From Desulfuromonadaceae bacterium (lineage in GTDB: Bacteria > Desulfobacterota > Desulfuromonadia > Geobacterales > Pseudopelobacteraceae): a stretch of 64,000 bases of DNA. This document shows, one piece after another, positions 1-64,000 of the stretch. Position numbers and translations under genes: made by a program. The stretch is taken from positions 248,001-312,000 of the forward strand of contig JAQTZV010000001.1 in NCBI GenBank assembly GCA_028687585.1, in the 5' to 3' direction. Numbering within the stretch: position 1 is the first letter of the stretch; each line of letters opens with the position of its first letter. The notes under the pieces were generated by a model that was not told where the DNA came from, ran no database searches, and was given only the letters and a program-made list of their open reading frames with translations.

Positions 1-2
1 AA

Positions 3-911
3 CGGGGGGAGCGGCCTGAACAGTATGAAAAACCAAAGGCACGGATGTTGATTTATTGGGGATGCGGCGAAACTATCGGAAAAGGGCAGCCAAAAATTAT
101 CGATACCGCTTCTATGAGCCTGACCGATTTCGGCAAAGCATTTACCGGTCGTACGCCCACCCGCAGTACACCGCCATCTCCACGCAGCGGTTGGACGTAC
201 GGTGAATGGCCGACCAACGATGAACGGACAGAAATACCGGCTGAAAGTTCACTGGTTGGCAGGCATCTGATCAAAGGCAACTACACTCCCGATATTTCTT
301 TTACCCTGGATAAACAGCGGGATTTTATGGCTCCGGTGGAATTCTCTCCGCTTCAGAAGACAACAACCGGCGCACTGAAGACGGAATGGAAGTCAATACC
401 AACCGCTATCGGTTACTTTGCGACCGCAATCGGCCATAATCAGGATACCGGTGAAACAATTTTCTGGTCTGCCAGCGATGTTCCGGAGCTCGGTTTTTCA
501 CTGCAGGACTATCTCACCCCGAGTGATGTTTCCCGCTTTATTAAGGAGAAGGTGCTTCTTGGTCCGTCAAAAACTTCGTGCACCGTACCACCGGTATTCA
601 GGGACGGGCAGCCTGGCATGCTGCAGTTTATCGCGTACGGAGAAGAACTGAATCTGGCCCATCCGCCGAAGCCGAAAGATCCGAAAAAACGGTGGGACAT
701 TGAGTGGTCTGCCAAAGTCCGGCTGAAATCGACAGCCATGATGCCCTTGATGGCACAGGAGGAAGGTGGTGTCGCACGCACAGACCCTCCCGCAAGAAAA
801 ACGAAAACAAGCGGAGATACTGAAAAAGAGCAACCAGATGCTCCGGGTTCCGGAACTGGTGCTCCGGTAAAAGAAATCGGTAATCGCCTGCGCGGGATAC
901 TCGGTTTTTGA
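3..911 (+). CDS. Conserved hypothetical protein, 5' end outside the window
   Basis: The frame is open from position 3 to the TGA at 909-911, so the gene very likely begins upstream of the window; the first ATG inside is at 45. The visible 288 residues from that ATG start with a hydrophobic stretch containing YWGCGE. The C-terminal 50 residues are Lys/Asp/Pro-rich and look disordered. I have a general memory of similar hypothetical proteins in proteobacteria, all without a function, and recognise no catalytic motif. No membrane segments or repeats are obvious in the visible part. It ends 120 bp before the ABC transporter genes, which have their own ribosome-binding site, so no operon link is evident. 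Confidence 0.6.
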   Translation, partial: RGERPEQYEKPKARMLIYWGCGETIGKGQPKIIDTASMSLTDFGKAFTGRTPTRSTPPSPRSGWTYGEWPTNDERTEIPAESSLVGRHLIKGNYTPDISFTLDKQRDFMAPVEFSPLQKTTTGALKTEWKSIPTAIGYFATAIGHNQDTGETIFWSASDVPELGFSLQDYLTPSDVSRFIKEKVLLGPSKTSCTVPPVFRDGQPGMLQFIAYGEELNLAHPPKPKDPKKRWDIEWSAKVRLKSTAMMPLMAQEEGGVARTDPPARKTKTSGDTEKEQPDAPGSGTGAPVKEIGNRLRGILGF

Positions 912-1031
912 CGTATTGATGCCGTAAGCTCGTTGACGTGTCAGTCGTTTGAATGATATCTATAGCGCCCGTTCTGTCCATGCTCGTCCGACAGGCAATC
1001 GAGGATGGAAAATTTATTCAGGAGGTTTTAC

Positions 1032-2027
1032 GTGAGAAAATTTATGAATGTAGCATGTTTGCTCAGTATAATTGCCCTTGCAGCGGTTTCATTGGGATTC
1101 GCCGCCGAACCGCCTCAAAAGATCCTCATCGGGATATCAAAAATTGTGGCCCATCCGGCTCTGGATGCTGTTGAAAAAGGGATTCAGGACGAATTGGCTG
1201 CCGCAAAAATCAACGCAACGTTTGATCTGCAGAATGCCAATGGCGATATCGGCACATCCGCCTCGATTGCCAATAAATTTCAGTCTGAAAAGGTGACTCT
1301 GGCAGTAGGCATTGCCACCCCAACTTCGCAGTCACTGGTTAACACGCTTAAAGGCATTCCGATTGTGTTTTCGGCAGTAACCGATCCGGTTAAAGCCGGG
1401 TTGGTTCCCTCTCTGAAAGGCGCAAAAAAACCGGTGACCGGCGTATCCGATATGACCCCGGTTAAACAGCAGATTGAATTACTGCTCAAAATAAAAAAGA
1501 TCAAACGACTCGGGCACATCTACACCAGCTCTGAAGAGAATGCTGTCGTGTTAGCCGGTGTCGTCAAGCAGGCATGCAAGGAGTTGGGGCTTGAATACGT
1601 TGAAACTACCGTTTCCAAATCGGCCGAAGTAAAGCAGGCGGTTCAGGCGATTATCAAGCGTGTCGATGCACTCTATATCAGCACTGATAATACGGTTGTT
1701 TCGGCCTTAAGTTCCATTGCTGATGTCGCTACAAAAAATAAAGTGCCGATCATGTCGGCAGATCCAAGTTCCGCAGAAAAATACCCGGTTCTGGCTGCCT
1801 GGGGCTTTGATTATTATAAAATGGGCCGGGCTACGGGGAAAATTATCGTTGAAATTCTGAATGGCAAGAAAGCGGAAACGATCCCGACCCGCTTCATGAC
1901 CAAGACTTCAGATGTTGATCTGCTGGTCAATCTGGATGTTGCCAAAAAACTGGGGCTGAAATTCCCGAAAGACGTCGTGAAAAGTGCCAACAAGGTCGTA
2001 GAAAACGGTAAGCTGAGCAGCAGATAA
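1032..2027 (+). CDS. ABC transporter substrate-binding protein (ABC_sub_bind family)
   Basis: Periplasmic binding protein of the ABC_sub_bind type (PF04392, the family of TrpX). I choose GTG at 1032 because AGGAGGT lies 5 nt upstream; an in-frame ATG at 1005 precedes that site. The product starts with Arg/Lys, a hydrophobic core and an Ala-X-Ala site near residue 26, a normal signal peptide without a lipobox Cys. The mature part has the two-lobed pattern of the family, including an ISTDNTVVSAL segment. It is followed by a terminator-like hairpin, then the LivH-like permease and ATPase, giving a complete importer. The ligand cannot be read from sequence; relatives transport tryptophan or other small molecules. 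Confidence 0.85.
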   Translation: MRKFMNVACLLSIIALAAVSLGFAAEPPQKILIGISKIVAHPALDAVEKGIQDELAAAKINATFDLQNANGDIGTSASIANKFQSEKVTLAVGIATPTSQSLVNTLKGIPIVFSAVTDPVKAGLVPSLKGAKKPVTGVSDMTPVKQQIELLLKIKKIKRLGHIYTSSEENAVVLAGVVKQACKELGLEYVETTVSKSAEVKQAVQAIIKRVDALYISTDNTVVSALSSIADVATKNKVPIMSADPSSAEKYPVLAAWGFDYYKMGRATGKIIVEILNGKKAETIPTRFMTKTSDVDLLVNLDVAKKLGLKFPKDVVKSANKVVENGKLSSR

Positions 2028-2035
2028 ACGCCATG

Positions 2036-2068
2036 GCCCGGCAGCCAACACAGCTGTCGGGCATTTTT
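2036..2068 (+). terminator. Hairpin plus T-run between binding protein and permease genes
   Basis: A 10-bp stem (2036-2045 with 2053-2062, one G-T pair) and a 7-nt loop are followed by ATTTTT. It sits right after the binding-protein stop codon, where it could attenuate transcription so that the binding protein is made in excess over the permease and ATPase. Confidence 0.65.
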
Positions 2069-2115
2069 ACGCCCACCATACTACGTCGGAATTAAAAGGA
2101 TGATACGGTTGTGCT

Positions 2116-3024
2116 ATGATTGAAAGTATTCTCGTTGAAGGTTTGATATACGGAATAATGGCATTGGGGGTATTTATCACCTTCAGGGTTCTTGATTTTC
2201 CCGATCTGACGGTGGACGGCTCTTTCCCGCTCGGGGCGGCACTGATGGTCCAGGGTCTTCTCCTTGGCATGAACGGCTGGCTGGCGTTATTGATCGCTTT
2301 TATCGGGGGAATGTTAGCCGGCATTGTTACCGCGCTGATTCATAACCATCTCAAAGTTCCCAATCTGCTGGCCGGCATCCTCACCATGACGATGCTGTAC
2401 TCGATCAATATCCGTATTCTCGGAAATCGCGCCAATGTGCCGATTATTGATCAGAAAACCCTTCTCTCTGACGTTTCGAGCCGCTTTTCGGGGGTTATCC
2501 CTGACGAATACATTCTGTTGGTATTTTTTGTGATAGTGGCTCTCGGCATCAAGCTGCTGGTCGACCTCTTTTTCCACACCGATCTCGGCATGACCATCGG
2601 CGCAATGGGGAACAACGAACAGATGGTTATCTCACAGGGGATCAACCCGAAAACCCTGAAAACCATCGGTCTCGGCCTGTCCAACGGACTGGTTGCCGTT
2701 TCGGGAGCCTTTGCTGCCCAGTATCTCGGTTTTGCCGACGTGGGGCTCGGCCAGGGAATAATCATCTCAGGTCTTGCTTCGGTCATGATCGGCGAATTCC
2801 TGATCAGAAAAAGCAATCGTATCGGCGTACTGACGCTCTGTGCTGTGGCCGGTTCCATACTGTTTCACGCCGTAATGTATGTTGGACGCTATTATGGCTA
2901 TGTCATCAAGATGACCCCGAATGACCTGAGCCTGATCAAGGGCCTCCTGATAATCATCCTGCTGGTCCTGACGCAGTCGAGAAAACTCAATATGGCGGCC
3001 ATCAAGGCAATGGTGCAAAAATGA
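2116..3024 (+). CDS. ABC transporter permease, LivH/BPD_transp_2 type
   Basis: 302-residue integral membrane protein with eight to ten hydrophobic segments, of the branched-chain amino acid permease type. It contains the conserved early segment GVFITFRVLDFPDLTVDGSF and later GMTIGAMGNNEQMVISQGI, the cytoplasmic coupling loop typical of permeases paired with ABC_sub_bind proteins. The ATG at 2116 has only a distant AAAAGGA (about 14 nt upstream), so initiation may be weak or coupled. Its stop overlaps the next ATG by 4 nt, showing translational coupling with the ATPase gene. Function is inner-membrane translocation of an unidentified small solute. Confidence 0.85.
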   Translation: MIESILVEGLIYGIMALGVFITFRVLDFPDLTVDGSFPLGAALMVQGLLLGMNGWLALLIAFIGGMLAGIVTALIHNHLKVPNLLAGILTMTMLYSINIRILGNRANVPIIDQKTLLSDVSSRFSGVIPDEYILLVFFVIVALGIKLLVDLFFHTDLGMTIGAMGNNEQMVISQGINPKTLKTIGLGLSNGLVAVSGAFAAQYLGFADVGLGQGIIISGLASVMIGEFLIRKSNRIGVLTLCAVAGSILFHAVMYVGRYYGYVIKMTPNDLSLIKGLLIIILLVLTQSRKLNMAAIKAMVQK

Positions 3025-3815
3025 TAGCAATCAAAAATGTTTCCGTTATTTTTAACCAGGGTACCGTGAATGAGAACCAGGCATTGCGCGATATCAACCT
3101 CAATATCAAAGAAGGCGACTTCATCACCATTATCGGCAGCAACGGTGCCGGAAAATCGACGCTCTTCAACCTGATCGCCGGAACGATTACCCCGGTTGTC
3201 GGTTCCATACATGCCAGCGGTCGCACCATAACCCGCGAACCGGAATACAAGCGTGCGCAATACATCGGCAGAATCTTTCAGAATCCGCTCCTCGGCACCG
3301 CTTCAAACATGAGCCTGGAAGACAACATGATGATCACCTACCGTAAAGGCTTCAAATGGCTCAAGCGGAGTCTGAACAATAAAATGAGAGAGTATTTTCG
3401 CTCGGAGCTGGTACAGCTGAAAATGGGCTTGGAACATCGCATGAAAGAAAATCTTGTCATGTTCTCAGGGGGGCAGCGCCAGGCGTTAACCTTGCTGATG
3501 ATGGTACTTTCCAAGCCGTCACTGATTTTGCTGGACGAACATACGGCCGCTCTGGATCCTAAAAATGCCGAGATAGTTCTCGAGCTGACGGATAAATTTA
3601 TCAGGGAATACAAACTCACCTCCATGATGATCACCCACAATATGAGCCATGCTATTGAGTATGGCAACCGCCTGCTGATGATGGATCAGGGGGAGATTAT
3701 TTTCGATGTATCCGGTGATGCCAAGAAGGAGCTGACCGTCGAAAAGCTGATCGAAAAGTTTCATGAATTGCGCCATCGCGGTTTTGAAAATGACCGGGCA
3801 CTGCTCTCCGAATAA
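3021..3815 (+). CDS. ABC transporter ATP-binding protein
   Basis: 264-residue ATPase subunit of the importer encoded upstream. Walker A is GSNGAGKST, the signature is FSGGQRQAL, and Walker B reads LILLDEHTAALDP; the D-E-H-T variant is common in ATPases paired with ABC_sub_bind systems. The switch His is in MITHNM. The start ATG overlaps the permease stop codon (ATGA). The gene ends 97 bp before the next transporter, and a separate promoter lies in that gap, so the two importers look like separate transcription units. Confidence 0.88.
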   Translation: MIAIKNVSVIFNQGTVNENQALRDINLNIKEGDFITIIGSNGAGKSTLFNLIAGTITPVVGSIHASGRTITREPEYKRAQYIGRIFQNPLLGTASNMSLEDNMMITYRKGFKWLKRSLNNKMREYFRSELVQLKMGLEHRMKENLVMFSGGQRQALTLLMMVLSKPSLILLDEHTAALDPKNAEIVLELTDKFIREYKLTSMMITHNMSHAIEYGNRLLMMDQGEIIFDVSGDAKKELTVEKLIEKFHELRHRGFENDRALLSE

Positions 3816-3843
3816 TACCAGCAATGGTACGACCAATCATGGG

Positions 3844-3872
3844 TTGACTGGTCCGACCTTTTCTGGAATACT
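3844..3872 (+). promoter_or_regulatory. Sigma-70-type promoter candidate for amino acid importer
   Basis: TTGACT at 3844-3849 and AATACT at 3867-3872 are separated by exactly 17 nt. The box lies about 40 nt upstream of the binding-protein ATG at 3913, which itself has GAGGAG at 3898-3903. Confidence 0.5.
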
Positions 3873-3912
3873 CCATCCGCTTTATCAACGACTATTTGAG
3901 GAGACGAACTAC

Positions 3913-4704
3913 ATGAAGAAACTTACGTTACTCGTATCGTGCCTTATGCTGTCACTGTTTGCCGTAACCGCCTTTGCCGGAGACGGCTCCTGGGACAAAG
4001 TCAAGAAAGATGGCACGCTTGTTATCGGTCTTGATGACTCTTTTCCGCCGATGGGTTACCGCCAGGCAGACGGTAAACTGGTCGGTTTTGACATTGATGC
4101 CGCTGAAGAGGTTGGCAAACGGCTCGGCATCAAGATCAAGTGGCAGCCGACCGCCTGGGATGGGGTAATCCACTCCCTGGATGCCAAAAAATTTGACTGC
4201 ATCTGGAACGGTATGACCATCACTGAGGAGCGTGCCAAGCAGGTTGCTTTCAGCAAGCCCTATATCATGGACGGTCAGATTGCCATCGTCAATTTCAAGG
4301 AGAAGCGTTTCAAGGGGCTCAAGGATCTTAAGAATTATAAAGCCGGCACCCAGAAGGGGTCATCAGGCATTCAGGCGGTCAAGAAGCTGGCAAACGCACC
4401 AACAGAACTGAAGGAGTATGAAGATTACCCCAAGGCGCTGCTTGACCTGGAAGCCGCACGTATCGACGTTGTTGTGGTGGACAACGTTACCGGCCGGGAT
4501 ATGATCGCCAAGCGCCCCGGCAAGTTCAAAATCATCCCCGGTATGATCAGCAAGGAGCCGTTCGGTGTCGCCTTCCGCACCGGTGACCGTGACCTGCGGG
4601 AAAAAGTTCAGCAGACGCTGGACAAAATGGTTAAAGATGGCGCCATGACCAAAATTTCACGCAAGTGGTTTGCCGAAGACCTGACCAATCCAAAGAAATT
4701 TTAG
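3913..4704 (+). CDS. Polar amino acid ABC transporter binding protein
   Basis: 263-residue SBP_bac_3 family protein. ATG 3913 is preceded by GAGGAG with 9-nt spacing and starts a clear signal peptide ending in FAG; the open frame extends further upstream but without a ribosome-binding site. Family hallmarks are visible: VIGLDDSFPPMG at the N-terminal lobe, LVGFDIDAAEEVGKRLG, WNGMTITEERAKQVAFS, and GVAFRTGD near the C-terminal lobe. Such proteins bind His, Gln, Arg or similar amino acids; the ligand is not determinable here. It begins a three-gene operon with the permease and ATPase. Confidence 0.9.
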   Translation: MKKLTLLVSCLMLSLFAVTAFAGDGSWDKVKKDGTLVIGLDDSFPPMGYRQADGKLVGFDIDAAEEVGKRLGIKIKWQPTAWDGVIHSLDAKKFDCIWNGMTITEERAKQVAFSKPYIMDGQIAIVNFKEKRFKGLKDLKNYKAGTQKGSSGIQAVKKLANAPTELKEYEDYPKALLDLEAARIDVVVVDNVTGRDMIAKRPGKFKIIPGMISKEPFGVAFRTGDRDLREKVQQTLDKMVKDGAMTKISRKWFAEDLTNPKKF

Positions 4705-4719
4705 CCGGTGAAGGTTTCA

Positions 4720-5730
4720 ATGAAATATCCCTGCGGCAGGGTCTTCGTGACCCTGCTTTTTTTGTGGGCTCTGGCCGGAACCTGCTTCGGTGCGGCAGAT
4801 TATGATCTGCTGTTCCGCCACTCCAGCGATTTGATGGCGCAGGGGGATCTTGACGGTGCCTTGGCGCTGCTCAAGCAGGTTCCCACACCCGCAGCCAGCG
4901 AAGATGCCAGCGCCTTTGTTTCAAGCCGTATGCAGGCCGGGCGCATTTACGCCTCTCAAAACGCCACGGACAAGGCTATTGCCGCCTGTCAGGAAGTTCT
5001 GAAGCTCTTTCCCGACAACAGTGAAGCCCGCAACTTCGTTGCAGCATTAAGAGATCAGCTCAAGCCCCGCTGGCACACAATTCTGTCAGACATCCTCCGT
5101 TTTCTTCCGGTCCTCGCCAAAGGCGCACTCATGACACTGCTGCTGGTGTTCTGCACCATGCTGGTGTCACCGCTCGGGGGGCTGTTGATTGCACTGGGGC
5201 GCATCAGCAGAGTGCGGCCTGTTTCAGGATTATGCTGGTTCATCATCTGGTTCTTTCGTGGCACCCCGCTGCTGCTGCAGCTGTTTTTCATCTATTACGG
5301 CCTCCCGTCGCTCGGCATTACGCTGTCGCCATTTTTATCGGCCGTTATCGGTCTTGGCCTCAACTACTCAGCGTATCTTGGTGAGATTATCCGCGGTGCA
5401 ATCCAGAGTATTGAACATGGTCAGATGGAAGCGGCCAAAGCGATCGGCATGAGCTACGGTCAGGCCATGCGGAGGATTATCATTCCCCAGACCTACAAAC
5501 GACTGATGCCGCCGGTCGGCAATGAGTTTATCGCCCTGATCAAGGATACCGCGCTGGTCTCGACCATCGCCATGGTTGAACTGATGCGTGCGGCAGATCA
5601 GATGTTCAACACCTATTTCAATATCACGGCGCTGGTACTTGCGGCGGCGATCTATCTTGTGCTGACGACCATTTTTACCTTCATCTTCGAAAAGATTGAA
5701 TACCGGGCGGGGATCTATGAACATCGCTAA
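4720..5730 (+). CDS. Amino acid ABC permease with N-terminal TPR-like domain
   Basis: 336 residues from ATG 4720 (AAGG 5 nt upstream); a GTG at 4708 is the alternative. The C-terminal 210 residues are a HisM/GlnP-type permease, with the coupling motif EAAKAIGMSYGQAMRRIIIPQ. Ordinary members are about 215-240 residues. Here the permease is preceded by a signal-peptide-like segment (FLWALAGTCFGA) and about 85 residues of helical repeat resembling two TPR units (GDLDGALALLKQ; DKAIAACQEVLKLFPDN). If the first hydrophobic segment acts as signal or anchor, this domain would lie outside the inner membrane, where it could contact the binding protein. The topology is inferred. Confidence 0.82.
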   Translation: MKYPCGRVFVTLLFLWALAGTCFGAADYDLLFRHSSDLMAQGDLDGALALLKQVPTPAASEDASAFVSSRMQAGRIYASQNATDKAIAACQEVLKLFPDNSEARNFVAALRDQLKPRWHTILSDILRFLPVLAKGALMTLLLVFCTMLVSPLGGLLIALGRISRVRPVSGLCWFIIWFFRGTPLLLQLFFIYYGLPSLGITLSPFLSAVIGLGLNYSAYLGEIIRGAIQSIEHGQMEAAKAIGMSYGQAMRRIIIPQTYKRLMPPVGNEFIALIKDTALVSTIAMVELMRAADQMFNTYFNITALVLAAAIYLVLTTIFTFIFEKIEYRAGIYEHR

Positions 5731-6493
5731 CCAGCCGCTCCTGAAACTGGAGAATATTACCAAGCGTTTCAAAGAGTTGACAGCGGTGAACGGCATCAAC
5801 CTTGCGGTTGCATCCGGCGAAAAACTGGTCATCATCGGCCCCTCAGGGTCGGGCAAATCGACCCTGCTCCGTTCAATCAATCTGCTGGAGGAAATTGACG
5901 AGGGGACCATCCGCTTTGAAGGGCGTGAGGTCGGCTATGTGCTGCACAACGGCAGACGTCAGCAGGACCGCCCCCAGGCGATCAGTGCACTGCGGGCGGA
6001 AATCGGCATGGTCTTCCAGCATTTCCACCTCTTTCCGCACATGACCGTGCTGGGGAACGTGATGGAAGGCCCGTTGACTGTACAGCGGAAACCGGCCGAT
6101 GAAGCCCGCAGCATTGCAACGGATATGCTGGCAAAGGTGGGGCTGTCGGATAAGCGTGATGTGTTTCCGGCCACGTTGTCGGGCGGGCAGAAACAACGGG
6201 TGGCAATCGCCCGCGCAGTGGCGATGCGGCCGAAAATGATGCTGTTTGATGAACCGACCTCGGCCCTTGACCCGGAGCTGGTCGGCGAGGTGTTCGATAC
6301 GATACACACCCTTGCCGACGAAGGTATGACGATGATTATTGTCACCCATCACATGGGCTTTGCCCGGGAGCTTGCTGACCGGGTTATCTTCATGGAGTCG
6401 GGGAACTTTCTGGCAGAGGGGACGCCGGAGGAGCTTTTCGGCGCTGCACAGGACAACGAGCGGATCAGGGGCTTTCTCAACCGGTTGCTGTAA
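5717..6493 (+). CDS. Polar amino acid ABC transporter ATP-binding protein
   Basis: 258-residue ATPase of the GlnQ/HisP type. ATG 5717 has GGGGA closely upstream and overlaps the permease gene by 14 bp. Walker A GPSGSGKST, signature LSGGQKQR, Walker B MMLFDEPTSALDP and switch His in VTHHMGFA are all intact. Between Walker A and the signature there is a slightly longer loop (EVGYVLHNGRRQQDRPQ) than in the commonest GlnQ proteins. It completes the binding protein-permease-ATPase operon. Confidence 0.92.
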   Translation: MNIANQPLLKLENITKRFKELTAVNGINLAVASGEKLVIIGPSGSGKSTLLRSINLLEEIDEGTIRFEGREVGYVLHNGRRQQDRPQAISALRAEIGMVFQHFHLFPHMTVLGNVMEGPLTVQRKPADEARSIATDMLAKVGLSDKRDVFPATLSGGQKQRVAIARAVAMRPKMMLFDEPTSALDPELVGEVFDTIHTLADEGMTMIIVTHHMGFARELADRVIFMESGNFLAEGTPEELFGAAQDNERIRGFLNRLL

Positions 6494-6501
6494 GAGGGGA
6501 A

Positions 6502-6648
6502 AACCCGGATACTTTTGATCAATTGGCGCGTCTTGTCGAACTTGGTCTGGTAACAATGGATAAACGTGCGGTTGCCAGCGATCAGGTAAACGCCCCGCGT
6601 GCCCCGCGAGTCAGCTATGACAAGATTTGTCTGGAGATTTCGATTTGA
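6502..6648 (+). pseudogene. Open frame resembling a gene 3' end, unrecognised
   Basis: Between the ATPase stop and the rhodanese gene one frame stays open for 48 codons to a TGA at 6646-6648 and has coding-like composition (reads ...LARLVELGLVTMDKRAV...). It has no plausible start with a ribosome-binding site. I do not recognise the family. It may be the tail of a deleted gene, or chance. Confidence 0.25.
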
Positions 6649-6689
6649 AGATAGCAAAAATACAATCCAACATAAGGAGAAAACAGACG

Positions 6690-7757
6690 ATGAAAAAGTT
6701 CATTGTGGCAACAGTATTCGCTACGGCATCACTAACAGCACTAACAGCATTTCCGGGACAGGCAATCGCAGCAGAGCACGTGGCAGAAGCGGGCGAAGTA
6801 ACCAATGAGCGAATGGTCGAATATTACCGTTCGGGAATGATCGGAAAAAAACTCTGGGTCATCGACAGTCGGCCAGAGAAAAAGTATATCACCGGTCACA
6901 TTCCGGGAGCCATCAACCTTCCCCTTGATGTTTTAAAAAAGGATGCCACGGTCGTCGAGAAACTGGCTATTCCTAAAACGGACAAAGTAATATTTTACTG
7001 CGCTGGACGTGAGTGCACCCTTTCTGTCGACTCCGCACAAATTTTCATAAAATTGGGCTATGCCGGTTCGGAAGTATATCGAAACGGAGTGCCCGGCTGG
7101 AATCAGAAGATGCAGCCACTCCTGGCTGAAGAACCATTCTTAAAGAAAGGCAATGTCATCCTCATTGACACGGTGGTCGGCAAGGAAACAATTGTCACTG
7201 CGTCGAACAAAACAATTCAGATTTCCATGGACGATCTGAAAGGCGATAAGGGGAAAAGTCTCTTGGCGAACGTGTCGAAAAACGCCCCTATGGTAGTTAT
7301 TGAACGAGGCAATATGGACACCGTGAACGCTACGTTGGAAGAGTTGCGCGACCTCGATTTTCGCAGGCTCTCTTACTTCCCCGTAATGTTTTGGAAAGAG
7401 AAGCTGGCAGTTGCACCTGCCATCACTACAGTGACATGGGCTCCTGTCTACGACCCCGGCCAAATTTCACCCAAGTCATTTGAAGCGGCGGTATCTTCCG
7501 GACAATTCATCCTTGATGTACGCCCCGCCGCCGATTACGCAAGAGGTCATTTCAAGGGAGCAGTGAACATCCCTATAGAAAATCTGGAAAAGGATTACGC
7601 AAAAATCAATAGAGAAAGCCAGGTTTTCATAAATTGCGCTACCGGAGCAAAGAGCCAGAAAGCGTTCGATATCCTGAGCCGAAAGGGATATAGCAACCTG
7701 AAGTACCTGGACGCCGAGATTTCCTGCAAGGGAGAGACCTGCACAATTAAAGAGTAG
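6690..7757 (+). CDS. Exported multi-domain rhodanese-like protein
   Basis: 355 residues from ATG 6690, which has TAAGGAGA 9 nt upstream. A signal peptide ends near PGQAIAA (about residue 27), so the protein is probably periplasmic. The first rhodanese domain (about 40-135) has DSRPEKKYITGHIPGAINLP and an active-site-like loop YCAGREC. A central region (about 150-235) looks like a degenerate second unit. The last domain (about 255-340) has DVRPAADYARGHFKGAVNIP and loop NCATGAKS. Both outer domains keep the Cys expected to carry persulfide. The substrate is unknown; sulfur transfer or thiol handling outside the cytoplasm is likely. The flavoenzyme gene starts 20 bp downstream. Confidence 0.8.
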   Translation: MKKFIVATVFATASLTALTAFPGQAIAAEHVAEAGEVTNERMVEYYRSGMIGKKLWVIDSRPEKKYITGHIPGAINLPLDVLKKDATVVEKLAIPKTDKVIFYCAGRECTLSVDSAQIFIKLGYAGSEVYRNGVPGWNQKMQPLLAEEPFLKKGNVILIDTVVGKETIVTASNKTIQISMDDLKGDKGKSLLANVSKNAPMVVIERGNMDTVNATLEELRDLDFRRLSYFPVMFWKEKLAVAPAITTVTWAPVYDPGQISPKSFEAAVSSGQFILDVRPAADYARGHFKGAVNIPIENLEKDYAKINRESQVFINCATGAKSQKAFDILSRKGYSNLKYLDAEISCKGETCTIKE

Positions 7758-7777
7758 AATATAAGTAAGGAGCAGAA

Positions 7778-8878
7778 ATGAGGACGTTATTCGATACCAC
7801 GCAGATTAATACCATGACGCTGGCAAACCGTTTTGTATTTTCGGCAACATGGCTTGGTTTGGCTGATGAGGAGGGCTGTTCCACGACAAAACAGGCAGAA
7901 TATCTTGCAGAGCTGGCGCGTCGGGGTGTCGGACTGATCATTACCGGTCATGCCTATGTGATGCCGGAAGGAAAAGCGGGCCTGCGGCAGACAGCTGCCT
8001 GCGATGATCGTTTTCTACCGGGCCTTACGGAGACGGCTGATGCGGTTCATGACGCCGGCGGCAAAATTTTGCTCCAGCTTTCCCATGCCGGATGCTACGC
8101 CGCTGCGCGCTTGACCGGACTCGCTGCCGTCGGGCCTTCGGCGAATGATTCAAAAGATTTTCCTGATTGCAGTGAGCTGACTCTCGACGGGATCACGCAG
8201 ATCGTTGCTGCCTTCGGGCAATGTGCCGAACGGGCTAAAGAGGCCGGCTTCGACGGAGTCCAGATTCATGGAGCGCACGGTTACCTCCTGAGTCAGTTCC
8301 TCTCCCCGTATTTCAACAAAAGGACTGATAGTTACGGGGGAAGCATCGAGAACCGCGCCCGGATTGTCATCGAGACGCTTCATGCCGTCAGGAAGGCAGT
8401 CGGCGCAGAGTTTCCCGTGCTTATCAAGCTGAACTCAGAAGATTTTCTTCAGGGTGGTTTTACGGTGGAGGAGATGCTGCAGGTAGTGTCCCTGCTGGAA
8501 CAGGAGGGCATCGATGCAATAGAAATGAGCGGCGGGACCATCGCATCCGGAGCACTTGTCCCTATACGCACCGCTGTTCCGGAACGGGAAAAAGAAGTCT
8601 ACTACCGGGAAGCAGCGATCCTTTTTAAAGAGAAGATCGGCGTTCCTCTCCTGCTGGTAGGTGGCATTCGTTCTTTTGAAGTATGTAAAGAACTGGTGGA
8701 AAAGGGATGGGCAGACTACCTGTCGCTGAGTCGCCCGCTCATCTGTGAACCGAACCTGGTCGAACGCTGGAAATCCGGTGATACCGCGAAATCATCCTGC
8801 ATTTCCTGCAGCGGCTGTCTCAAGGCCGGGTTCAGGGGCAGAGGCGTCCGCTGTGTGTTAACACCCTCTTCCGGCTGA
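7778..8878 (+). CDS. Old-Yellow-Enzyme-type NADH:flavin oxidoreductase
   Basis: 366-residue TIM-barrel FMN oxidoreductase; AAGGAG precedes ATG 7778. The substrate-site motif HGAHGYLLSQFLSP and the following RTDSYGGSIENRAR are diagnostic. The C-terminus holds four Cys (about C341, C344, C347 and C359, pattern CxxCxxC-x11-C), as in the [4Fe-4S]-binding 2,4-dienoyl-CoA reductase/trimethylamine dehydrogenase branch. The NAD(P)-binding domains of those larger enzymes are absent, so electrons must come from another protein or directly from a nicotinamide. The physiological substrate is unknown. Confidence 0.87.
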   Translation: MRTLFDTTQINTMTLANRFVFSATWLGLADEEGCSTTKQAEYLAELARRGVGLIITGHAYVMPEGKAGLRQTAACDDRFLPGLTETADAVHDAGGKILLQLSHAGCYAAARLTGLAAVGPSANDSKDFPDCSELTLDGITQIVAAFGQCAERAKEAGFDGVQIHGAHGYLLSQFLSPYFNKRTDSYGGSIENRARIVIETLHAVRKAVGAEFPVLIKLNSEDFLQGGFTVEEMLQVVSLLEQEGIDAIEMSGGTIASGALVPIRTAVPEREKEVYYREAAILFKEKIGVPLLLVGGIRSFEVCKELVEKGWADYLSLSRPLICEPNLVERWKSGDTAKSSCISCSGCLKAGFRGRGVRCVLTPSSG

Positions 8879-8884
8879 CCCTTA

Positions 8885-9166
8885 CTATTGACATGTATCA
8901 GTCAAAAATTGAACACCCATGCTGACCGAGTCAAATCTGACTACCTTGCAGGTATGCTTAATAGGACATGAATCGGCATCGTCGCAGAGCATCATTCTGC
9001 AGATATCACCTACTTCAAAGTTTGCAATAACACCATCTCTCACGTGTATTAAAGCGCCGCCAAGTGAGATGTCCTGTAATACCGCTCCATGAGTGTTGCC
9101 AGCCCCATCCGTTACGACACACTCCGAATCACTCTTGATTCTAATATACTGTCTCTGGTTAGCCAT
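8885..9166 (-). CDS. PilZ domain protein, c-di-GMP receptor
   Basis: 93-residue single-domain PilZ protein. The two c-di-GMP motifs are visible: RxxxR at residues 5-9 (RQYIR) and DISLGG at about 32-37. Several Cys occur in the second half (CRMMLCDDADSC...CKVV), which is unusual but not diagnostic. It is convergent with the flavoenzyme gene, only 6 bp away, and lies downstream of the ATPase gene on the minus strand. It probably changes partner behaviour on binding c-di-GMP; the partner is unknown. Confidence 0.8.
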   Translation of the reverse strand: MANQRQYIRIKSDSECVVTDGAGNTHGAVLQDISLGGALIHVRDGVIANFEVGDICRMMLCDDADSCPIKHTCKVVRFDSVSMGVQFLTDTCQ

Positions 9167-9194
9167 GTGTGATCCTTTTTATGCACTATTTACG

Positions 9195-9938
9195 TCAGGT
9201 AGTAGACCAGATTCCTATTCCCATCTCAAGCGGAATGTCTTTTTTCCCCGCAAAGAAATTTTTCAACTGAAGCTTGTCATCACTCAGCTGAATGCCGACC
9301 TCAACGCCATGAAATACATCTGAAGAGCTGGTGCCATTCGAGAGCATGAGAACAGAGGTGTTCAGTTGGCGCAGGGTTCGATAAAACTCGGTGATATTCT
9401 TTATGTTTTCCGGAAAGAAATCTTCGATTGGATCGAGCACGACAAGCTTTACTTTGTAGTATTCGCAGAACTTCAGCAGATGGGCGAGGGTTTTGGTATG
9501 GCACCCCGCTGCATCGATGAGATTAGACTGGATTCCATAACAATCATCGCACATTGAGATACAGGTCAGATTGTCTCCATTTTGCCGCAGCCTGGAATTG
9601 AAATCAGGTTCTGATTTCTGCCACTCACGACAGAGTCGTTTAAAACGGCGACAATTATCATCATCCGTATCCTGGGCGCTCAGATAAATCACGTGTCCCT
9701 GTTGACCAGGGTACTTCCCGAGAAACGAGATTCCGAGTGCGACCGACATTGCGGCTTGCATTGCCAGGGTAGACTTGCCGTAGATGCCGTTCGTCTTGAG
9801 ACAGACCAGCGATTTATCCGGAATAATTTCCGAGATGGTATACTCCTCCGCTTTCGGAGGAAACAGCTCCCGATTCATCCACTCCGTAATACCGATATGT
9901 CTGGCAAACGGGTTGTCTTCCGTCATGTGTAATGCCAT
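9195..9938 (-). CDS. RecA/RepA-like AAA ATPase
   Basis: 247 residues from the ATG at 9938, preceded by GAGGAG; the frame reaches an upstream ATG at 9968 without such a site. The P-loop region reads NGIYGKSTLAMQAA, then GHVIYLSAQDTDDD as the Walker-B-adjacent strand and VKLVVLDPIEDFF as a further acidic strand. This matches RepA/DnaB-like AAA_25 ATPases of plasmids and phages. The P-loop lacks the usual first Gly of GxxxxGKS. It lies between DUF2786 and PilZ genes on the same strand. Origin from an integrated element is possible but no integrase is seen nearby. Confidence 0.65.
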   Translation of the reverse strand: MALHMTEDNPFARHIGITEWMNRELFPPKAEEYTISEIIPDKSLVCLKTNGIYGKSTLAMQAAMSVALGISFLGKYPGQQGHVIYLSAQDTDDDNCRRFKRLCREWQKSEPDFNSRLRQNGDNLTCISMCDDCYGIQSNLIDAAGCHTKTLAHLLKFCEYYKVKLVVLDPIEDFFPENIKNITEFYRTLRQLNTSVLMLSNGTSSSDVFHGVEVGIQLSDDKLQLKNFFAGKKDIPLEMGIGIWSTT

Positions 9939-9975
9939 GGGTGTCTCCTCGTAATCATAAGCAAACAAAAAATCG

Positions 9976-10677
9976 TCAGGAGCGATGGCCGAGGCGCTGA
10001 CGAGAGTCAGAGACGGTGACTCCGTGGTGGAGGCCTATCGTTCCGCCGTCAGTCTGCCCGCAGCTATAGGCGTTACTGTTGATGTAGCTCCTGCGGCTGT
10101 GCCTTGTGCGAATATTCCCGATCTCGTTCATCGCCTGCCTGATCAACCCTTCCTTGACCGGAACCAGAGCGCCGGGGGTAACCGGGGTAAGCACTTTCTG
10201 CTCTCTCAGGCGGGTAGTGATGGTGGATACCGCTCCCAGATAATATGAGTGACGCATCAGTTCACGGTGGCGGTTGGCAATTGTGCCGGTGGCATGCCGC
10301 TTCATATAGCTGCTGCAGAGCTTTCTGACGGTTCGGTCCAGATAGGTGAAGGTATAAACGGCGACCTGCACATCTGCTCCAACGCCGATAAAGGTCAATT
10401 TACCGGTGGCAGGATGGTGGACCGCCTGACAGTCGAAGGCGCTGCTGACTCCGGCACTCAGATGACGCAGCCATTTCGGCAGACTCTTTGCCGCGGTGGT
10501 TTCCACTTTGTCGGCCCTGTCCGGCCGGTGAGACGCTTCGATATCGGCCATGGCCAGGTTGTGTTCTGACAGCAACCGCTGGGCGTGGCCGGCGGCAAGG
10601 GCCGCCTCGTGCTCATTGCTGGAATTTGCCAGGGCCAGCAGTTTCTTGATTTTTTCGATTATTGCCGGTGTTTGCAT
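9976..10677 (-). CDS. DUF2786 domain protein
   Basis: 233-residue protein with an N-terminal DUF2786 motif (IEKIKKLLALANSSNEHEAALAA, about residues 7-30, then a helix ending LLSEHNLAM). The rest is basic and contains several His and Cys, without a recognised catalytic site. DUF2786 proteins are common in mobile elements and have no established function. The start codon directly follows the EamA stop codon in the same frame (TAG then ATG), so translation is probably coupled. Confidence 0.7.
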   Translation of the reverse strand: MQTPAIIEKIKKLLALANSSNEHEAALAAGHAQRLLSEHNLAMADIEASHRPDRADKVETTAAKSLPKWLRHLSAGVSSAFDCQAVHHPATGKLTFIGVGADVQVAVYTFTYLDRTVRKLCSSYMKRHATGTIANRHRELMRHSYYLGAVSTITTRLREQKVLTPVTPGALVPVKEGLIRQAMNEIGNIRTRHSRRSYINSNAYSCGQTDGGTIGLHHGVTVSDSRQRLGHRS

Positions 10678-11589
10678 CTAATTGCCCCGCTTTAAGTACG
10701 AACTGATCAACCGGCTCTCGACACTCAATCGGAACAGCAGCGGCAGGAGCGCCGCCAGAAAGATGATGCCGCAACCGATCCATTCCCGGCCATTCAACCG
10801 CTCACCCAGGACGAAAAATCCGGCAATCAGACTCCAGACCGGGTCGAGGGTGTAGACCAATCCTGCCCGGGTGGGGGTGACGTAGCGTTGATACAGATTC
10901 TGCAGGGTGAAGCAGAACACCGTCGGGAAGACCGCACAGTAGATAATTGACATGACGGCGGGAGTAGTGACACTGAAAGCGGGGAGGGGGAGCAGCAGCA
11001 TGGCGGTTCCGGCGATCAGCGACACCGTGGCAAACTGCACGAGGGTGATCAGAAACACATCATCGTTCTTCAATACTTTGGAGACCGAGATGATGTGGAT
11101 GGCGATCATAAACGCGCAGAATGTCGAGAGGAGGTCGCCGCGATTGAAGCCGCTGCCGCCTCCGGTTGCCAGCAGTACGATCCCGGCAACTGCCAGAGCA
11201 ATGCCGGCCATGTTGACCCGCCCGATCCGGTCGCGCCAGACAATCGAGGTGATCACCGGGATGAAGAGTACGAACAGGTTGTTGAGAATGCCGGCCCGCG
11301 AGATGCTGGTGCCCTGGATGCCGAAGACGAAGCTCAGATTGGTCAAGCCGAGGGCGATACCGACCGTCATGCCGCGAATTACTGTGCCGGAATCAAGTCT
11401 GTTCAAGCGCCTGGAGCAGACGACCAGCATAATTGCCGTTGCGAGAATGAATCTGGTCAGGACAAACAATTGTGGTGGGATCGTGGCAACACCGATTTTG
11501 GTGAAGAGAAAGCTCCCTCCCCAGAAAAAAGTGGTCAGTACCAGAAAAAAATAGACCCGGTTCATCGCGGGCGTTGTCGGGTTTGTCAT
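10678..11589 (-). CDS. EamA-family (DMT superfamily) transporter
   Basis: 303 residues from ATG 11589, which overlaps the mutT stop by 4 bp. An in-frame ATG at 11688 lies inside mutT and is unlikely. About ten membrane segments form two EamA halves; FFWGGSFLFTKIG begins the first and NLYQRYVTPTRAGLVYTLDPVWSLI marks the second. Members export amino acids, metabolites or drugs; the substrate is not predictable. It is the second gene of a minus-strand run mutT-EamA-DUF2786-ATPase-PilZ. Confidence 0.85.
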   Translation of the reverse strand: MTNPTTPAMNRVYFFLVLTTFFWGGSFLFTKIGVATIPPQLFVLTRFILATAIMLVVCSRRLNRLDSGTVIRGMTVGIALGLTNLSFVFGIQGTSISRAGILNNLFVLFIPVITSIVWRDRIGRVNMAGIALAVAGIVLLATGGGSGFNRGDLLSTFCAFMIAIHIISVSKVLKNDDVFLITLVQFATVSLIAGTAMLLLPLPAFSVTTPAVMSIIYCAVFPTVFCFTLQNLYQRYVTPTRAGLVYTLDPVWSLIAGFFVLGERLNGREWIGCGIIFLAALLPLLFRLSVESRLISSYLKRGN

Positions 11590-11996
11590 AGTGTGGCGTT
11601 CTCTGCGATAACGGCCATATATTCCCTGATTACCGGCAGGTCGGCTGCGGCCCAATCCAGTTCCGGCATCTGTTGCGGTTCCAGCCACTTCAGGGCGTGG
11701 TGCTCATGCATGGTAACGGTGCCCCCCGTCAATCGGCAGGTGAAAGGGTAAAGTGTGACGGTGAACTCCGGATAGCTGTGGGTAGCAGGTGAGAGCGCGC
11801 TGCCGATGAAGATGCTCACGCCAAGTTCTTCTCTCAGTTCACGGGTCAGGCACTCCTCCGCTGTTTCCCCGACTTCAATTTTACCGCCGGGAAATTCCCA
11901 TTTGAGCGGCAGCGTCATCGTTGTGCTGCGCTGAGCCGCGAGCACGGTTCCTTCTTTCTCGATGAGGGCACAGGCCACATGGAGATGGCGTTTCAT
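11586..11996 (-). CDS. mutT: Nudix hydrolase, MutT-like 8-oxo-dGTP diphosphatase
   Basis: 136-residue Nudix protein. The Nudix box spans about residues 38-60 (GGKIEVGETAEECLTRELREELGV) with all conserved Glu and Gly. The length and the N-terminal pattern VACALIEKEGTVLAAQRS fit MutT or the CTP pyrophosphohydrolase NudG; these cannot be separated by eye. Likely role is removal of oxidised nucleoside triphosphates. It is the first gene of the minus-strand run and lies back-to-back with the Ehr-1 operon, 212 bp from its regulator start. Confidence 0.85.
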   Translation of the reverse strand: MKRHLHVACALIEKEGTVLAAQRSTTMTLPLKWEFPGGKIEVGETAEECLTRELREELGVSIFIGSALSPATHSYPEFTVTLYPFTCRLTGGTVTMHEHHALKWLEPQQMPELDWAAADLPVIREYMAVIAENATL

Positions 11997-12111
11997 CGGC
12001 TGCCCCGCTCTTGATTTTTCGCTATCAGCCGCAGTCGTATGCCTGCCCGTCTTTCGTTCATAATTGCGCCTTTTATGGAAGTTTTGTGCTAATAAACGTC
12101 AGAAAATGCAA

Positions 12112-12140
12112 TTGACGTTTCATTGGTAATAACATATTGT
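12112..12140 (+). promoter_or_regulatory. Sigma-70-type promoter candidate for the Ehr-1 operon
   Basis: TTGACG at 12112-12117 and TATTGT at 12135-12140 are 17 nt apart. The box is about 70 nt upstream of the regulator start at 12209 and overlaps the more upstream in-frame ATG at 12137, which argues against that start. Confidence 0.45.
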
Positions 12141-12208
12141 TTCGGGCGCGTCAGTCAGAAATACCGGCAATTGGCGATAAAAATGCAATCCAGTCGGAGT
12201 GTCTTGAA

Positions 12209-12886
12209 ATGTATTTAAAAGTAGCCGAGCTTGCAAAAGCTGCCGGCGTGAATGAAAAAACGGTATTGTTCTGGATTAGAGATATGGGGCTTCCGGCACA
12301 CAAGCAGGATGACCGTTATAGCATCAACAGGGTTGATCTGCTTGAATGGGCCACGACAACCGGGATTTCGATTCCGCCGGAAATATTTGTCGTCCATAAC
12401 GATCCGAACCGCCCGACAGCCGTTTCGGATGCACTTCAGTCAGGTGGTATTTTTTACGACCTGCCGGGTGATACTCCCGAATCGGCGCTCCGGGAGGTTG
12501 TGTCACGGCTACAGTTGCCCCCCGGACTTGATCCTGACTTTTTGTTGCAGACCCTTCTGGCCCGGGAAGCACTTGGCTCTACGGCTCTTGGTAATGGCAT
12601 CGCCATTCCGCACGTGCGCAATCCGATTGTCGGGGCGGCCGGAGAGTCGGCTATCAGCCTCTGTTTTCTCAAAAATCCGATAGACTTTGAAGCTGTTGAC
12701 GGACTGCCGGTGACGATTCTCTTTACGCTGGTGACACCCAATGTAAAGGCGCATCTGCAGCTGCTGGCAAAGCTCGCGTTTCTGCTGCATGATCAACCTT
12801 TTCAGGAACTGCTCCATCGTGCCAACAGTGAAGCCGAGATTATGACGACGATTCGCGCGCTGGAGGAACAAAAAATCAGGAGGTAG
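12209..12886 (+). CDS. Excisionase-like HTH fused to PTS EIIA (PtsN-like) domain
   Basis: 225 residues from ATG 12209 (GGAG 9 nt upstream). Residues 1-55 form a MerR/excisionase-type DNA-binding domain (KVAELAKAAGVNEKTVLFWIRDMGLPA). After a linker with a Pro-rich segment, residues about 82-225 form a type-2 EIIA domain with the phosphorylatable His in GNGIAIPHVRNP (H135). EIIA-Ntr proteins receive phosphate from NPr and act by protein contact. Fusion to an HTH suggests a phosphorylation-responsive transcription factor. Only 7 bp separate it from the first Ehr-1 membrane subunit, whose ribosome-binding site overlaps its stop codon, so it is part of the operon. Confidence 0.8.
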   Translation: MYLKVAELAKAAGVNEKTVLFWIRDMGLPAHKQDDRYSINRVDLLEWATTTGISIPPEIFVVHNDPNRPTAVSDALQSGGIFYDLPGDTPESALREVVSRLQLPPGLDPDFLLQTLLAREALGSTALGNGIAIPHVRNPIVGAAGESAISLCFLKNPIDFEAVDGLPVTILFTLVTPNVKAHLQLLAKLAFLLHDQPFQELLHRANSEAEIMTTIRALEEQKIRR

Positions 12887-12893
12887 CCGCGTC

Positions 12894-14903
12894 ATGGTGC
12901 AGGAGTTGTTTGCCCCGAGTTCCCTGATACTTATCGCCACGCTGCTGGCCGCTATTTCCGGTGTGCCGTTGTTATTACCCTGGCTGCTGCCTGCCGCACG
13001 GGCCCAGTTGTTGTCAGTTGCTGTTCTGCTTGCCGCCGCATGCACCGGCTTGACCGGCACGGTCCTGCTACTCCTCTCTGGCAGCACGACACTGTTTGAA
13101 CTTGCCTGGACGCTGCCGTTCGGTCCGGCCCGGTTTGGTGTTGATCCGCTCTCCGCCTGGTTTCTTCTCCCCATTTTTTTCATCTCCGGCTGCGCCGCAC
13201 TCTATGCGCGTTCCTACTGGCACGCCGATCACCATTGTGACACGGTGCGCAAGGTGACCTTCTTTTTCGGCGTGATGACCGCCAGTATGAGCGCTGTTGT
13301 GCTGGCTCGTGACGGAATTAGTTTCCTGTTTGCCTGGGAGATCATGGCGCTCTCTGCCTACTTTCTTGTCTCCGCTGAAGATGAAAAGCCGGAGGTCAAC
13401 GAAGCCGGCACCCTCTACATGATTACCACCCACACCGGGACGCTCGGCCTGTTTGCCCTCTTTCCGCTATTGAATCTGCTGAGCGGTTCCTGGCTGTTTC
13501 CCGCTCCGGCGTCCATACATGCTTCTTCCGGATTGTCTACGGCAGTTTTCCTGGCTGCCCTGTTTGCTTTCGGTATGAAGGCCGGTATCATGCCGCTTCA
13601 TATCTGGCTTCCGTCGGCCCACGCCAATGCCCCCAGTCATATCTCCGCAGCCATGTCGGGGGTGATTCTTAAGATCGGGGTGTATGGACTGATACGAACG
13701 CTCTCGTTCTTCCACGATATACCGCTCTGGTGGGGCGGCTCGGTACTGACCCTCGGGGCTGTTTCCGGAGTGGCGGGCGTTGCCTTTGCGATTGGACAGC
13801 ACGATCTGAAACGGTTGCTGGCGTATCATAGTATCGAAAACATCGGCATCATCTTTATGGGACTGGGGGTGGCGCTGGTCGGGCAAAAGGTCGGTTCTCC
13901 TGCGATGATGCTGCTCGGCATGAGCGGGGCGCTGCTGCATGTTCTCAATCATGCCACCTTTAAAGCGCTGCTCTTTCTGGGAGCCGGTTCAGTCATTCAT
14001 GCTACCGGCAGTCGTGAAATCGATCTGATGGGGGGGGTAGCACGACGACTCCCGTATACCGCCCTGTTATTCGGGATCGGCGCGGTGGCTATCTGCGGCC
14101 TGCCGCCGCTCAACGGGTTTGTCAGCGAGCTGTTGATATACCTCGGTCTCTTTCAGGGAATTCAGGGCGAGGGGTGGGCGGCAGCAGCTGCAGCATTGGC
14201 GGCGCCGGCGCTGGCACTGGTTGGCGGGTTGGCGGTCGCCTGCTTTGTCAAAGTGTACGGCATCGTATTTTTGGGAGTACCTCGCGCAGGGGCGTATGCG
14301 CCACGCCACGAGGCTGGGTGGCAGATGCTGCTGCCGATGCTGCTGCTGGGACTGCTCTGTCTTGCCATCGGTCTGGCGCCAGGAGCGGTGACCAGGCCGC
14401 TGCAGCTGGTCAGTCTGTCGATCCTTCCCGCAGCGGTCAGAACAGAGGGACTCCCGCTAAAGGAGCTGCTGCCGACGACGATGATTTCGCTTTCCGGGGT
14501 GCTGCTGCTCGTTCTCATCTCGATTGTTGCCGTCTGGTATCGCCGTCGCCTGGCGGGGAGTGTCTCCAGCGAAACCGTCACCTGGGGGTGCGGCTATCAA
14601 CGTCCGGCACCCCGAATGCAATACAGCGCATCATCGTTTGCAGAGATGCTGACGTCTATTTTTGCGTTTGTTCTTAAACCGCACTGTCACCAACCGGAAG
14701 GAATCACCGGACTTTTCCCCCGTACGTCTCGTTTTTTCAGCCATGTCCCGGAAGCGGTGCTGGAACTGGTGTACACTCCGGCCCTGGAGCGTCTCTATGA
14801 ACGTTTCCTTCCGATCCGCCGTATGCAGAACGGTATCCTGCAGCAGTATGTCCTCTATATACTGATAACGCTGGTCGTACTTTTTTTGAGTGATTACCGG
14901 TAG
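12894..14903 (+). CDS. Ehr-1 antiporter-like subunit A (HyfB/NuoL-like)
   Basis: 669-residue membrane protein of the Mrp/NuoL/HyfB family with about 14-16 membrane helices. Residues of the ion pathway are kept: Glu in AWEIMALSAY, Lys in FGMKAGIMPLHIWLP, Lys in SGVILKIGVYG, the QHDLKRLLAYHSIENIGII helix, and Lys in LNHATFKALLFLGAG. The C-terminal GCGYQRPAPRMQYS segment is typical of HyfB-type rather than NuoL proteins. It is the first of two such genes in tandem. Predicted role is proton or sodium translocation in a hydrogenase-like membrane arm. Confidence 0.9.
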   Translation: MVQELFAPSSLILIATLLAAISGVPLLLPWLLPAARAQLLSVAVLLAAACTGLTGTVLLLLSGSTTLFELAWTLPFGPARFGVDPLSAWFLLPIFFISGCAALYARSYWHADHHCDTVRKVTFFFGVMTASMSAVVLARDGISFLFAWEIMALSAYFLVSAEDEKPEVNEAGTLYMITTHTGTLGLFALFPLLNLLSGSWLFPAPASIHASSGLSTAVFLAALFAFGMKAGIMPLHIWLPSAHANAPSHISAAMSGVILKIGVYGLIRTLSFFHDIPLWWGGSVLTLGAVSGVAGVAFAIGQHDLKRLLAYHSIENIGIIFMGLGVALVGQKVGSPAMMLLGMSGALLHVLNHATFKALLFLGAGSVIHATGSREIDLMGGVARRLPYTALLFGIGAVAICGLPPLNGFVSELLIYLGLFQGIQGEGWAAAAAALAAPALALVGGLAVACFVKVYGIVFLGVPRAGAYAPRHEAGWQMLLPMLLLGLLCLAIGLAPGAVTRPLQLVSLSILPAAVRTEGLPLKELLPTTMISLSGVLLLVLISIVAVWYRRRLAGSVSSETVTWGCGYQRPAPRMQYSASSFAEMLTSIFAFVLKPHCHQPEGITGLFPRTSRFFSHVPEAVLELVYTPALERLYERFLPIRRMQNGILQQYVLYILITLVVLFLSDYR

Positions 14904-14926
14904 TAGCTGACAGATGAGGTTTCCGC

Positions 14927-16969
14927 ATGCCCGCACCTCTCGACATAGCCGGTTTTTCGGTGCTGCTGCTCCTGGTGCTGGCCGTAGCTGCGCCGCTTCT
15001 CCGGTCGGTTCGCACGCTCCAGATTACTCTTGCGTTTTCTTTGGCTGCGGTGGCATCCATGGCTGCAGTAGTAGCGGGGGGGATGACAGTGGCAGATGGT
15101 TCAGTTGCCTCTGCAGCCATGACTCTTGGTATCCCGGGACTCCCCTTTCATCTGCGCCTTGACCCGCTGGCCGGTTTCTTTCTGGTCGTAATCGGCCTTA
15201 TGGGCTTTTTCGTTTCGATCTATTCGATCGGCTACGTCAAGGGGTATGGCGGCCAGCGCTCGATGACGCAGATGATCTGTTTTTACACGCTCTTTCTGGC
15301 CGGTATGCTGCTGGTGGTGCTGGCGGATGATGCCTATTTCTTTCTGGTGGCGTGGGAGTTGATGGCGGCTGCCTCATATTTTCTGGTCATGTATGAAGAT
15401 GAAAAGGGGGAAAACCGGCGCGCCGCTTTTCTGTATCTGCTGATCGCCCATGTCGGGGCGCTTGCTATTCTGCTGGCCTTCGGCGTCATGGCGGGGCAGA
15501 GCGGCCGGCCGGTCTTCGACGGCTACACCTTCGATGCCATGCGCACGGCACAGCTCACTCCCGGCTGGGCTGCGGCCGCCTTCTTTCTGGCCTTTTTCGG
15601 TTTTGCCGCCAAGGCCGGTGTTATCCCGCTGCATGTCTGGCTGCCGGAGGCGCATCCGGTAGCTCCTTCCAATATCTCGGCCCTGATGAGCGGCGTCATG
15701 CTCAAAACTTCCATCTACGGCATCTGCCGCTTTGCCTTTGACTTTATCAAAATTTTCCCCTGGTGGTGGGGGGGGATCGTGCTGGTACTGGGACTGATCT
15801 CGGCGGTCATGGGAGTGCTGTATGCCCTGATGCAGCACGATCTGAAGCGCCTTCTGGCCTATCACTCGGTTGAAAATATCGGCATCATCCTGATCGGACT
15901 GGGGCTGTCGATGATATTTGCCGCCTTTCATCTGCCGACTCTGGCCGCTCTGGCGCTGGTTGCCGCCCTGTATCACACCCTCAACCATGCCGTGTTCAAG
16001 GGGCTGCTCTTCATGGGTGCCGGGGCGGTGCTGCACGCCACTCACGAGCGCAACATGGAGGAGATGGGCGGGCTGATCCATCGCATGCCATGGACGGCAC
16101 CGCTCTTTCTGGTCGGCTGTGTCTCCATCTCGGCACTCCCCCCCTTCAACGGCTTTGTCTCGGAATGGCTGACCTTTCAGGCTTTCCTGCTCTCACCATC
16201 GCTGCCGCATCCACTGTTGAAGCTGCTGATCCCGTTGGGGGCTGCGATGCTGGCACTGACCGGGGCACTGGCTGCGGCCTGCTTCGTCAAGGTCTTCGGA
16301 GTCGTCTTTCTGGGGCAGTGGCGCGGTCACCAGAAGCCTGAGCGCATCCATGAAGTTGGTCCGTCAATGCGTGCCGGTATGCTGCTGGCGTCAATTTCCT
16401 GCCTGCTCCTCGGAATTTTTCCGACCTGGGTCATCGGATGGCTCGATACAATCCCGGAACAGCTCTGTGGCGGCAGGTTGGCAGAGTCTGCCGGAAAATT
16501 CGGCTGGATGTGGCTGACGCCGATAGCTCACGGGCGCGCCTCCTATTCCGGTCCGATGGTTTTTATCGGGATTCTGGCGGTGGTCGCTGTGACCTGGCTG
16601 CTGCTGCATGCCCACGCGACCAGCTCCCGGCGTGTACCTGTCTGGGATTGCGGTTTTGCCAGGTTGACACCCCGCATGCAGTATACCGCCTCCGCCTTTT
16701 CCATGCCGATCCGGCGGGTCCTCGGTTTTCTGTTTGCGGTGCGCGAACAGGTAGAGGTCGTACCGCACACCAACCACCCCTCCCTCCCCGGCAGCCTGCA
16801 GTATCGTCTACGGATCAGAGATCGCTTCTGGAACTGGCTCTACGTGCCGCAAGGTGATGCGGCCTACTGGATAGCGCGCCAGGTCGGCAGGCTGCAGCAG
16901 GGTCGCATCCAGATTTACCTGCTCTATTCCTTTGTAACCCTGATTGTTCTGCTGGTGTTTCTGGGATGA
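14927..16969 (+). CDS. Ehr-1 antiporter-like subunit B (HyfB/NuoL-like)
   Basis: 680-residue paralogue of the preceding subunit, also HyfB-like. Ion-path residues are intact: VAWELMAAASYFLV, FAAKAGVIPLHVWLPEAHP, SGVMLKTSIYG, QHDLKRLLAYHSVENIGII and LNHAVFKGLLFMGAG. The C-terminus has DCGFARLTPRMQYT in place of GCGYQ. The divergence from subunit A shows two distinct pumping modules rather than a recent duplication. The stop overlaps the next ATG by 4 bp. Confidence 0.9.
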   Translation: MPAPLDIAGFSVLLLLVLAVAAPLLRSVRTLQITLAFSLAAVASMAAVVAGGMTVADGSVASAAMTLGIPGLPFHLRLDPLAGFFLVVIGLMGFFVSIYSIGYVKGYGGQRSMTQMICFYTLFLAGMLLVVLADDAYFFLVAWELMAAASYFLVMYEDEKGENRRAAFLYLLIAHVGALAILLAFGVMAGQSGRPVFDGYTFDAMRTAQLTPGWAAAAFFLAFFGFAAKAGVIPLHVWLPEAHPVAPSNISALMSGVMLKTSIYGICRFAFDFIKIFPWWWGGIVLVLGLISAVMGVLYALMQHDLKRLLAYHSVENIGIILIGLGLSMIFAAFHLPTLAALALVAALYHTLNHAVFKGLLFMGAGAVLHATHERNMEEMGGLIHRMPWTAPLFLVGCVSISALPPFNGFVSEWLTFQAFLLSPSLPHPLLKLLIPLGAAMLALTGALAAACFVKVFGVVFLGQWRGHQKPERIHEVGPSMRAGMLLASISCLLLGIFPTWVIGWLDTIPEQLCGGRLAESAGKFGWMWLTPIAHGRASYSGPMVFIGILAVVAVTWLLLHAHATSSRRVPVWDCGFARLTPRMQYTASAFSMPIRRVLGFLFAVREQVEVVPHTNHPSLPGSLQYRLRIRDRFWNWLYVPQGDAAYWIARQVGRLQQGRIQIYLLYSFVTLIVLLVFLG

Positions 16970-17910
16970 GCCTCCATCCGTTTGTCATAGAACTGCTTCA
17001 GTTCGCTCTGCTGCTTGGTCTGGCGCCGGCCTTTGCCGGGTGGGTGAAAGTCCTGAAGTGCCGGGTTCAGGGGCGAACGGCGCCCGGGATTTTGCAGCCG
17101 TATCGCGACATCCGGCGGCTGTTCGGCAAGGATATCGTTCTGGCTGAAAACGCATCGTGGCTCTTCCGTTTCACCCCCTATCTGACATTCGGGGTGACAG
17201 CAATTGCGGCCGGGATTATTCCGCTGATTTCGGTTGACCTGCCGCTGTCGGCAACTGCTGACGTCATCGCTCTTGTCATGCTGTTCGGGATCGTGCGCTT
17301 CTTTACGGCACTGGCCGGGATGGATATCGGCACCGCCTTTGGCGGTATGGGTTCGAGCCGCGAGATGACCATTGCATCACTGGCAGAACCGGCCATGCTG
17401 ATGGCGATTTTTACAGTCTCGCTGGCGAGCAATTCCACCTCGCTGACCCAGATGGTTTCGGTCATGGCGCACTCGGAATTTGTCATCCGTCCGTCTCTCG
17501 CCTTCGCCCTGGCGGCTTTTATTCTGATTGCTCTGGCAGAAACCGGCCGCATTCCGGTTGACAACCCTGCTACCCATCTGGAACTGACCATGATTCATGA
17601 GGCGATGATCCTCGAATATTCGGGGCGTCACCTGGCCCTCATCGAATGGGCCGGCATGATGAAGTTGACGCTCTTTTTTGCCCTTGGAATTGCCGCTTTC
17701 TGTCCCTGGGGCATCGCGACCGGTGGTGATACCGGCTTGCTGCTGCTTGCGTTTGTGGCGCTGTCCGCCAAACTGGTCGTCGGGGCATGTGTCATGGTGC
17801 TGATCGAAACCGGTCTGGCCAAGTTGCGCATTTTTCGTCTCCCTGAGTTTCTGGGGAGTGCCTTCCTGCTGGCAACACTCGGTATGATCGCCTTCTTTAT
17901 TCTGGAGTAA
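16966..17910 (+). CDS. Ehr-1 NuoH-like subunit (HyfC/HycD type)
   Basis: 314-residue membrane protein of the NuoH/HycD family, about eight helices. Hallmarks are GRTAPGILQPYRDIRRLFGKD near the N-terminus, AFGGMGSSREMTIASLAEPA in the middle and RIPVDNPATHLELTMIHEAMILEYSG, the Glu-rich loop that forms part of the quinone-site-like chamber in complex I and couples redox and pumping modules. It starts inside the preceding stop codon (ATGA). Confidence 0.9.
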   Translation: MSLHPFVIELLQFALLLGLAPAFAGWVKVLKCRVQGRTAPGILQPYRDIRRLFGKDIVLAENASWLFRFTPYLTFGVTAIAAGIIPLISVDLPLSATADVIALVMLFGIVRFFTALAGMDIGTAFGGMGSSREMTIASLAEPAMLMAIFTVSLASNSTSLTQMVSVMAHSEFVIRPSLAFALAAFILIALAETGRIPVDNPATHLELTMIHEAMILEYSGRHLALIEWAGMMKLTLFFALGIAAFCPWGIATGGDTGLLLLAFVALSAKLVVGACVMVLIETGLAKLRIFRLPEFLGSAFLLATLGMIAFFILE

Positions 17911-17914
17911 CACC

Positions 17915-18580
17915 ATGACCCATACCATAGCAACCCAGATAAACAGCCTGCTGGCGGCCCTGATACTCCTGAGCGCCTTTGCCCTGCTGGCCCAGCGCAA
18001 GATCATGGGGTTGGTGCATATTTTTGCCTGGCAGGGTTTGTTACTGGCGCTGAGCACGGCGGTAATCGGCTATGCCAGCGGTGAACACCATCTGTATATC
18101 TCCTCACTCCTGACGCTCGGAATGAAGGTCATTCTGCTCCCCTATATCCTCTACAAGCTGGTGCACAAGCTGAAGATCCATCGCGATATCGAGGCGGTTG
18201 TCAATGTTCCCACTACCATGCTGCTCGGCATCATACTGGTCGTCTTCAGTTATCACCTGACGGCACCGATCCGTGAACTCTCCAATCTGATGACCCGCTC
18301 CACCCTCGCGGTCGCATTGGCGACGATCATGCTGGGGATGTTGATGATGGTGACCCGCCGCCATGCCGTGACGCAGATTCTGGGATTTCTGGCCATGGAG
18401 AACGGCCTGTTCTTTGCCGCCACCAGTGCCACCTACGGCATGCCGATGGTGGTGGAGCTGGGAGTGGCGCTCGATCTCCTTATTGCGGCCTTTATCTTCG
18501 GTATCTTTTTCTTTCATATCAATACCACCTTTGAGAGTCTCGATGTGGAGCAGATGGCAAAATTGAAGGAGACGGACTAA
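17915..18580 (+). CDS. Ehr-1 HyfE-like (NuoK-related) subunit
   Basis: 221-residue membrane protein of the HyfE family, with a C-terminal part related to NuoK. It has six or seven hydrophobic segments; the conserved Glu in GFLAMENGLFFAAT corresponds to the buried Glu of NuoK. The C-terminal HINTTFESLDVEQMAKLKE tail is typical of HyfE. It starts 4 bp after the NuoH-like gene and ends 4 bp before the next one. Confidence 0.88.
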   Translation: MTHTIATQINSLLAALILLSAFALLAQRKIMGLVHIFAWQGLLLALSTAVIGYASGEHHLYISSLLTLGMKVILLPYILYKLVHKLKIHRDIEAVVNVPTTMLLGIILVVFSYHLTAPIRELSNLMTRSTLAVALATIMLGMLMMVTRRHAVTQILGFLAMENGLFFAATSATYGMPMVVELGVALDLLIAAFIFGIFFFHINTTFESLDVEQMAKLKETD

Positions 18581-18584
18581 CGCC

Positions 18585-20033
18585 ATGATCCTCCTCTCTC
18601 TCCTCGGCATATCGATCCTGGTGGCGCTGATCCTCGCCTTTATCGGCGACTGGCGCTATGCACCGGAGGTCAATATCGGCGGCTCGCTGCTGACCTTTAT
18701 CGTGTCGCTGGTTCTGGCGCTGCAGGTCTATCACGAGGGGGGGAGCATTTCCGGCTCTGCCTACTTCTTTGTCGATTACCTGAATATCTCCCTGGTCGTC
18801 CTGACCACCCTGGTTTCAACCACAACTGCCGTCTTCAGCCGCCGCTACATGCGGGTCGAGCGGGAACATGGACGGGTCGGCCACTGGCGGATGCGTTTTT
18901 ATCACGCCATGTTTCAGCTCTTCATCTTCGCCATGCTGATCGCTCTGGTGACCAACAATTTCGGCGTGCTCTGGATCTCGATGGAGCTGGCGACGCTGGC
19001 GACTGTCCTGCTGGTGTCGCTCTACCGGACCCCGACCGCAATCGAGGCGGCCTGGAAGTATTTCATACTCTGCGGCGTCGGCATCGCCCAAGCACTCTTC
19101 GGTACGGTGCTGCTCTACTTTGCCGCCGAACGGGTACTGGGGGCGGGGGGTAATGCACTGCTATGGACCAACCTGAGCCGGGTCAGCAGTCAGCTCGACC
19201 CGACCGTCATGCGCCTCGCCTTTGTCTTTCTGATGGTCGGCTACGGCACCAAGGCCGGTCTGGTGCCGCTGCATAACTGGCTTCCGGATGCCCATAGCGA
19301 GGGGCCGACCCCGGTTTCGGCGGTGCTCTCCGGTCTGCTGCTCAATATCGCCCTGTACGCCCTGATCCGCTGCAAAGCGCTGGTTGATGGTTCCCTCGGC
19401 TCCGGGTTTGCCGGAAACATCATGATGGGTTTCGGCCTCCTCTCACTGCTGACGGCGGCTTTCTCCATGCTGCGGCAAAAAGACATCAAGCGCCTCTTTG
19501 CCTACTCCTCCATTGAGCATATGGGGATCGCCACCTTTGCCTTCGGTCTCGGCGGGCCGATCGCCACATTCGGCGGAGTTCTCCATATGATCGTCCATAG
19601 TCTGGCCAAATCGGCCACCTTTTTCAGTGTCGGCCATGCTGCCCAGATGCACGGCACCCAGGAAATGTCCCATATCCGCGGTCTGATCAGGGGTAATCCG
19701 GCGGTCGGGTGGGGGATGTTTCTGGGGGTGATGGCGCTGGCCGGCATGCCCCCCTTCGGGATCTTTACCAGTGAATTCCTGATCCTTACCGCCACCATGA
19801 AGGATGCGCCGTACCTCGCGCCGCTGCTGCTGCTGGGCCTGGCAGTGGCATTTGCCGCGCTGTTTCGCAAGGTGCAGCCGATGGTGGCAGGGCTCGTTCC
19901 GTCCGGACAAAAACCTCTGACAGCCGCCAACATACCGGTCTTTCTACATCTGGTTCTCGTGCTGCTTCTCGGGATCTACCTCCCCGGATTTCTGGCGAAC
20001 TGGTTTCATCTGGCGGTGGAGATATTGAAATGA
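18585..20033 (+). CDS. Ehr-1 HyfF-like (NuoN/NuoM-related) subunit
   Basis: 482-residue antiporter-like subunit of the HyfF type. The Glu helix reads WISMELATLATVLLVSLYR, followed by WKYFILCGVGIAQALFG as in HyfF. The first channel Lys is present in VGYGTKAGLVPLHNWLPDAHSEGPTPVSA, the second position is Asn (LLLNIALYALIR), and a Lys is present in VHSLAKSATFFSVGHA. It is the third pumping-type subunit of Ehr-1. An imperfect inverted repeat separates it from the large subunit gene. Confidence 0.9.
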   Translation: MILLSLLGISILVALILAFIGDWRYAPEVNIGGSLLTFIVSLVLALQVYHEGGSISGSAYFFVDYLNISLVVLTTLVSTTTAVFSRRYMRVEREHGRVGHWRMRFYHAMFQLFIFAMLIALVTNNFGVLWISMELATLATVLLVSLYRTPTAIEAAWKYFILCGVGIAQALFGTVLLYFAAERVLGAGGNALLWTNLSRVSSQLDPTVMRLAFVFLMVGYGTKAGLVPLHNWLPDAHSEGPTPVSAVLSGLLLNIALYALIRCKALVDGSLGSGFAGNIMMGFGLLSLLTAAFSMLRQKDIKRLFAYSSIEHMGIATFAFGLGGPIATFGGVLHMIVHSLAKSATFFSVGHAAQMHGTQEMSHIRGLIRGNPAVGWGMFLGVMALAGMPPFGIFTSEFLILTATMKDAPYLAPLLLLGLAVAFAALFRKVQPMVAGLVPSGQKPLTAANIPVFLHLVLVLLLGIYLPGFLANWFHLAVEILK

Positions 20034-20044
20034 CTATAAAAGAC

Positions 20045-20159
20045 GTCCCCTCTCCATGAGAGAGAGGGCCAGGGTGAGGGGGGAGGCGTTGCTATATTTG
20101 GCGCTGTTGCCTTCCCCTCATCCGGCCTTTGGCCACCTTCTCCCTCAGGGAGAAGAGAC
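20045..20159. repeat. Imperfect REP-like inverted repeat inside the Ehr-1 operon
   Basis: Two GC-rich arms, about 20045-20081 and 20114-20159, are imperfect reverse complements of each other: the left begins GTCCCCTCTCC and the right ends GGGAGAAGAGAC. About 32 nt separate them. Each arm also folds on itself (for example CGGCCTTTGGCC and CTCCCTCAGGGAG in the right arm). It resembles the dispersed CCCTCTCC-type intergenic palindromes of many genomes. It fills most of the 162-bp gap and could affect RNA stability or readthrough. Confidence 0.7.
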
Positions 20160-20195
20160 TAACGAAAAAATTATTCAGATAACAGGATAGGTATC

Positions 20196-21773
20196 GTGAA
20201 CTTGCTCCGCGACATAATCATGACCCACTTCGGTACTAACGCTGTGCTCTGCAACGGCGCTTATCCCGCAGATGTCCCGCAGATACTGGTGCCGCGCGAG
20301 CAGTTTGAGGATGTCGGCTGGCTGATGAAGGAGGCGGGGGCGCGTTTGGCGGCAGAGTGGGGTGTTGATGAAACGCTCTTTGGACGAGGTTTTGCGCTGC
20401 TGGCCTGCTTTGCGCGGGATACCGAATATCTGCTGGTAAAATGCGATATTCCGCTTGACGACCCTACCTTTCCGAGTCTGTCAAAAAAGCACCCCACCGC
20501 CTTCCGCTTTGAGCGCCAGATTTTAAGCCTGCTGGGGCTGACTCCGACTGGTCATGTCCACTCAGATCTGCGTCCCTGGATCAAACACGAGGATTGGCCG
20601 GTCGATGCCTGGCCTCTCAGAAAGTCTTTTGCAGCAGCAGAGCGGATGCCCCGAGTAGAAGGTGATTACAAGTGGGTTAAGGCCGAAGGGGAAGGGGTCT
20701 ACGAAATTCCGGTCGGCCCGGTGCATGCCGGAATCATTGAACCGGGGCATTTCCGTTTTCAGGCGATGGGTGAGGATGTCCTTAATCTGGAACAGCGACT
20801 TGGGTACACCCACAAGGGGATCGAGAAGCGTTTTGAGCAGCTCTTCTGGAGTGATGGGGCGCGACTCGCCGGAAGGGTTTCGGGTGATTCCACCGTTGCG
20901 CACGCTTTGACCTACTGCCGTGGTGTGGAGGCGCTTTCCGGGACGGTTATCGCGCCTCGGGCGGCCTGGCTCCGTGCGATCATGCTTGAGCGGGAGCGGA
21001 TTGCTAACCATCTGGGAGATGTCGGTGCAATTGCCAATGATGCCGCCTTTACGTTTTTCTTTTACCAGTTCATGCGCCTGAAGGAGTCCGTGCTGCGCGG
21101 CAACCAGCGGTTGTTCGGCCACCGTTACCTGATGGATCGGGTCGTTCCGGGGGGGATTTCCGCCGATCTCCCGGCTGACGGCAAAGTCTTTATTGATGGG
21201 GAATTAGCTACCCTGTTGACAGAGTTTGAGCGGATTGTAAACATCTACGACCTGAATGCGTCGCTGGACGATCGACTCCGGAGTACCGGGATATTGACGG
21301 CAGAGTTTGCCCGCGAGCTTGGCACGGTGGGCTATGTTGCCCGGGCCAGCGGCCAACCGGTGGACTGTCGTATCCTGGCGCCATTCAGCCCCTATGATCT
21401 GATACCGCCTCGTATGACGGTGCTCAATTCGGGCGATGTTCACGCTCGCGCCTGGGTACGGATTGAGGAAGTTCGCGACTCGATCCGCCTGATTCGGGAA
21501 CTGCTGGCGACGCTGCCGGACGGGGAAGCGCTGACACCGCTGGGGGCTGTTCCCTCGGACTGCAGCAGCTTCTCAGTCGTTGAGGGGTGGCGCGGGGAGA
21601 TTATCTACTGGCTTCAATCCGGTCCGAAGGGCGAGGTCAACCGCTGCGCGGTTCGAGATCCCTCCAGCGTCAACTGGCTGGCGCTCGAACAGGCGGTCCA
21701 CGGCAATATCGTGCCCGATTTTCCGCTCTGCAACAAGAGTTTTAACCAGTCGTACTCGGGGAATGATTTGTAG
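20196..21773 (+). CDS. Ehr-1 large subunit (HyfG/NuoCD-like), NiFe ligands lost
   Basis: 525 residues from GTG 20196. Residues about 30-140 are NuoC-like (RFERQILSLLGLTPTGH), and 165-525 are NuoD/hydrogenase-large-subunit-like, with GPVHAGIIEPGHFRF. In NiFe hydrogenases the first ligand pair is RxCGxC; here the site reads RVSGDS (227-232), so both Cys are Ser. At the C-terminus there is no DPCxxC, only a single Cys (C512) in PLCNKS. The protein therefore cannot hold a standard NiFe centre and fits the energy-converting-hydrogenase-related group. It should dock the FeS small subunit on the membrane arm. Confidence 0.9.
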   Translation: MNLLRDIIMTHFGTNAVLCNGAYPADVPQILVPREQFEDVGWLMKEAGARLAAEWGVDETLFGRGFALLACFARDTEYLLVKCDIPLDDPTFPSLSKKHPTAFRFERQILSLLGLTPTGHVHSDLRPWIKHEDWPVDAWPLRKSFAAAERMPRVEGDYKWVKAEGEGVYEIPVGPVHAGIIEPGHFRFQAMGEDVLNLEQRLGYTHKGIEKRFEQLFWSDGARLAGRVSGDSTVAHALTYCRGVEALSGTVIAPRAAWLRAIMLERERIANHLGDVGAIANDAAFTFFFYQFMRLKESVLRGNQRLFGHRYLMDRVVPGGISADLPADGKVFIDGELATLLTEFERIVNIYDLNASLDDRLRSTGILTAEFARELGTVGYVARASGQPVDCRILAPFSPYDLIPPRMTVLNSGDVHARAWVRIEEVRDSIRLIRELLATLPDGEALTPLGAVPSDCSSFSVVEGWRGEIIYWLQSGPKGEVNRCAVRDPSSVNWLALEQAVHGNIVPDFPLCNKSFNQSYSGNDL

Positions 21774-21784
21774 GGGAGTCACCA

Positions 21785-22291
21785 ATGCTTAAAATTCTGC
21801 ACCAGATATTCCGAACCGGGGTGGTGACCGAACCGTTGCCGGAAGCGATTGAAGCTGAGCTGGAGGTGGTGGGGTGTCATCTTGAAAAAACCATCCGGCG
21901 GCGTTTTCACCGCAGTCTGGTGATCCGCGAAGTGGATGCCGGTTCGTGCAACGGCTGCGAACTGGAGATCATCGCCATGAACAACCCGATCTACAACTGC
22001 GAACGCTATGGCATTCAGTTCACGGCGTCGCCCCGTTTTGCCGACATGCTGCTGGTGACCGGGCCGGTGTCGGTTAACATGGAGATAGCTCTCAAGCGTA
22101 CCTATGATGCCACCCCCACCCCCAAGCTGGTAGTGGCGGTTGGCGACTGCGGCTGCAATGGCGGGATTTTCGGAGAAAGCTATGCCTCACTCGGCGCGGT
22201 TGCCAACGTCATTCCGGTGGATGCTCATATCCCCGGCTGCCCGCCGACACCGGTACAACTGCTGAATGGTATCCTGCAGTTGATCGGCTGA
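21785..22291 (+). CDS. Ehr-1 NuoB-like FeS small subunit (HyfI type)
   Basis: 168 residues. The four Cys expected to bind the proximal [4Fe-4S] cluster (N2-like) are present: C55 and C58 in AGSCNGCE, C122 in VGDCGCNGG (with an extra C124), and C152 in IPGCPP. The N-terminus is slightly extended and carries an Arg-rich helix (IRRRFHRSL). No ferredoxin-like subunit is encoded in this operon, so how electrons reach this cluster is not evident. It is the last gene of the operon; no intrinsic terminator is visible after it. Confidence 0.92.
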   Translation: MLKILHQIFRTGVVTEPLPEAIEAELEVVGCHLEKTIRRRFHRSLVIREVDAGSCNGCELEIIAMNNPIYNCERYGIQFTASPRFADMLLVTGPVSVNMEIALKRTYDATPTPKLVVAVGDCGCNGGIFGESYASLGAVANVIPVDAHIPGCPPTPVQLLNGILQLIG

Positions 22292-22308
22292 TAATTCAGA
22301 AAAAAGAA

Positions 22309-22354
22309 TCAATTCCGCAGGCGTTTTCGAGGAAGTTGCCACCCCCGCAGTATG
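22309..22354 (-). pseudogene. Remnant of a TRIC/UPF0126 gene 3' end
   Basis: These 46 bp match the last 46 bp (23620-23665) of the intact UPF0126 gene at 40 of 46 positions. Read on the minus strand they end in the same peptide pattern (ILRGWQLPRKRLRN then TGA, against ILRGWHLPRKFLQN). No similar sequence is apparent upstream of it, so only the tail remains. Confidence 0.6.
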
Positions 22355-22454
22355 TGAACCCAGCCATGCGTGCAGCCTTATCAGATATTTGAATCGCCGC
22401 ACGGGGCGGGGAAGTTAACCCGCAGAGATTAAAATTCGGAAAAATATGCGTGGT

Positions 22455-23420
22455 TTATTCGTGCAGAGCCGGAAGAGTGGTCAATTGGACCCCGTGCGGC
22501 CAGGTCCCGAAAGGGGCAAAGCTGTAGGCTGCGGAGGAGGAACCGGTATCCGGTTCCTGTTTGCCGAACACCAACCCCAGGGCGTTGGCTGTCTTTTCCA
22601 CCGTGCGGCCTGCCGATTCACTCCCGTCAAAGACCAGAAGCTGGATGCCGGCTCGGGCCAGCAGCCGTTCGTAGGTGTACTGCTCTGCTTTTGAGAGTCC
22701 GCAGGCAACGGTCACGCTCTGACCGGCATATTCTGCTGTCACACTTTCCACACCCCGGATGACCGAAGGGGATGATGTCAGCAGTCCCAGTTTTTCCAGC
22801 ATGTTTCCGGCAAGCTGGCAGGGTGGGGCTGCGGCGATGCTGATGTCGGCTGCGGGAGACGTCTCTGCCGTACTCTTTGCCGCTGCGTCGTGACCCGGTT
22901 TCAAGGGACGCCCGGATTTCGTGTCTGATACGGGCGTTGAAGCGATTTGTCTGCCGTCCCTGTCGGGGAGAGGAATTCTCAGGCGTTGCCCGACCTTGAG
23001 CCCTTTCGGCGATGTAACGCCGTTCAGGCGCATCACCTCGGGAATCAAGCGTTCTGCGGCTTGGTTGGAGAGTCCGTACCGCTTCATCAGGATCAGAAAC
23101 AGGTTCTCTCCGGGCTGCACCAGATGGATGCTTTCCTGCCCGGAAGCTCCAGCGGCGGTTTCCGGAACAGCAGCATGGCTGAAGCTTTTGCGGTTCGGCG
23201 GTTGTGCCGGAGGGGGCGGGGCGGAGCGGCGCAGCTCCTTCAGGTCGATTTCCGTTGAGACGGGGGATGATGGCCGTGCTGACTGTTGTTTTACTTTGCC
23301 TCCGGCAGGCCCCAACTCTTTCAGGTCGATTTCAGATGCATCCGGGGCCGCAAAAACCGCTCCCGGAATTGTGACAAGTACCGCCAGTATGCATGCCGCC
23401 GTATTTCCGACCAGGCTCAT
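22455..23420 (-). CDS. Exported LysM-domain protein
   Basis: 321 residues with a signal peptide (VLVTIPGAVFAA), then a Pro/Ser-rich region carrying the motif EIDLKEL twice (about residues 30 and 57). A LysM-like domain spans about 97-150 (HLVQPGENLFLILMKRYGLS...LKVGQRLRIPLP). The C-terminal 110 residues are unrecognised but contain two Cys that could form a disulfide in the periplasm. LysM domains bind peptidoglycan or polysaccharide. The gene faces the Ehr-1 operon and shows no functional link to it. Confidence 0.78.
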   Translation of the reverse strand: MSLVGNTAACILAVLVTIPGAVFAAPDASEIDLKELGPAGGKVKQQSARPSSPVSTEIDLKELRRSAPPPPAQPPNRKSFSHAAVPETAAGASGQESIHLVQPGENLFLILMKRYGLSNQAAERLIPEVMRLNGVTSPKGLKVGQRLRIPLPDRDGRQIASTPVSDTKSGRPLKPGHDAAAKSTAETSPAADISIAAAPPCQLAGNMLEKLGLLTSSPSVIRGVESVTAEYAGQSVTVACGLSKAEQYTYERLLARAGIQLLVFDGSESAGRTVEKTANALGLVFGKQEPDTGSSSAAYSFAPFGTWPHGVQLTTLPALHE

Positions 23421-23619
23421 TTCTCCCGCTCCTTGAACATCGCTTTATCTGCCTGCGGCCATATCTGCAGTATTTATTGACCCTCTGACAGATATAGCAT
23501 TTTTTGCTCTGAAGTCGGGTAAAGAAATATTGTCACCAAAATGTTTGGCAGGGCGGATAAGCCGGTATGCCCGGTCGAACCAATATTGCCGCCACCGCCG
23601 TGCTGTCAGAGGATTATGA

Positions 23620-24234
23620 TCAATTCTGCAGGAACTTTCGGGGAAGATGCCACCCCCGCAGTATGGCGATACAACGGATGGCTATGACGATTGCAGCGCT
23701 TACGGTGAGTGATGCTGCCTGGGGGAAGGAATAGAGGTTCATGACATACAGTGCGGTACATCCGACGATACAGGCCGAGGCATATATTTCGCGCTGCAGG
23801 ATCAGTGGAATGTCATTGCACAGGACATCTCGCACGAGTCCGCCGCAGGTAGCGGTCATTACTCCCATAATAATGGCGCCCATGAAACCGAGATGATACG
23901 TGAGGGCCTTCATTGTCCCGATAACGGCAAAGGTGCCGAGTCCCAGTGCGTCGAGCATCAGCAGCAAATTCCGCTGCTGTTCAAAACGGCGCGGCGTAAT
24001 AAAGACGAGAAGCGAAGTGCCTACGGCAAGATAGAGATACAGCTCGTTTTTAAAACAGAACGGCGGCAGGTCGTTCATCAGGACGTCCCGCAGCACTCCG
24101 CCCCCGGTGGCAGTCACAATGCCAAGCATGATAACCCCCAACAAGTCCATCTGTTTGCGCACGCCGGTCAAGGCTCCGGATGCGGCAAAAGCGATGGTGC
24201 CGAGAAGGTCGAGAACATACAGCATATCAGTCAT
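23620..24234 (-). CDS. TRIC/UPF0126 family membrane protein (YicG-like)
   Basis: 204-residue membrane protein with seven hydrophobic segments arranged as two related halves, each with a GGVLRD or GGLVRD motif (GIVTATGGGVLRDVL; GVMTATCGGLVRDVL). This is the bacterial TRIC cation-channel family (formerly UPF0126; YicG in E. coli). The likely role is a potassium or other monovalent cation channel. A decayed copy of its 3' end lies 1.3 kb away at 22309-22354. Confidence 0.87.
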   Translation of the reverse strand: MTDMLYVLDLLGTIAFAASGALTGVRKQMDLLGVIMLGIVTATGGGVLRDVLMNDLPPFCFKNELYLYLAVGTSLLVFITPRRFEQQRNLLLMLDALGLGTFAVIGTMKALTYHLGFMGAIIMGVMTATCGGLVRDVLCNDIPLILQREIYASACIVGCTALYVMNLYSFPQAASLTVSAAIVIAIRCIAILRGWHLPRKFLQN

Positions 24235-24322
24235 AATTTGATCCGTGAGTTTTGATGGTGAAGGTGTCGTGTAAAATCTTTGATTTGGAATTGGAATACA
24301 TAGTTGTAGTAGGGGATTCCGG

Positions 24323-24667
24323 TTATTCCTTAATGCCGAGTTGCAGGCAGAGCGCTTTGTCCACCTGGCTCATTACAGACTTGTTTATAAAACCGAGCCT
24401 GTCACCGATCACGTTTTCCTTGTCGATGGTAATCAGGATATGCGAGCTGATTTTGGCATCTTTACCCAATCCGTTGCCTGCTGCCGGTAACAGGGTCTCA
24501 AAGTCGTAGATTTTCTCCAGGTGGGTAAAGCTCAGTGGAATAATCGTTATGACCGAAGAATACTCATTGCTAATATTGTTGCTCACCACCAGACAAGGGC
24601 ACACTTCCGGCTCTTGGACATCAGCGTGGGGCAGGTTGACTACATAGATGCCGCCACGCTTAAACAT
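24323..24667 (-). CDS. MazF/PemK-like toxin
   Basis: 114-residue protein of the MazF/PemK endoribonuclease fold: N-terminal RGGIYVVNLP, then PCLVVSNNISNEYSSVITIIPLS and a C-terminal QVDKALCLQLGI helix. The expected early Arg and the Ser/Thr after the second strand are present, so it looks intact. It overlaps the antitoxin gene by 8 bp, as is usual for toxin-antitoxin pairs. The target RNA sequence is unknown. Confidence 0.82.
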   Translation of the reverse strand: MFKRGGIYVVNLPHADVQEPEVCPCLVVSNNISNEYSSVITIIPLSFTHLEKIYDFETLLPAAGNGLGKDAKISSHILITIDKENVIGDRLGFINKSVMSQVDKALCLQLGIKE

Positions 24668-24896
24668 CTCTTTTCTCCGTAACTGCCGATTCGAACTTTT
24701 TCAAGACCTCTTTTGTTTCGACGGCTGTTGACTGATACCCTTCAATCAACCCTTTGTAAGCCTTCTTTTTTACCTCTTCAAGTTTTTCCTTGGCGGCTTC
24801 CTCCAGAAACTGGCTCAAACCCCTCTGTCCGTATATCGCTTTGATGTCATCGACAATGGGCGTTGGTAGCGTAATGTTTAACCGTGTGTTCGGCAT
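24660..24896 (-). CDS. Ribbon-helix-helix antitoxin of the MazEF-like pair
   Basis: 78 residues. The N-terminus is a ribbon-helix-helix DNA-binding strand and helix (RLNITLPTPIVDDIKAI...GLSQFLEEAAKEKLEEV), followed by a Lys/Glu-rich flexible tail that should wrap the toxin. GAAGGGG lies 10 nt upstream of the ATG at 24896. A palindrome at 24971-24980 in the promoter region is the probable operator for autoregulation. Confidence 0.8.
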   Translation of the reverse strand: MPNTRLNITLPTPIVDDIKAIYGQRGLSQFLEEAAKEKLEEVKKKAYKGLIEGYQSTAVETKEVLKKFESAVTEKRDV

Positions 24897-24958
24897 GCCG
24901 GTATTACCCCTTCAAAATAATCAAGTCGTGTCCTATGAATAAGCGGCACACAATTGTA

Positions 24959-24987
24959 TTGACGTTTTACGGTATATACCATATATT
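24959..24987 (+). promoter_or_regulatory. Promoter with palindromic operator upstream of the toxin-antitoxin pair
   Basis: On the plus strand TTGACG (24959-24964) and TATATT (24982-24987) are 17 nt apart, and the perfect palindrome GGTATATACC (24971-24980) fills the spacer. The antitoxin gene diverges on the left and the pal fragment/DUF815 gene follows on the right. An RHH antitoxin bound here would cover this promoter and an AT-rich minus-strand one. Confidence 0.45.
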
Positions 24988-25055
24988 TTTATCAAATGTC
25001 ATTAAATATAAAAACACATAATTTTTTATGACGTATACCTGAAGGGGTTGACACG

Positions 25056-25172
25056 ATGAAAAGAAGAATGGTAGCAACCATCAGTTACGGCAACGGGTGT
25101 CCTGCAGTCAAAGGGAATAATGAAGCGGCCCGGGCAAAAAACCGTCGTGATGAGTTGAAACTTGTCAAGTAA
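25056..25172 (+). pseudogene. Fragment of pal (OmpA-like) C-terminus, 38 codons
   Basis: ATG 25056 (GAAGGGG 8 nt upstream) to TAA 25170-25172 encodes 38 residues. It contains ATISYGNGCPAV followed by NNEAARAKNRRDELKLVK, which matches the end of peptidoglycan-associated lipoprotein/OmpA domains (ISYGKERP... NEAxWAKNRRDE). Only this last strand and helix are present, so it cannot fold as a peptidoglycan-binding domain. It is in frame, has a ribosome-binding site and overlaps the start of the DUF815 gene by 11 bp, so it may be translated as a leader peptide. Confidence 0.6.
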
Positions 25173-26061
25173 TGTATGCATAGATCCTGCGTTGAGTGAA
25201 CAGCTTAGGCGGGTTCTCAACTCTATTGAAATGCTCTTGCCGCACCATGCCGGCAAGATAGACTGGAAGGAGTGCCATGCTGCAAACTGGCGGCGGCACT
25301 CCTTTTCCGGTTACCTTGATCCGGTGCCGGAAATTGAAGGGATACACCTTGATGATCTGCTTGGCATAGAAAAACAAAAACAGCTCCTGATTCAGAATAC
25401 TGCCCAGTTTCTCAATAAATTCCCCGCCAATAATGTTCTCCTGTGGGGTACCCGGGGTACCGGAAAATCATCTCTTGTCCGTGCTCTTCTCAATTATTAT
25501 GCCCCCAAAGGCCTTAGAATTATCCAGGTGGACAAAGACGACCTGGTCCATCTTCCCGCAATTGTTGATTCGATCAAGCACGAACCGTATCGGTTCATAA
25601 TTTTTTCGGATGATGTGTCGTTCGAAGTTGGCGAGATCGGCTACAAGATGCTGAAGAGCGCTCTGGACGGTTCCGTCTATGCGCCGCCGGAAAATACCAG
25701 AATCTACATAACGTCCAATCGTCGCCATCTCATGCCGGAATATGAAACCGATAATCGGGGAGCGATGCTGGTAAACAATGAAATCCATCACGGCGAGTCG
25801 GTTGAGGAAAAAATATCGCTTTCCGGAAGATTCGGTCTCTGGATCGGTTTCCATCCATTTTCTCAGGAACAGTACGTAGAGGTCGTGCGCCAATGGGTTG
25901 TGAAATTATCCCAACAGTCTCATATTGAGTCCACGTGGGATCATACTGCGGAAAAGGCTGCTATTGAGTGGGGGTACAGCAAGGGCGATAACAGCGGCCG
26001 CATAGCATATCAATTTGCAACAGACTGGGTCGGTTCTAAACTGTTAGATAGATTGAAATAA
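25162..26061 (+). CDS. DUF815 AAA ATPase
   Basis: 299 residues if TTG 25162 is the start; an in-frame ATG at 25243 is an alternative with no better ribosome-binding site. Walker A is WGTRGTGKSSLVRALL, Walker B-like RFIIFSDDVSF, and sensor region RIYITSNRRHLMPEY, followed by the DUF815 region ESVEEKISLSGRFGLWIGFHP. DUF815 ATPases have no firm function. It lies between the toxin-antitoxin promoter and the Ehr-2 operon, 111 bp upstream of the latter, which may have its own promoter. Confidence 0.78.
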   Translation: MSSNVCIDPALSEQLRRVLNSIEMLLPHHAGKIDWKECHAANWRRHSFSGYLDPVPEIEGIHLDDLLGIEKQKQLLIQNTAQFLNKFPANNVLLWGTRGTGKSSLVRALLNYYAPKGLRIIQVDKDDLVHLPAIVDSIKHEPYRFIIFSDDVSFEVGEIGYKMLKSALDGSVYAPPENTRIYITSNRRHLMPEYETDNRGAMLVNNEIHHGESVEEKISLSGRFGLWIGFHPFSQEQYVEVVRQWVVKLSQQSHIESTWDHTAEKAAIEWGYSKGDNSGRIAYQFATDWVGSKLLDRLK

Positions 26062-26172
26062 TCTATAATCAAGCACTGTTTTTTAATTGACACGTATACA
26101 CTCACGGTTCACTATTTCTTCCCGTTGAAAATTTTGTGAATTTTTTTAGTACTATTTCAAGGAGTTCTTTGT

Positions 26173-28170
26173 ATGTATTCAGCTCTGCAGAGCGCTCTTG
26201 ATCCTGCGCTCGTAGCGCTCTTCTCTGCGCTTGTTCTCGGTTGTGCCGGAATTCCCGGTCTGTTTCTGCGAAAACCGGGCACCGGGCAGATTATTTCTGT
26301 GACCGCAACCCTTCTGGCAGCTCTGGCTGGTGTTCCTGCCGCCCTGCAGCTGCTCTTCAGTAATACCACAACGACGTATCTGCTCCAGTGGAACCTCCCG
26401 TTCGGCCCGTGCGAGCTTGTCATTGATCCGCTTTCAGCATTCTTTCTTATTCCCGTTTTCCTCGTGTCCGCTGCCGGTTCTCTCTTTGCCGTCGGCTATT
26501 GGCCTGCTGTCGAACATCCCGCTACCGAACGTGGGCTGACTTTTTTTTACGGCCTGTTGGCCTCGTCTATGGCTATTCTGCTCACCGCTCGAAATGGCGT
26601 TTTCTTTATCATGGTGTGGGAAATTATGGCGCTTTCCGCCTACTTCCTGCTGGTAACGGAGCATGAACGGGAGGAGGTCAGACGTGCCGGGATTGTCTAT
26701 CTGATCGCGACGCACATCGGCACTGCGGCGCTGTTTGTCTATTTTTCACTGCTGGCCGCGCAGAGCGGTTCATTTCAGCTCCCGGCAGCCGGTTCTTTAT
26801 CAGCGCTTTCTCCATTCGCTGCGATTATGGTACTGGCCGCGTTTACCGGTTTTGGTGCGAAGGCCGGCATCATGCCGTTTCATACCTGGCTCCCCTCGGC
26901 ACATGCCAATGCTCCAAGCCACGTATCGGCGCTCATGTCCGGAGTCATGCTGAAGATGGGGCTGTATGGCATCTTCCGTACCCTGACATTTTTTCACGAT
27001 CCGCCACTGCTCTGGGGGGCGGTTCTGACAGCCTGCGGTATTACTTCAGCTCTGCTGGGGATCGTCTTTGCGGTGGCCCAGCGGGATATGAAACGTCTGT
27101 TGGCCTGCAGCAGTATTGAGAATATCGGCATTATCACTACCGGTCTCGGAGTTGCCCTGCTGGGGGTGTCCAGTCACAATAATACCCTGGTGTATCTCGG
27201 CATGGCGGGTGCCCTGCTTCATATTCTCAATCACAGCTTCTTCAAGCCGTTACTGTTTCTCGGTTCCGGGGTTATTATACATGCCAGCGGCACGCGTGAG
27301 ATGAATCTGATGGGGGGGCTTGGCAAAGCTATGCCTCGTGTGGCAGCGCTTTTTCTTGTCGGAACTGTTGCCATCTGCGGGATTCCCCCGTTGAACGGTT
27401 TCATCAGTGAATTTCTACTCTACCTCGGTTTTTTCAAGCAGTTAAAAGGACACAGTCTGACCGCACTGGTTTTTCTGGCTCCGCTGCTGGCGCTGGTTGG
27501 CGGCCTGGCCGTCGTAGCGTTTACCAAGCTGTACAGTTCAGTTTTTCTTGGCACTCCCCGCAGTTCCGCGGCGGCTCATCCTCACGAAGCGGGGATGACG
27601 ATGCTGGTGCCGATGGCGTTTTTTGCCCTGCTCTGCCTGCTGATCGGCATTGCACCGCAGCAGGCTCTGCGTCTTGTTTCCCCAGCGATAACGGCATGGT
27701 ATCCTCTGCTTTTGTCAACATCAGTTGCCGCAGAATATGAAACTGTTTTGGGAAGACTTTCTCTGGCGGCTCTGCTTCTATTGTCGGCAGCGGTTGTCGT
27801 TGCGCTGCTCTGGCGGTGGCGACTGGGGAAAATGGCGGTCTCTTCCGCTTCAACCTGGGGATGTGGCTATCAGCGCGGTACGGCTCGTATGCAGTACAAC
27901 GGGACATCCTTTTCCGAACTTGCCGTTTCCGTATTCGATGGTATTATGCGTCAGCGGATTGAACGCCCGGGGTTGACCGGCCTTTTTCCCGGCGGTTCGC
28001 GCTGCAGTGACCGTCCAACGGAAACGCTCCTGGAGCGGATTATTACGCCGCTTTTTGCCGGGACCGGGATGCTCTTCGGCTTTTTACATCGCCTGCAGCA
28101 TGGCTTGATGCATTTTTATATGCTCTACATCTTTGCCACACTTTTTATTCTGATGCTTTGGGCAAACTGA
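26173..28170 (+). CDS. Ehr-2 antiporter-like subunit (HyfB/NuoL-like)
   Basis: 665-residue HyfB-like protein with GGAG 8 nt before ATG 26173. It is closer in pattern to Ehr-1 subunit A than to B: MVWEIMALSAYFLL, FGAKAGIMPFHTWLPSAHANAPSHVSALMSG, QRDMKRLLACSSIENIGII, LNHSFFKPLLFLGSG and the C-terminal GCGYQRGTARMQYN. All channel Glu and Lys positions are kept. Ehr-2 has only this one large antiporter-like subunit. The 26062-26172 gap contains TTGACA at 26087 but no good -10 box at standard spacing. Confidence 0.9.
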   Translation: MYSALQSALDPALVALFSALVLGCAGIPGLFLRKPGTGQIISVTATLLAALAGVPAALQLLFSNTTTTYLLQWNLPFGPCELVIDPLSAFFLIPVFLVSAAGSLFAVGYWPAVEHPATERGLTFFYGLLASSMAILLTARNGVFFIMVWEIMALSAYFLLVTEHEREEVRRAGIVYLIATHIGTAALFVYFSLLAAQSGSFQLPAAGSLSALSPFAAIMVLAAFTGFGAKAGIMPFHTWLPSAHANAPSHVSALMSGVMLKMGLYGIFRTLTFFHDPPLLWGAVLTACGITSALLGIVFAVAQRDMKRLLACSSIENIGIITTGLGVALLGVSSHNNTLVYLGMAGALLHILNHSFFKPLLFLGSGVIIHASGTREMNLMGGLGKAMPRVAALFLVGTVAICGIPPLNGFISEFLLYLGFFKQLKGHSLTALVFLAPLLALVGGLAVVAFTKLYSSVFLGTPRSSAAAHPHEAGMTMLVPMAFFALLCLLIGIAPQQALRLVSPAITAWYPLLLSTSVAAEYETVLGRLSLAALLLLSAAVVVALLWRWRLGKMAVSSASTWGCGYQRGTARMQYNGTSFSELAVSVFDGIMRQRIERPGLTGLFPGGSRCSDRPTETLLERIITPLFAGTGMLFGFLHRLQHGLMHFYMLYIFATLFILMLWAN

Positions 28171-28189
28171 TGTTTACCTGGGAGCGACC

Positions 28190-29098
28190 ATGACAAACAG
28201 TCTCATTCACATATTTCTGGCCCTCACCATGCCGCCGCTGCTGTTAGGGGTTATCGGCAAAACGAAAGCCGCGTTTGCCGGGAGAGTCGGTGCGCCGTTT
28301 TTACAGCCGTATTACGATTTAAGTCGTCTGCTGCAGAAAGGGACGGTCTTCAGTACTACAACCAGCTGGGTGTTCCGTGCCGGTCCGATAGTCGCACTGG
28401 CAACTACAGCGGTTGCCGCACTGTTGATCCCCTTTGGTGCCCATCCATCGCCGATCTCTTTTGACGGCGACATGATCCTCTACGCCTATCTGTTTGCTCT
28501 GGGGCGTTTTTTTACCATGGCGGCTGCTCTGGACACCGGTTCAAGTTTTGAAGGTATGGGGTCAGCCCGTGAGGCCACCTACTCCTGCCTTGCCGAACCG
28601 ACCCTCTTTTTTGCATTGATAACCCTGTCGCGTCTGTCCGGTTCGCTTTCACTTTCTCCGATGCTGGTAAATATCAGCCTGGGTGTCTGGCTCGATACCG
28701 GTGCCGCACTGCTGCTCCTGATTGGTGGCATGTTCATCGTGCTGCTGGTCGAAAACTGCCGTATTCCGTTCGATGACCCAAACACACATCTAGAACTGAC
28801 CATGATCCACGAGGTGATGGTGCTTGATCACAGTGGTCCGGCTTTCGGCATTATTCAGTATGCCGCAGCACTCAAACTGTTTGTGCTGGGCGCCTTTTTT
28901 GTCCATCTGGCGCTGCCGTATGCAACCGGTAATCCGCTGCTTGACTGGGGGCTTTTCGTGATTTCCATGCTGGAGCTGGCAGTTGTTATCGGAATTGTAG
29001 AATCGGTCATGGCGCGGCTGCGCCTGATTCGTATACCGCAACTACTTGTTGCCGCTACTATCCTGGCGGCATTTTCCACTCTGCTGGTCATCAGGTGA
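28190..29098 (+). CDS. Ehr-2 NuoH-like subunit (HyfC/HycD type)
   Basis: 302-residue NuoH/HycD family membrane protein. It has GRVGAPFLQPYYDLSRLLQKG near the N-terminus, SSFEGMGSAREATYSCLAEP in the middle and RIPFDDPNTHLELTMIHEVMVLDHSG in the coupling loop, parallel to the Ehr-1 protein but clearly diverged. It follows the antiporter subunit by 19 bp. The role is to link the FeS/large-subunit module to the ion-pumping subunits. Confidence 0.9.
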   Translation: MTNSLIHIFLALTMPPLLLGVIGKTKAAFAGRVGAPFLQPYYDLSRLLQKGTVFSTTTSWVFRAGPIVALATTAVAALLIPFGAHPSPISFDGDMILYAYLFALGRFFTMAAALDTGSSFEGMGSAREATYSCLAEPTLFFALITLSRLSGSLSLSPMLVNISLGVWLDTGAALLLLIGGMFIVLLVENCRIPFDDPNTHLELTMIHEVMVLDHSGPAFGIIQYAAALKLFVLGAFFVHLALPYATGNPLLDWGLFVISMLELAVVIGIVESVMARLRLIRIPQLLVAATILAAFSTLLVIR

Positions 29099-29102
29099 TG
29101 CC

Positions 29103-29744
29103 ATGTTTTCTTTAGCCGATCAAATTCTCGTTCTGGTACTGCTGATAAACTTTATCTCGCTCGGCACCAGCCGTCTGATATTTTCCATCCGTGCGGTTGC
29201 CGTTCAAGGAGTCCTCCTCGGAATTCTGCCCGGTTTAATGCATCCGTTTTCCTGGCATCTGGTTGCGATTACGGTCGTCATAATTGCGGTCAAGGGTTTT
29301 GTGATCCCGCTGCTGCTCAGTCGTGCCGTCCGCTCTGCAGAGATCAAGCGTGAGTTTGAACCGTTTCTGGGGTATGTTCCGACGCTGCTGCTTGGTGCGG
29401 TCTTTACGGCCCTTTCATTCGGTTTTGCCGGCAAGCTGCCGATGCTGCCGGATCATCAGAATTACATGTTTGTTCCGGCTTCGATAGCCACACTGATGAC
29501 CGGTTTTCTTGTGCTGACGACGCGCCGCAAGGCGATTTCGCAGGTTATCGGTTATCTTGTTCTTGAGAACGGCATATTCATCTTCGGCCTGCTGCTGGCG
29601 GAGGCGATGCCGATTATGGTTGAAGCGGGGGCGCTGCTCGATCTGCTGGTCGGAACCTTTGTCATGGGTATTGTTATCAACCAGATCAGACGTGAATTCT
29701 CTTCGCTGGATACCTCGCTTCTGACCTCACTGAAAGAGGAGTAG
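29103..29744 (+). CDS. Ehr-2 HyfE-like (NuoK-related) subunit
   Basis: 213 residues from ATG 29103; an in-frame ATG at 29046 lies inside the preceding gene and adds a non-family leader, so I reject it. The conserved buried Glu is in YLVLENGIFIFGL, and the tail INQIRREFSSLDTSLLTSLKEE is typical of HyfE. It ends 4 bp before the next gene, whose AAAGAGGAG ribosome-binding site lies within this coding sequence. Confidence 0.88.
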   Translation: MFSLADQILVLVLLINFISLGTSRLIFSIRAVAVQGVLLGILPGLMHPFSWHLVAITVVIIAVKGFVIPLLLSRAVRSAEIKREFEPFLGYVPTLLLGAVFTALSFGFAGKLPMLPDHQNYMFVPASIATLMTGFLVLTTRRKAISQVIGYLVLENGIFIFGLLLAEAMPIMVEAGALLDLLVGTFVMGIVINQIRREFSSLDTSLLTSLKEE

Positions 29745-29748
29745 ATTA

Positions 29749-31182
29749 ATGTTTGCCGCCCTGATAATCCTCCCGCTCATCGGAGCCGCTGTAACCTGGC
29801 TGATCCCGTATGATCGACTGCGTCCCAAGGTGCTGGCGCTCTTTGCTTTTGCCCATTTGGGCCTCACCATTCAGCTCCTGACAGTCACTCCGCCCGAATC
29901 GGCCGGTGGCTGGTTTCACCTGGATGCACTCGGGAAAATCGTGCTTCTCAGTACCAGCATCCTCTTCTTTACCTGCGCGCTCTACTCTGTCGGCTACCTT
30001 TTTTATCGCCGGGAACGCTCCAACCGCGTGCTCTGTATCGGACTTCTTGTCTGCCTGTCGGCCGCCTCACTGGTTACTATCACCCATCATCTGGGGCTCA
30101 TGTGGGTGGCGCTTGAAACCACAACCATATCGATGGCCCCGCTGATCTATTTTAACCGTAATGCCCGCTCGATCGAGGCAACCTGGAAATACCTGCTGAT
30201 CTGCTCGGTCGGAGTTGCTCTGGCATTAATCGGCCTCTACTTTCTGGCCTATGCCACGATTGTGGCCCAGGTGGAACCGTCACTGCTGCTTGATGACCTG
30301 ATGCGTGATGCCGGAAAGCTTTCCTCCGGCTGGGTTCATGCCGCTTTTGTTTTTCTGCTGGTCGGCTTCGGTACGAAGATGGGGTTGGCGCCGCTTCATA
30401 CCTGGAAGCCGGATGCCTACGGCGAGGCTCCCGGTCTGGTCGGGGCACTGCTGTCAGGCGGTCTGGTCAATCTGGCCTTTTTGGCGCTCGTTCGCGTATA
30501 TCAGATTTGTCTGGCGACCAAAGAGATCGCGTTTTTTCAAAATGCCCTGATTGTTATGGGGCTGTTTTCGATGATCATCGCTGCGATATTTATGGCCCGG
30601 CAGGCTGATTTCAAGAGGATGCTGGCGTACTCGAGTGTTGAGCATGTCGGTATCATGGCGGTAGCACTCGGATTGGGCGGCACGGCAATTTTCGGCGCAC
30701 TGTTCCACGTTCTTGCCAACGGTCTGACCAAGGGGATTTTGTTTCTCTCTTCCGGGAACATCCATCGCTCCTATAACAGCAAAAGCACCGATCATGTGCG
30801 CGGCGCCCTGCGTCGCCTCCCCTGGTCGGGAGGGATTTTTCTGGCAGGATTTATCGCCATCACCGGATCTCCGCCGTTTGCCCCGTTTATCAGCGAATTC
30901 ACCATTATCAGCAGTGCCTTCATTCAGGGGCAGATGCTGGTCGGTACAGTATTCCTGATTTCTCTTACGGTTATTTTTATCGGTATGGCTCTGACTGTTC
31001 TTCCGATGGTGATGGGAGAAGCTCCCGCAGACAGCGAGACAACCTCGTACCGCGACTCGATCTGGACGGTCGGGCCGCCACTGTTTCTGCTGCTGCTGAT
31101 ATTTCTGCTCGGTGTCTGGATACCGGAGCCACTGATGGCAATACTGCGTGACGCATCAGCGCTTCTGGAGGTACGCTCATGA
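29749..31182 (+). CDS. Ehr-2 HyfF-like (NuoN/NuoM-related) subunit
   Basis: 477-residue antiporter-like subunit. The Glu helix is WVALETTTISMAPLIYF followed by WKYLLICSVGVALALIG; the channel Lys is in VGFGTKMGLAPLHTWKPDAYGEAPG; the second position is Asn (GLVNLAFLALVR), as in the Ehr-1 counterpart; and a Lys is present in LANGLTKGILFLSSG. Sharing the Asn substitution with Ehr-1 supports descent of both operons from a common HyfF-type ancestor. The large subunit gene overlaps its stop by 4 bp. Confidence 0.9.
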   Translation: MFAALIILPLIGAAVTWLIPYDRLRPKVLALFAFAHLGLTIQLLTVTPPESAGGWFHLDALGKIVLLSTSILFFTCALYSVGYLFYRRERSNRVLCIGLLVCLSAASLVTITHHLGLMWVALETTTISMAPLIYFNRNARSIEATWKYLLICSVGVALALIGLYFLAYATIVAQVEPSLLLDDLMRDAGKLSSGWVHAAFVFLLVGFGTKMGLAPLHTWKPDAYGEAPGLVGALLSGGLVNLAFLALVRVYQICLATKEIAFFQNALIVMGLFSMIIAAIFMARQADFKRMLAYSSVEHVGIMAVALGLGGTAIFGALFHVLANGLTKGILFLSSGNIHRSYNSKSTDHVRGALRRLPWSGGIFLAGFIAITGSPPFAPFISEFTIISSAFIQGQMLVGTVFLISLTVIFIGMALTVLPMVMGEAPADSETTSYRDSIWTVGPPLFLLLLIFLLGVWIPEPLMAILRDASALLEVRS

Positions 31183-32699
31183 GTTTCGGCATGAAAACCT
31201 TCTATAATGGCACTTCGTTTTTGCGTGGTGATATACCGATGCCGGATAACGACTCGTTCTTTCAGTCTGTTTTGGATGCTATTAGCGCGGGGTGGCGCGT
31301 CTGCTCCTATTTTGGTGTTCCGAATGCCGAGGGAGCGACTCTCTACTGCATCATGTCCGCCCGTGCCGGAAGAGGTGTCCTCGGGATTTCAGCCACAACG
31401 GTCGGGCGCACTTTTCCGTCGCTTGCGGTCGTCTGTCCACAACTGCATCTGTATGAACGGGAAATTGCCGAACAATGTCTCGTGCGTCCGGAAGGGCACC
31501 CCTGGTTCAAACCGGTGCGTTTTCAAAAGCCTCTCTGTGCGGGCGATGGTTTCTGGAGTGCCACTGATGGCGGTGGTCTGCTCCCGGCAGTGATGGACTT
31601 CTATCGCGTTGAAGGGGATGAAGTACATGAGGTTGCTGTGGGTCCGGTGCATGCCGGGATCATAGAGCCGGGTCACTTTCGCTTTCAGTGCCACGGTGAA
31701 GAGGTTTTTCATCTGGAAATTGCGCTCGGCTTTCAGCATCGCGGCATCGAACGGGCGTTAATAGGGGCCCCGACCCCCCGGACCATGCACCAGATGGAAA
31801 CAATCGCCGGTGATACAACGGTCGCACACGGTCAGGCCTATTGCATGAATATGGAGTCACTGGGGGGAATCTTTGCTTCACCACGGGCAGAAACAGTGCG
31901 CGGAATAGCTCTGGAACTCGAGCGATTGGCCAATCATGCCGGGGATCTGGGTGCGATTGCCGGGGATGTCGGCTATCTGCCAACGTCGTCCTTCTGTGGC
32001 CGGATACGGGGTGATTTTCTCAATATGACTGCACTTTTGTGCGGCAGCCGTTTCAGCCGCGGCCTGCTCAGGCCGGGTGGGATCGGCTATGATTGCGATG
32101 CTTCAATTGCGGATGAATTGTACAAACGGCTGCAATCTGCGCGGGAAGATCTCGCCGGAGCTGTCGAGTTGCTCTGGAATACTCCCTCGGTTATGGCGAG
32201 GCTGGAAGATGTCGGTATTGTCTCTGAAAAAGATGCCCGCGAGATTGGCCTGGTCGGTCCTGCCGCCCGGGCGTGCGGCCTGAACCGCGATGTCCGTCGT
32301 GATCACCCGTTTGGAATATTCCGGATGAGCCAGATACCGGTGGTTACCGCGACCACCTGTGATGTTGCTGCCCGCACGCGACTCCGTTGGCTGGAGGCTG
32401 AACGCTCAATGGATTTTATCGATGAACAGGTGCGGCATCTGCCGCGTGGCGGCTATCGGAACCAGCCGAAGGGGGTTGCGTCAGATCGTTGTGCTGTTGC
32501 ACTGACCGAAGGTTGGCGTGGTGAAATATGTCACGTTGCCTTGACCGATGAACGTGGCTGTTTTGAACGATACAAAATCGTTGATCCCTCTTTTCATAAC
32601 TGGAACGGCCTGGGGCTTTCCCTGCGCAATCAGCAGATTTCCGACTTTCCGCTCTGTAACAAAAGCTTCAACCTGTCGTACTGCGGGTTTGATTTATAA
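31179..32699 (+). CDS. Ehr-2 large subunit (HyfG/NuoCD-like), NiFe ligands lost
   Basis: 506 residues. Residues about 25-115 are NuoC-like and 145-506 NuoD/hydrogenase-like, with GPVHAGIIEPGHFRFQ. The NiFe ligand site RxCGxC is replaced by TIAGDT (208-213), so the two Cys positions are Ala and Thr. This differs from the Ser/Ser of Ehr-1, meaning the ligands were lost or replaced independently, or diverged later. The C-terminus ends in PLCNKSFNLSYCGFDL with C493 and C502 but no DPCxxC. It should act as an electron- or quinone-handling docking subunit, not a hydrogenase. Confidence 0.9.
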   Translation: MSFGMKTFYNGTSFLRGDIPMPDNDSFFQSVLDAISAGWRVCSYFGVPNAEGATLYCIMSARAGRGVLGISATTVGRTFPSLAVVCPQLHLYEREIAEQCLVRPEGHPWFKPVRFQKPLCAGDGFWSATDGGGLLPAVMDFYRVEGDEVHEVAVGPVHAGIIEPGHFRFQCHGEEVFHLEIALGFQHRGIERALIGAPTPRTMHQMETIAGDTTVAHGQAYCMNMESLGGIFASPRAETVRGIALELERLANHAGDLGAIAGDVGYLPTSSFCGRIRGDFLNMTALLCGSRFSRGLLRPGGIGYDCDASIADELYKRLQSAREDLAGAVELLWNTPSVMARLEDVGIVSEKDAREIGLVGPAARACGLNRDVRRDHPFGIFRMSQIPVVTATTCDVAARTRLRWLEAERSMDFIDEQVRHLPRGGYRNQPKGVASDRCAVALTEGWRGEICHVALTDERGCFERYKIVDPSFHNWNGLGLSLRNQQISDFPLCNKSFNLSYCGFDL

Positions 32700-32711
32700 A
32701 ATGGAGCCTGT

Positions 32712-33470
32712 ATGCTAAAAGCCATTATGGCACGTTTTCGCCAGGGGCATCGTACCATGAAGTATCCCGATGCCCCGCAGCCGTTACCGCCACGTTTTCG
32801 TGGTCTCCCGCTCATGGACGTAACCCGTTGTGACGATGGGTGCCGAGAATGCGCCGACGCCTGTCCATACGGAGCCATTTCCGCTTCTGGCTCTCTGACA
32901 CTTGATATGGGGAAATGCCTGTTCTGTGCCGACTGTGCTGTTGCGTGTCCGCATGATGCGCTCACGTTTTCAACCGATGCGCGCCTTGCAAGCCGCAGCC
33001 GCAAAGGTTTAACCGTTGTCGCCGGTGAACAGTATCAGCCGGGGGGGGCGCTGGAAGGTGAACTGTTGCGCCTGTTCGGCCGTTCTCTCAAGTTGCGTGA
33101 AGTCAGCGCCGGGGGTTGCAATGCCTGCGAGGCGGATACCAACGTGCTCTCCACTATCGGGTGGGATCTGGGTCGTTTCGGAATTCAGTTTGTCGCCAGT
33201 CCGCGTCACGCTGACGGCATGTTTGTGACCGGACCGGTCAGTGAAAACATGCGACTGGCTCTGCTTGATACGTATGCGGCAATTCCGGAACCGAAACTGG
33301 TTATCGTTGCCGGCGCCTGCGCGATCAATGGCGGGCCGTTCAAGGATCACGCCGAGGTTCATAACGGAGCTGATGGCTGTGTGCCGGTTGATCTCTACAT
33401 CCCCGGTTGTCCACCCAGTCCGTTGACGATACTGGATGGCTTGTTGCGGTTGGTTGATATTGTGCAATAA
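32712..33470 (+). CDS. Ehr-2 ferredoxin/NuoB-like fusion subunit
   Basis: 252 residues that join two subunits usually encoded separately. Residues 35-85 form a 2[4Fe-4S] ferredoxin domain: C40, C44, C47, C51 (spacing 3-2-3) and C69, C72, C75, C79 (2-2-3). Residues about 115-250 form a NuoB/HycG-type small subunit with C136 and C139 (GGCNACE), C203 (AGACAING) and C233 (PGCPP). In HyfH/HyfI, HycF/HycG or NuoI/NuoB these are two proteins. The fusion gives a three-cluster electron wire in one chain and is the likely electron entry of Ehr-2. Confidence 0.9.
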   Translation: MLKAIMARFRQGHRTMKYPDAPQPLPPRFRGLPLMDVTRCDDGCRECADACPYGAISASGSLTLDMGKCLFCADCAVACPHDALTFSTDARLASRSRKGLTVVAGEQYQPGGALEGELLRLFGRSLKLREVSAGGCNACEADTNVLSTIGWDLGRFGIQFVASPRHADGMFVTGPVSENMRLALLDTYAAIPEPKLVIVAGACAINGGPFKDHAEVHNGADGCVPVDLYIPGCPPSPLTILDGLLRLVDIVQ

Positions 33471-33484
33471 TCAGTGCGTTTGTT

Positions 33485-33510
33485 CGCCAGGCGGATCTTT
33501 GTGCCTGGCG
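33485..33510. other. Perfect 8-bp hairpin after the Ehr-2 operon
   Basis: CGCCAGGC (33485-33492) and GCCTGGCG (33503-33510) pair perfectly around a 10-nt loop. There is no T-run, so it is not a classic terminator; it lies 15 bp after the last Ehr-2 stop and 39 bp before the GAPDH start. Confidence 0.4.
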
Positions 33511-33548
33511 CTGTTGGGGAAATTTATTACAAATCAGAGGAGAGTGTA

Positions 33549-34994
33549 ATGGATTCAGAAAAACAGGAAGTGTATCTCGAAGAGTGGAAAACCCAGGAAG
33601 CCTGTGCCGAACAGATGCTGCCGGTCATTGGCAGGATGTACCGCGAGAACAACGTTGTGCCGACTGTTTACGGGCGACCACTGGTTCATTGTTCAGTCAT
33701 GGATATTCTGAAAGCGCATCGTTTTGCCCGGCTGATTATTGATACGGAACTTTCCGTTACCCAAACCTGGCCGCTTGTTGAAGCAATGGCCAAACTTGAT
33801 CTTGCTCCCGCCAGAGTTGATCTTGGCAAGTTGATTGTCAAGTATCAGAGCCTCGGTGGTTCAATAACGGTTGATGCCTTTATCAAGGAGGAGTTGGCTC
33901 GCATCAACACCGGGCGTGGGCCTCTGCGTGCTGAGCCCCAGGATATCGTGCTGTATGGCTTTGGTCGTATCGGGAGACTGTTGGCGCGTATTCTGGTCGA
34001 AAAAGCGGGGAGTGGTGAAAAACTGCGTATCAGGGCGGCGGTTGTGCGCAAGGGTGGAGCGGATGACCTGTTAAAGCGAGCCAGTCTGTTGCGTCGTGAT
34101 TCGGTTCATGGTCACTTTGACGGTATTATAACGATTGACGAGGCGGAAAATGCCATTATCGCCAACGGCAATATGATCCGCATTATTTATGCGGACGATC
34201 CCGAAAACATTGATTATACCCAGTATGGTATCCGCGATGCTATTCTGATCGACAATACCGGCAAATGGCGTGATCGGGAAGGGCTTGGCAAGCATCTTAA
34301 GGCCAAGGGTATTTCCAAAGTAATCCTGACCGCACCGGGTAAAGGGGATATACCCAACGTGGTCGCCGGTATTAACGATGAGCTCATAACGGCGCAAGAA
34401 AACCTCTTTTCAGCCGCCAGTTGTACGACCAATGCCATTGTCCCGGTACTGAAGGCAATTAACGACCGTTTCGGTATTGTCAGCGGCCATGTGGAAACCT
34501 GCCATTCCTACACCAATGACCAGAACCTGATTGACAACTATCATAAAGCTTCGCGGCGCGGTCGTTCCGCCCCGCTCAACATGGTAATCACCGAAACCGG
34601 CGCCGCCAAAGCGGTCTCCAAGGTTATTCCGGCACTGACCGGCAAACTGACCGGTAACGCTATTCGTGTCCCGACTCCTAACGTATCACTGGCGATTCTT
34701 AACCTTGAGCTGTCACAACCGGTTGATGTTGCCGGAATAAACAGTTATTTGCGCGATATGTCGCTTAACTCGCCGCTGCAGAACCAGATTGATTACACCA
34801 ATTCTCCCGAAGTAGTATCGAGTGATTTTGTCGGTTCGCGGAGTGCCGGGGTTGTCGATTCGCTGGCAACTATTGCCCAGGGGAACCGGACAGTTCTCTA
34901 TGTCTGGTACGACAACGAATTTGGCTACAGCTGCCAGGTGGTGCGTATGGTGCAACAGATGGCCGGGCTGGAATTACCGGTGATACCGAGCTGA
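33549..34994 (+). CDS. gap: Glyceraldehyde-3-phosphate dehydrogenase, N-terminally extended
   Basis: 481 residues from ATG 33549, which has GAGGAG upstream; the frame extends upstream to 33474 without such a site. The NAD-binding GFGRIGR starts near residue 137, about 130 residues later than in ordinary GAPDH (about 330-340 residues). The catalytic Cys is C292 in SAASCTTNA, and CHSYTNDQNLID, TPNVSLAIL and WYDNEFGYS follow. Extended GAPDHs of about 460-490 residues are known in proteobacteria (such as a Pseudomonas paralogue). The N-terminal extension is helical and lacks recognised motifs. The role is glycolysis/gluconeogenesis in the cytoplasm. Confidence 0.9.
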   Translation: MDSEKQEVYLEEWKTQEACAEQMLPVIGRMYRENNVVPTVYGRPLVHCSVMDILKAHRFARLIIDTELSVTQTWPLVEAMAKLDLAPARVDLGKLIVKYQSLGGSITVDAFIKEELARINTGRGPLRAEPQDIVLYGFGRIGRLLARILVEKAGSGEKLRIRAAVVRKGGADDLLKRASLLRRDSVHGHFDGIITIDEAENAIIANGNMIRIIYADDPENIDYTQYGIRDAILIDNTGKWRDREGLGKHLKAKGISKVILTAPGKGDIPNVVAGINDELITAQENLFSAASCTTNAIVPVLKAINDRFGIVSGHVETCHSYTNDQNLIDNYHKASRRGRSAPLNMVITETGAAKAVSKVIPALTGKLTGNAIRVPTPNVSLAILNLELSQPVDVAGINSYLRDMSLNSPLQNQIDYTNSPEVVSSDFVGSRSAGVVDSLATIAQGNRTVLYVWYDNEFGYSCQVVRMVQQMAGLELPVIPS

Positions 34995-35030
34995 AGGCAG
35001 GGGGGTAGCGGTAAATTTGGGTGACTCCGG

Positions 35031-35375
35031 TTATTCTTTCCGGTCTCCTCCGAAATGAACCGCCAACCAGACTGTTTTTTGCGTCTGATCGGTCCGCTCC
35101 ACCCGATGGCGGCACCCGGCAGGGATCATGACATGATCGCCGGGTAAAAGAATAATCTGGGCGGCATTGTTCTCAAACAGCAATGTCGCCCCCCCGGAAA
35201 CCAGCAGCACCCACTCATCCCATTTTTGATCATACCATTCTCCCGGCGGCGATGCATGTCCGTCAGAGACAATCCGTTCAATTCGAGCGCCTCCGGATTC
35301 GGCCAGAGTTTGAAACAGTTCTTCAGATATGGTAGCGGGGATATGCTCGAACAAATTTCCTGATGATGGCGGCAT
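35031..35375 (-). CDS. Cupin-domain protein
   Basis: 114-residue single cupin. The central barrel reads WDEWVLLVSGGATLLFEN...LLPGDHVMIPAGCRHRVERTD; the second cupin motif with its His is present, while in the first motif the usual HxH is replaced by KWDEW, so metal binding may be altered. Similar small cupins are described only as hypothetical or phosphoribosylaminoimidazole-carboxylase-like. It is convergent with the GAPDH gene, 36 bp away, and 74 bp upstream of the recN end on the same strand. Confidence 0.72.
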   Translation of the reverse strand: MPPSSGNLFEHIPATISEELFQTLAESGGARIERIVSDGHASPPGEWYDQKWDEWVLLVSGGATLLFENNAAQIILLPGDHVMIPAGCRHRVERTDQTQKTVWLAVHFGGDRKE

Positions 35376-35449
35376 GAAAACCTCTGACGGTGTGGAGAAG
35401 TGCTGAAGCGGGGGGAGGAATAAAAAACTGAATTCCGGACAGGTCAGTT

Positions 35450-37108
35450 TTATGTTGTCGCCGCGAGCATCTCGGCGGCGTGTTTCAGCGCAGAATCGGT
35501 GACCGTGGAACCTGCCAGCATGCGGGCCACTTCGCGGGTTCGCTCGTCCTGATCGAGTTCACGGATATGGGTGGTTGTCCGGCCGTCCGAGATCAGTTTT
35601 TCAACCCGCAGCTGCTGATCGGCATAGACGGCCACCTGCGGCAGGTGGGTGATGCAGAGTACCTGTTGCCGGGCCGCGACGTTTTTCAGTTTTCTCCCGA
35701 CCAGTTCCGAGGTCGCTCCTCCGATGCCGGTATCGACCTCGTCGAACACAAGGGTCGGGACATCGCTGTCGGGCAGCACCTGCTTGATAGCGAGCATTAA
35801 GCGCGATAACTCTCCCCCGGAAGCGATCCTGCCGAGTGGGCGCGGGATTTCACCCGGATTGGGTGAAAAGAGGAACTCAACTTTTTCAAATCCGCTTGCC
35901 CGGGGTTCCGCCAGCGCTTCCAGAGTCGGTTCAATAATGGCCCCCTTCATGGCCAGTTGATGTGCCTCACCTTCCAGTGCGTGTTTCAGCTTTTTTGCGG
36001 CCTGAATCCTTGCCGTGGTAAGCGTACACCCTGCCAGTTTCAACTCCTCTGTAAGATGGTCCCGTTCAACTTCCAGGGTATGCCTGCTCTGCTCCCTGCC
36101 ATGCAATTGCTCCAGTTCAAAGTCTATTCCCGCCTTGTAGGCTAAAATTTCTTCTACGGTCGGCGCATATTTCTTTTTTAATCTGCCGATTTGGTCGAGA
36201 CGGTCATCAATCTGCTGCAGCGCTGCAGGATCAGACTCGATGCGGGACGCGTAATCGCGCAGGGTGATGGCGGCATCCTCCAGCTGCAGATAGGCGCCTT
36301 CGAGTGATGCGGCAGTTTCTGACAGCGCATGATCAATGGTTGCCAATTCCGTTATCGAACCGGAAATCCGTTTAAGCTGCCCCAAAAGAGCGCCATCCCC
36401 ACCGTAGAGTCGATCAAACGCTTCGCCGCTGCCGCTTCCCAGTTTCCCGGCGCTTGCCAAGAGTGTGTGCTGCTCTTCAAGACGTGCTTCTTCACCCGGT
36501 TTGAGAGCCGCCGTTGCAATTTCCTCGGACTGATACGACAACAAGTCGAGTCGCCGTTCAGCCTCCCGTTCGGCATGATCCAGTCCGGCAAGTTGTTCCT
36601 GTACAGCGGCCAGTCGGCTGAACAGGGCGGTGAACTTTTGACGCAACTCGCCGCAGCCGGAAAATGCATCCAGAAGGCGCAGATGATTTTCCGGTTTGAG
36701 AAGGGTTTGGGAATCGTGCTGGCCGTAAATATTGATCAGGCGAGGGGCAATATCTACCAGAAGGGCCAGTGTAGCCATGCTGCCGTTGATAAAAATCCTG
36801 TTTTTACCGTTTCGTGACAGCGAACGTTTGACCAGCAGTTCATCGACAGCGTCGAAGCCTGCCTCGGACAGTTGCCGTTTGATTTCCGGAAGTGTGGAAA
36901 TATCGAACAGCGCTTCGACTATCGCTTCCTCCTCTCCTGAGCGTATCAGGTCGCTGGAGGCTCGATTACCCATAATCAGGCCAACCGCATCGATAATGAT
37001 CGATTTTCCGGCTCCGGTTTCGCCGGTCAGTACGGTCAATCCCTGCTTGAAGGAGATCTGCAGCGAGTCGATAATAGCGACATTTTTAATGGTGAGGTCC
37101 GTTAGCAT
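35450..37108 (-). CDS. recN: DNA repair protein RecN
   Basis: 552-residue SMC-like ATPase. Walker A is GETGAGKSIIIDAVG near residue 30; the signature region is ASGGELSRLMLAIK, and Walker B is VFDEVDTGIGG near the C-terminus. The coiled-coil arms lie between them (about 150-370). The length matches bacterial RecN (about 550). It acts in double-strand break repair on the nucleoid. It follows nadK with 6 bp between them, within a valS-nadK-recN group. No LexA-type box was identified. Confidence 0.95.
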   Translation of the reverse strand: MLTDLTIKNVAIIDSLQISFKQGLTVLTGETGAGKSIIIDAVGLIMGNRASSDLIRSGEEEAIVEALFDISTLPEIKRQLSEAGFDAVDELLVKRSLSRNGKNRIFINGSMATLALLVDIAPRLINIYGQHDSQTLLKPENHLRLLDAFSGCGELRQKFTALFSRLAAVQEQLAGLDHAEREAERRLDLLSYQSEEIATAALKPGEEARLEEQHTLLASAGKLGSGSGEAFDRLYGGDGALLGQLKRISGSITELATIDHALSETAASLEGAYLQLEDAAITLRDYASRIESDPAALQQIDDRLDQIGRLKKKYAPTVEEILAYKAGIDFELEQLHGREQSRHTLEVERDHLTEELKLAGCTLTTARIQAAKKLKHALEGEAHQLAMKGAIIEPTLEALAEPRASGFEKVEFLFSPNPGEIPRPLGRIASGGELSRLMLAIKQVLPDSDVPTLVFDEVDTGIGGATSELVGRKLKNVAARQQVLCITHLPQVAVYADQQLRVEKLISDGRTTTHIRELDQDERTREVARMLAGSTVTDSALKHAAEMLAATT

Positions 37109-37114
37109 GGCGTA

Positions 37115-37987
37115 TCAGCGCTCTCCCCACTTTAATTTGGTGCGCAGAATTTCAAAATAATCACGACTGCGCGACATGACCAGTGACGTAGTCTTCAGCG
37201 CCTTGCGTACTTCGACCGAGTCACCTTCCTGCAATTCGAAGCCAACCTGACCATCCAGCGTCAGGTACACTTTTTCGTCAAAAGATGAGGAAACGGTAAT
37301 GGAGATAATTGATTCATCGGTGACGACAATCGGGCGGTTAGTCAGCGTGTGCGGACAGATCGGGGTGATAACGATGCAGCTCATCAGCGGGTGGATAATC
37401 GGACCACCGGCGGAGAGAGAGTAACCGGTAGATCCGGTCGGAGTTGAGACAATCAGCCCGTCTGCCTTGTAGGTGGTCAGAAAATGGCGATTGACTCTTG
37501 TTTCCAGATCTACAATCCGGGCCAGCGCACCCTTATTGATAACCATGTCGTTCAGGACGGTACAGTTTTCGATCTCCTGCCCTTCACGGTGCAGGGTCAC
37601 GTCCAGCATCATCCGTTCCGACACGCGCGGGTTGCCCTCCAGGCACTTTTCCAGGCGAGGGTACAACTCTTCAACGGTGATCTCTGTCAGAAAGCCGAGG
37701 CTTCCCAGATTTACTCCCAGGATCGGTACATCCTTGCCGCTGAAAAGCCGTGCAACCGAGATAAGCGTGCCGTCACCCCCCAGAACTACTACCAGCTCGG
37801 CCTGCTCACGGATCTCTTCCTCCGCCAGCGCCTTCAAATAGCCGAGTTCGCGAGTCAGCTGTACTTCTGCCATGGGAGTGCAGCCGCGCTCCTCAAGCCA
37901 TGTGATCAGGTCTCTGGCGACGCCGAGGCAGCGGGGATCATGGATTTTGGCGAATATGGCGACGTTTCGGAACTCTTGCATGGTCAA
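37115..37987 (-). CDS. nadK: NAD kinase
   Basis: 290-residue NAD kinase. The GGDGT motif (VVLGGDGTLISVARL, about residue 70) and the GSTGYSLSAGGP motif (about 190) are intact. It phosphorylates NAD to NADP in the cytoplasm. A nadK-recN arrangement is common in bacteria; here both follow valS with 5- and 6-bp gaps, so all three are probably one transcript. Confidence 0.95.
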   Translation of the reverse strand: MTMQEFRNVAIFAKIHDPRCLGVARDLITWLEERGCTPMAEVQLTRELGYLKALAEEEIREQAELVVVLGGDGTLISVARLFSGKDVPILGVNLGSLGFLTEITVEELYPRLEKCLEGNPRVSERMMLDVTLHREGQEIENCTVLNDMVINKGALARIVDLETRVNRHFLTTYKADGLIVSTPTGSTGYSLSAGGPIIHPLMSCIVITPICPHTLTNRPIVVTDESIISITVSSSFDEKVYLTLDGQVGFELQEGDSVEVRKALKTTSLVMSRSRDYFEILRTKLKWGER

Positions 37988-37992
37988 GTAAC

Positions 37993-40653
37993 CTATTTGA
38001 GTGTCCTGATTTTTACCAAACTCTCTTCCAACACTAATTTTTTTCCCTTTACATCCACAAGCTTCTGACGTTCCTTGGCAACAATATCGGCAGGAGCGCG
38101 ATCCACAAAGGCAGGACTTTCCAGCTTTTTGGAGAACATTTCGATCTCCTTGTCGATTTTGCCGATCTCCTTCAGCAGGCGCTCCTCTTCGGCTGCCACA
38201 TCCACCAGTCCCTTGAGCGGCACATAAATCTGCACATCACCGGCAACCTGTATTGAGGCGTCTTCCGGTTTTTCAATGGCATGGCCGATGGCAAGATCGG
38301 AAACTCTGGCCAAGCTGATGATGGCACTTTCGTTATGTTTCATCAGCTGTTGCGTCGTTTCGCTGTCGCACGAGAGGATTACCGTAATCTGTTTCGACGG
38401 TGGCACCTCCATTTCGCCACGGATGTTGCGGATGCCGCCGATAACCGCCATGACGTGCTCCATGTCGACCGCGTCCTGCGGAAAGGAACACTGTTCACTG
38501 ACAGCAGGGTAGGTGGCCTGCATGATTGTCGGTGTCACCTTTGTTCCCGGCAGTGCCTGCCAGATTTCCTCGGTGATAAAGGGCATGAAGGGGTGCAGCA
38601 GGCGGAGCAGGTTCTCTAGCGTATACCAGAGGACAAACTGGACGGCCTGTTTCCGTTCGGGAGTACCGTTGTAGATGTCCTGCTTGGACAGTTCCAGGTA
38701 CCAGTCGCAGAATTCGCTCCAGGTAAACTGGTAGAGCGCCATGGCGCTTTCGTTATAGCGGTATCCGGCAAGTGTTTCATCAACGCTCCGGGCAGTTTCA
38801 TTCAGGCGGTGCAGGATCCATTTGTCCCCCTGGCTCAGCTCCATGCTGTCGAGAGTGATACCGTCAGGATCGAAGCCTTCAAGGTTCATGAGGGTAAAGC
38901 GGGCCGCATTCCAGACTTTATTGCAGAAATTGCGGTATCCGGCAATGCGCTCTTCTGCCAGCTTGATATCGCGCCCCTGCGCGGCGAAGGCGGCCAGGGT
39001 GAAACGGAAGGCATCGGTGCCGTACTGATCGATAACGGTCAGCGGATCAATAACGTTCCCCTTGGATTTGGACATCTTGTGCCCCTGGGCATCGCGCACC
39101 AGAGCGTGAATGTAGACATCGGTGAAGGGAACTTCGTCCATGAAGTGCAGCCCCATCATCATCATACGGGCCACCCAGAAAAAGAGGATGTCGAAGCCGG
39201 TTACCAGGCAGGAGGTCGGGTAGAATGTTTTCAGTTCGGCGGTCTGGTCGGGCCACCCCATGGTGGAAAATGGCCAGAGGGCAGATGAGAACCAGGTGTC
39301 CAGTACATCAGTCTCCTGGCGGAGTTCATCGCTGCCGCATTTCCCGCATGTGCTCGGCGTATCCATCGCAACAGTTATTTCGCCGCAGTGAAGGCAGAAC
39401 CAGGCCGGGATGCGGTGTCCCCACCAGATCTGACGCGAGATGCACCAGTCACGGATGTTTTCCATCCAGTCGTAGTAGGTGTTTTCCCACTGTTTGGGTA
39501 GAATGCGGGTCTTGCCGCTTTTTACCGCGTCCAGTGCCCGCTCAGCAAGCGGAGCGACTTTCACATACCACTGCAAGGAGAGGTATGGTTCGACGACGGT
39601 CTTGCAGCGGTAGCAGCCACCGACAGACATTGCATGGTCGTCAATTTTATCGAGATAACCGGCTATTTCCAGATCGGCAACGATCTGTTTTCTGGCCTCG
39701 AAGCGATCCATTCCCTCATACTGATGCCCGGCAGCATTAATGATGCCTGACTCGTCGAGGACGTTGATCTTGTCCAGGCCGTGGCGCAGGCCGACTTCAA
39801 AGTCGTTGAAATCGTGTGCCGGGGTGATTTTTACTACTCCGGTGCCAAATTCGAGATCTACATAATCATCAGCCACTACCGGGATCTCGCGCCCCACGAG
39901 CGGCAGAAGAACTCTTTTGCCGATCAGATCGCTGTAGCGTTCATCTTCTGGGTGAACCGCTACGGCAGTGTCGCCCAACATGGTTTCCGGGCGGGTTGTC
40001 GCCACCGTAACAAACCGACCCGGTTCGCCGACCACCGGATAGCGGATGTGCCAGAGATGCCCTTTGTGGTCCTCGTGCTCGACTTCAATATCGGAAAGGG
40101 CGGTATGGCAGCGGGGGCACCAGTTGATCAAGCGGTTATCCCGGTAGATCAGGCCATCTTCGTATAGCTTTACAAATACGGTACGCACCGCTTTTGAAAG
40201 CCCTTCATCCATGGTGAAGCGCTCACGATCCCAGTCACAGGAGGCGCCGAGACGTTTCAGTTGGCCGATGATCTGCCCGCCGGACTCCCCCTTCCATTTC
40301 CAGACCCGTTCGATAAAGGCTTCACGCCCCAGATCGTGGCGATCTTTTCCTTCGGCTGCCATCTGACGTTCAACGACATTCTGGGTCGCGATGCCGGCAT
40401 GGTCAGTGCCCGGCATCCAGAGAACATTGTATCCCTGCATCCGTTTCCATCGGCAGAGGATGTCCTGCAGGGTGTTATTGAGGGCATGCCCCATATGCAG
40501 GGCACCGGTTACGTTTGGCGGGGGAATTACAATTGAGTATGGTCTTTTTTCGGAAGTAGCTGCGGCATGGAAATAGCCCTTCGTTTCCCATTCGCTGTAC
40601 CATCTCTTTTCAACATCATGGGGTTCGTACCCTTTGGCAAGTTCTTTGGTCAT
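37993..40653 (-). CDS. valS: Valyl-tRNA synthetase
   Basis: 886 residues from the ATG at 40653, chosen because AAAGGA lies 6 nt upstream; the frame reaches an earlier ATG at 40689. Class I signatures are intact: PPPNVTGALHMGHAL (HIGH-type) and KMSKSKGN (KMSKS). The editing domain lies between them, and the C-terminal coiled coil (about 825-886) typical of ValRS is present. It charges tRNA-Val. It is divergent from pilR with about 160 bp between them. No T-box-like leader was recognised. Confidence 0.97.
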   Translation of the reverse strand: MTKELAKGYEPHDVEKRWYSEWETKGYFHAAATSEKRPYSIVIPPPNVTGALHMGHALNNTLQDILCRWKRMQGYNVLWMPGTDHAGIATQNVVERQMAAEGKDRHDLGREAFIERVWKWKGESGGQIIGQLKRLGASCDWDRERFTMDEGLSKAVRTVFVKLYEDGLIYRDNRLINWCPRCHTALSDIEVEHEDHKGHLWHIRYPVVGEPGRFVTVATTRPETMLGDTAVAVHPEDERYSDLIGKRVLLPLVGREIPVVADDYVDLEFGTGVVKITPAHDFNDFEVGLRHGLDKINVLDESGIINAAGHQYEGMDRFEARKQIVADLEIAGYLDKIDDHAMSVGGCYRCKTVVEPYLSLQWYVKVAPLAERALDAVKSGKTRILPKQWENTYYDWMENIRDWCISRQIWWGHRIPAWFCLHCGEITVAMDTPSTCGKCGSDELRQETDVLDTWFSSALWPFSTMGWPDQTAELKTFYPTSCLVTGFDILFFWVARMMMMGLHFMDEVPFTDVYIHALVRDAQGHKMSKSKGNVIDPLTVIDQYGTDAFRFTLAAFAAQGRDIKLAEERIAGYRNFCNKVWNAARFTLMNLEGFDPDGITLDSMELSQGDKWILHRLNETARSVDETLAGYRYNESAMALYQFTWSEFCDWYLELSKQDIYNGTPERKQAVQFVLWYTLENLLRLLHPFMPFITEEIWQALPGTKVTPTIMQATYPAVSEQCSFPQDAVDMEHVMAVIGGIRNIRGEMEVPPSKQITVILSCDSETTQQLMKHNESAIISLARVSDLAIGHAIEKPEDASIQVAGDVQIYVPLKGLVDVAAEEERLLKEIGKIDKEIEMFSKKLESPAFVDRAPADIVAKERQKLVDVKGKKLVLEESLVKIRTLK

Positions 40654-40814
40654 GCAATATCCTTTTTCTGATTTTCTGAGCGTAATCATATACTACTGTT
40701 GGCTGATCAAGGTCAAGTGTGCTCTTGTGTTCGAAGCTTCACAATCGGCGGTAAACATGGTATGACAAAAAACGGCACTTGTTTTGAATTGAATATGGAA
40801 AAGGATCAATTACT

Positions 40815-42191
40815 ATGAAAATACAAATACTTGTTGTTGATGATGAATTGAGCATGCGGGAATTTCTCTCGATTCTTCTGGAACGGGAGGGGTATGATGT
40901 GGCCGTAGCCGGTTCCGCTCAGGAAGCTTTGCGTATTATGGAGTCGGCACCGTTTGACCTGGTGCTGTCGGATGTTAATATGCCCGGCCTTTCCGGAATA
41001 AAACTGCTGGCCCGCATCAAAGAGAAATCCCCTGAGACGGCAGTTTTGATGCTCACCGCTTTTTCAGCCGCAGATGAGGCGGTTGAGGCTATGAAGCTGG
41101 GGGCGTACGACTATATCTGCAAGCCGTTCAAAAACGAGGAAATAAAGCAGTTGATCAGGAATGCCCTTGAGAAGCAGGGGCTAAAACGTGAAAATGCTCT
41201 CCTGAAACATGAAGTCAGCGAGCGCGACAGTTTTTGCGGCATCATCGGCAAGAGTCCGAAGATGCGGGCCTTATTTGACATGATTCAGAAAGTGGCGGCC
41301 AGCCAGAGCAGTGTGCTGATTCTGGGTGAAAGCGGCACCGGCAAAGAGCTTGCCGCCCGTTCGATCCATACGTGCAGTCCGCGCAGATCAAAGCCGTTTG
41401 TGGGCGTTAACTGCGGCGCTATCCCGGAAAACCTGATTGAAAGTGAACTATTCGGGCACAAGAAAGGTTCCTTCACCGGTGCGGTAAATGATCGCCCAGG
41501 ACTGTTCGAGCAGGCAGAAGGTGGAACACTCTTTCTGGATGAAATAGGTGAGCTGCCGCTGCTGCTGCAGACCAAGCTGCTGCGGGTGCTGCAGGAACGG
41601 GAATTCAAGCGGGTAGGGGACGCCCAGACCCGCAAGACCGATGTCCGTATTATCTGCGCCTCTAACCGTGACCTTGAAGCCTTTGTCACCGTTGGATCTT
41701 TCCGTGAAGATCTCTTTTACCGGATTAACGTTGTGCAGTTAGTTCTGCCGCCGCTGCGGGAACGAATCGAGGATATCCCGCTTCTGGCAGAGTATTTCTG
41801 CCGTAAATACCAGGCGCGCGGCCAGTTGACTCCGGTAACCATAACTCCGGGGGCTCTTAAGACTCTGATGAATAATCCCTTTCCCGGCAATATCCGCGAA
41901 CTGGAGAACTGCATCGAGCGGAGCCTGATTATTGATCCGGCAGTAATTTCTGAAAGCACTCTGCCGCAGCAATTGACCGGCAAAACCGCCTGCCTCACCG
42001 CTGACTGCGATATCCCTGAATCCGGGATAATGCTTGAGCCACTGCTGGAGGAGCTGGAGAAGAAATATTTGCTTAAGGCGCTTGAAAAGACTGGCGGTGC
42101 GAAAAAGAAGGCGGGAGAACTGCTCGGGATGTCGTTTCGCTCGTTTCGCTACCGATTGGCGAAGTTCGGGTTGGATAGTGGGGAAGAGTGA
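40815..42191 (+). CDS. pilR: PilR-type sigma-54-dependent response regulator
   Basis: 458 residues. The receiver domain (1-120) has acidic DDE and phospho-acceptor D53 in LSDVNMPG. The AAA+ domain (about 145-380) has Walker A GESGTGKE, the sigma-54-contact loop written GSFTGA instead of GAFTGA, and Walker B TLFLDEIGELP. The C-terminal Fis-type HTH reads KKAGELLGMSFRSFRYRL. Position directly upstream of a sigma-54 promoter and pilA identifies it as PilR. No PilS-like sensor gene is adjacent; valS occupies the upstream side on the other strand. Confidence 0.88.
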   Translation: MKIQILVVDDELSMREFLSILLEREGYDVAVAGSAQEALRIMESAPFDLVLSDVNMPGLSGIKLLARIKEKSPETAVLMLTAFSAADEAVEAMKLGAYDYICKPFKNEEIKQLIRNALEKQGLKRENALLKHEVSERDSFCGIIGKSPKMRALFDMIQKVAASQSSVLILGESGTGKELAARSIHTCSPRRSKPFVGVNCGAIPENLIESELFGHKKGSFTGAVNDRPGLFEQAEGGTLFLDEIGELPLLLQTKLLRVLQEREFKRVGDAQTRKTDVRIICASNRDLEAFVTVGSFREDLFYRINVVQLVLPPLRERIEDIPLLAEYFCRKYQARGQLTPVTITPGALKTLMNNPFPGNIRELENCIERSLIIDPAVISESTLPQQLTGKTACLTADCDIPESGIMLEPLLEELEKKYLLKALEKTGGAKKKAGELLGMSFRSFRYRLAKFGLDSGEE

Positions 42192-42263
42192 GAGGACGCG
42201 GAAGGTAAAAGTTCTAACTCAAAGAGTCCGGGGCGATTTTTATTGAGATAGATTTACTTCTTG

Positions 42264-42340
42264 TATTGAAGAATTCAATATAACTGCCAATTTTTGTCAC
42301 CTCTAACTGCCGGAAATGGGCTTTAATGAGACTGGCAGTT
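42264..42340 (+). promoter_or_regulatory. Candidate activator-binding region upstream of pilA
   Basis: An inverted repeat TATTGAA-GAA-TTCAATA (42264-42280) is followed by three copies of one element: AACTGCCA (42282-42289), AACTGCCG (42305-42312) and the reverse complement TGGCAGTT (42333-42340). They lie about 55-115 bp upstream of the -24 box, the usual range for sigma-54 enhancer sites. PilR is the obvious candidate but the assignment is inferred. Confidence 0.45.
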
Positions 42341-42394
42341 TGGGTAGGGTTGTTTTTTTATATTATTACAGATGGTTGCAAGAATTTTTTTGTT

Positions 42395-42410
42395 TGGCCT
42401 TGATATTGCT
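42395..42410 (+). promoter_or_regulatory. Sigma-54 promoter of pilA
   Basis: TGGCCTTGATATTGCT matches the -24/-12 consensus TGGCACRNNNNTTGCW at the critical TGGC and TTGCW blocks with correct spacing. Transcription would start near 42421, giving a leader of about 56 nt before the pilA ATG at 42477. Confidence 0.75.
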
Positions 42411-42476
42411 GATAAATGCGGTAACCTTACAACCAAAGCTCTGAATGCAGAGCACAAACCACGAAAGGAGAAAAAT

Positions 42477-42689
42477 ATGTTACAGAAAATCCGTAGCAGA
42501 AAAGGCTTTACCCTGATCGAGCTTTTGATCGTCGTTGCGATCATCGGCATCCTGGCAGCAGTTGCCATTCCGCAGTTTTCCACGTACCGCACCAAGGGCT
42601 ACAACTCCAATGCAACAAGTGACCTTCGCAATTTGAGAACGACATTGGAAGCTGTACAGGCTGATCGTCAGGGATATCCTGGTTCCTAG
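42477..42689 (+). CDS. pilA: Short type IV pilin PilA (PilA-N type)
   Basis: 70-residue prepilin from ATG 42477 (AAAGGAG upstream). A 10-residue leader ends in Gly before Phe; the mature 60 residues start FTLIELLIVVAIIGILAAVA with Glu5. This is the truncated Geobacter-type pilin that keeps only the N-terminal helix. Aromatic residues are F1, F24, Y27, Y32 and Y57; position 51, Phe in the G. sulfurreducens pilin as I recall it, is Gln here. The frame is open upstream to an ATG at 42372, but that lies before the sigma-54 promoter. The second pilin chain is encoded 34 bp downstream. Confidence 0.92.
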   Translation: MLQKIRSRKGFTLIELLIVVAIIGILAAVAIPQFSTYRTKGYNSNATSDLRNLRTTLEAVQADRQGYPGS

Positions 42690-42723
42690 TACCTAACTAA
42701 TTTAATAGAAAGGAGTATATATC

Positions 42724-43086
42724 ATGGCTAAACAGAATTATCTTAAACTGGCAGTTGTTATTGTTCTTACCATGGCTGCAGCTTCAACGGTTCATGCTAC
42801 AACCTCAACTATTGTAACCGGATCAATAGGTGGCAGCAGCTTTTCATCATCTAATAAAGTCTCATGTTATTATGCAGGTGATAATGGTGATGCAACTGCG
42901 ACTAATTATTCTTCAACCGCGTATGGAATCGCTTGTGGTCACGCGGCCGGTGACAAAGTAGTTGCTGCCAAGAGCGGCGATGCTAAACTCTATTTTTCAG
43001 CTGCCGCTTCCGGATCAAATGGTGCAGCTGATGCAGCTAATGTTAACGATACAACTGATTTGACTACAGGTTGGTCATCAATGTGA
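42724..43086 (+). CDS. PilA-C-like small secreted pilin partner
   Basis: 120 residues with AAGGAG upstream. A Sec-type signal peptide (KLAVVIVLTMAAASTVHA, cleavage about residue 26) is followed by a Ser/Thr/Ala-rich, strand-predicted domain with one Cys pair (CYYAGDNG and IACGHAAGDK). In Geobacter the gene after pilA encodes PilA-C, which forms a heterodimer with the short PilA-N and supplies the missing globular head; position, size and the SNKV/GHAAGDKVVA pattern fit this. A strong terminator follows at 43109, so pilA and this gene form one transcript. Confidence 0.8.
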   Translation: MAKQNYLKLAVVIVLTMAAASTVHATTSTIVTGSIGGSSFSSSNKVSCYYAGDNGDATATNYSSTAYGIACGHAAGDKVVAAKSGDAKLYFSAAASGSNGAADAANVNDTTDLTTGWSSM

Positions 43087-43108
43087 TTTGTGCTTTTCAG
43101 AATTTTCA

Positions 43109-43139
43109 GGGTTGGCAATTTGCCAACCCTTTTTTTTTT
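43109..43139 (+). terminator. Strong intrinsic terminator after the pilA operon
   Basis: GGGTTGGCA (43109-43117) pairs perfectly with TGCCAACCC (43121-43129) around a 3-nt ATT loop and is followed by ten T residues (43130-43139). Confidence 0.93.
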
Positions 43140-43160
43140 AGCTATCCCCCTGGCGGCCAG

Positions 43161-44939
43161 ATGAAGAAACTTGCAATCCATTATCAAATTATGGCGGTGG
43201 TTGCCATAATATTGGCTGTCTTTTATCCCACCTCTTTTGCGGAAATATCTCTTATTGATGATTACGATGCAATTTCGTACTACATTTCCCAGGAATCAGT
43301 CTCACTGAAAGAAATCTTCTTCCCCCGCAGCACCGGTGGCGGCTATTACCGGCCGTTGATAGGGCTCAGTTATCTGTTGGACAAACAGCTCTGGTTTCTC
43401 CATGAGCGACAGATGCATTTTGAGAGTGTGGTCGCACATCTGTTGAATGCCCTGCTTGTTTTTTTTATCTTCCGGGAGGCAGTCTACCTGTATCTGAAGA
43501 GACGTGAAACCTTGTTGCCGCTTGTTGCGGCACTGCTGTTTGCGCTGCATCCGATTGTTACCGAATCGGTCAACTGGATTTCCGGACGGACCGATATCAT
43601 GATGGGGACTTTTGTACTTGTCAGTGTTTTCTGTCTGTTACGCTATATTCAAAGCAGATCAAAACTGTTGCTGGCAATGGCCATTCTCAGTGCATTAATC
43701 GCCTGTTTGGCCAAGGAGGCCGCCTTTGGTTATTTGATGGGCTTGCCTCTGCTCGCATTGTATAGAGGAGAGAGTGATTCCCTTGCGGAGAGTCATGCCG
43801 GCCTTGCAAAAGCACGTATGTTTTTGCTGTATTATGCCGGTGCATTTCTGGTGGCTCTTTTTGTCGGATCGTATTGGCTGGTTCTGGGTCTTGCCTGTTC
43901 ATACCTGATGCATATTACGTACAAGAAGTTTGAAGAAGAGCAGATAACGTTTCCAGCAGGCAGAATAGTCAAGTGGTCAGGCGTTTTCATATCTGTCTTT
44001 GCCGTTGTCATCGGACTCCCCGTATTCCTGCGCAGGATCGCTTTTACCTCCAATGTCAGCAAAATCGGCCAAACCATAACATTGATGCTGGCTGATCTTA
44101 ATTATACCATTTCGCTGTTTTTAGGCACGGTCGGCTTTTATGTCAAAAAGTTCTTCTTCCCGCTACCGCTTAATTTTTTTATTCTGGAAATTGATCCGCT
44201 ATATGATTTTGTTGGAATTGCCGTATTGCTGCTCGTCTGTCATATCGTTATTTCCCAAAAACTACCTGCGGTCATGTCTCTTGTGGGATTTCTACTACTG
44301 CTTCCAGCACTCCCCTTTGCGTTTGGCACCATTGCCTGGACCGCCTACGCCGAAAGATATATCTATCTGTCCAGCGCTTTCTGGATAATCGCCCTCTGTC
44401 TGTGGGGCGGAGCCTGGCTGGAAAAAAATCCTTCCCGAAAAACCATGATCACTTCTCTGGTCGTTATGTTATGCCTTGCTTCCGCCGGAATTACCTTCCG
44501 GCGAAACATTGTCTGGCAGAGTAATGTAACCCTCATGTGTGATACGGTCGCACAGACCCCCCGGATTCGAAAATTACGCAATATCTATATAAAAGCGCTG
44601 CTTGATAACGGAGAAACCGGTGAAGCGTTGCAGCAATATCGACTGGCTGCTGCGGAGCTGCCGTTACCCGCAGGTGATGAACAGGCTGCGTTGATGATCG
44701 GCAGAAAATTAGTCAGTGAAGGCAAAAATAATGAAGCATTACAGCTTTATCAGGATGCGCTGCAGCGCACTCAATTCAAATCGGAACCCTTATTGACAGC
44801 AACAATTCGACACCTGCGTGTTATGCTGGCAGTGGATACCATAGCTGAACTCGAACGAGAACGACTTGCGCTGTTGTTAAGGAAGTATTCCGGATTGGCA
44901 GTAAGCAAATCTCATAGCCATCGTGATTCTCCACCTTGA
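43161..44939 (+). CDS. TMTC-like membrane glycosyltransferase with C-terminal repeats
   Basis: 592 residues from ATG 43161; an in-frame ATG at 43071 lies before the terminator and inside the previous gene. About eleven membrane helices are followed from about residue 475 by a TPR-like tail (NGETGEALQQYRLAA; EGKNNEALQLYQDAL). Early DDYDAISYY supplies an acidic pair as in PMT/GT-C enzymes. LHPIVTESVNWISGRTDIMM is the signature of TMTC-type O-mannosyltransferase-like proteins. These use lipid-linked sugars outside the inner membrane. Location next to the pilins suggests pilin or surface-protein glycosylation, which is not proven. Confidence 0.75.
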   Translation: MKKLAIHYQIMAVVAIILAVFYPTSFAEISLIDDYDAISYYISQESVSLKEIFFPRSTGGGYYRPLIGLSYLLDKQLWFLHERQMHFESVVAHLLNALLVFFIFREAVYLYLKRRETLLPLVAALLFALHPIVTESVNWISGRTDIMMGTFVLVSVFCLLRYIQSRSKLLLAMAILSALIACLAKEAAFGYLMGLPLLALYRGESDSLAESHAGLAKARMFLLYYAGAFLVALFVGSYWLVLGLACSYLMHITYKKFEEEQITFPAGRIVKWSGVFISVFAVVIGLPVFLRRIAFTSNVSKIGQTITLMLADLNYTISLFLGTVGFYVKKFFFPLPLNFFILEIDPLYDFVGIAVLLLVCHIVISQKLPAVMSLVGFLLLLPALPFAFGTIAWTAYAERYIYLSSAFWIIALCLWGGAWLEKNPSRKTMITSLVVMLCLASAGITFRRNIVWQSNVTLMCDTVAQTPRIRKLRNIYIKALLDNGETGEALQQYRLAAAELPLPAGDEQAALMIGRKLVSEGKNNEALQLYQDALQRTQFKSEPLLTATIRHLRVMLAVDTIAELERERLALLLRKYSGLAVSKSHSHRDSPP

Positions 44940-44985
44940 AAAAATTGGTAAAATATTTAACATTCTCAAATGAAGTGAGGAATCG

Positions 44986-47900
44986 ATGCAGTCGATTGCC
45001 AAAAACGAAGAGCATATTGAGCAGGAATTCAAAGAGATTAACCGACTCACTGACCGGGGAGAGCTGAAGAAGGCCCTGGAATTGTGCGAGGCGCTCTTTG
45101 AACGACACCCGGACAATCCGCGTGTACTGCATGGTGTTGGCATATTGCGCTACCGGACTGGCGAGGATCGTCAAGGTGCTGAAGTGATGCTGCGCAGGGC
45201 AATTGAACGTAAACCGGATTTTGCTGATGCTTACCACACTCTTGGAACGGTATTGTACAATTCGGTTTTATTGGATGAAGCGAAGGTGCAGTTACGAAAG
45301 GCAGTGGATTGCGATCCTAACCATTACAAGGCGATGACATTATTGGCAACAATATTGATAGCAGATGAAGAGGTTCAGGAAGCTCGGGTTTTATGTGAAA
45401 AGGTATTAGCACTCTACCCCCACTATGCGCCGATATATCAGAACTATGGCAAGATCATGCTGGCATTTGGCAGGATTGACGAAGCTATTATTTGTTTTAA
45501 TAAAAGCCTGAAAATGCAGAAAGTCGATTCTGATTATTCGAGTCTTTTGTTTGCCATGAACCTGACGCCAAAATACAGTCAAAAGGATATTTATGATGAA
45601 TCGTTACGCTGTGGACGGGGTTATGAACTTGAAGACTATTCAAAAGATCATGACTACCTGAATAGTCAAATGCCGGAGCGCAGAATGCGTATTGGTTACG
45701 TATCCGGAGATTTTAAATGGCATCCGGTCAGCTTTTACCTGAAACCGGTATTGGCAGCTCATAATAAGCAACATGTTGAGATATTTTTATACAACAACTT
45801 TCCGCTTGCAGATCAACAAACTGAAGAACTGGCCGCTTATGCCGACACGTACCGCGATATTTCCGGCCTGCCGGATGAGGCGGCTGAAACTTTGATCAGA
45901 AAAGACGGCATTGATGTTCTTGTTGATCTTGCCGGGCATACCGCTTTTAACCGGCTGAGGCTTTTTGCCAGAAGGGTTGCTCCGGTGCAGGTTTCATGGC
46001 TCGGTTATTTCAATACGACCGGATTGTCAGCCATTAATTATCTGCTGAGTGACCCTATTGCAAATCCGCCACATGACGATGCGTATTTCACTGAGAAGGT
46101 GTTCCGACTGCCCGTTTGCAGATTCTGTTATCAACCGGTGACATATGCCCCCGCAGTTGTCGCTGCACCGGCACTGCGTAACGGCTACCTGACGTTTGGC
46201 TCGTTTAATAGTTTACAGAAGATAACCCCAAAAGTGATCGAACTCTGGACCAGTCTGCTTCTTATGATGCCTGACGCAAGAATAGTGTTGAAATCAAAGT
46301 TGTTCGAGGACGAGAATATTACAGACGAATATTTCAACAAGTTTGCAGCGCATGGAATTATCGCAGAGCGAATAGAACTGCGGACCAAGTCTCGGCACGT
46401 TGATATGTTGCACGAGTATGGTGATATTGATATTGCCCTTGACACATTTCCGTACAATGGCGGTGCCACAACCTGCGAAGCCCTTTGGATGGGGGTTCCG
46501 GTTGTTACTCTGGAAGGCGGAACACCTATCAGTCGCCAGAGCAAGGCCTTTCTACACGCTATCGGTTGTCCGGAGTGGGTCGCGTCAACAACCGATGGAT
46601 ATATTGAAATTGTTAAAGGTTTAACTTCTGATCTTGACTCATTACAGCAGATACGTGCTGGGCTGCGTCAAAGAATGGCAGGTTCGCCGCTTTGTGATTG
46701 CACGGTATTTACGGGACACCTGGAGACCGCCTATAGACAAATGTGGCAACGCTGGTGCTCGGAAACAAATCCAGTTCCTGCTGAATCACTCATAGAATTC
46801 AGCAATGATGAGTTATGCGCTGCCGGATATAACTATCTTGATGATGGTGCGGTTGCGCAAGCGATCGACATGTTTAATCGAATACTTCATCGAGACCCAA
46901 TGCATGTTCAAGCACTTAACGGTCTCGGGAAAACCAACGAAAAGAACGGCGCTTTTCCTGCTGCAGCAAAGTTATTCCGGAAAGCTATACGCTGTGATCC
47001 CTCATTTTTTCATTCATACTTCAATCTTGGTTTGCTGCTTCTGAATTCTGCAAAATTAAAAGAGGCTCGCCGGGCGTTTCTGCTGGCATTAAAACGTGAT
47101 CCTAACCATATAGAAACGCTAATCAATCTGGGTGTAGCCAATAGATTGTTGGGTAAACTGCGAGAATCTCAACAGTACTGCGAAAGAGCACTTGAAATAT
47201 CTTCAAAAAATACTGCGTTACTGGAATTATTTGCATATGTATTAGCGGATCAAGGGGATATTACGCGAGCAATGGATCTGTTCAAAAAGGCAATAACGTT
47301 TGAACCGGAAAATCCGAAACTTCTCGTAGGACTTATGGTATTAATGTTTTATTGCGTTGAATCTAAACAAAAAACAATTTTTGAACTCAGTAAACAAATA
47401 GCGCAGAGTTACCGGTCTGAGCCCGTACTGGCGATGCCATTTGCGAAGCGGGATCTTTTGCGCATTGGCTTTGTCTCCTCTGATTTTCGTCATCACCCGG
47501 TTGGATTGTTATTGATGGCCCTTTTCAAGGAATATAATTCCAAAAGACTTTCTTTGTATTGCTATTGTAATCTTTTTAAGCCGGATGCCTGGACTGAATG
47601 GTATCAAGAGCATGCCACCGCTTGGCGTGATATATCCGGAATGTCAGACGTAGAAACGGCTGACCAGATCCGGGATGATAAGATTGATATTCTTGTAGAT
47701 CTTTCAGGGCACACCACCGGGAATCGTCTGCACATATTCACACTATGGCCAGCCCCGATTAACGCAAGTTGGATGGGATTTGGACATACCACCGGTTTAG
47801 AGTCTATTGACTATATCATTGCCGATGACGACTTTATCTGCCCCCAGGACGAACAGTGGTTTTCGGAGCAGGTTTTACGCCTGCCACACAATCGATTTTG

Positions 47901-48558
47901 TTTTGTACCGCCCACCCCAAGTCCGGATGTTGTTGAGCCTCCTCTCTATGACAACGATTTTATTACCTTCGGCAGTTTTAATAACCCGATGAAGATATCA
48001 GAACTGGTGGTTGCCGTGTGGGCGCAGATACTGCGTAGGGTGCCTCGCTCAAGGTTAGTTCTCAAATATTACGCGTTTGGTGATTCATCAGTGCGAAAGC
48101 GGTATCTGGATTTGTTTGCCAAGCATGGAATTGGGCGGAGCAGGATAGAATTCAGGAATAATACCATACCATTTTTTATGATGGCCGAGTACGGCGAAAT
48201 TGATATCGCCCTTGATCCTTTTCCATTTACCGGTGGGATGACCAGCTTATTCGCACTATGGATGGGGGTACCGATCATCTCGTTATCCGGTGAATTGCCG
48301 ATCAGCAGACAAACAAAATCTTTTCTTGACCTTGTCGGGCTTAGCGATCTTGTCGCCTATACGCAAGAGGCGTACGTAGGAAAAGCTGTCTCACTCGCAA
48401 AGGATACGGAGCGATTGACCTGTATTCGTGAAACATTGCGCCAGACGATGCTTGAATCACCACTGTGCGATGCAAAAAAATATGCCTCCGATGTGTGTGA
48501 TTTATTCTTTAAAATGTGGGATGACAAGCGGAGTAAGTTTGCGCAATTAAATCGTTGA
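44986..48558 (+). CDS. Tandem O-GlcNAc-transferase-type protein (TPR-GT41-TPR-GT41)
   Basis: 1190 residues with two copies of a TPR plus glycosyltransferase-41 unit. TPRs occupy about 1-200. The first GT41 domain (about 235-590) has RIGYVSGDFKWHPV, DLAGHTAFNRL, SWLGYFNTTGL and FGSFNSLQKITP. TPRs follow at about 610-790 (FNLGLLLLNSAKLKEARRAF). The second GT41 domain (about 820-1180) has RIGFVSSDFRHHPVG, DLSGHTTGNRL, SWMGFGHTTGL and FGSFNNPMKISE. Both keep the His and Lys expected for UDP-GlcNAc binding and catalysis. Usual members have one GT41 domain. It is cytoplasmic, with no signal peptide. The substrate is unknown; the neighbours suggest pilus-related proteins. Confidence 0.88.
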   Translation: MQSIAKNEEHIEQEFKEINRLTDRGELKKALELCEALFERHPDNPRVLHGVGILRYRTGEDRQGAEVMLRRAIERKPDFADAYHTLGTVLYNSVLLDEAKVQLRKAVDCDPNHYKAMTLLATILIADEEVQEARVLCEKVLALYPHYAPIYQNYGKIMLAFGRIDEAIICFNKSLKMQKVDSDYSSLLFAMNLTPKYSQKDIYDESLRCGRGYELEDYSKDHDYLNSQMPERRMRIGYVSGDFKWHPVSFYLKPVLAAHNKQHVEIFLYNNFPLADQQTEELAAYADTYRDISGLPDEAAETLIRKDGIDVLVDLAGHTAFNRLRLFARRVAPVQVSWLGYFNTTGLSAINYLLSDPIANPPHDDAYFTEKVFRLPVCRFCYQPVTYAPAVVAAPALRNGYLTFGSFNSLQKITPKVIELWTSLLLMMPDARIVLKSKLFEDENITDEYFNKFAAHGIIAERIELRTKSRHVDMLHEYGDIDIALDTFPYNGGATTCEALWMGVPVVTLEGGTPISRQSKAFLHAIGCPEWVASTTDGYIEIVKGLTSDLDSLQQIRAGLRQRMAGSPLCDCTVFTGHLETAYRQMWQRWCSETNPVPAESLIEFSNDELCAAGYNYLDDGAVAQAIDMFNRILHRDPMHVQALNGLGKTNEKNGAFPAAAKLFRKAIRCDPSFFHSYFNLGLLLLNSAKLKEARRAFLLALKRDPNHIETLINLGVANRLLGKLRESQQYCERALEISSKNTALLELFAYVLADQGDITRAMDLFKKAITFEPENPKLLVGLMVLMFYCVESKQKTIFELSKQIAQSYRSEPVLAMPFAKRDLLRIGFVSSDFRHHPVGLLLMALFKEYNSKRLSLYCYCNLFKPDAWTEWYQEHATAWRDISGMSDVETADQIRDDKIDILVDLSGHTTGNRLHIFTLWPAPINASWMGFGHTTGLESIDYIIADDDFICPQDEQWFSEQVLRLPHNRFCFVPPTPSPDVVEPPLYDNDFITFGSFNNPMKISELVVAVWAQILRRVPRSRLVLKYYAFGDSSVRKRYLDLFAKHGIGRSRIEFRNNTIPFFMMAEYGEIDIALDPFPFTGGMTSLFALWMGVPIISLSGELPISRQTKSFLDLVGLSDLVAYTQEAYVGKAVSLAKDTERLTCIRETLRQTMLESPLCDAKKYASDVCDLFFKMWDDKRSKFAQLNR

Positions 48559-48585
48559 AAAATGCTTTGAAAGGTAATAGATGCT

Positions 48586-49545
48586 ATGACAATATCAGGC
48601 GAAAAATCAGTTGTTAAAAAGGTATTAAATGTCGGTGGGAACGATAAAGCAATCCCTATTCCTCCCTGTTTTGATGGCTGGAAACATGATTTGCTCGACA
48701 TTGATCCCACAGGTAATCCAGATATTCTCTGTGATGCCAGAGAGTTGTGGAAAATGCCGCCACGTCAGTATGATGCAATTTATTGTTCCCACAATCTTGA
48801 ACATTATTTTGCTCATGATGTTTTGAAGGTGTTAAATGGATTTAAACTGATATTGAAGAAGGACGGTTTTGCTTATATTCGAGTGCCTAATCTTTTAGGA
48901 GTGATGCAAATTGTTGTCAGAAGCGGAATGGAGCTCGATGATCAATTGTATATGACACCATCAGGAGATCCAATTGCTCCTATTGATGTGGTATATGGAT
49001 ATCGAAAACAGATTGAACAAAGTGGTGTCGACTTCTTTGCACACAAAACCGGTTTTAGCGTGTCGTTGTTGGTAAGAGCTTTGAAACAGTCGGGATTCTC
49101 ACATGTCTTTACAAAACAGAATAATTTGGAAATTACCGCATATGCTTTCAAATCTGAACCAATGATGACACATGCCAAATTGCTTGGTTTTGAAGCAGAA
49201 TTACTTTCTCAAAAAGCATCTGACTGTTGGGATGAAGGCCAGTTTGAGCAGGCCATTTTGTTCTGTAATCAGCTTGTGGGGCGAGGAGAAGCGGGATCGG
49301 ACGAATATCTGATGATTGCCGACCATGCCTTCAAAAACAATGATTTCAAAAATGCGGTCGATACCTACCGCAAGGCGCTGAAAGAAGATGAGGATTCGTT
49401 CCAGGCCCATGTTGGTCTCGTCAGATCACTGAACATGGCTGGCCAGGAAAGCAAGGCACAAGCACACTTGAAACGTATCAAAAAGAAAGATACTGAACTT
49501 GCTGATTTGATTGAGGGCATGCTCGATGCGGAAAGCAATTTCTAA
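48586..49545 (+). CDS. SAM-dependent methyltransferase with C-terminal TPR
   Basis: 319 residues. The N-terminal half is a class I methyltransferase: VLNVGGND as motif I, DLLDIDPTGNPDILCDARELW as the acidic strand, YDAIYCSHNLEHY and AYIRVPNLLG. Residues about 205-305 hold two to three TPR units (CWDEGQFEQAILFCNQL; KNDFKNAVDTYRKALKEDED). It resembles methyltransferases found with OGT-like TPR proteins in polysaccharide or glycosylation clusters. It starts 27 bp after the tandem OGT gene and is probably co-transcribed with it. The target may be a sugar or a protein; this cannot be decided. Confidence 0.75.
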   Translation: MTISGEKSVVKKVLNVGGNDKAIPIPPCFDGWKHDLLDIDPTGNPDILCDARELWKMPPRQYDAIYCSHNLEHYFAHDVLKVLNGFKLILKKDGFAYIRVPNLLGVMQIVVRSGMELDDQLYMTPSGDPIAPIDVVYGYRKQIEQSGVDFFAHKTGFSVSLLVRALKQSGFSHVFTKQNNLEITAYAFKSEPMMTHAKLLGFEAELLSQKASDCWDEGQFEQAILFCNQLVGRGEAGSDEYLMIADHAFKNNDFKNAVDTYRKALKEDEDSFQAHVGLVRSLNMAGQESKAQAHLKRIKKKDTELADLIEGMLDAESNF

Positions 49546-49636
49546 TAAAAATGTTTCTCAGGCACTGACGGGAGAGGATGGCCATTTGTGAGATTAATCC
49601 ATTGACAGTCGGACAAAAAAGACCGAAGGTGTAAGC

Positions 49637-49856
49637 GTGAACGGTAAGGAATTTATAAGGCGAGTGCGCAAAATCGGAAAGAGCAGGGGGATTGTGTTCG
49701 GTTGATGAAGCGCGTGGCAAGGGAAGCCACATAACACTTTATTTTGGTGACAATCTGACCATCGTACGCAATCCGAAAGACGATTTAAAAACGGGAACTT
49801 TTCACGCCATGCTCAAGCAGCTTGGCATCTCAATTGACGAAATCATGGGAGCATAA
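49637..49856 (+). pseudogene. hicA: hicA toxin gene, frameshifted
   Basis: GTG 49637 (GAAGGTG upstream) opens a HicA-like frame (NGKEFIRRVRKIGKSRGIVF) that stops at TGA 49703-49705. Moving one base forward at 49701 restores the rest: VDEARGKGSHITLYFGD, TIVRNPKDDLKTGTFHAMLKQLGI, ending TAA 49854-49856. The catalytic His is in GKGSH in the second part. HicA proteins are of about this joined length. So the toxin is disrupted by one extra base (or two missing), while hicB follows 1 bp later. Confidence 0.82.
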
Positions 49857-49857
49857 T

Positions 49858-50295
49858 ATGACACGCATGATCTATCCCATTAATCTGATCCCGGATACTA
49901 TTTATGGGGGTTTCACTGTAACCTGCAGAGACTTTCCTGAGGCGATCACTCAGGGCGAAACAATTACAGAAGCTGTGATCGAAGCATCCGACGCTATTGA
50001 AGAAGCTATCGCATCCCGTATGAAACGCAATGTGGATATACCTGAACCGTCGAACAAGAAGCAGGGTGAGTATATGGCTACAGTCCCTCTTTCTACTTCG
50101 TTGAAAGCGGCTTTGTATATTGCAATGCGGGAAGACGGCATCAGCAAAAGCGAGCTTGCCAGGCGGATGTCGATTGATGAAAAAGAAGTACGCCGGATGC
50201 TTGACCCTCGTCATCCGTCAAAAACACCAGGCATGGAAAGAGCGTTATCTTGTCTCGGTCGGTCGGTTGTTGCGGAATTTGCAAGGGCGGCTTAG
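49858..50295 (+). CDS. hicB: HicB-family antitoxin
   Basis: 145 residues from ATG 49858, just after the hicA stop; an upstream ATG at 49822 lies inside hicA. The HicB fold is clear: PDTIYGGFTVTCRDFPEAITQGETITEAVIEASDAIEEAI. The C-terminal part is an HTH (EDGISKSELARRMSIDEKEVRRMLDP), which should bind the operator. It looks intact although its toxin is frameshifted, so it may persist as an orphan antitoxin or regulator. Confidence 0.85.
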   Translation: MTRMIYPINLIPDTIYGGFTVTCRDFPEAITQGETITEAVIEASDAIEEAIASRMKRNVDIPEPSNKKQGEYMATVPLSTSLKAALYIAMREDGISKSELARRMSIDEKEVRRMLDPRHPSKTPGMERALSCLGRSVVAEFARAA

Positions 50296-50319
50296 TAGCC
50301 GGATCACCAGGAGGGAAAA

Positions 50320-50583
50320 ATGCGACAAATGACATTGAGAGATATACCTGATGATATTGAAATGCTTGCACGTAGCGAAGCAAGCAGGCAAGGGATCAGT
50401 CTTAACAAGGCATTCTTGACATTGCTTCGAAAATCAACGCAACAAAAAGATGCTCAATTATCCTCTGCAGATAAGAAGCGGAGTAGTCGCTTCTCGCGTT
50501 TTTGCGGCATCTGGACAGATACCGAAGCTACCGAATTTGATAAAGCTCTTTTGGAGCAACGGAGTATTGATGACGAGGCGTGA
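50320..50583 (+). CDS. Ribbon-helix-helix antitoxin (VapB/FitA-like)
   Basis: 87 residues with GGAGG upstream. The N-terminal ribbon-helix-helix (MTLRDIPDDIEMLARSEASRQGISLNKAFLTLL) resembles FitA/VapB antitoxins, and the C-terminal part, with FCGIWTDTEATEFDKAL, resembles the toxin-binding segment. A PIN-domain toxin normally follows; here only a remnant is present. It starts 24 bp after hicB, so two toxin-antitoxin loci lie back to back. Confidence 0.75.
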   Translation: MRQMTLRDIPDDIEMLARSEASRQGISLNKAFLTLLRKSTQQKDAQLSSADKKRSSRFSRFCGIWTDTEATEFDKALLEQRSIDDEA

Positions 50584-50585
50584 CA

Positions 50586-50667
50586 ATGAAGAGGTTATTG
50601 TTTTGATACCTCGGATCAACATTTTTCACTGTTACCCCAGATTGTATCCGAAGTTATCACGGTTTAG
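50586..50667 (+). pseudogene. vapC-like PIN toxin remnant with internal deletion
   Basis: ATG 50586, 3 bp after the antitoxin stop, begins MKRLLF, a typical PIN-toxin start, and hits TGA at 50604. Shifting one base at 50605 gives DTSDQHFSLLPQIVSEVITV then TAG, which resembles PIN-toxin C-termini (a DxHF motif followed by a hydrophobic strand). A normal PIN protein has about 130 residues; nearly all the middle is missing. Confidence 0.55.
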
Positions 50668-50699
50668 TTTAGCAGCGCGCCACACTGAAGGGAGAAACA

Positions 50700-51494
50700 A
50701 TGGCATCGATAATCAGCATCACTCTTAAAGGTATCTTCCGCGATCGCATTTTTCAGGGAATCATGGCGTTGGCGGTACTTTTTCTTTTTATCCCGTCTGC
50801 GGCGTCTCTTTCCATGCGGCAGGTAACAGAATTATCGATCACCCTTTCCCTTTCCCTCATCTCTTTCATTCAATTGCTGTTGGCGGTATTTCTGGGGGCA
50901 ACCGCTATCTGGAAAGATATCGAAAGGCGGTATACGTCCAGCGTCTTAAGCCTTCCGCTCAGCCGCACAACCTATCTTGTCGGGCGTTTTTGCGGCATTG
51001 CACTCTTTTTGCTGTTTACCGCACTGTTTCTGGGGTCGGTTTCCCTGCTTGTTATCAAGGCCTCATCAACCATGTACCCTCCGTCAAGACCGCTCCATTG
51101 GAGTGCCATAACTGCTGCCATCTTCTTTGACGCTCTCAAATACATCATAGTAGTTGCGGTCGCCATGCTGATGGCTACCGTCAGTACCTCATTTTTTCTT
51201 CCGATCTTCGGCGCAGTAAGTACCTTTCTGGCCGGCACCATTACTCAACAGGTGTATGACTATCTGCAAACGCCGTCTGCACAGAAGGCAATATCTGAAG
51301 TAGTCAGAAATGCGGCACAAATTGTGTATTACCTGCTGCCGAATCTGAGTGGTTTTGATCTTAAGGTACATGCTATTTATTCCATCCCCCTTAATACTTC
51401 CGGGCTTCTGTTGACAGCGCTCTATTTTGTCGCGTACACGGCAATTATGCTGGCAATAGCGGCCATTCTCTTTGAACGGAGAGAATTGAAATGA
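50700..51494 (+). CDS. ABC-2 type membrane protein
   Basis: 264-residue membrane protein with six hydrophobic segments, of the ABC-2/NatB-like exporter permease type. It has RDRIFQGIMALAVLFLF at the N-terminus, AIWKDIERRYTSSVLSLPLSRTTYLVGRF as the typical cytoplasmic segment, and a final helix ending ERRELK. AAGGGAG lies upstream of ATG 50700. An ATPase partner gene is expected upstream but that place is taken by toxin-antitoxin remnants; the partner must be elsewhere or lost. Its stop overlaps the next ATG by 4 bp. Confidence 0.78.
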   Translation: MASIISITLKGIFRDRIFQGIMALAVLFLFIPSAASLSMRQVTELSITLSLSLISFIQLLLAVFLGATAIWKDIERRYTSSVLSLPLSRTTYLVGRFCGIALFLLFTALFLGSVSLLVIKASSTMYPPSRPLHWSAITAAIFFDALKYIIVVAVAMLMATVSTSFFLPIFGAVSTFLAGTITQQVYDYLQTPSAQKAISEVVRNAAQIVYYLLPNLSGFDLKVHAIYSIPLNTSGLLLTALYFVAYTAIMLAIAAILFERRELK

Positions 51495-52393
51495 GTGCGC
51501 TTCAGCGGCCTTTGTTGCTCCTGATTGCCGGTGTTATCAGCTATGGGGCGCTGCTTGGTCCATTCACCACGTATATGAAGCATAAACCGGTCGAAGAAAA
51601 ACTGGGCTATGTGCCGAGCGTCAATTTACTCCGCTATGTCTCTGCTGATCAAAAAGAGTTTGTCGGGGCAGCACTGCTTATGAAGATTATGATGTATTTT
51701 GGCGGGTTGATGGACAGGCAGGATCCCAATGTGATTGCGGAAAGACCGGACTATCTCGGCATGTCAAATATGATTCACACTGCCTTGAAACTCGATCCGT
51801 ACAATATGGACGGATATTATTTTGCCCAGTCGTTTCTTACCTGGGACGTTAAACAGTATGCCATAGCCAACAAGCTGCTTGAATATGGCATGAAGTACCG
51901 TACCTGGGATTGGTATCTCCCTTTTTTTGCCGGTTTCAATCACGCGTTCTTTTTAAAAGAGTATAAAAAGGCAGCAGAGTATTACCAACGAGCCGGTGAA
52001 TTGAGCGGCGAGCCCTTGTATTTCAGTCTGGCAGGGCGCTATATGCAGGAATCCGGGCAGACTGATCTTGCTATCGTCTATCTTTCGATGCTGGAAAAAG
52101 GCGAAAAGAACCAGGCGGTCAAAAAAAACTATCAGATTCGTCTGGCTGCATTCAAGGAGGTGCGCCGGATCGAGTTGGCGCGGGATCACTATCTAAAGGC
52201 GGGGAGAGCGTTGCCAGTAACTGTTGCTGCTTTGATTCACTCCGGTTTGCTCTCACCCCCCCCAGCGGACCCGTATGGCGGGCAGTTTTACATTGAAGCA
52301 GATGGGAAGGTTGTCACCACCAGCAGGTTTTCTTTTGCAGAGGCTAAGAACGATAGTCGTAATAAAGCGGGAGAGCCCGGTGAACGCCATTAA
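51491..52393 (+). CDS. Membrane-anchored helical-repeat protein
   Basis: 300 residues beginning with a hydrophobic anchor (LLLLIAGVISYGALLGPF). The rest is helical and TPR/SEL-like: YNMDGYYFAQSFLTWDVKQYAIANKLLEYGM, KEYKKAAEYYQRAGELSGEP, GQTDLAIVYLSMLEKGEKN. It is translationally coupled to the ABC-2 permease (ATGA), so a shared role is likely. No enzyme motif is seen. In Geobacter pilin regions, as I recall, similar coupled permease/hypothetical genes follow pilA, but their function is not established. Confidence 0.7.
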   Translation: MSALQRPLLLLIAGVISYGALLGPFTTYMKHKPVEEKLGYVPSVNLLRYVSADQKEFVGAALLMKIMMYFGGLMDRQDPNVIAERPDYLGMSNMIHTALKLDPYNMDGYYFAQSFLTWDVKQYAIANKLLEYGMKYRTWDWYLPFFAGFNHAFFLKEYKKAAEYYQRAGELSGEPLYFSLAGRYMQESGQTDLAIVYLSMLEKGEKNQAVKKNYQIRLAAFKEVRRIELARDHYLKAGRALPVTVAALIHSGLLSPPPADPYGGQFYIEADGKVVTTSRFSFAEAKNDSRNKAGEPGERH

Positions 52394-52513
52394 AATGCTG
52401 AAATTATTTCAAATTTATTTTGTTTTCCTTAGTGGCTTGAAAAATGCTTAAAAACAGACTATACAATCGTATCTATTTTTCCGGGAAACTTTACTATTTC
52501 AAAGGTAGCTGCC

Positions 52514-53029
52514 ATGGTTGACACACAAAAGTCGTCCACATATCTAGAAAAAGTCATATCCAGGGCACTTCAGCCGTTGGACAGACGTATGCGGCAGATT
52601 ACAGTGCGTGATAATCGTGGTTTCACTTTGATTGAGCTTATTATGGTTGTGGCTATTATAGGAATATTGGCAACAACGGCTATTCCGTCCTTCAACAGAT
52701 ATATCAAGTCAACAAGAAATAGTGCGTGCGCTTCCGATCTTCGTACTATTGAAAAAGCAATTACGGCATATACTATGGACAGAAATGCCCTGCCTGCCGG
52801 ATTAAATGATGTGGGTATGGCTGGCAGGCTGGACCCCTGGAAGCGTCTGTATGTTTATCACCCAGGCGCTGAACTTGAGGATGTTGCAGGACCGCTTTTG
52901 AATACTGATTATGACCTCTATTCCATGGGACAGGACGGCGCAAGTACTCCATCTCCAGGCAACGACCCTACAAATGCCGATGATGTAGCCAGGTCGAACG
53001 ATGGCAGTTACGTTGGCGTGAGGCCCTAA
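52514..53029 (+). CDS. Type IV prepilin-like protein with long leader
   Basis: 171 residues from ATG 52514 (AAAGG 8 nt upstream). The class III signal sequence ends NRG before FTLIELIMVVAIIGILATTAIPSF, with Glu5 present, so it should be cut by the prepilin peptidase. The leader is 36 residues, much longer than usual; a shorter one would start at an in-frame ATG at 52592. The head (about 100 residues) has the pseudopilin-like segment LDPWKRLYVYHPG and a C-terminal Asp/Asn-rich part (GQDGAST...NDPTNADD) like calcium-binding GspG pseudopilins. The zinc-ribbon gene starts 3 bp later. Confidence 0.85.
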   Translation: MVDTQKSSTYLEKVISRALQPLDRRMRQITVRDNRGFTLIELIMVVAIIGILATTAIPSFNRYIKSTRNSACASDLRTIEKAITAYTMDRNALPAGLNDVGMAGRLDPWKRLYVYHPGAELEDVAGPLLNTDYDLYSMGQDGASTPSPGNDPTNADDVARSNDGSYVGVRP

Positions 53030-53032
53030 TCT

Positions 53033-54151
53033 ATGAATACTCGTGACAAATCGCCCTTCGATTTTGAAGCTCCCGAAACAGATGATTCATTTACCGCAAC
53101 TGAAGAGTTGGAATTCAATTTTGACCAGCTTCAGACGAATGATGTCATCGCAGTTGATGAAGCCGGCGCAGATCTGACTGTTCACAAAAGAGTCATGGTC
53201 TGTGTATGTCCCGCGTGTACAGAAAAAACAGAAGTTAACCTGGCCCAGATGCCGGAACAGTTGTTTGTAATCACCTGTTCCAGTTGCGCCAATCAGATAC
53301 ATGTCATACGTGAATCGTGCGCGTGCCGGGCTAAGCGGAAATCTTTTGAAATAAATTGCACACACTGCGGCAAACTGCTCGACAAGCATGCACATTGCAT
53401 CTCTTGCGGGAAATCATTTCCGGACTTTTATGTTACTGTTGACCCGGAGAAAGCCCGCAGCGAATCCCGAAAGGCTTATTTAAAAAAAGTATGGGCAACT
53501 ATTACTGGCCTTAATGTGTCATTTAAGCCTTCTTTCAAAAGCACCCGCCACAATGCCGCATCCAGCTATTCCCCAACCAGAACAAGATCAGGCGAATCGA
53601 CTCTTTTGTCTCGCAAATATATGGTTCCAGCACTAGGCATCTTTGCTGCTATCGCCCTGTGCGCAGGCGGCGTGTTTGCGTATAAAACCTATACGGCAGG
53701 GCAAATGTATGCGGAGAACTACATTAAGGCGCTGTATTGCATCAAGACCGGTGTGGATTCGAACCTCAAAAAATGCGTATCAAATAAGGTGGAATGGGAA
53801 ACAGCGTCGGCTTCCGGGCGGAGTTTTTTGCCGAGCAGTAATTTAAATGAAGAGACAAAAGCCGCCAAGCTGCGAACCGAAATTGATAAGAATTTGCAAC
53901 TGTTGCATGCCCCGCCTAAAAAGTATTCTCAGGCAGATACTAAATTGAAAGAAATTTACAAAATCTATTTAGAGGCTGAATCATTAACACAAGCGAGACC
54001 CGCTTCTCTGGGGGAATTAAGCCGTTCAATTGATACGCTTGACAAGAAAATGAGCCAGGCATCACAGGAACTTAAATCAAATCTCTTCGGCTCGTTGAAA
54101 CAGGAATTGGAAAAAGCAAAATTAAAGTACAGGGGATTGAAGGATTTTTAA
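53033..54151 (+). CDS. Zinc-ribbon single-pass membrane protein, unknown function
   Basis: 372 residues. Residues 1-50 are acidic. Residues about 55-140 carry several Cys pairs (CVCPAC; CSSC; CAC; CTHC; CISCGK), suggesting two or three zinc ribbons. A positively charged linker precedes one membrane helix (about 197-219, VPALGIFAAIALCAGGVFAY), followed by a helical, Lys-rich domain of about 150 residues. With the ribbons in the cytoplasm the C-terminal domain would be periplasmic. I recognise no family. It follows the prepilin gene by 3 bp, so it probably acts with it, for example in assembly. Confidence 0.65.
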   Translation: MNTRDKSPFDFEAPETDDSFTATEELEFNFDQLQTNDVIAVDEAGADLTVHKRVMVCVCPACTEKTEVNLAQMPEQLFVITCSSCANQIHVIRESCACRAKRKSFEINCTHCGKLLDKHAHCISCGKSFPDFYVTVDPEKARSESRKAYLKKVWATITGLNVSFKPSFKSTRHNAASSYSPTRTRSGESTLLSRKYMVPALGIFAAIALCAGGVFAYKTYTAGQMYAENYIKALYCIKTGVDSNLKKCVSNKVEWETASASGRSFLPSSNLNEETKAAKLRTEIDKNLQLLHAPPKKYSQADTKLKEIYKIYLEAESLTQARPASLGELSRSIDTLDKKMSQASQELKSNLFGSLKQELEKAKLKYRGLKDF

Positions 54152-54247
54152 TTTCTGAGGGGCAAATTTATCGCCCCTTGGGGATCAAATAATTAACTAC
54201 GGTTACAGATACCCCGCTGCCTGCGGCAGGGCTATTCATTCCAGAGT

Positions 54248-54290
54248 ACAAAAGGCCGCCTCACATTAGGGGTGGCCTTTTGTATTTTAT
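54248..54290 (+). terminator. Long-stem intrinsic terminator
   Basis: The 13-bp stem pairs 54248-54260 (ACAAAAGGCCGCC) with 54271-54283 (GGTGGCCTTTTGT), one G-T pair, around a 10-nt loop, and is followed by ATTTTATG. A-rich and T-rich flanks on both sides mean it may work in both directions. Confidence 0.85.
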
Positions 54291-54396
54291 GTTCGATGTT
54301 AATCACTTGAAACAAACCGGATTTGGTAATTACAGTAATAAAACCAAGTGTATGGGCCCATGAAAAAGTAATTGTTTGTTCTAATTAAATATTGAA

Positions 54397-54492
54397 ATGG
54401 CATCGTTTTGTGGTATTGTGGCGGACATTCTGTTTACTATCGTAGCAAATCTATCAATCAATATAGTGGTGGACAATCGGGACAAAGGGTAA
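54397..54492 (+). CDS. Possible small membrane peptide, 31 residues
   Basis: ATG 54397 to TAA 54490-54492 encodes a mostly hydrophobic peptide (GIVADILFTIVANLSINIVV, then a charged end DNRDKG). The stop overlaps the AAGGGT region that serves the kinase start at 54497, as expected for a coupled leader. It has no good ribosome-binding site of its own, so it may be chance. Confidence 0.2.
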   Translation: MASFCGIVADILFTIVANLSINIVVDNRDKG

Positions 54493-54496
54493 AGAA

Positions 54497-55687
54497 ATGT
54501 CACCAAAAGCAGCGGAAAAATTTTTCAGAAGTGAGTCCCGCTATCGGATGCTGGTGGAAAATTCTTGTGACATTGTATTCTCGCTGGATATGGATGGCAA
54601 TATTGCCTATGTTTCTCCCGCTTGGCAGAAAATTCTCGGACATGAACCGTCTGAGGTTATTGGCCATAATTTCGTGGAGTTTGTAAACCCGGAGGATATA
54701 GCGGGAATACAAACTATGGTTGCGGCAGTGATCCGGACAAATTCCATGCAGGAAGCGACCTATCGTGTTAACCATGTCGACGGTAGTTGGCGTTGGCATA
54801 CCGCTCGCGTGAACAGGCATCGTGATGATGATGGAGTGCAGACTATTTTCGGAACGGCACATGATGCAACCGAGCGTCTTCACATTGAAGAACTGATGAC
54901 CCAGTCCGAAAAGATGGCCATGATCAGTGGTATGGCCGCCGGTATGGCGCATGAAATTAATAATCCACTTGGTGCTATCTTACAGCACGCCCAGAACATT
55001 GAACGACGGGTGTCGGCGGATATCCCGGCCAACGTGAAAGCAGCGGCTGAAGTTGGTGTCAGTCTCGATCTGGTACATGCATATATGCAGAAAAGGGGAA
55101 TCTTTGATTTCATCGGCCACATCCGTACCGCCGGCATCAAGGCTTCAGGTATCATATCGAATATGCTTCAATTCAGTCGTCGTAGCGATGCAGGCGCCGA
55201 ACTTGTTGATCTTTCAGCCTTTCTAGATAAGGTACTGGAGTTGGCGGGTACTGATTATGATATGAAGAAAAAATATGATTTCCACCGGATTGAGCTGCAG
55301 CGGCTCTATGCTGATAATCTGCCGCCGGTACTGTTGGTTGTGGCGGGAATGGAACAGGTGTTGCTGAATATCATCAAAAACGCCGCGCAGGCTCTGACTG
55401 GCGGTGAACTCCCTCATCAACCGAGAATAACCGTGAGAACTCAGGTGGCCGAAGGTATGGCGGCGATCGAAATTGAGGATAACGGGTCCGGTATGGATGA
55501 AAAAACCCGTCAGCGGATTTTTGAGCCGTTTTTTACTACGAAAGAAATCGGCGTCGGTACCGGTCTCGGCCTGTCAGTAGCATATGAAATTATTACCAAA
55601 GGGCACCATGGCTTGATTGATGTCCGTTCGAAGCTGGGCAGGGGGAGTTGTTTTACCATAAAGCTACCACTGCAGGGGAGGGCATGA
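54497..55687 (+). CDS. Soluble PAS-domain histidine kinase
   Basis: 396 residues without membrane helices. A PAS domain spans about 10-130 (VSPAWQKILGHEPSEVIG; PAC-like RDDDGVQTIFGTAHD). The phospho-acceptor is H152 in GMAHEINNPLGA. Between the H-box and the second dimerisation helix is an extra segment of about 40 residues (VSADIPANVKAAAEVGV...). N-box NIIKNAAQAL, G1 EDNGSGMD, F-box FEPFFTTK and G2 GTGLGLSVAYE are intact. The next gene, a lone receiver, overlaps its stop (ATGA), making it the likely partner. Confidence 0.9.
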   Translation: MSPKAAEKFFRSESRYRMLVENSCDIVFSLDMDGNIAYVSPAWQKILGHEPSEVIGHNFVEFVNPEDIAGIQTMVAAVIRTNSMQEATYRVNHVDGSWRWHTARVNRHRDDDGVQTIFGTAHDATERLHIEELMTQSEKMAMISGMAAGMAHEINNPLGAILQHAQNIERRVSADIPANVKAAAEVGVSLDLVHAYMQKRGIFDFIGHIRTAGIKASGIISNMLQFSRRSDAGAELVDLSAFLDKVLELAGTDYDMKKKYDFHRIELQRLYADNLPPVLLVVAGMEQVLLNIIKNAAQALTGGELPHQPRITVRTQVAEGMAAIEIEDNGSGMDEKTRQRIFEPFFTTKEIGVGTGLGLSVAYEIITKGHHGLIDVRSKLGRGSCFTIKLPLQGRA

Positions 55688-56073
55688 TGACCAACTCTGC
55701 CATTACGGTACTGCTGGTTGATGATGACGACATGATTCGTGAGTGTGTAACTGCCTATCTGGAGGATGAAGGATTTTCCGTGTATGCGTATGCCACTGCT
55801 GAGCAGGCTCTGGAATCAATTGCCGCTATTAGCCCGGTTGTGTGCATTTCGGACATGCGCCTTCCCGGCATGAATGGCGAGGATTTTATTGTAAAGGCCC
55901 ATACCCTCTCCCCTGTCACCAGATATATGCTTCATACCGGGATGCTGTACTCGTTATCGGATGAACTCCGGTTTATCGGTATGAAAGACGATGACGTCAT
56001 GCTGAAGCCGATCCACAATTTGTCGAAGCTGGTCGAAAACATAAAGCATATAGCCGTAGTAGGGAGATTTTAA
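55684..56073 (+). CDS. Single-domain response regulator
   Basis: 129 residues from ATG 55684, overlapping the kinase stop; a second ATG follows at 55687. The receiver has acidic DDDD at 13-16, phospho-acceptor D57 in CISDMRLPG, Thr in LHTG and Lys in VMLKPI. No output domain is present, so it works as a CheY-like phosphorelay or protein-contact switch. It is sandwiched between the kinase and the GGDEF-EAL protein and is probably co-transcribed with both. Confidence 0.9.
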   Translation: MMTNSAITVLLVDDDDMIRECVTAYLEDEGFSVYAYATAEQALESIAAISPVVCISDMRLPGMNGEDFIVKAHTLSPVTRYMLHTGMLYSLSDELRFIGMKDDDVMLKPIHNLSKLVENIKHIAVVGRF

Positions 56074-56075
56074 TA

Positions 56076-58187
56076 ATGCAACAGATGGCTGCCAATCTGG
56101 TGTTATTAACCATTGACGATGAAGAGTCTATCCGCAGTAGTTTGGCAGCTTTTTTTGAAGACTGCGGTTTTCGCGTGATTCAGGCATCTGATGGTCGTGA
56201 TGGTATTGACAAGGTCCTGGCTCTGAGGCCGGATGTTGTCATAACCGACTTGCGGATGCCGAATGTCGATGGCATGGAGGTTATCAGTGCGGTCAAGTCG
56301 TTTGATGACAACCTGCCGATTATTGTCCTGTCCGGCACCGGAATACTGACTGATGCCATTGATGCACTGCGGCGAGGTGCCTGGGACTATTTAGCCAAGC
56401 CGGTCGTCGATCTGGCAGAACTGGAGCTTATTGTCGCCCGCTGTATTGAGAGGGCGAGTTTGGTACGGGAAAATCGTAATTATCATGATAATCTGGAACT
56501 GCTGGTCAAACAGCGCACGTCAGAACTCCGCAAACTGAGTACTGCCGTCGAACAGAGTGCCAATATTGTTGTTATCACTGACATCAACGGAATTATTGAA
56601 TATGTTAATCCAAAATTTACCGAGGTAACTGGTTACAGCAGGGAGGATGCTCTCGGCCGGAAACCGTCTTTTCTTAAGTCGGGTAGGCAGACGGACAGCT
56701 TTTATACCGACTTATGGAACACCATAACTTCAGGCAGGGAATGGCAGGGGGAGTTCTGTAATAAAACAAGGGCGGGGCAGGACTATTGGGAACTCTGCAG
56801 TATTGCCCCAATCAAGGATGAAACCGGTACGATTACCAATTATGTTGCCATCAAAGAGGATATTTCCGGGCGCAAACTTCACGAAGACCAACTCTACTAT
56901 CAGGCTAATTTTGATGCTCTGACCGGCCTCCCCAATCGTCACTATTTCCAGAAACACCTGGAATTGCAGCTGGATCTGATCAATCGCGCCAGTCAGTTTA
57001 TGACTCTGATGGTGCTGGATATTGATAACCTGAAATATGTCAATGACACTTTTGGACATGAATTTGGCGACCTTCTGATCAAAGCGATTGCTCATCGTCT
57101 GGAGGTCGTCTGTGGGCATGAGTGCGTCGTATCACGATTTGTCGGGGATGAATTTACGATCATTCCGCCGCTGGCAGCTGATGCTGAAGATGCCCGGCAG
57201 CGTGCCGAGCAGATTCGGGGCGCCATGAATGACGTTTACATCGTCAAGGGCACGGAAATAATTGCTACTGCCAGCATTGGTGTGGTGATCTATCCGGAAG
57301 ATGGCAACTGCGTTGAAAGCTTGTTGAAAAATGGCGAAACGGCCATGTATCAGGCAAAGAAAGAGGGCAAAAACGCTATTTGCTTTTACTCCCGGGAATT
57401 GAACCGGCAGTTGGAGGAACGCTTTGCGTTGGAGGCCAAGCTTTACAAAGGGATTGATCTGGGTGAATTCAGTCTGAATTATCAACCGCAGATCAATCAG
57501 GTCCATGGTACGGTGATCGGTGTGGAGGCGCTTCTCCGTTGGACACCAACCGGAGAAGCATCTGTTCCACCCGTCATTTTTGTGCCGATTCTTGAAGAAA
57601 GCGGCATGATCGTGGCGGTCGGCGAATGGGTGCTGTGGCAGGCCTGTTCGCAGGCGGTTGAGTGGCAGCAGATGGGTCTAGCCTCTCTGCGCATATCGGT
57701 TAACATATCTGCACTGCAGTTCATGCGTAGCGATCTTGATGTTACCGTCAAACGGGTGCTCGAAGTTACCGGGCTCGATCCGCGCTGCCTCTGTCTGGAG
57801 CTGACTGAAAGCATCATAATGGTTGACAGCGCCCGTACGCTAGAAAAAATGACGTCGCTGGCGGATATTGGCGTCATGCTGTCGCTGGATGATTTTGGTA
57901 CCGGTTATTCATCGCTCGAATATCTGGGGCGCCTGCCGATCAATGAGCTGAAAATCGACATTTCATTTGTCCGCCGGATGCTGACCACCAGAAACGATGC
58001 CGCAGTCGTTAATACAATTATAGCCATGGGGCAGGGGCTGGATATGGAGCTGGTTGCAGAGGGGGTTGAGACGGAGGATCAGTTGCGCTATCTGGCGGAA
58101 CGGGGGTGTGGTGTCATTCAGGGTTTTTATTTCAGCCGCCCGTTGTCGTCGGAGGAGTTTGTTGCGTTTTGCCGGGAGTGGTCCTGA
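56076..58187 (+). CDS. REC-PAS-GGDEF-EAL c-di-GMP signalling protein
   Basis: 703 residues with TAGGGAG upstream. The receiver (1-120) has D58 in VITDLRMP. PAS is at about 145-265 (NIVVITDINGIIEYVNPKFTEVTGYS). The GGDEF domain (about 285-440) has the degenerate motif VGDEF at 356-360, so cyclase activity is doubtful. The EAL domain (about 460-700) keeps E484 in VEALLRW, ELTES, DDFGTGYSSL, KID and EGVET, so phosphodiesterase activity is likely. GTP binding at the degenerate site could still act as a regulatory input. The output of this three-gene cassette is thus probably c-di-GMP breakdown. Confidence 0.92.
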   Translation: MQQMAANLVLLTIDDEESIRSSLAAFFEDCGFRVIQASDGRDGIDKVLALRPDVVITDLRMPNVDGMEVISAVKSFDDNLPIIVLSGTGILTDAIDALRRGAWDYLAKPVVDLAELELIVARCIERASLVRENRNYHDNLELLVKQRTSELRKLSTAVEQSANIVVITDINGIIEYVNPKFTEVTGYSREDALGRKPSFLKSGRQTDSFYTDLWNTITSGREWQGEFCNKTRAGQDYWELCSIAPIKDETGTITNYVAIKEDISGRKLHEDQLYYQANFDALTGLPNRHYFQKHLELQLDLINRASQFMTLMVLDIDNLKYVNDTFGHEFGDLLIKAIAHRLEVVCGHECVVSRFVGDEFTIIPPLAADAEDARQRAEQIRGAMNDVYIVKGTEIIATASIGVVIYPEDGNCVESLLKNGETAMYQAKKEGKNAICFYSRELNRQLEERFALEAKLYKGIDLGEFSLNYQPQINQVHGTVIGVEALLRWTPTGEASVPPVIFVPILEESGMIVAVGEWVLWQACSQAVEWQQMGLASLRISVNISALQFMRSDLDVTVKRVLEVTGLDPRCLCLELTESIIMVDSARTLEKMTSLADIGVMLSLDDFGTGYSSLEYLGRLPINELKIDISFVRRMLTTRNDAAVVNTIIAMGQGLDMELVAEGVETEDQLRYLAERGCGVIQGFYFSRPLSSEEFVAFCREWS

Positions 58188-58220
58188 AATACCTCTGCCC
58201 CGCCCTTCAATTCAGCACGT

Positions 58221-59201
58221 TTACTTCCCAAGTGAAATAACCGTGCTTCGCCCGGACGAAATCCCCTCAAATCTGAATTTTCCCCTATAAGCGCCGTCAC
58301 GGTATAGCCCTGACTCCCCTGGAGGCAGGTAGTGAGAACTGCTGTTTGTTATCTTTCCGGTAAAACGTTGGAAAATGCCTTCGGAGTACTGTTCATCCGC
58401 AAGAGGCAGACGGTAGTTGGCTATAACCACACTCCCTGTCTGAGCAGGTACTGTTTCTGCGCTATCGTGTTCGGCGAGTAAACCGGGAGAAACACGGATT
58501 TGATATCCGTGCTGAGACCCTGTTACCCGCGCAGAAAGCTGCAGCCGCGCAGTCCCGTTTTTCTCCGGATAGAAATTGTACTGCGGCTGCCAGCCACGCT
58601 CTGCTGTGGCGTAGCGGAGTGTTACTTTGCCATTCTGTGGAGTTACCGCGATCCGCACCGATGTTGTTGACGGTCGATTACTCTTTCTGTTTGCGGAGAC
58701 TCGGGCATCAATCTTTTGAATCTCAAGTTTAGTCTTGCGGCGGGCAGTATAAACCGCCTCCAGTTGCGCAATGGCAAAGTCGGTGCCTTGTCTGATGGCC
58801 TGCATCGGCTCCGGATTCGCTTTGGTTTTTCGGGGCGCTTTACCGCTTTGTGATTTGGCTGCGGTGATAAAGATTGCTTCACGCGCGTCCAATGCCTGCA
58901 GGCGGTCCTCCAGTCTTCGCCGCTGCTCGGTCAGTACTTCATGCTCGCTACCGCTACCGTTTACCGCCTCTTTTCGAATCGTTTCAACGCCGATAATTGA
59001 GGTGCCGGCGCCCGGAACAACAATGAGGGTGTTCTCCAGAATATTTGCAGCGAGCGGAAAATCAACTACCCCCTTCAGTGCAACTGCTTCCTGTTGAAGC
59101 AGGGCCCCGTCTCGATAGAAGATAATGGAGTTTGCAGCAATAACCGGACTGGCTGTGGCGGCTATGAGGATGAGGCAGATGCAGATACGTTTGGTGTACA
59201 T
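58221..59201 (-). CDS. Exported DUF4139-like protein (MuiA-related)
   Basis: 326 residues with a signal peptide (ICLILIAATASPVIAA). The central part (about 80-180) is a charged coiled coil (EQRRRLEDRLQALDAREAIF; RRKTKLEIQKIDARV). The C-terminal part has RGWQPQYNFYPEKNGTARLQLSARVTG, typical of DUF4139/mucoidy-inhibitor-A proteins, which are usually longer (over 500 residues). The end pattern (GAYRGKFRFEGISSG) also fits the family. Function is unknown. It is convergent with the GGDEF-EAL gene. Confidence 0.65.
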   Translation of the reverse strand: MYTKRICICLILIAATASPVIAANSIIFYRDGALLQQEAVALKGVVDFPLAANILENTLIVVPGAGTSIIGVETIRKEAVNGSGSEHEVLTEQRRRLEDRLQALDAREAIFITAAKSQSGKAPRKTKANPEPMQAIRQGTDFAIAQLEAVYTARRKTKLEIQKIDARVSANRKSNRPSTTSVRIAVTPQNGKVTLRYATAERGWQPQYNFYPEKNGTARLQLSARVTGSQHGYQIRVSPGLLAEHDSAETVPAQTGSVVIANYRLPLADEQYSEGIFQRFTGKITNSSSHYLPPGESGLYRDGAYRGKFRFEGISSGRSTVISLGK

Positions 59202-59309
59202 GGTGGCAACCCCCCGCTTGGATGTGATTTTTTAAAACATGGGTGATGATGTTGCGTATAACAACTCTTGCGGCTATACTTGCACAAACATGTCAGGAAA
59301 GGCAGTTAC

Positions 59310-60884
59310 ATGGCAAAAGATATTGAAATAGACATTGATGCGGAAGTTACCGTCAAAGACATAGTCAATTTTTATGTAAAAATCAATGACTCATCCAAGG
59401 CAAAGAAGGATATTGCCCGACTCTCGGCGAAAGATAAGGCGGCGGCTCTCGAAATAATTGCCACGTCTGCTGCCAGTCGAGATTTTCGCGTCGAAGTGGC
59501 ACGCTATTTTATCTACGATCTGGATGCAGTGGTGCGAAGAAAAGCCGAACGCTTTATGGAAGATCTGGTGCCGGACTGGGTTACCGATCCGGCGGAAAGC
59601 ATTCTGAAGCTTCTGAAATCAACCGTCAAGGGGAGTGCGAGCAGAAATGCTGCCGTCAAGTTTTTGTTTGGCATTGTTGACTCCGCCAGTCTGCGCGATA
59701 CCTTCACGACACTTCTTAATAGCCGGAATCGTGAACATATGGCGGAAATTCTGGCAATATTCGAGGATTACATTGATTCATCCTGTGATGAACATGAACA
59801 GGTAAAAATATTTGACGCCTGCCTGGATATTGTAATCTCTGATGTCATTGATCACACCATCAAGCATCAGGCATCAAACCTGTTGAGTGTCTTTTTTAAT
59901 AAGGTCCAAGCTACCGACCTGGGTGCAACCCTGCGCCGAAAATACATTGAAAAACAGGTTGATAAGGCCGAAGGGGTGTATCGATATCTCTGCAGCGGGG
60001 CATCCGGGTTGAACAACGCATTCCTAGATGATATCCTCCGGCCGCTGAAAGAGAGCGGCAGCAATTATCAGGTTAAAATACTGTCCTACCTCAGATCTAT
60101 TCTGGAAAAAACTAAAAATACGGATGAGGCTGATACGGTTCTTGATACCTACCCGGATTACTGGAATCAGGAAGAACCGTCCAAAGAGGAAAAGATACGG
60201 ACGATCTGCAGTAGAATCCTGCGGGCTGTTGATGAATTGTGGGACGCCTCTGAAGACCCGCAGGTCCGCTCTCTGATAGTCCAGATTCGCTTTGGCGAAT
60301 ATAGCGATAAACGCGAACTGCTGGAACAGATTCGATCCAAACTGGAGGGGCCGGAACTGACACCGGCTGCCCAGGAAAAACTGGCGATGATGCTGCGCTG
60401 TTTTCTTCTTCCGGATCAGCCGGATGTCCTTAAGTTGCAGGCGGCACAACTGTTATTGTTAAAAATTGGAGATTCAGCCAGTCGCTTTGCTGCGCTGGAT
60501 TGTCTTGCCGCTTATCTTGAAAACAGGAACCTGAATTACGCGGAGCAGGAAAGTATTGCAACAGTTATTGAGTTACTGCTGAAAGGGAAGCGTTTGGGCG
60601 GGGCGGTCCGAGACAAAGCCCGGTATCTTTTGTTTATTGCTGATCCAAAACGTGTAAAGAGTGAAGAGGATCAAAAATCGCTTTTTGGCTATTTGCGGGG
60701 CATTGCTGAAGGGGAAGGTTTTGCGAGCCAGAATGCGGAAAAACGGGTTCTGGATGCTCTTGGTATATTTTCTGAGATGGCGATACCGAACGATAAATTG
60801 AAAAAAGCAGCTCAGTATCTGGAGTTTAAAATTAAAACACCCAAAAATCCTGCCACCTGGAATGCTATTTCAGCGGGGTCGTGA
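59310..60884 (+). CDS. Helical-repeat (HEAT-like) cytoplasmic protein
   Basis: 524 residues from ATG 59310 (AGGAAAGG upstream); the frame begins earlier at 59268 without a site. No signal peptide. An acidic start (IEIDIDAEVTVKDIV) is followed by an almost all-helical chain of roughly ten to twelve repeats of 35-45 residues (for example SRDFRVEVARYFIYDLDAVVRRKAERFMEDLV), HEAT/ARM-like. This suggests a scaffold. I do not recognise a named family. Its 3' end overlaps the convergent mnmA gene by 20 bp. Confidence 0.75.
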   Translation: MAKDIEIDIDAEVTVKDIVNFYVKINDSSKAKKDIARLSAKDKAAALEIIATSAASRDFRVEVARYFIYDLDAVVRRKAERFMEDLVPDWVTDPAESILKLLKSTVKGSASRNAAVKFLFGIVDSASLRDTFTTLLNSRNREHMAEILAIFEDYIDSSCDEHEQVKIFDACLDIVISDVIDHTIKHQASNLLSVFFNKVQATDLGATLRRKYIEKQVDKAEGVYRYLCSGASGLNNAFLDDILRPLKESGSNYQVKILSYLRSILEKTKNTDEADTVLDTYPDYWNQEEPSKEEKIRTICSRILRAVDELWDASEDPQVRSLIVQIRFGEYSDKRELLEQIRSKLEGPELTPAAQEKLAMMLRCFLLPDQPDVLKLQAAQLLLLKIGDSASRFAALDCLAAYLENRNLNYAEQESIATVIELLLKGKRLGGAVRDKARYLLFIADPKRVKSEEDQKSLFGYLRGIAEGEGFASQNAEKRVLDALGIFSEMAIPNDKLKKAAQYLEFKIKTPKNPATWNAISAGS

Positions 60885-61932
60885 GCAATGAACACACAAT
60901 CCGGCCTCCTCCCAGCACCTCATCTCCCCGGTAAAAAACCAGTGCCTGTCCCGGCGTGACCGCTTTTTGAGGCTGGTCAAAGGTGACTTCGCAGGTATCC
61001 CCTGCCAATAGCTGTACCTGACAGGCGACCGGCTGATGGCGATAACGGATCTTGCAGGTTGCGGCAAACGTCTCAGCTTCGGGCGCGACAATCCAACTGA
61101 CTGTTTCCGCCTGTAAACCGCCGGCATACACAGCGTGCTGCTCGCCGACCAGGACCACATTCCGCTCGGCGTCAATTGCGGTTACGTACAGCGGTTCACT
61201 CCAGGCTATTCCCAGTCCTTTGCGCTGACCAATCGTGTAGCGATGTGTGCCATGATGGCGTCCGACCGTCTGTCCGTTCAGATGGATGATAGCGCCCTCA
61301 GTTATATTCAGCTCTCCGCTCCCTTCCAAAAAAGCCACATAATCATCATTCGGAATAAAACAGACCTCCTGGCTATCGCCTTTTTCCGCCACCGGCAGAG
61401 CAAATTCCCGTGCCAGACGCCGCACCTCATCCTTGCTTTCAATCGTGCCGAGCGGAAAAATAACCTGCTGCAGTTGCTGCTGAGTAAGAGTATAGAGAAA
61501 ATACGACTGATCTTTTCTGAAATATTCAGCAGTTTTTAAATGACAGGTCCCGTCCGGATCAACTGTTTTTCTGACGTAATGCCCGGTGGCGAGAAGGTCG
61601 GCGCCCAGTTCACGAGCGGTATCAAGCAGCAGACCGAATTTGATATAGCGATTACAGCGAACGCATGGGTTGGGTGTATGGCCGGACCGGTATTCTTCAA
61701 TGAAGTCGCCGATTATCAGTCTGCTGAAATCGGGGGAAAAATCGGCAACGTGGTGTGGAATTCCCAGATGCCTTGCTACAACCGCGGCATCGTGGACGGC
61801 TGAACCGATGCCATTGTTGTGCGGTGCAAACAGGCGCATGGTGATGCCGACCACTTCATGTCCCTGCTGTTTCAGCAGCGCGGCGGTAACAGAGGAATCA
61901 ACGCCTCCGCTCATGGCAACGGCTATTTTCAT
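60865..61932 (-). CDS. mnmA: tRNA-specific 2-thiouridylase MnmA
   Basis: 355 residues. PP-loop AMSGGVDSS at 6-14; catalytic Cys in NPCVRCNRYIKF (C93, with an extra C90) and the second Cys in DSQEVCFIP (about residue 192). It inserts sulfur at position 2 of the wobble uridine in tRNA-Lys/Glu/Gln. The start overlaps the thiF stop by 4 bp, and the two PLP enzymes lie upstream, so sulfur mobilisation and tRNA thiolation are transcriptionally linked. Confidence 0.95.
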   Translation of the reverse strand: MKIAVAMSGGVDSSVTAALLKQQGHEVVGITMRLFAPHNNGIGSAVHDAAVVARHLGIPHHVADFSPDFSRLIIGDFIEEYRSGHTPNPCVRCNRYIKFGLLLDTARELGADLLATGHYVRKTVDPDGTCHLKTAEYFRKDQSYFLYTLTQQQLQQVIFPLGTIESKDEVRRLAREFALPVAEKGDSQEVCFIPNDDYVAFLEGSGELNITEGAIIHLNGQTVGRHHGTHRYTIGQRKGLGIAWSEPLYVTAIDAERNVVLVGEQHAVYAGGLQAETVSWIVAPEAETFAATCKIRYRHQPVACQVQLLAGDTCEVTFDQPQKAVTPGQALVFYRGDEVLGGGRIVCSLLTTPLK

Positions 61933-62732
61933 ATCTCTTCTCCCAAAATAATCCGCACTACCTGGTTGGCCTGATGATGTGCTGCAATACCCACGCGGGG
62001 GGCCATCAAACCGCAGCCCGGCTTGGCTTCCGAAACGGAGTCACCTGTCAAGTAGAGTCGCTGTGAAACTTTGCGCGTTACAATACTGTTGTTCGACCCG
62101 TAGCCGGCCATGCCGGAAGCAGCGACAATACAGCTCTGCGGCATTGCTTCAAGGACCGTGTTTACCAGCATGGCCTTCATGTCGGCCCGGTCAAATGCTT
62201 CAACCACAATTGAACAGTCGGAGAATAGTGCCGGAATATTCTTCGGGGTGAGAAGTGTGCAATGTGCATGCACGGTTACATAGGGATTGATGCGCTGCAG
62301 GTTTTCGCACAGAGCGTCCACTTTATAGCGGCCGATCTGGTCGGTAAAGTACTGCTGGCGATTGAGATTGGAGGGCTCAACAACATCAAAGTCGGCTATA
62401 ACCAGCCTACCGACACCGACTCGTGCAAGGGCTACCGCCACTGCAGAACCAAGGCCTCCCACGCCGGCAATGCCGATCACCGCCCGTTTCAGGCGGGCAT
62501 GAACACCGGGTGTGTGGCGGGATGCCATTAATCCTTCCAACTCGTCTTCAGTTGGTATTTCTCCACGCCGTATCAGGAACAGTTCATCGCCATCACATAA
62601 AATCGTATCCGGGGCAGTGGGGAAACCGTTCAGGATCAGCACATCAGCATCAGCTTTGTGCGTTGCGGCACACGCGCCAAGCGTCAGACCGTCTTTGATG
62701 TCGACGTCTTTTTCGTTGATACGGATTTTCAC
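61929..62732 (-). CDS. thiF: ThiF-type adenylyltransferase with fused ThiS-like domain
   Basis: 267 residues. Residues 1-57 look like a ubiquitin-fold ThiS domain (MKIRINEKDVDIKDGLTL...ILNGFP...GDELFLIRRGE) without a free Gly-Gly end. Residues about 80-267 are the E1-like domain: IAGVGGLGSAVAVALARVGVG (nucleotide site), DFDVVEPSNLNRQQYF with catalytic Asp and Arg, and KPGCGLMAPRVGI. It should adenylate the C-terminus of a sulfur carrier for thiamine, cysteine or related sulfur transfer. The fused domain may be structural. Coupled to mnmA by a 4-bp overlap. Confidence 0.87.
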   Translation of the reverse strand: MKIRINEKDVDIKDGLTLGACAATHKADADVLILNGFPTAPDTILCDGDELFLIRRGEIPTEDELEGLMASRHTPGVHARLKRAVIGIAGVGGLGSAVAVALARVGVGRLVIADFDVVEPSNLNRQQYFTDQIGRYKVDALCENLQRINPYVTVHAHCTLLTPKNIPALFSDCSIVVEAFDRADMKAMLVNTVLEAMPQSCIVAASGMAGYGSNNSIVTRKVSQRLYLTGDSVSEAKPGCGLMAPRVGIAAHHQANQVVRIILGEEI

Positions 62733-62735
62733 ACT

Positions 62736-63869
62736 CTACCCGATGGCCTGCTGCAAATCAGCAATCAGATCATCCGGGTCCTCCAGACCGACGGAGAGTC
62801 GCACCAACGTATCGGTAATCCCCTTGCGCTCCCGTTCCTCTTTGGGTACCGACGCGTGTGACATTCTTGCCGGATAGGAGATGATGCTTTCAACACCGCC
62901 AAGGCTGACGGCAAAAGCGGCCAGGTGAGAATTTTCCAGCAGTCGCTTGGTTGTGTCATACGTATCGAGTTCAAAAGAAAAGACCGCGCCTGGACCATCA
63001 GCCTGAGCATTGTGGATGGTGTGACCGGGATGCTCGGGAAGGCCCGGATAATGGACTGCGGCGACGCGTGGATGCTGTTTCAGCCATGTGACGATTTTGA
63101 GTGTGTTTATCTGGCTCTGGTCCATTCTTACCTTGAGGGTCTTGACACCGCGCAGGGTCAGAAAGGAATCATGCGGGCCGAGTCCGGTGCCGAAGGCGTT
63201 CTGGATGTAGCGGATGCGCTGCCCGAGTTCTGTGTCTCTGGTGACAGCAAAGCCGCACAGGACGTCGCTGTGGCCGTTAATGAACTTGGTGCCGCTGTGC
63301 AGAACGATATCACAGCCGAGTTCCAGCGGGCGCTGCAGGTAGGGGGTCATGAAGGTGTTATCCACGAGCGTGATAATGTCGTGCCGGTGGGCAATGTCGG
63401 CCGCTCCGCGCAGGTCGGTGACCTTAAGGAGCGGGTTTGAAGGTGTTTCAAGATATATCCCCTTTGTTTCTGGACGGATGGCTGCTTCAATTGCGGCCAG
63501 ATTGGTAGCGTCGACAAAGGTGGAGATAATGCCCATCCGGCTGAATATCGTCGAGAGCACTCGATAGGCACCACCGTAGACATCGTCACAGACGACCAGA
63601 TGGTCGCCGGGGGAAAAAATCATCAGAGTGGTTGAGATGGCGGCCATGCCGGAAGCGAACGCGAGGCAGCGTGTACCCCCTTCCAGCACGGCAATTGTAT
63701 CTTCCAGCGCTTCACGGGTCGGGTTATCGCCGCGGGCATAATCATATTTACTGAAATGGTCGACCGACGTCTGGCGATAGGTGGATATCTGGTAGATCGG
63801 TATTCCGAGCGCCCCGGTTTGCTGGTCAATTGTTGGTCCACCGTGGATCAGTTTGGTTGCAAGTCTCAT
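62736..63869 (-). CDS. Cys/Met metabolism PLP enzyme (cystathionine synthase/lyase type)
   Basis: 377 residues with GGAGGGG before the ATG at 63869. PLP-site features are intact: ASGMAAISTTLMIF, YLETPSNPLLKVTD, VDNTFMTPYLQRPLELG and SGTKFINGHSDV with the Schiff-base Lys, then LGGVESIISYPARMSHASVP. The family includes cystathionine gamma-synthase, gamma-lyase and beta-lyase, which cannot be separated by eye. It stands 3 bp after another member of the same family and 3 bp before thiF. Confidence 0.9.
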   Translation of the reverse strand: MRLATKLIHGGPTIDQQTGALGIPIYQISTYRQTSVDHFSKYDYARGDNPTREALEDTIAVLEGGTRCLAFASGMAAISTTLMIFSPGDHLVVCDDVYGGAYRVLSTIFSRMGIISTFVDATNLAAIEAAIRPETKGIYLETPSNPLLKVTDLRGAADIAHRHDIITLVDNTFMTPYLQRPLELGCDIVLHSGTKFINGHSDVLCGFAVTRDTELGQRIRYIQNAFGTGLGPHDSFLTLRGVKTLKVRMDQSQINTLKIVTWLKQHPRVAAVHYPGLPEHPGHTIHNAQADGPGAVFSFELDTYDTTKRLLENSHLAAFAVSLGGVESIISYPARMSHASVPKEERERKGITDTLVRLSVGLEDPDDLIADLQQAIG

Positions 63870-63871
63870 GG

Positions 63872-64000
63872 TTACCCCTCCAGGGCCTGGCGCAGATCTT
63901 CAATCAGGTCATCACAATCCTCGATCCCGACCGACAGACGCAGCAGTACATTGTTAATTCCCAATCTGGTGCGCAGTTCGGGCGGAATGTCAGCGTGTGT
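63872..64000 (-). CDS. Second Cys/Met PLP enzyme, C-terminal end only
   Basis: On the minus strand the frame entering from the window edge reads [16 protein letters not shown] then [18 protein letters not shown] and ends TAA at 63872-63874. This matches the C-terminus of the adjacent PLP enzyme (THASVPKEER... VRLSVGLEDPDDLIADL... in that protein). The remainder lies beyond position 64000. Two related genes in tandem suggest a gamma-synthase/gamma- or beta-lyase pair for transsulfuration. Confidence 0.85.

Follow-up and report, generated by a model that had tools for sequence, protein, structure and literature searches.

Two hydrogenase-like complexes without NiFe ligands in a Desulfuromonadaceae genome, one of them encoded within the operon of the other

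The Ehr complex of Geobacter sulfurreducens (EhrA-1/A-2/B/C/D/L/S, GSU0739-0745) has the same subunit types as the two complexes described here and likewise lacks the NiFe ligands, a likeness of composition. Apart from EhrD, these subunit names are used in PMC7894505 and PMC13194489, and PMC7894505 reports that the protein is produced and that formate gives a higher abundance than conditions containing hydrogen. No tested reaction has been assigned to Ehr complexes in the open-licence literature that we searched. By sequence and fold, the nearest solved structures are those of Escherichia coli formate hydrogenlyase and hydrogenase 4 (Hyc, Hyf); the C-terminal extension of HycE is removed by the maturation protease HycI. 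Complex I has the same core, and its NuoB carries tandem Cys. Pyrococcus Mbx/MBS, in turn, is a NiFe-less, group-4-like redox pump with a sulfur-reducing role. Ehr is a known orphan type, and a widespread one; the paired variant that we describe is new, with no report in the same literature.

In the window, by which we mean the whole 64,000-nt stretch analysed, two clusters of this type, A and B, lie close together (Table 1). All 13 ORFs that an earlier note on this DNA had listed are present with the boundaries it gave and match the families it named (Pfam/NCBIfam), and the order that it described, antiporter, NuoH, HyfE, HyfF, CD, NuoB, is common to both clusters. Each cluster combines large, small, NuoH-like, HyfE-like and antiporter subunits, the set by which Ehr is recognised, and neither has the marks of a group 4 [NiFe] hydrogenase (CxxC...DPCxxC; C-terminal extension). 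Both share with Hyc and Hyf the hydrogenase-type ligands of the proximal cluster but have neither the C-terminal extension nor any of the four NiFe Cys; A is without equivalents of HyfA, HyfD and HyfH, and in B a HyfH-like domain is fused to a HyfI-like one. With complex I they share a His-Asp pair (His38/Asp139) and the channel residues, whereas their small subunits keep the hydrogenase-type CxxC and not the tandem Cys; NuoEFG (the NADH module) and NuoA were not found among the scanned cluster and window genes, and the genome holds two separate NuoD genes elsewhere. Like G. sulfurreducens Ehr with its two antiporter-like EhrA subunits, the B system has two if the gene at 12894 is counted with it; the window differs in having an extra, ferredoxin-less Ehr (A) within the operon.

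Table 1. Features of the A and B gene clusters and their immediate neighbours (positions in the window).
Feature	Position	Strand	Basis and remarks
Regulator regA	12137..12886	+	helix-turn-helix and PTS EIIA/PtsN-like domain; Pfam HTH_17, PTS_EIIA_2; IPH motif present
HyfB/NuoL-like antiporter, B (Ehr) lineage	12894..14903	+	directly upstream of A genes; antiporter tree
HyfB-like antiporter of A	14927..16969	+	NCBIfam hydrogenase 4 subunit B, above cut-off; channel residues kept
NuoH/HyfC-like subunit of A	16966..17910	+	PF00146; aligned with HyfC/HycD
HyfE-like (NuoK-like) subunit of A	17915..18580	+	NCBIfam hydrogenase 4 membrane subunit, below cut-off
HyfF-like antiporter subunit of A	18585..20033	+	NCBIfam hydrogenase 4 subunit F, above cut-off
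Spacer with palindromic (REP-like) element, within A gene set	20034..20195	.	sequence read; terminator scan: stem 20047-20068
NuoCD/HyfG-like large subunit of A	20196..21773	+	start GTG 20196, 3' of the palindromic spacer; without NiFe ligands; H206/D282 pair; C-terminus NKSFNQSYSGNDL
NuoB/HyfI-like small subunit of A	21785..22291	+	PF01058; CxxC-type ligands; one 4Fe4S cluster; no ferredoxin domain
HyfB/NuoL-like antiporter of B	26173..28170	+	family matches, antiporter tree, channel residues
NuoH/HyfC-like subunit of B	28190..29098	+	PF00146; alignment
HyfE-like subunit of B	29103..29744	+	NCBIfam below cut-off; start ATG 29103
HyfF-like antiporter subunit of B	29749..31182	+	PF00361; best NCBIfam are hydrogenase 4 subunit F models, below cut-off; channel residues
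NuoCD/HyfG-like large subunit of B	31179..32699	+	without NiFe ligands; H187/D263 pair; C-terminus NKSFNLSYCGFDL
NuoI-NuoB fusion small subunit of B	32712..33470	+	Fer4 and PF01058; NuoI/HyfH-type NCBIfam matches
Glyceraldehyde-3-phosphate dehydrogenase (long form), directly 3' of B	33474..34994	+	family match

As the earlier note had claimed, the NiFe site is gone: compared with HycE, both Cys pairs are missing from both large subunits. CGIC is replaced by SGDS in A and AGDT in B, and DPCYSC by NQSYSG and NLSYCG, such that the four ligand columns read S, S, S, G in A and A, T, S, G in B. In an alignment of 170 large subunits of the A and B types, the only ligand Cys left is one at ligand 1, in one row. 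Every one of the 170 stops at the HycE R537 column, beyond which HycE continues for 32 residues, so no C-terminal peptide is encoded past that point. A and B rows were chosen by their DL end and the 12 NiFe rows by their four Cys (six with Sec, read as Cys), which makes these two features circular but not the end column or the other residues; 15 of the 197 aligned sequences stand outside the A and B counts, being truncated, members of other Ehr families or without a DL end.

In place of the metal site is a conserved set of other residues. His206 and Asp282 are present in 124/124 A rows, and their counterparts His187 and Asp263 in 44/45 and 45/45 B rows; this pair corresponds to the quinone-site His38/Asp139 of Thermus complex I. 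The Asp is found in all three complex I controls, and is absent from the 12 NiFe rows (V in six, F in three, L in three) and from four other NiFe-less Ehr rows in the alignment. The quinone-site His and Tyr occur in NiFe rows too, and the Asp alone discriminates. At the Tyr87 column, Tyr is present in both window proteins, in 12/12 NiFe rows and in 38 B rows (H in four, L in one, C in one and one other uncounted), but in only 72 of the 124 A rows (Ala in 31, Phe in 20), so A as a whole does not keep a strict complex I triad. D231, D275, N513, K514, Y520 and G522 are conserved in both types. By these alignments the NiFe pocket is rebuilt rather than eroded. They also make two Ehr types separable, both of which keep the His-Asp pair in a conserved non-NiFe pocket, unlike the four other Ehr rows, and they bear on how a hydrogenase pocket turned into the quinone site of complex I. 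A Cys beside the Tyr87 column, invariant in 11 sequences, failed as a marker in the larger set (92/124 A rows). In the AlphaFold model of the A large subunit, pLDDT is below 50 at 120-208 and 490-525, the pocket region, and the core is usable for fold only.

The variable Tyr87 column in A would fit a pocket for something other than quinone, such as a sulfur compound (compare archaeal Mbx/MBS) or inorganic carbon (compare CO2-converting NDH-1). Of 80 A loci, 49 of them with at least 1.5 kb upstream, nine have a gene for a SulP-type anion transporter immediately 5' of the A genes and in the same orientation, eight in methanotrophs and one in Thiomargarita, where it precedes the HyfF-like gene; Pfam confirmed two members of this transporter cluster, and a relative of the window carries such a gene inside its A gene set. 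The scanned window ORFs, however, include no SulP gene, and the large subunits of A and B score lower against the MBS chain 6u8y_L than against HycE, MbhL and Thermus complex I. Together with the retained His-Asp pair, this makes a non-quinone substrate quite unlikely in our view.

Ehr-type identity, also claimed by the earlier note, is supported by these NiFe-less pockets and by the large-subunit tree, in which A and B stand outside the NiFe-bearing rows (SH-aLRT 100; seven Hyc/Hyf-like NiFe rows versus 100, in an unrooted quick tree with long branches). The placement that the note named as refuting, inside true hydrogenase groups, is thus excluded in part, by a tree whose NiFe references were Hyc/Hyf-like rows only. 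Its statement that FeS ligands and channel residues are kept holds for the proximal CxxC, C and CPP and for all five antiporter-like proteins, each of which has the TM5 Glu, TM7 Lys and TM12 Glu (helix numbers as in complex I). In orthologous comparisons dN/dS is 0.03-0.17, a rough range given dS of up to 1.5 and one that excludes the A genes versus locus L116, which are paralogues at 32-46% identity; these values argue against decay and for purifying selection. PMC13194489 states that Ehr complexes are non-functional hydrogenase remnants kept by chance, and reports that two ehr genes acquired missense mutations in a culture kept for 17 years; the absent NiFe site would agree with such a reading. 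It is already contradicted by the dN/dS values, the conserved pocket residues, the near-universal occurrence of B among related genomes (54 of the 58 searched, own included) and the detection of Ehr protein in G. sulfurreducens (PMC7894505), and we consider it highly improbable.

The last gene of B had been called NuoB-like, which is right for its NuoB part; the protein is actually a NuoI-NuoB fusion. Eight Cys (C40, C44, C47, C51, C69, C72, C75, C79) would hold two 4Fe4S clusters in addition to the proximal one, and both extra motifs are standard in 101/120 homologues among the matches listed. Of 44 B rows, 11 no longer have the outer site: C40, C47 and C79 are gone, and C51, C69, C72 and C75 kept, in all 11. 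This pattern points to the loss of one whole cluster, with retention of the site nearer the proximal cluster, if Cys are assigned to clusters by the ferredoxin pattern. Since one extra cluster is gone from a quarter of these rows, the B type can do without this stretch of the electron route. Loss is more frequent in genomes with A (9/11 loss rows versus 14/32 full rows; Fisher p 0.04). With only three changes and two to three independent pairs on the tree, however, we set a link to A aside. Glyceraldehyde-3-phosphate dehydrogenase is the next ORF 3' of the fusion gene in 17/43 fetched stretches. No recognisably linked donor or acceptor gene was found near A or B; the closest gene for a redox enzyme within the window, at 7778-8878, belongs to an FMN oxidoreductase family.

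The division into seven and six genes made by the earlier note did not survive. The clade of the antiporter gene at 12894, which had been counted with A, joins that of the B antiporter at 26173 (support 100/99), and grouping it with the A antiporters is rejected (AU p 2e-6). Homologues of this gene and of regA are present in 22/45 fetched stretches holding the B large subunit, and in same-genus stretches without A they lie upstream of cluster B in 9/11. The antiporter tree and the A-less relatives rule out a seven-gene complex A, and lead us to count the 12894 gene, by lineage, with B. By the same comparisons, the six A genes (14927-22291) are inserted in the operon of B, between its two antiporter genes. 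The IPH of RegA is the motif of the EIIA phospho-site. Matches to a sigma-54 promoter were not in excess over shuffled sequences.

We propose, with a probability of about 0.5, that A and B are redox-driven proton pumps and not hydrogenases: in B, a ferredoxin-type donor would supply electrons for menaquinone, and A would use the same core with a docked donor. B would comprise the 12894 and 26173 antiporters, the HyfF-like pump at 29749, the NuoH- and HyfE-like coupling subunits, the large subunit and the fusion. Electrons would most likely run from the donor through the two 4Fe4S clusters of the fusion to the proximal cluster and on to menaquinone, seated by the complex I-like His-Asp pair in the pocket that formerly held NiFe. 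A, with two antiporter-like subunits and no ferredoxin built in, would need a donor that docks straight onto the small subunit. That donor is a guess, since only 2/95 loci (many with short flanks) have a strict ferredoxin motif in any ORF up to 4 kb from A, leaving aside B's own subunit beside A in L111-L113. B relatives with the inner extra cluster only may represent a step between B and A. The separation of two Ehr types, their shared His-Asp pocket and their repeated adjacency yield testable predictions: the quinone-site residues, a built-in versus a docked donor, and one antiporter gene to be moved.

The anatomy is neutral as to direction, and the complexes might instead run in reverse, proton-motive force driving the reduction of ferredoxin by menaquinol or another carrier and so supplying carbon assimilation. 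Higher Ehr abundance on formate in G. sulfurreducens (PMC7894505) would fit a need for low-potential electrons. A, however, lacks a ferredoxin module that could receive them, and we regard reverse running as possible but doubtful. Formate could also be the donor, through a formate dehydrogenase docked on the small subunit, with electrons passing to quinone with pumping. Such a scheme has been proposed for Margulisbacteria and relatives, Ehr genomes carrying fdhA and nuoEF-like genes (PMC6349859), and the authors of PMC7894505 suggest a formate dehydrogenase link. Formate hydrogenlyase is, moreover, the closest solved relative. Against this, there is no formate dehydrogenase gene among the 40 window ORFs (Pfam) or the ten neighbour proteins scanned, a minority of those in the relatives, and the idea of H2 from formate in PMC7894505 requires NiFe, which is absent here. 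We think a formate dehydrogenase partner unlikely.

The earlier note held that A and B serve two different electron-transfer couples, which is possible but unproven. The contrast could equally reflect the same couple at a different H+/e- ratio, since the two differ in the ferredoxin-like domain (present in B, absent from A) and in antiporter number. As a more elaborate form, both might link menaquinone to a low-potential carrier; B would have three antiporter-like pumps and a wire of two clusters, A two such pumps and no wire, one-cluster B relatives standing between. The 12894 antiporter, of B lineage though encoded beside the A genes, and the EIIA-type regulator, perhaps sensing PEP via the PTS, would then shift the H+/electron ratio by energy state. 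We hold this two-gear arrangement to be rather improbable.

To return to the pair itself, A and B are side by side in 17 of the 23 class genomes with both, and also on one Variovorax plasmid. After eight of 59 rows were dropped by eye for short flanks, 11/51 were paired, with at least six changes, B absence being judged from the stretch or search at hand. This repeated adjacency suggests linked roles. Recent duplication of one complex into two is ruled out: the large subunits are 36% identical, and A occurs elsewhere without a B match, nine genomes outside the class having an A match of 59-65% identity and, with the top three candidates of each genome scored, one match only at E <=1e-50. A Burkholderia multivorans plasmid was discarded as a second A+B pair, its second cluster belonging to another NiFe-less family (C-terminus SFGLTIAGCAR), as was a link to the Burkholderia low-oxygen-activated locus, 'hydrogenase' and 'NADH' being absent from the main texts on that locus that were searched. 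Genes for a TonB receptor, UvrA, ClpB, chemotaxis, an ATPase and a hydrolase beside or between subunit genes in some relatives are mutually unrelated and were dropped. The A antiporter at 14927 groups with E. coli HyfB/HycC (support 96/99), and HycG of formate hydrogenlyase is the best match of the A small subunit among solved structures. The antiporter grouping concerns a membrane subunit and is uninformative on the active site. G. sulfurreducens is not named among the best 120 of 8000 matches; the B type is present in G. pickeringii and G. grbiciae.

By lineage, the thirteen genes of the two paralogous NiFe-less energy-converting-hydrogenase-related (Ehr) complexes, A and B, divide into six for A and seven for B. 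All thirteen ORFs described in the earlier note are present where it placed them, and family profiles agree with the antiporter-, NuoH-, HyfE-, HyfF-, NuoCD- and NuoB-like types it assigned and with their shared order, but its allotment of seven genes to A and six to B is not borne out. An antiporter tree built on 63 rows (one sequence each) unites the clades of the 12894 and 26173 genes (support 100/99) and places the 14927 gene with the remaining A antiporters and E. coli HyfB/HycC (96/99); placing the 12894 gene among the A antiporters was rejected (AU p 2e-6, 34 rows). B-only relatives of other families have the order regulator, antiporter, antiporter, NuoH, HyfE, HyfF, NuoCD-like large subunit, NuoI-NuoB, with an extra ORF between regulator and antiporters in two stretches (L102, L104). 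Of 11 same-genus stretches lacking A, nine have the regulator and the 12894 homologue ahead of the 26173 homologue, and L246, L248 and L249 have no listed ORF between that set and the 26173 homologue; the other two (L240, which stops at a contig end, and L245) contain neither. We base the revised partition on this tree, on the gene order of the A-less relatives and on the position of the six A genes (14927-22291) between B's two antiporter genes in the window.

Features of the window around the two Ehr complexes
Feature	Position	Content or place	Basis
A as first listed	12894-22291	antiporter, antiporter, NuoH-, HyfE-, HyfF-, NuoCD-, NuoB-like	
B as first listed	26173-33470	antiporter, NuoH-, HyfE-, HyfF-, NuoCD-, NuoB-like	
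Helix-turn-helix/PTS-EIIA regulator	12137-12886	directly 5' of A	profile search
Genes between clusters A and B		LysM protein, glycine-transporter-family protein, small ORF, DUF815 ATPase	
Long GAPDH	33474-34994	directly 3' of B	
FMN oxidoreductase family gene	7778-8878		Pfam
TPR protein, 1190 residues	44986-48558	family 41 glycosyltransferase (O-GlcNAc transferase-like) domains	

Two further NuoD genes lie elsewhere in the source genome (5.46 Mb). PTS links comprise the EIIA-HTH fusion regulator ahead of the Ehr genes in the window and HPr-family genes near A-type operons on Burkholderiales plasmids (L213, L219). Of 43 fetched B stretches, 17 have a long GAPDH gene next after B, and a Burkholderia multivorans plasmid has enolase and phosphoglycerate mutase genes near an Ehr; these neighbours may point to a link with lower glycolysis.

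Alignment with E. coli HycE upholds the claimed loss of the first NiFe ligand pair (CGIC is SGDS in A, AGDT in B) and of DPCxxC (DPCYSC is NQSYSG in A, NLSYCG in B). We compared 197 large subunits. A DL end defines 124 as A-type and 46 as B-type; 12 have Cys at all four ligand columns (counting Sec as Cys in six), and the remaining 15 are truncated, of other families or with a non-DL end. The four columns read S119 A4 C1, S83 T39 A2, S120 N4 and G124 in A-type rows, and A43 V1 S1, T40 S4 A1, S46 and G46 in B-type rows. Common to both (A numbering) are D231, D275 (B 44/45), D282, N513-K514-S515, Y520 and G522. All 170 A and B rows end at the HycE R537 column, the point where HycE, itself 32 residues longer, is cut in maturation. 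Comparisons between relatives give dN/dS values of 0.03-0.17 (dS as high as 1.5). PMC13194489 states that Ehr is non-functional, which these selection data contradict; the NiFe site has been rebuilt and maintained as opposed to eroded.

The His38-Asp139 pair at the quinone site of Thermus complex I corresponds to His206/Asp282 in A (each 124/124) and His187 (44/45)/Asp263 (45/45) in B, Asp139 aligning gap-free with B Asp263. The Asp is present in all three complex I controls and in none of the 12 NiFe rows. The Tyr87 column, which holds Tyr in both window proteins, 38 B rows, all NiFe rows and 72 of 124 A rows, appears less telling than the pair. Both complexes have the complex I pair, yet their NuoB-like subunits retain hydrogenase-type CxxC ligands, and so they are intermediate in character, in line with the 'missing link' of a published title. 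That the remodelled pocket instead serves a non-quinone substrate is a live alternative, based on nine of 80 loci (L149, L153, L157, L159, L164, L166, L181, L188 and L196; eight methanotrophs, and Thiomargarita) in which a gene for a SulP-family anion transporter immediately precedes A; in L133, a SulP-family gene lies within the A gene set. Two further NiFe-less Ehr large-subunit families, with C-termini of the SFGLTIAGCAR and TFGLSNAECDR types, occur in L220 (12903), L222 (12610), L229-L231, L233, L237 and L238, and the complex I Asp is not present in four aligned rows of these families.

As the earlier note had claimed, ion-channel residues are retained: TM5 Glu, TM7 Lys and TM12 Glu occur in all five antiporter-like proteins. 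TM8 Lys occurs in three, the two HyfF-like proteins having Asn, as E. coli HyfF does. In B's small subunit, a NuoI/HyfH-like domain containing eight Cys precedes the NuoB domain; of the 120 listed homologues, 101 show both ferredoxin motifs in standard form. All eight Cys are present in 32 of 44 fetched B rows; one row has seven, and the remaining 11 are without C40, C47 and C79 while retaining C51, C69, C72 and C75. The ligand pattern of two-cluster ferredoxins assigns each Cys to a cluster, and by this pattern the 11 rows have lost exactly one cluster, the counterpart of the outer complex I cluster N6a, but still have the one next to the proximal cluster. The loss requires three changes on the tree. 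These rows (L095, L098, L111, L114, L115, L124, L126, L129, L252, L253, L256) keep the NuoI-like domain itself, and nine come from genomes that have A too; one genome (G041) has two B-type operons 0.9 Mb apart (L094, L095), one with all eight Cys and one with the loss. A has no NuoI/HyfH-like domain, and of 95 A loci, many with short flanks, two have a strict ferredoxin-motif ORF, B's own subunit aside, no more than 4 kb away.

With homology, ligand loss, conserved pocket and channels, and pairing established, our best reading is that A and B are redox-driven proton pumps that would transfer electrons between quinone and a low-potential donor; we infer the donor and the acceptor as well as the direction and stoichiometry. 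B would use its own ferredoxin module and three antiporter-like subunits, if the 12894 protein is counted; A would use two, with a docked donor. Operation in reverse is a live alternative, as is a formate dehydrogenase partner, put forward in PMC6349859 and PMC7894505; a Pfam scan of 40 window ORFs found no NADH module, formate dehydrogenase or CO dehydrogenase. Ehr, with several other clusters, was more abundant in syntroph coculture than in pure culture (PMC8691401), which does not tell these readings apart.

In sequence and fold, the closest solved relative of A and B is formate hydrogenlyase, followed by membrane-bound hydrogenase and complex I; no listed solved-structure match has a chain named Ehr. 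By the defining tests of each, A and B are neither NiFe hydrogenase nor complex I, and by name both are Ehr. For the G. sulfurreducens Ehr, PMC7894505 and PMC13194489 name EhrA-1, A-2, B, C, L and S. By subunit names, this set would fit B plus the 12894 gene; EhrD is a further subunit of that complex. In the literature searched, we found neither the two-type split by His-Asp pair nor repeated A-B pairing described.

Of 58 genomes (own genome counted), 54 have B and 10 have A. In a class survey of 277 genomes, 33 have an A match of at least 43% identity (G087 and G111 over part of its length), 23 of them with a B match and 10 without. A and B share a contig in 17 of the 23 (own counted), with large-subunit genes 7-19 kb apart; contig ends divide them in one more (G226). 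Arrangements vary (A within the B operon; B then A; divergent), Geobacterales A and A of other families form separate subclades in the large-subunit tree, and on a 59-row A tree at least six changes are needed to explain pairing, which 11 of the 51 labelled rows show; hence pairing has been gained or lost repeatedly, with most cases confined to a single class and many to a single genus. Elsewhere, among the best 80 of at least 577 A loci, A is present in Nitrospirota, methanotrophs, Gallionella relatives, rhizobia and Burkholderiales, plasmids included; the fetched flanks of these 80 loci contain B genes only in L133 and L135. On a Variovorax plasmid, B, a long branch, precedes A by 3.4 kb.

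Five genomes of the same phylum encode Hyf/Hyc-like [NiFe] large subunits in which both N-terminal Ni-ligand positions are in-frame TGA codons (U-GI-U) and DPCFSC is retained (L223, near 5.4-7.1 kb; L224, L226, L227, L228); in a sixth (L225), TGA occupies the first position only. Passages of two selenoproteome reviews give hydrogenase subunits as UxxC or CxxU only. Folds of the inverted repeat were no more stable than shuffles in four of four cases folded; the repeat itself, 3' of the second TGA/ligand position, is perfect in all six genomes, and tRNA-Sec scores above the Rfam cut-off in five of them.
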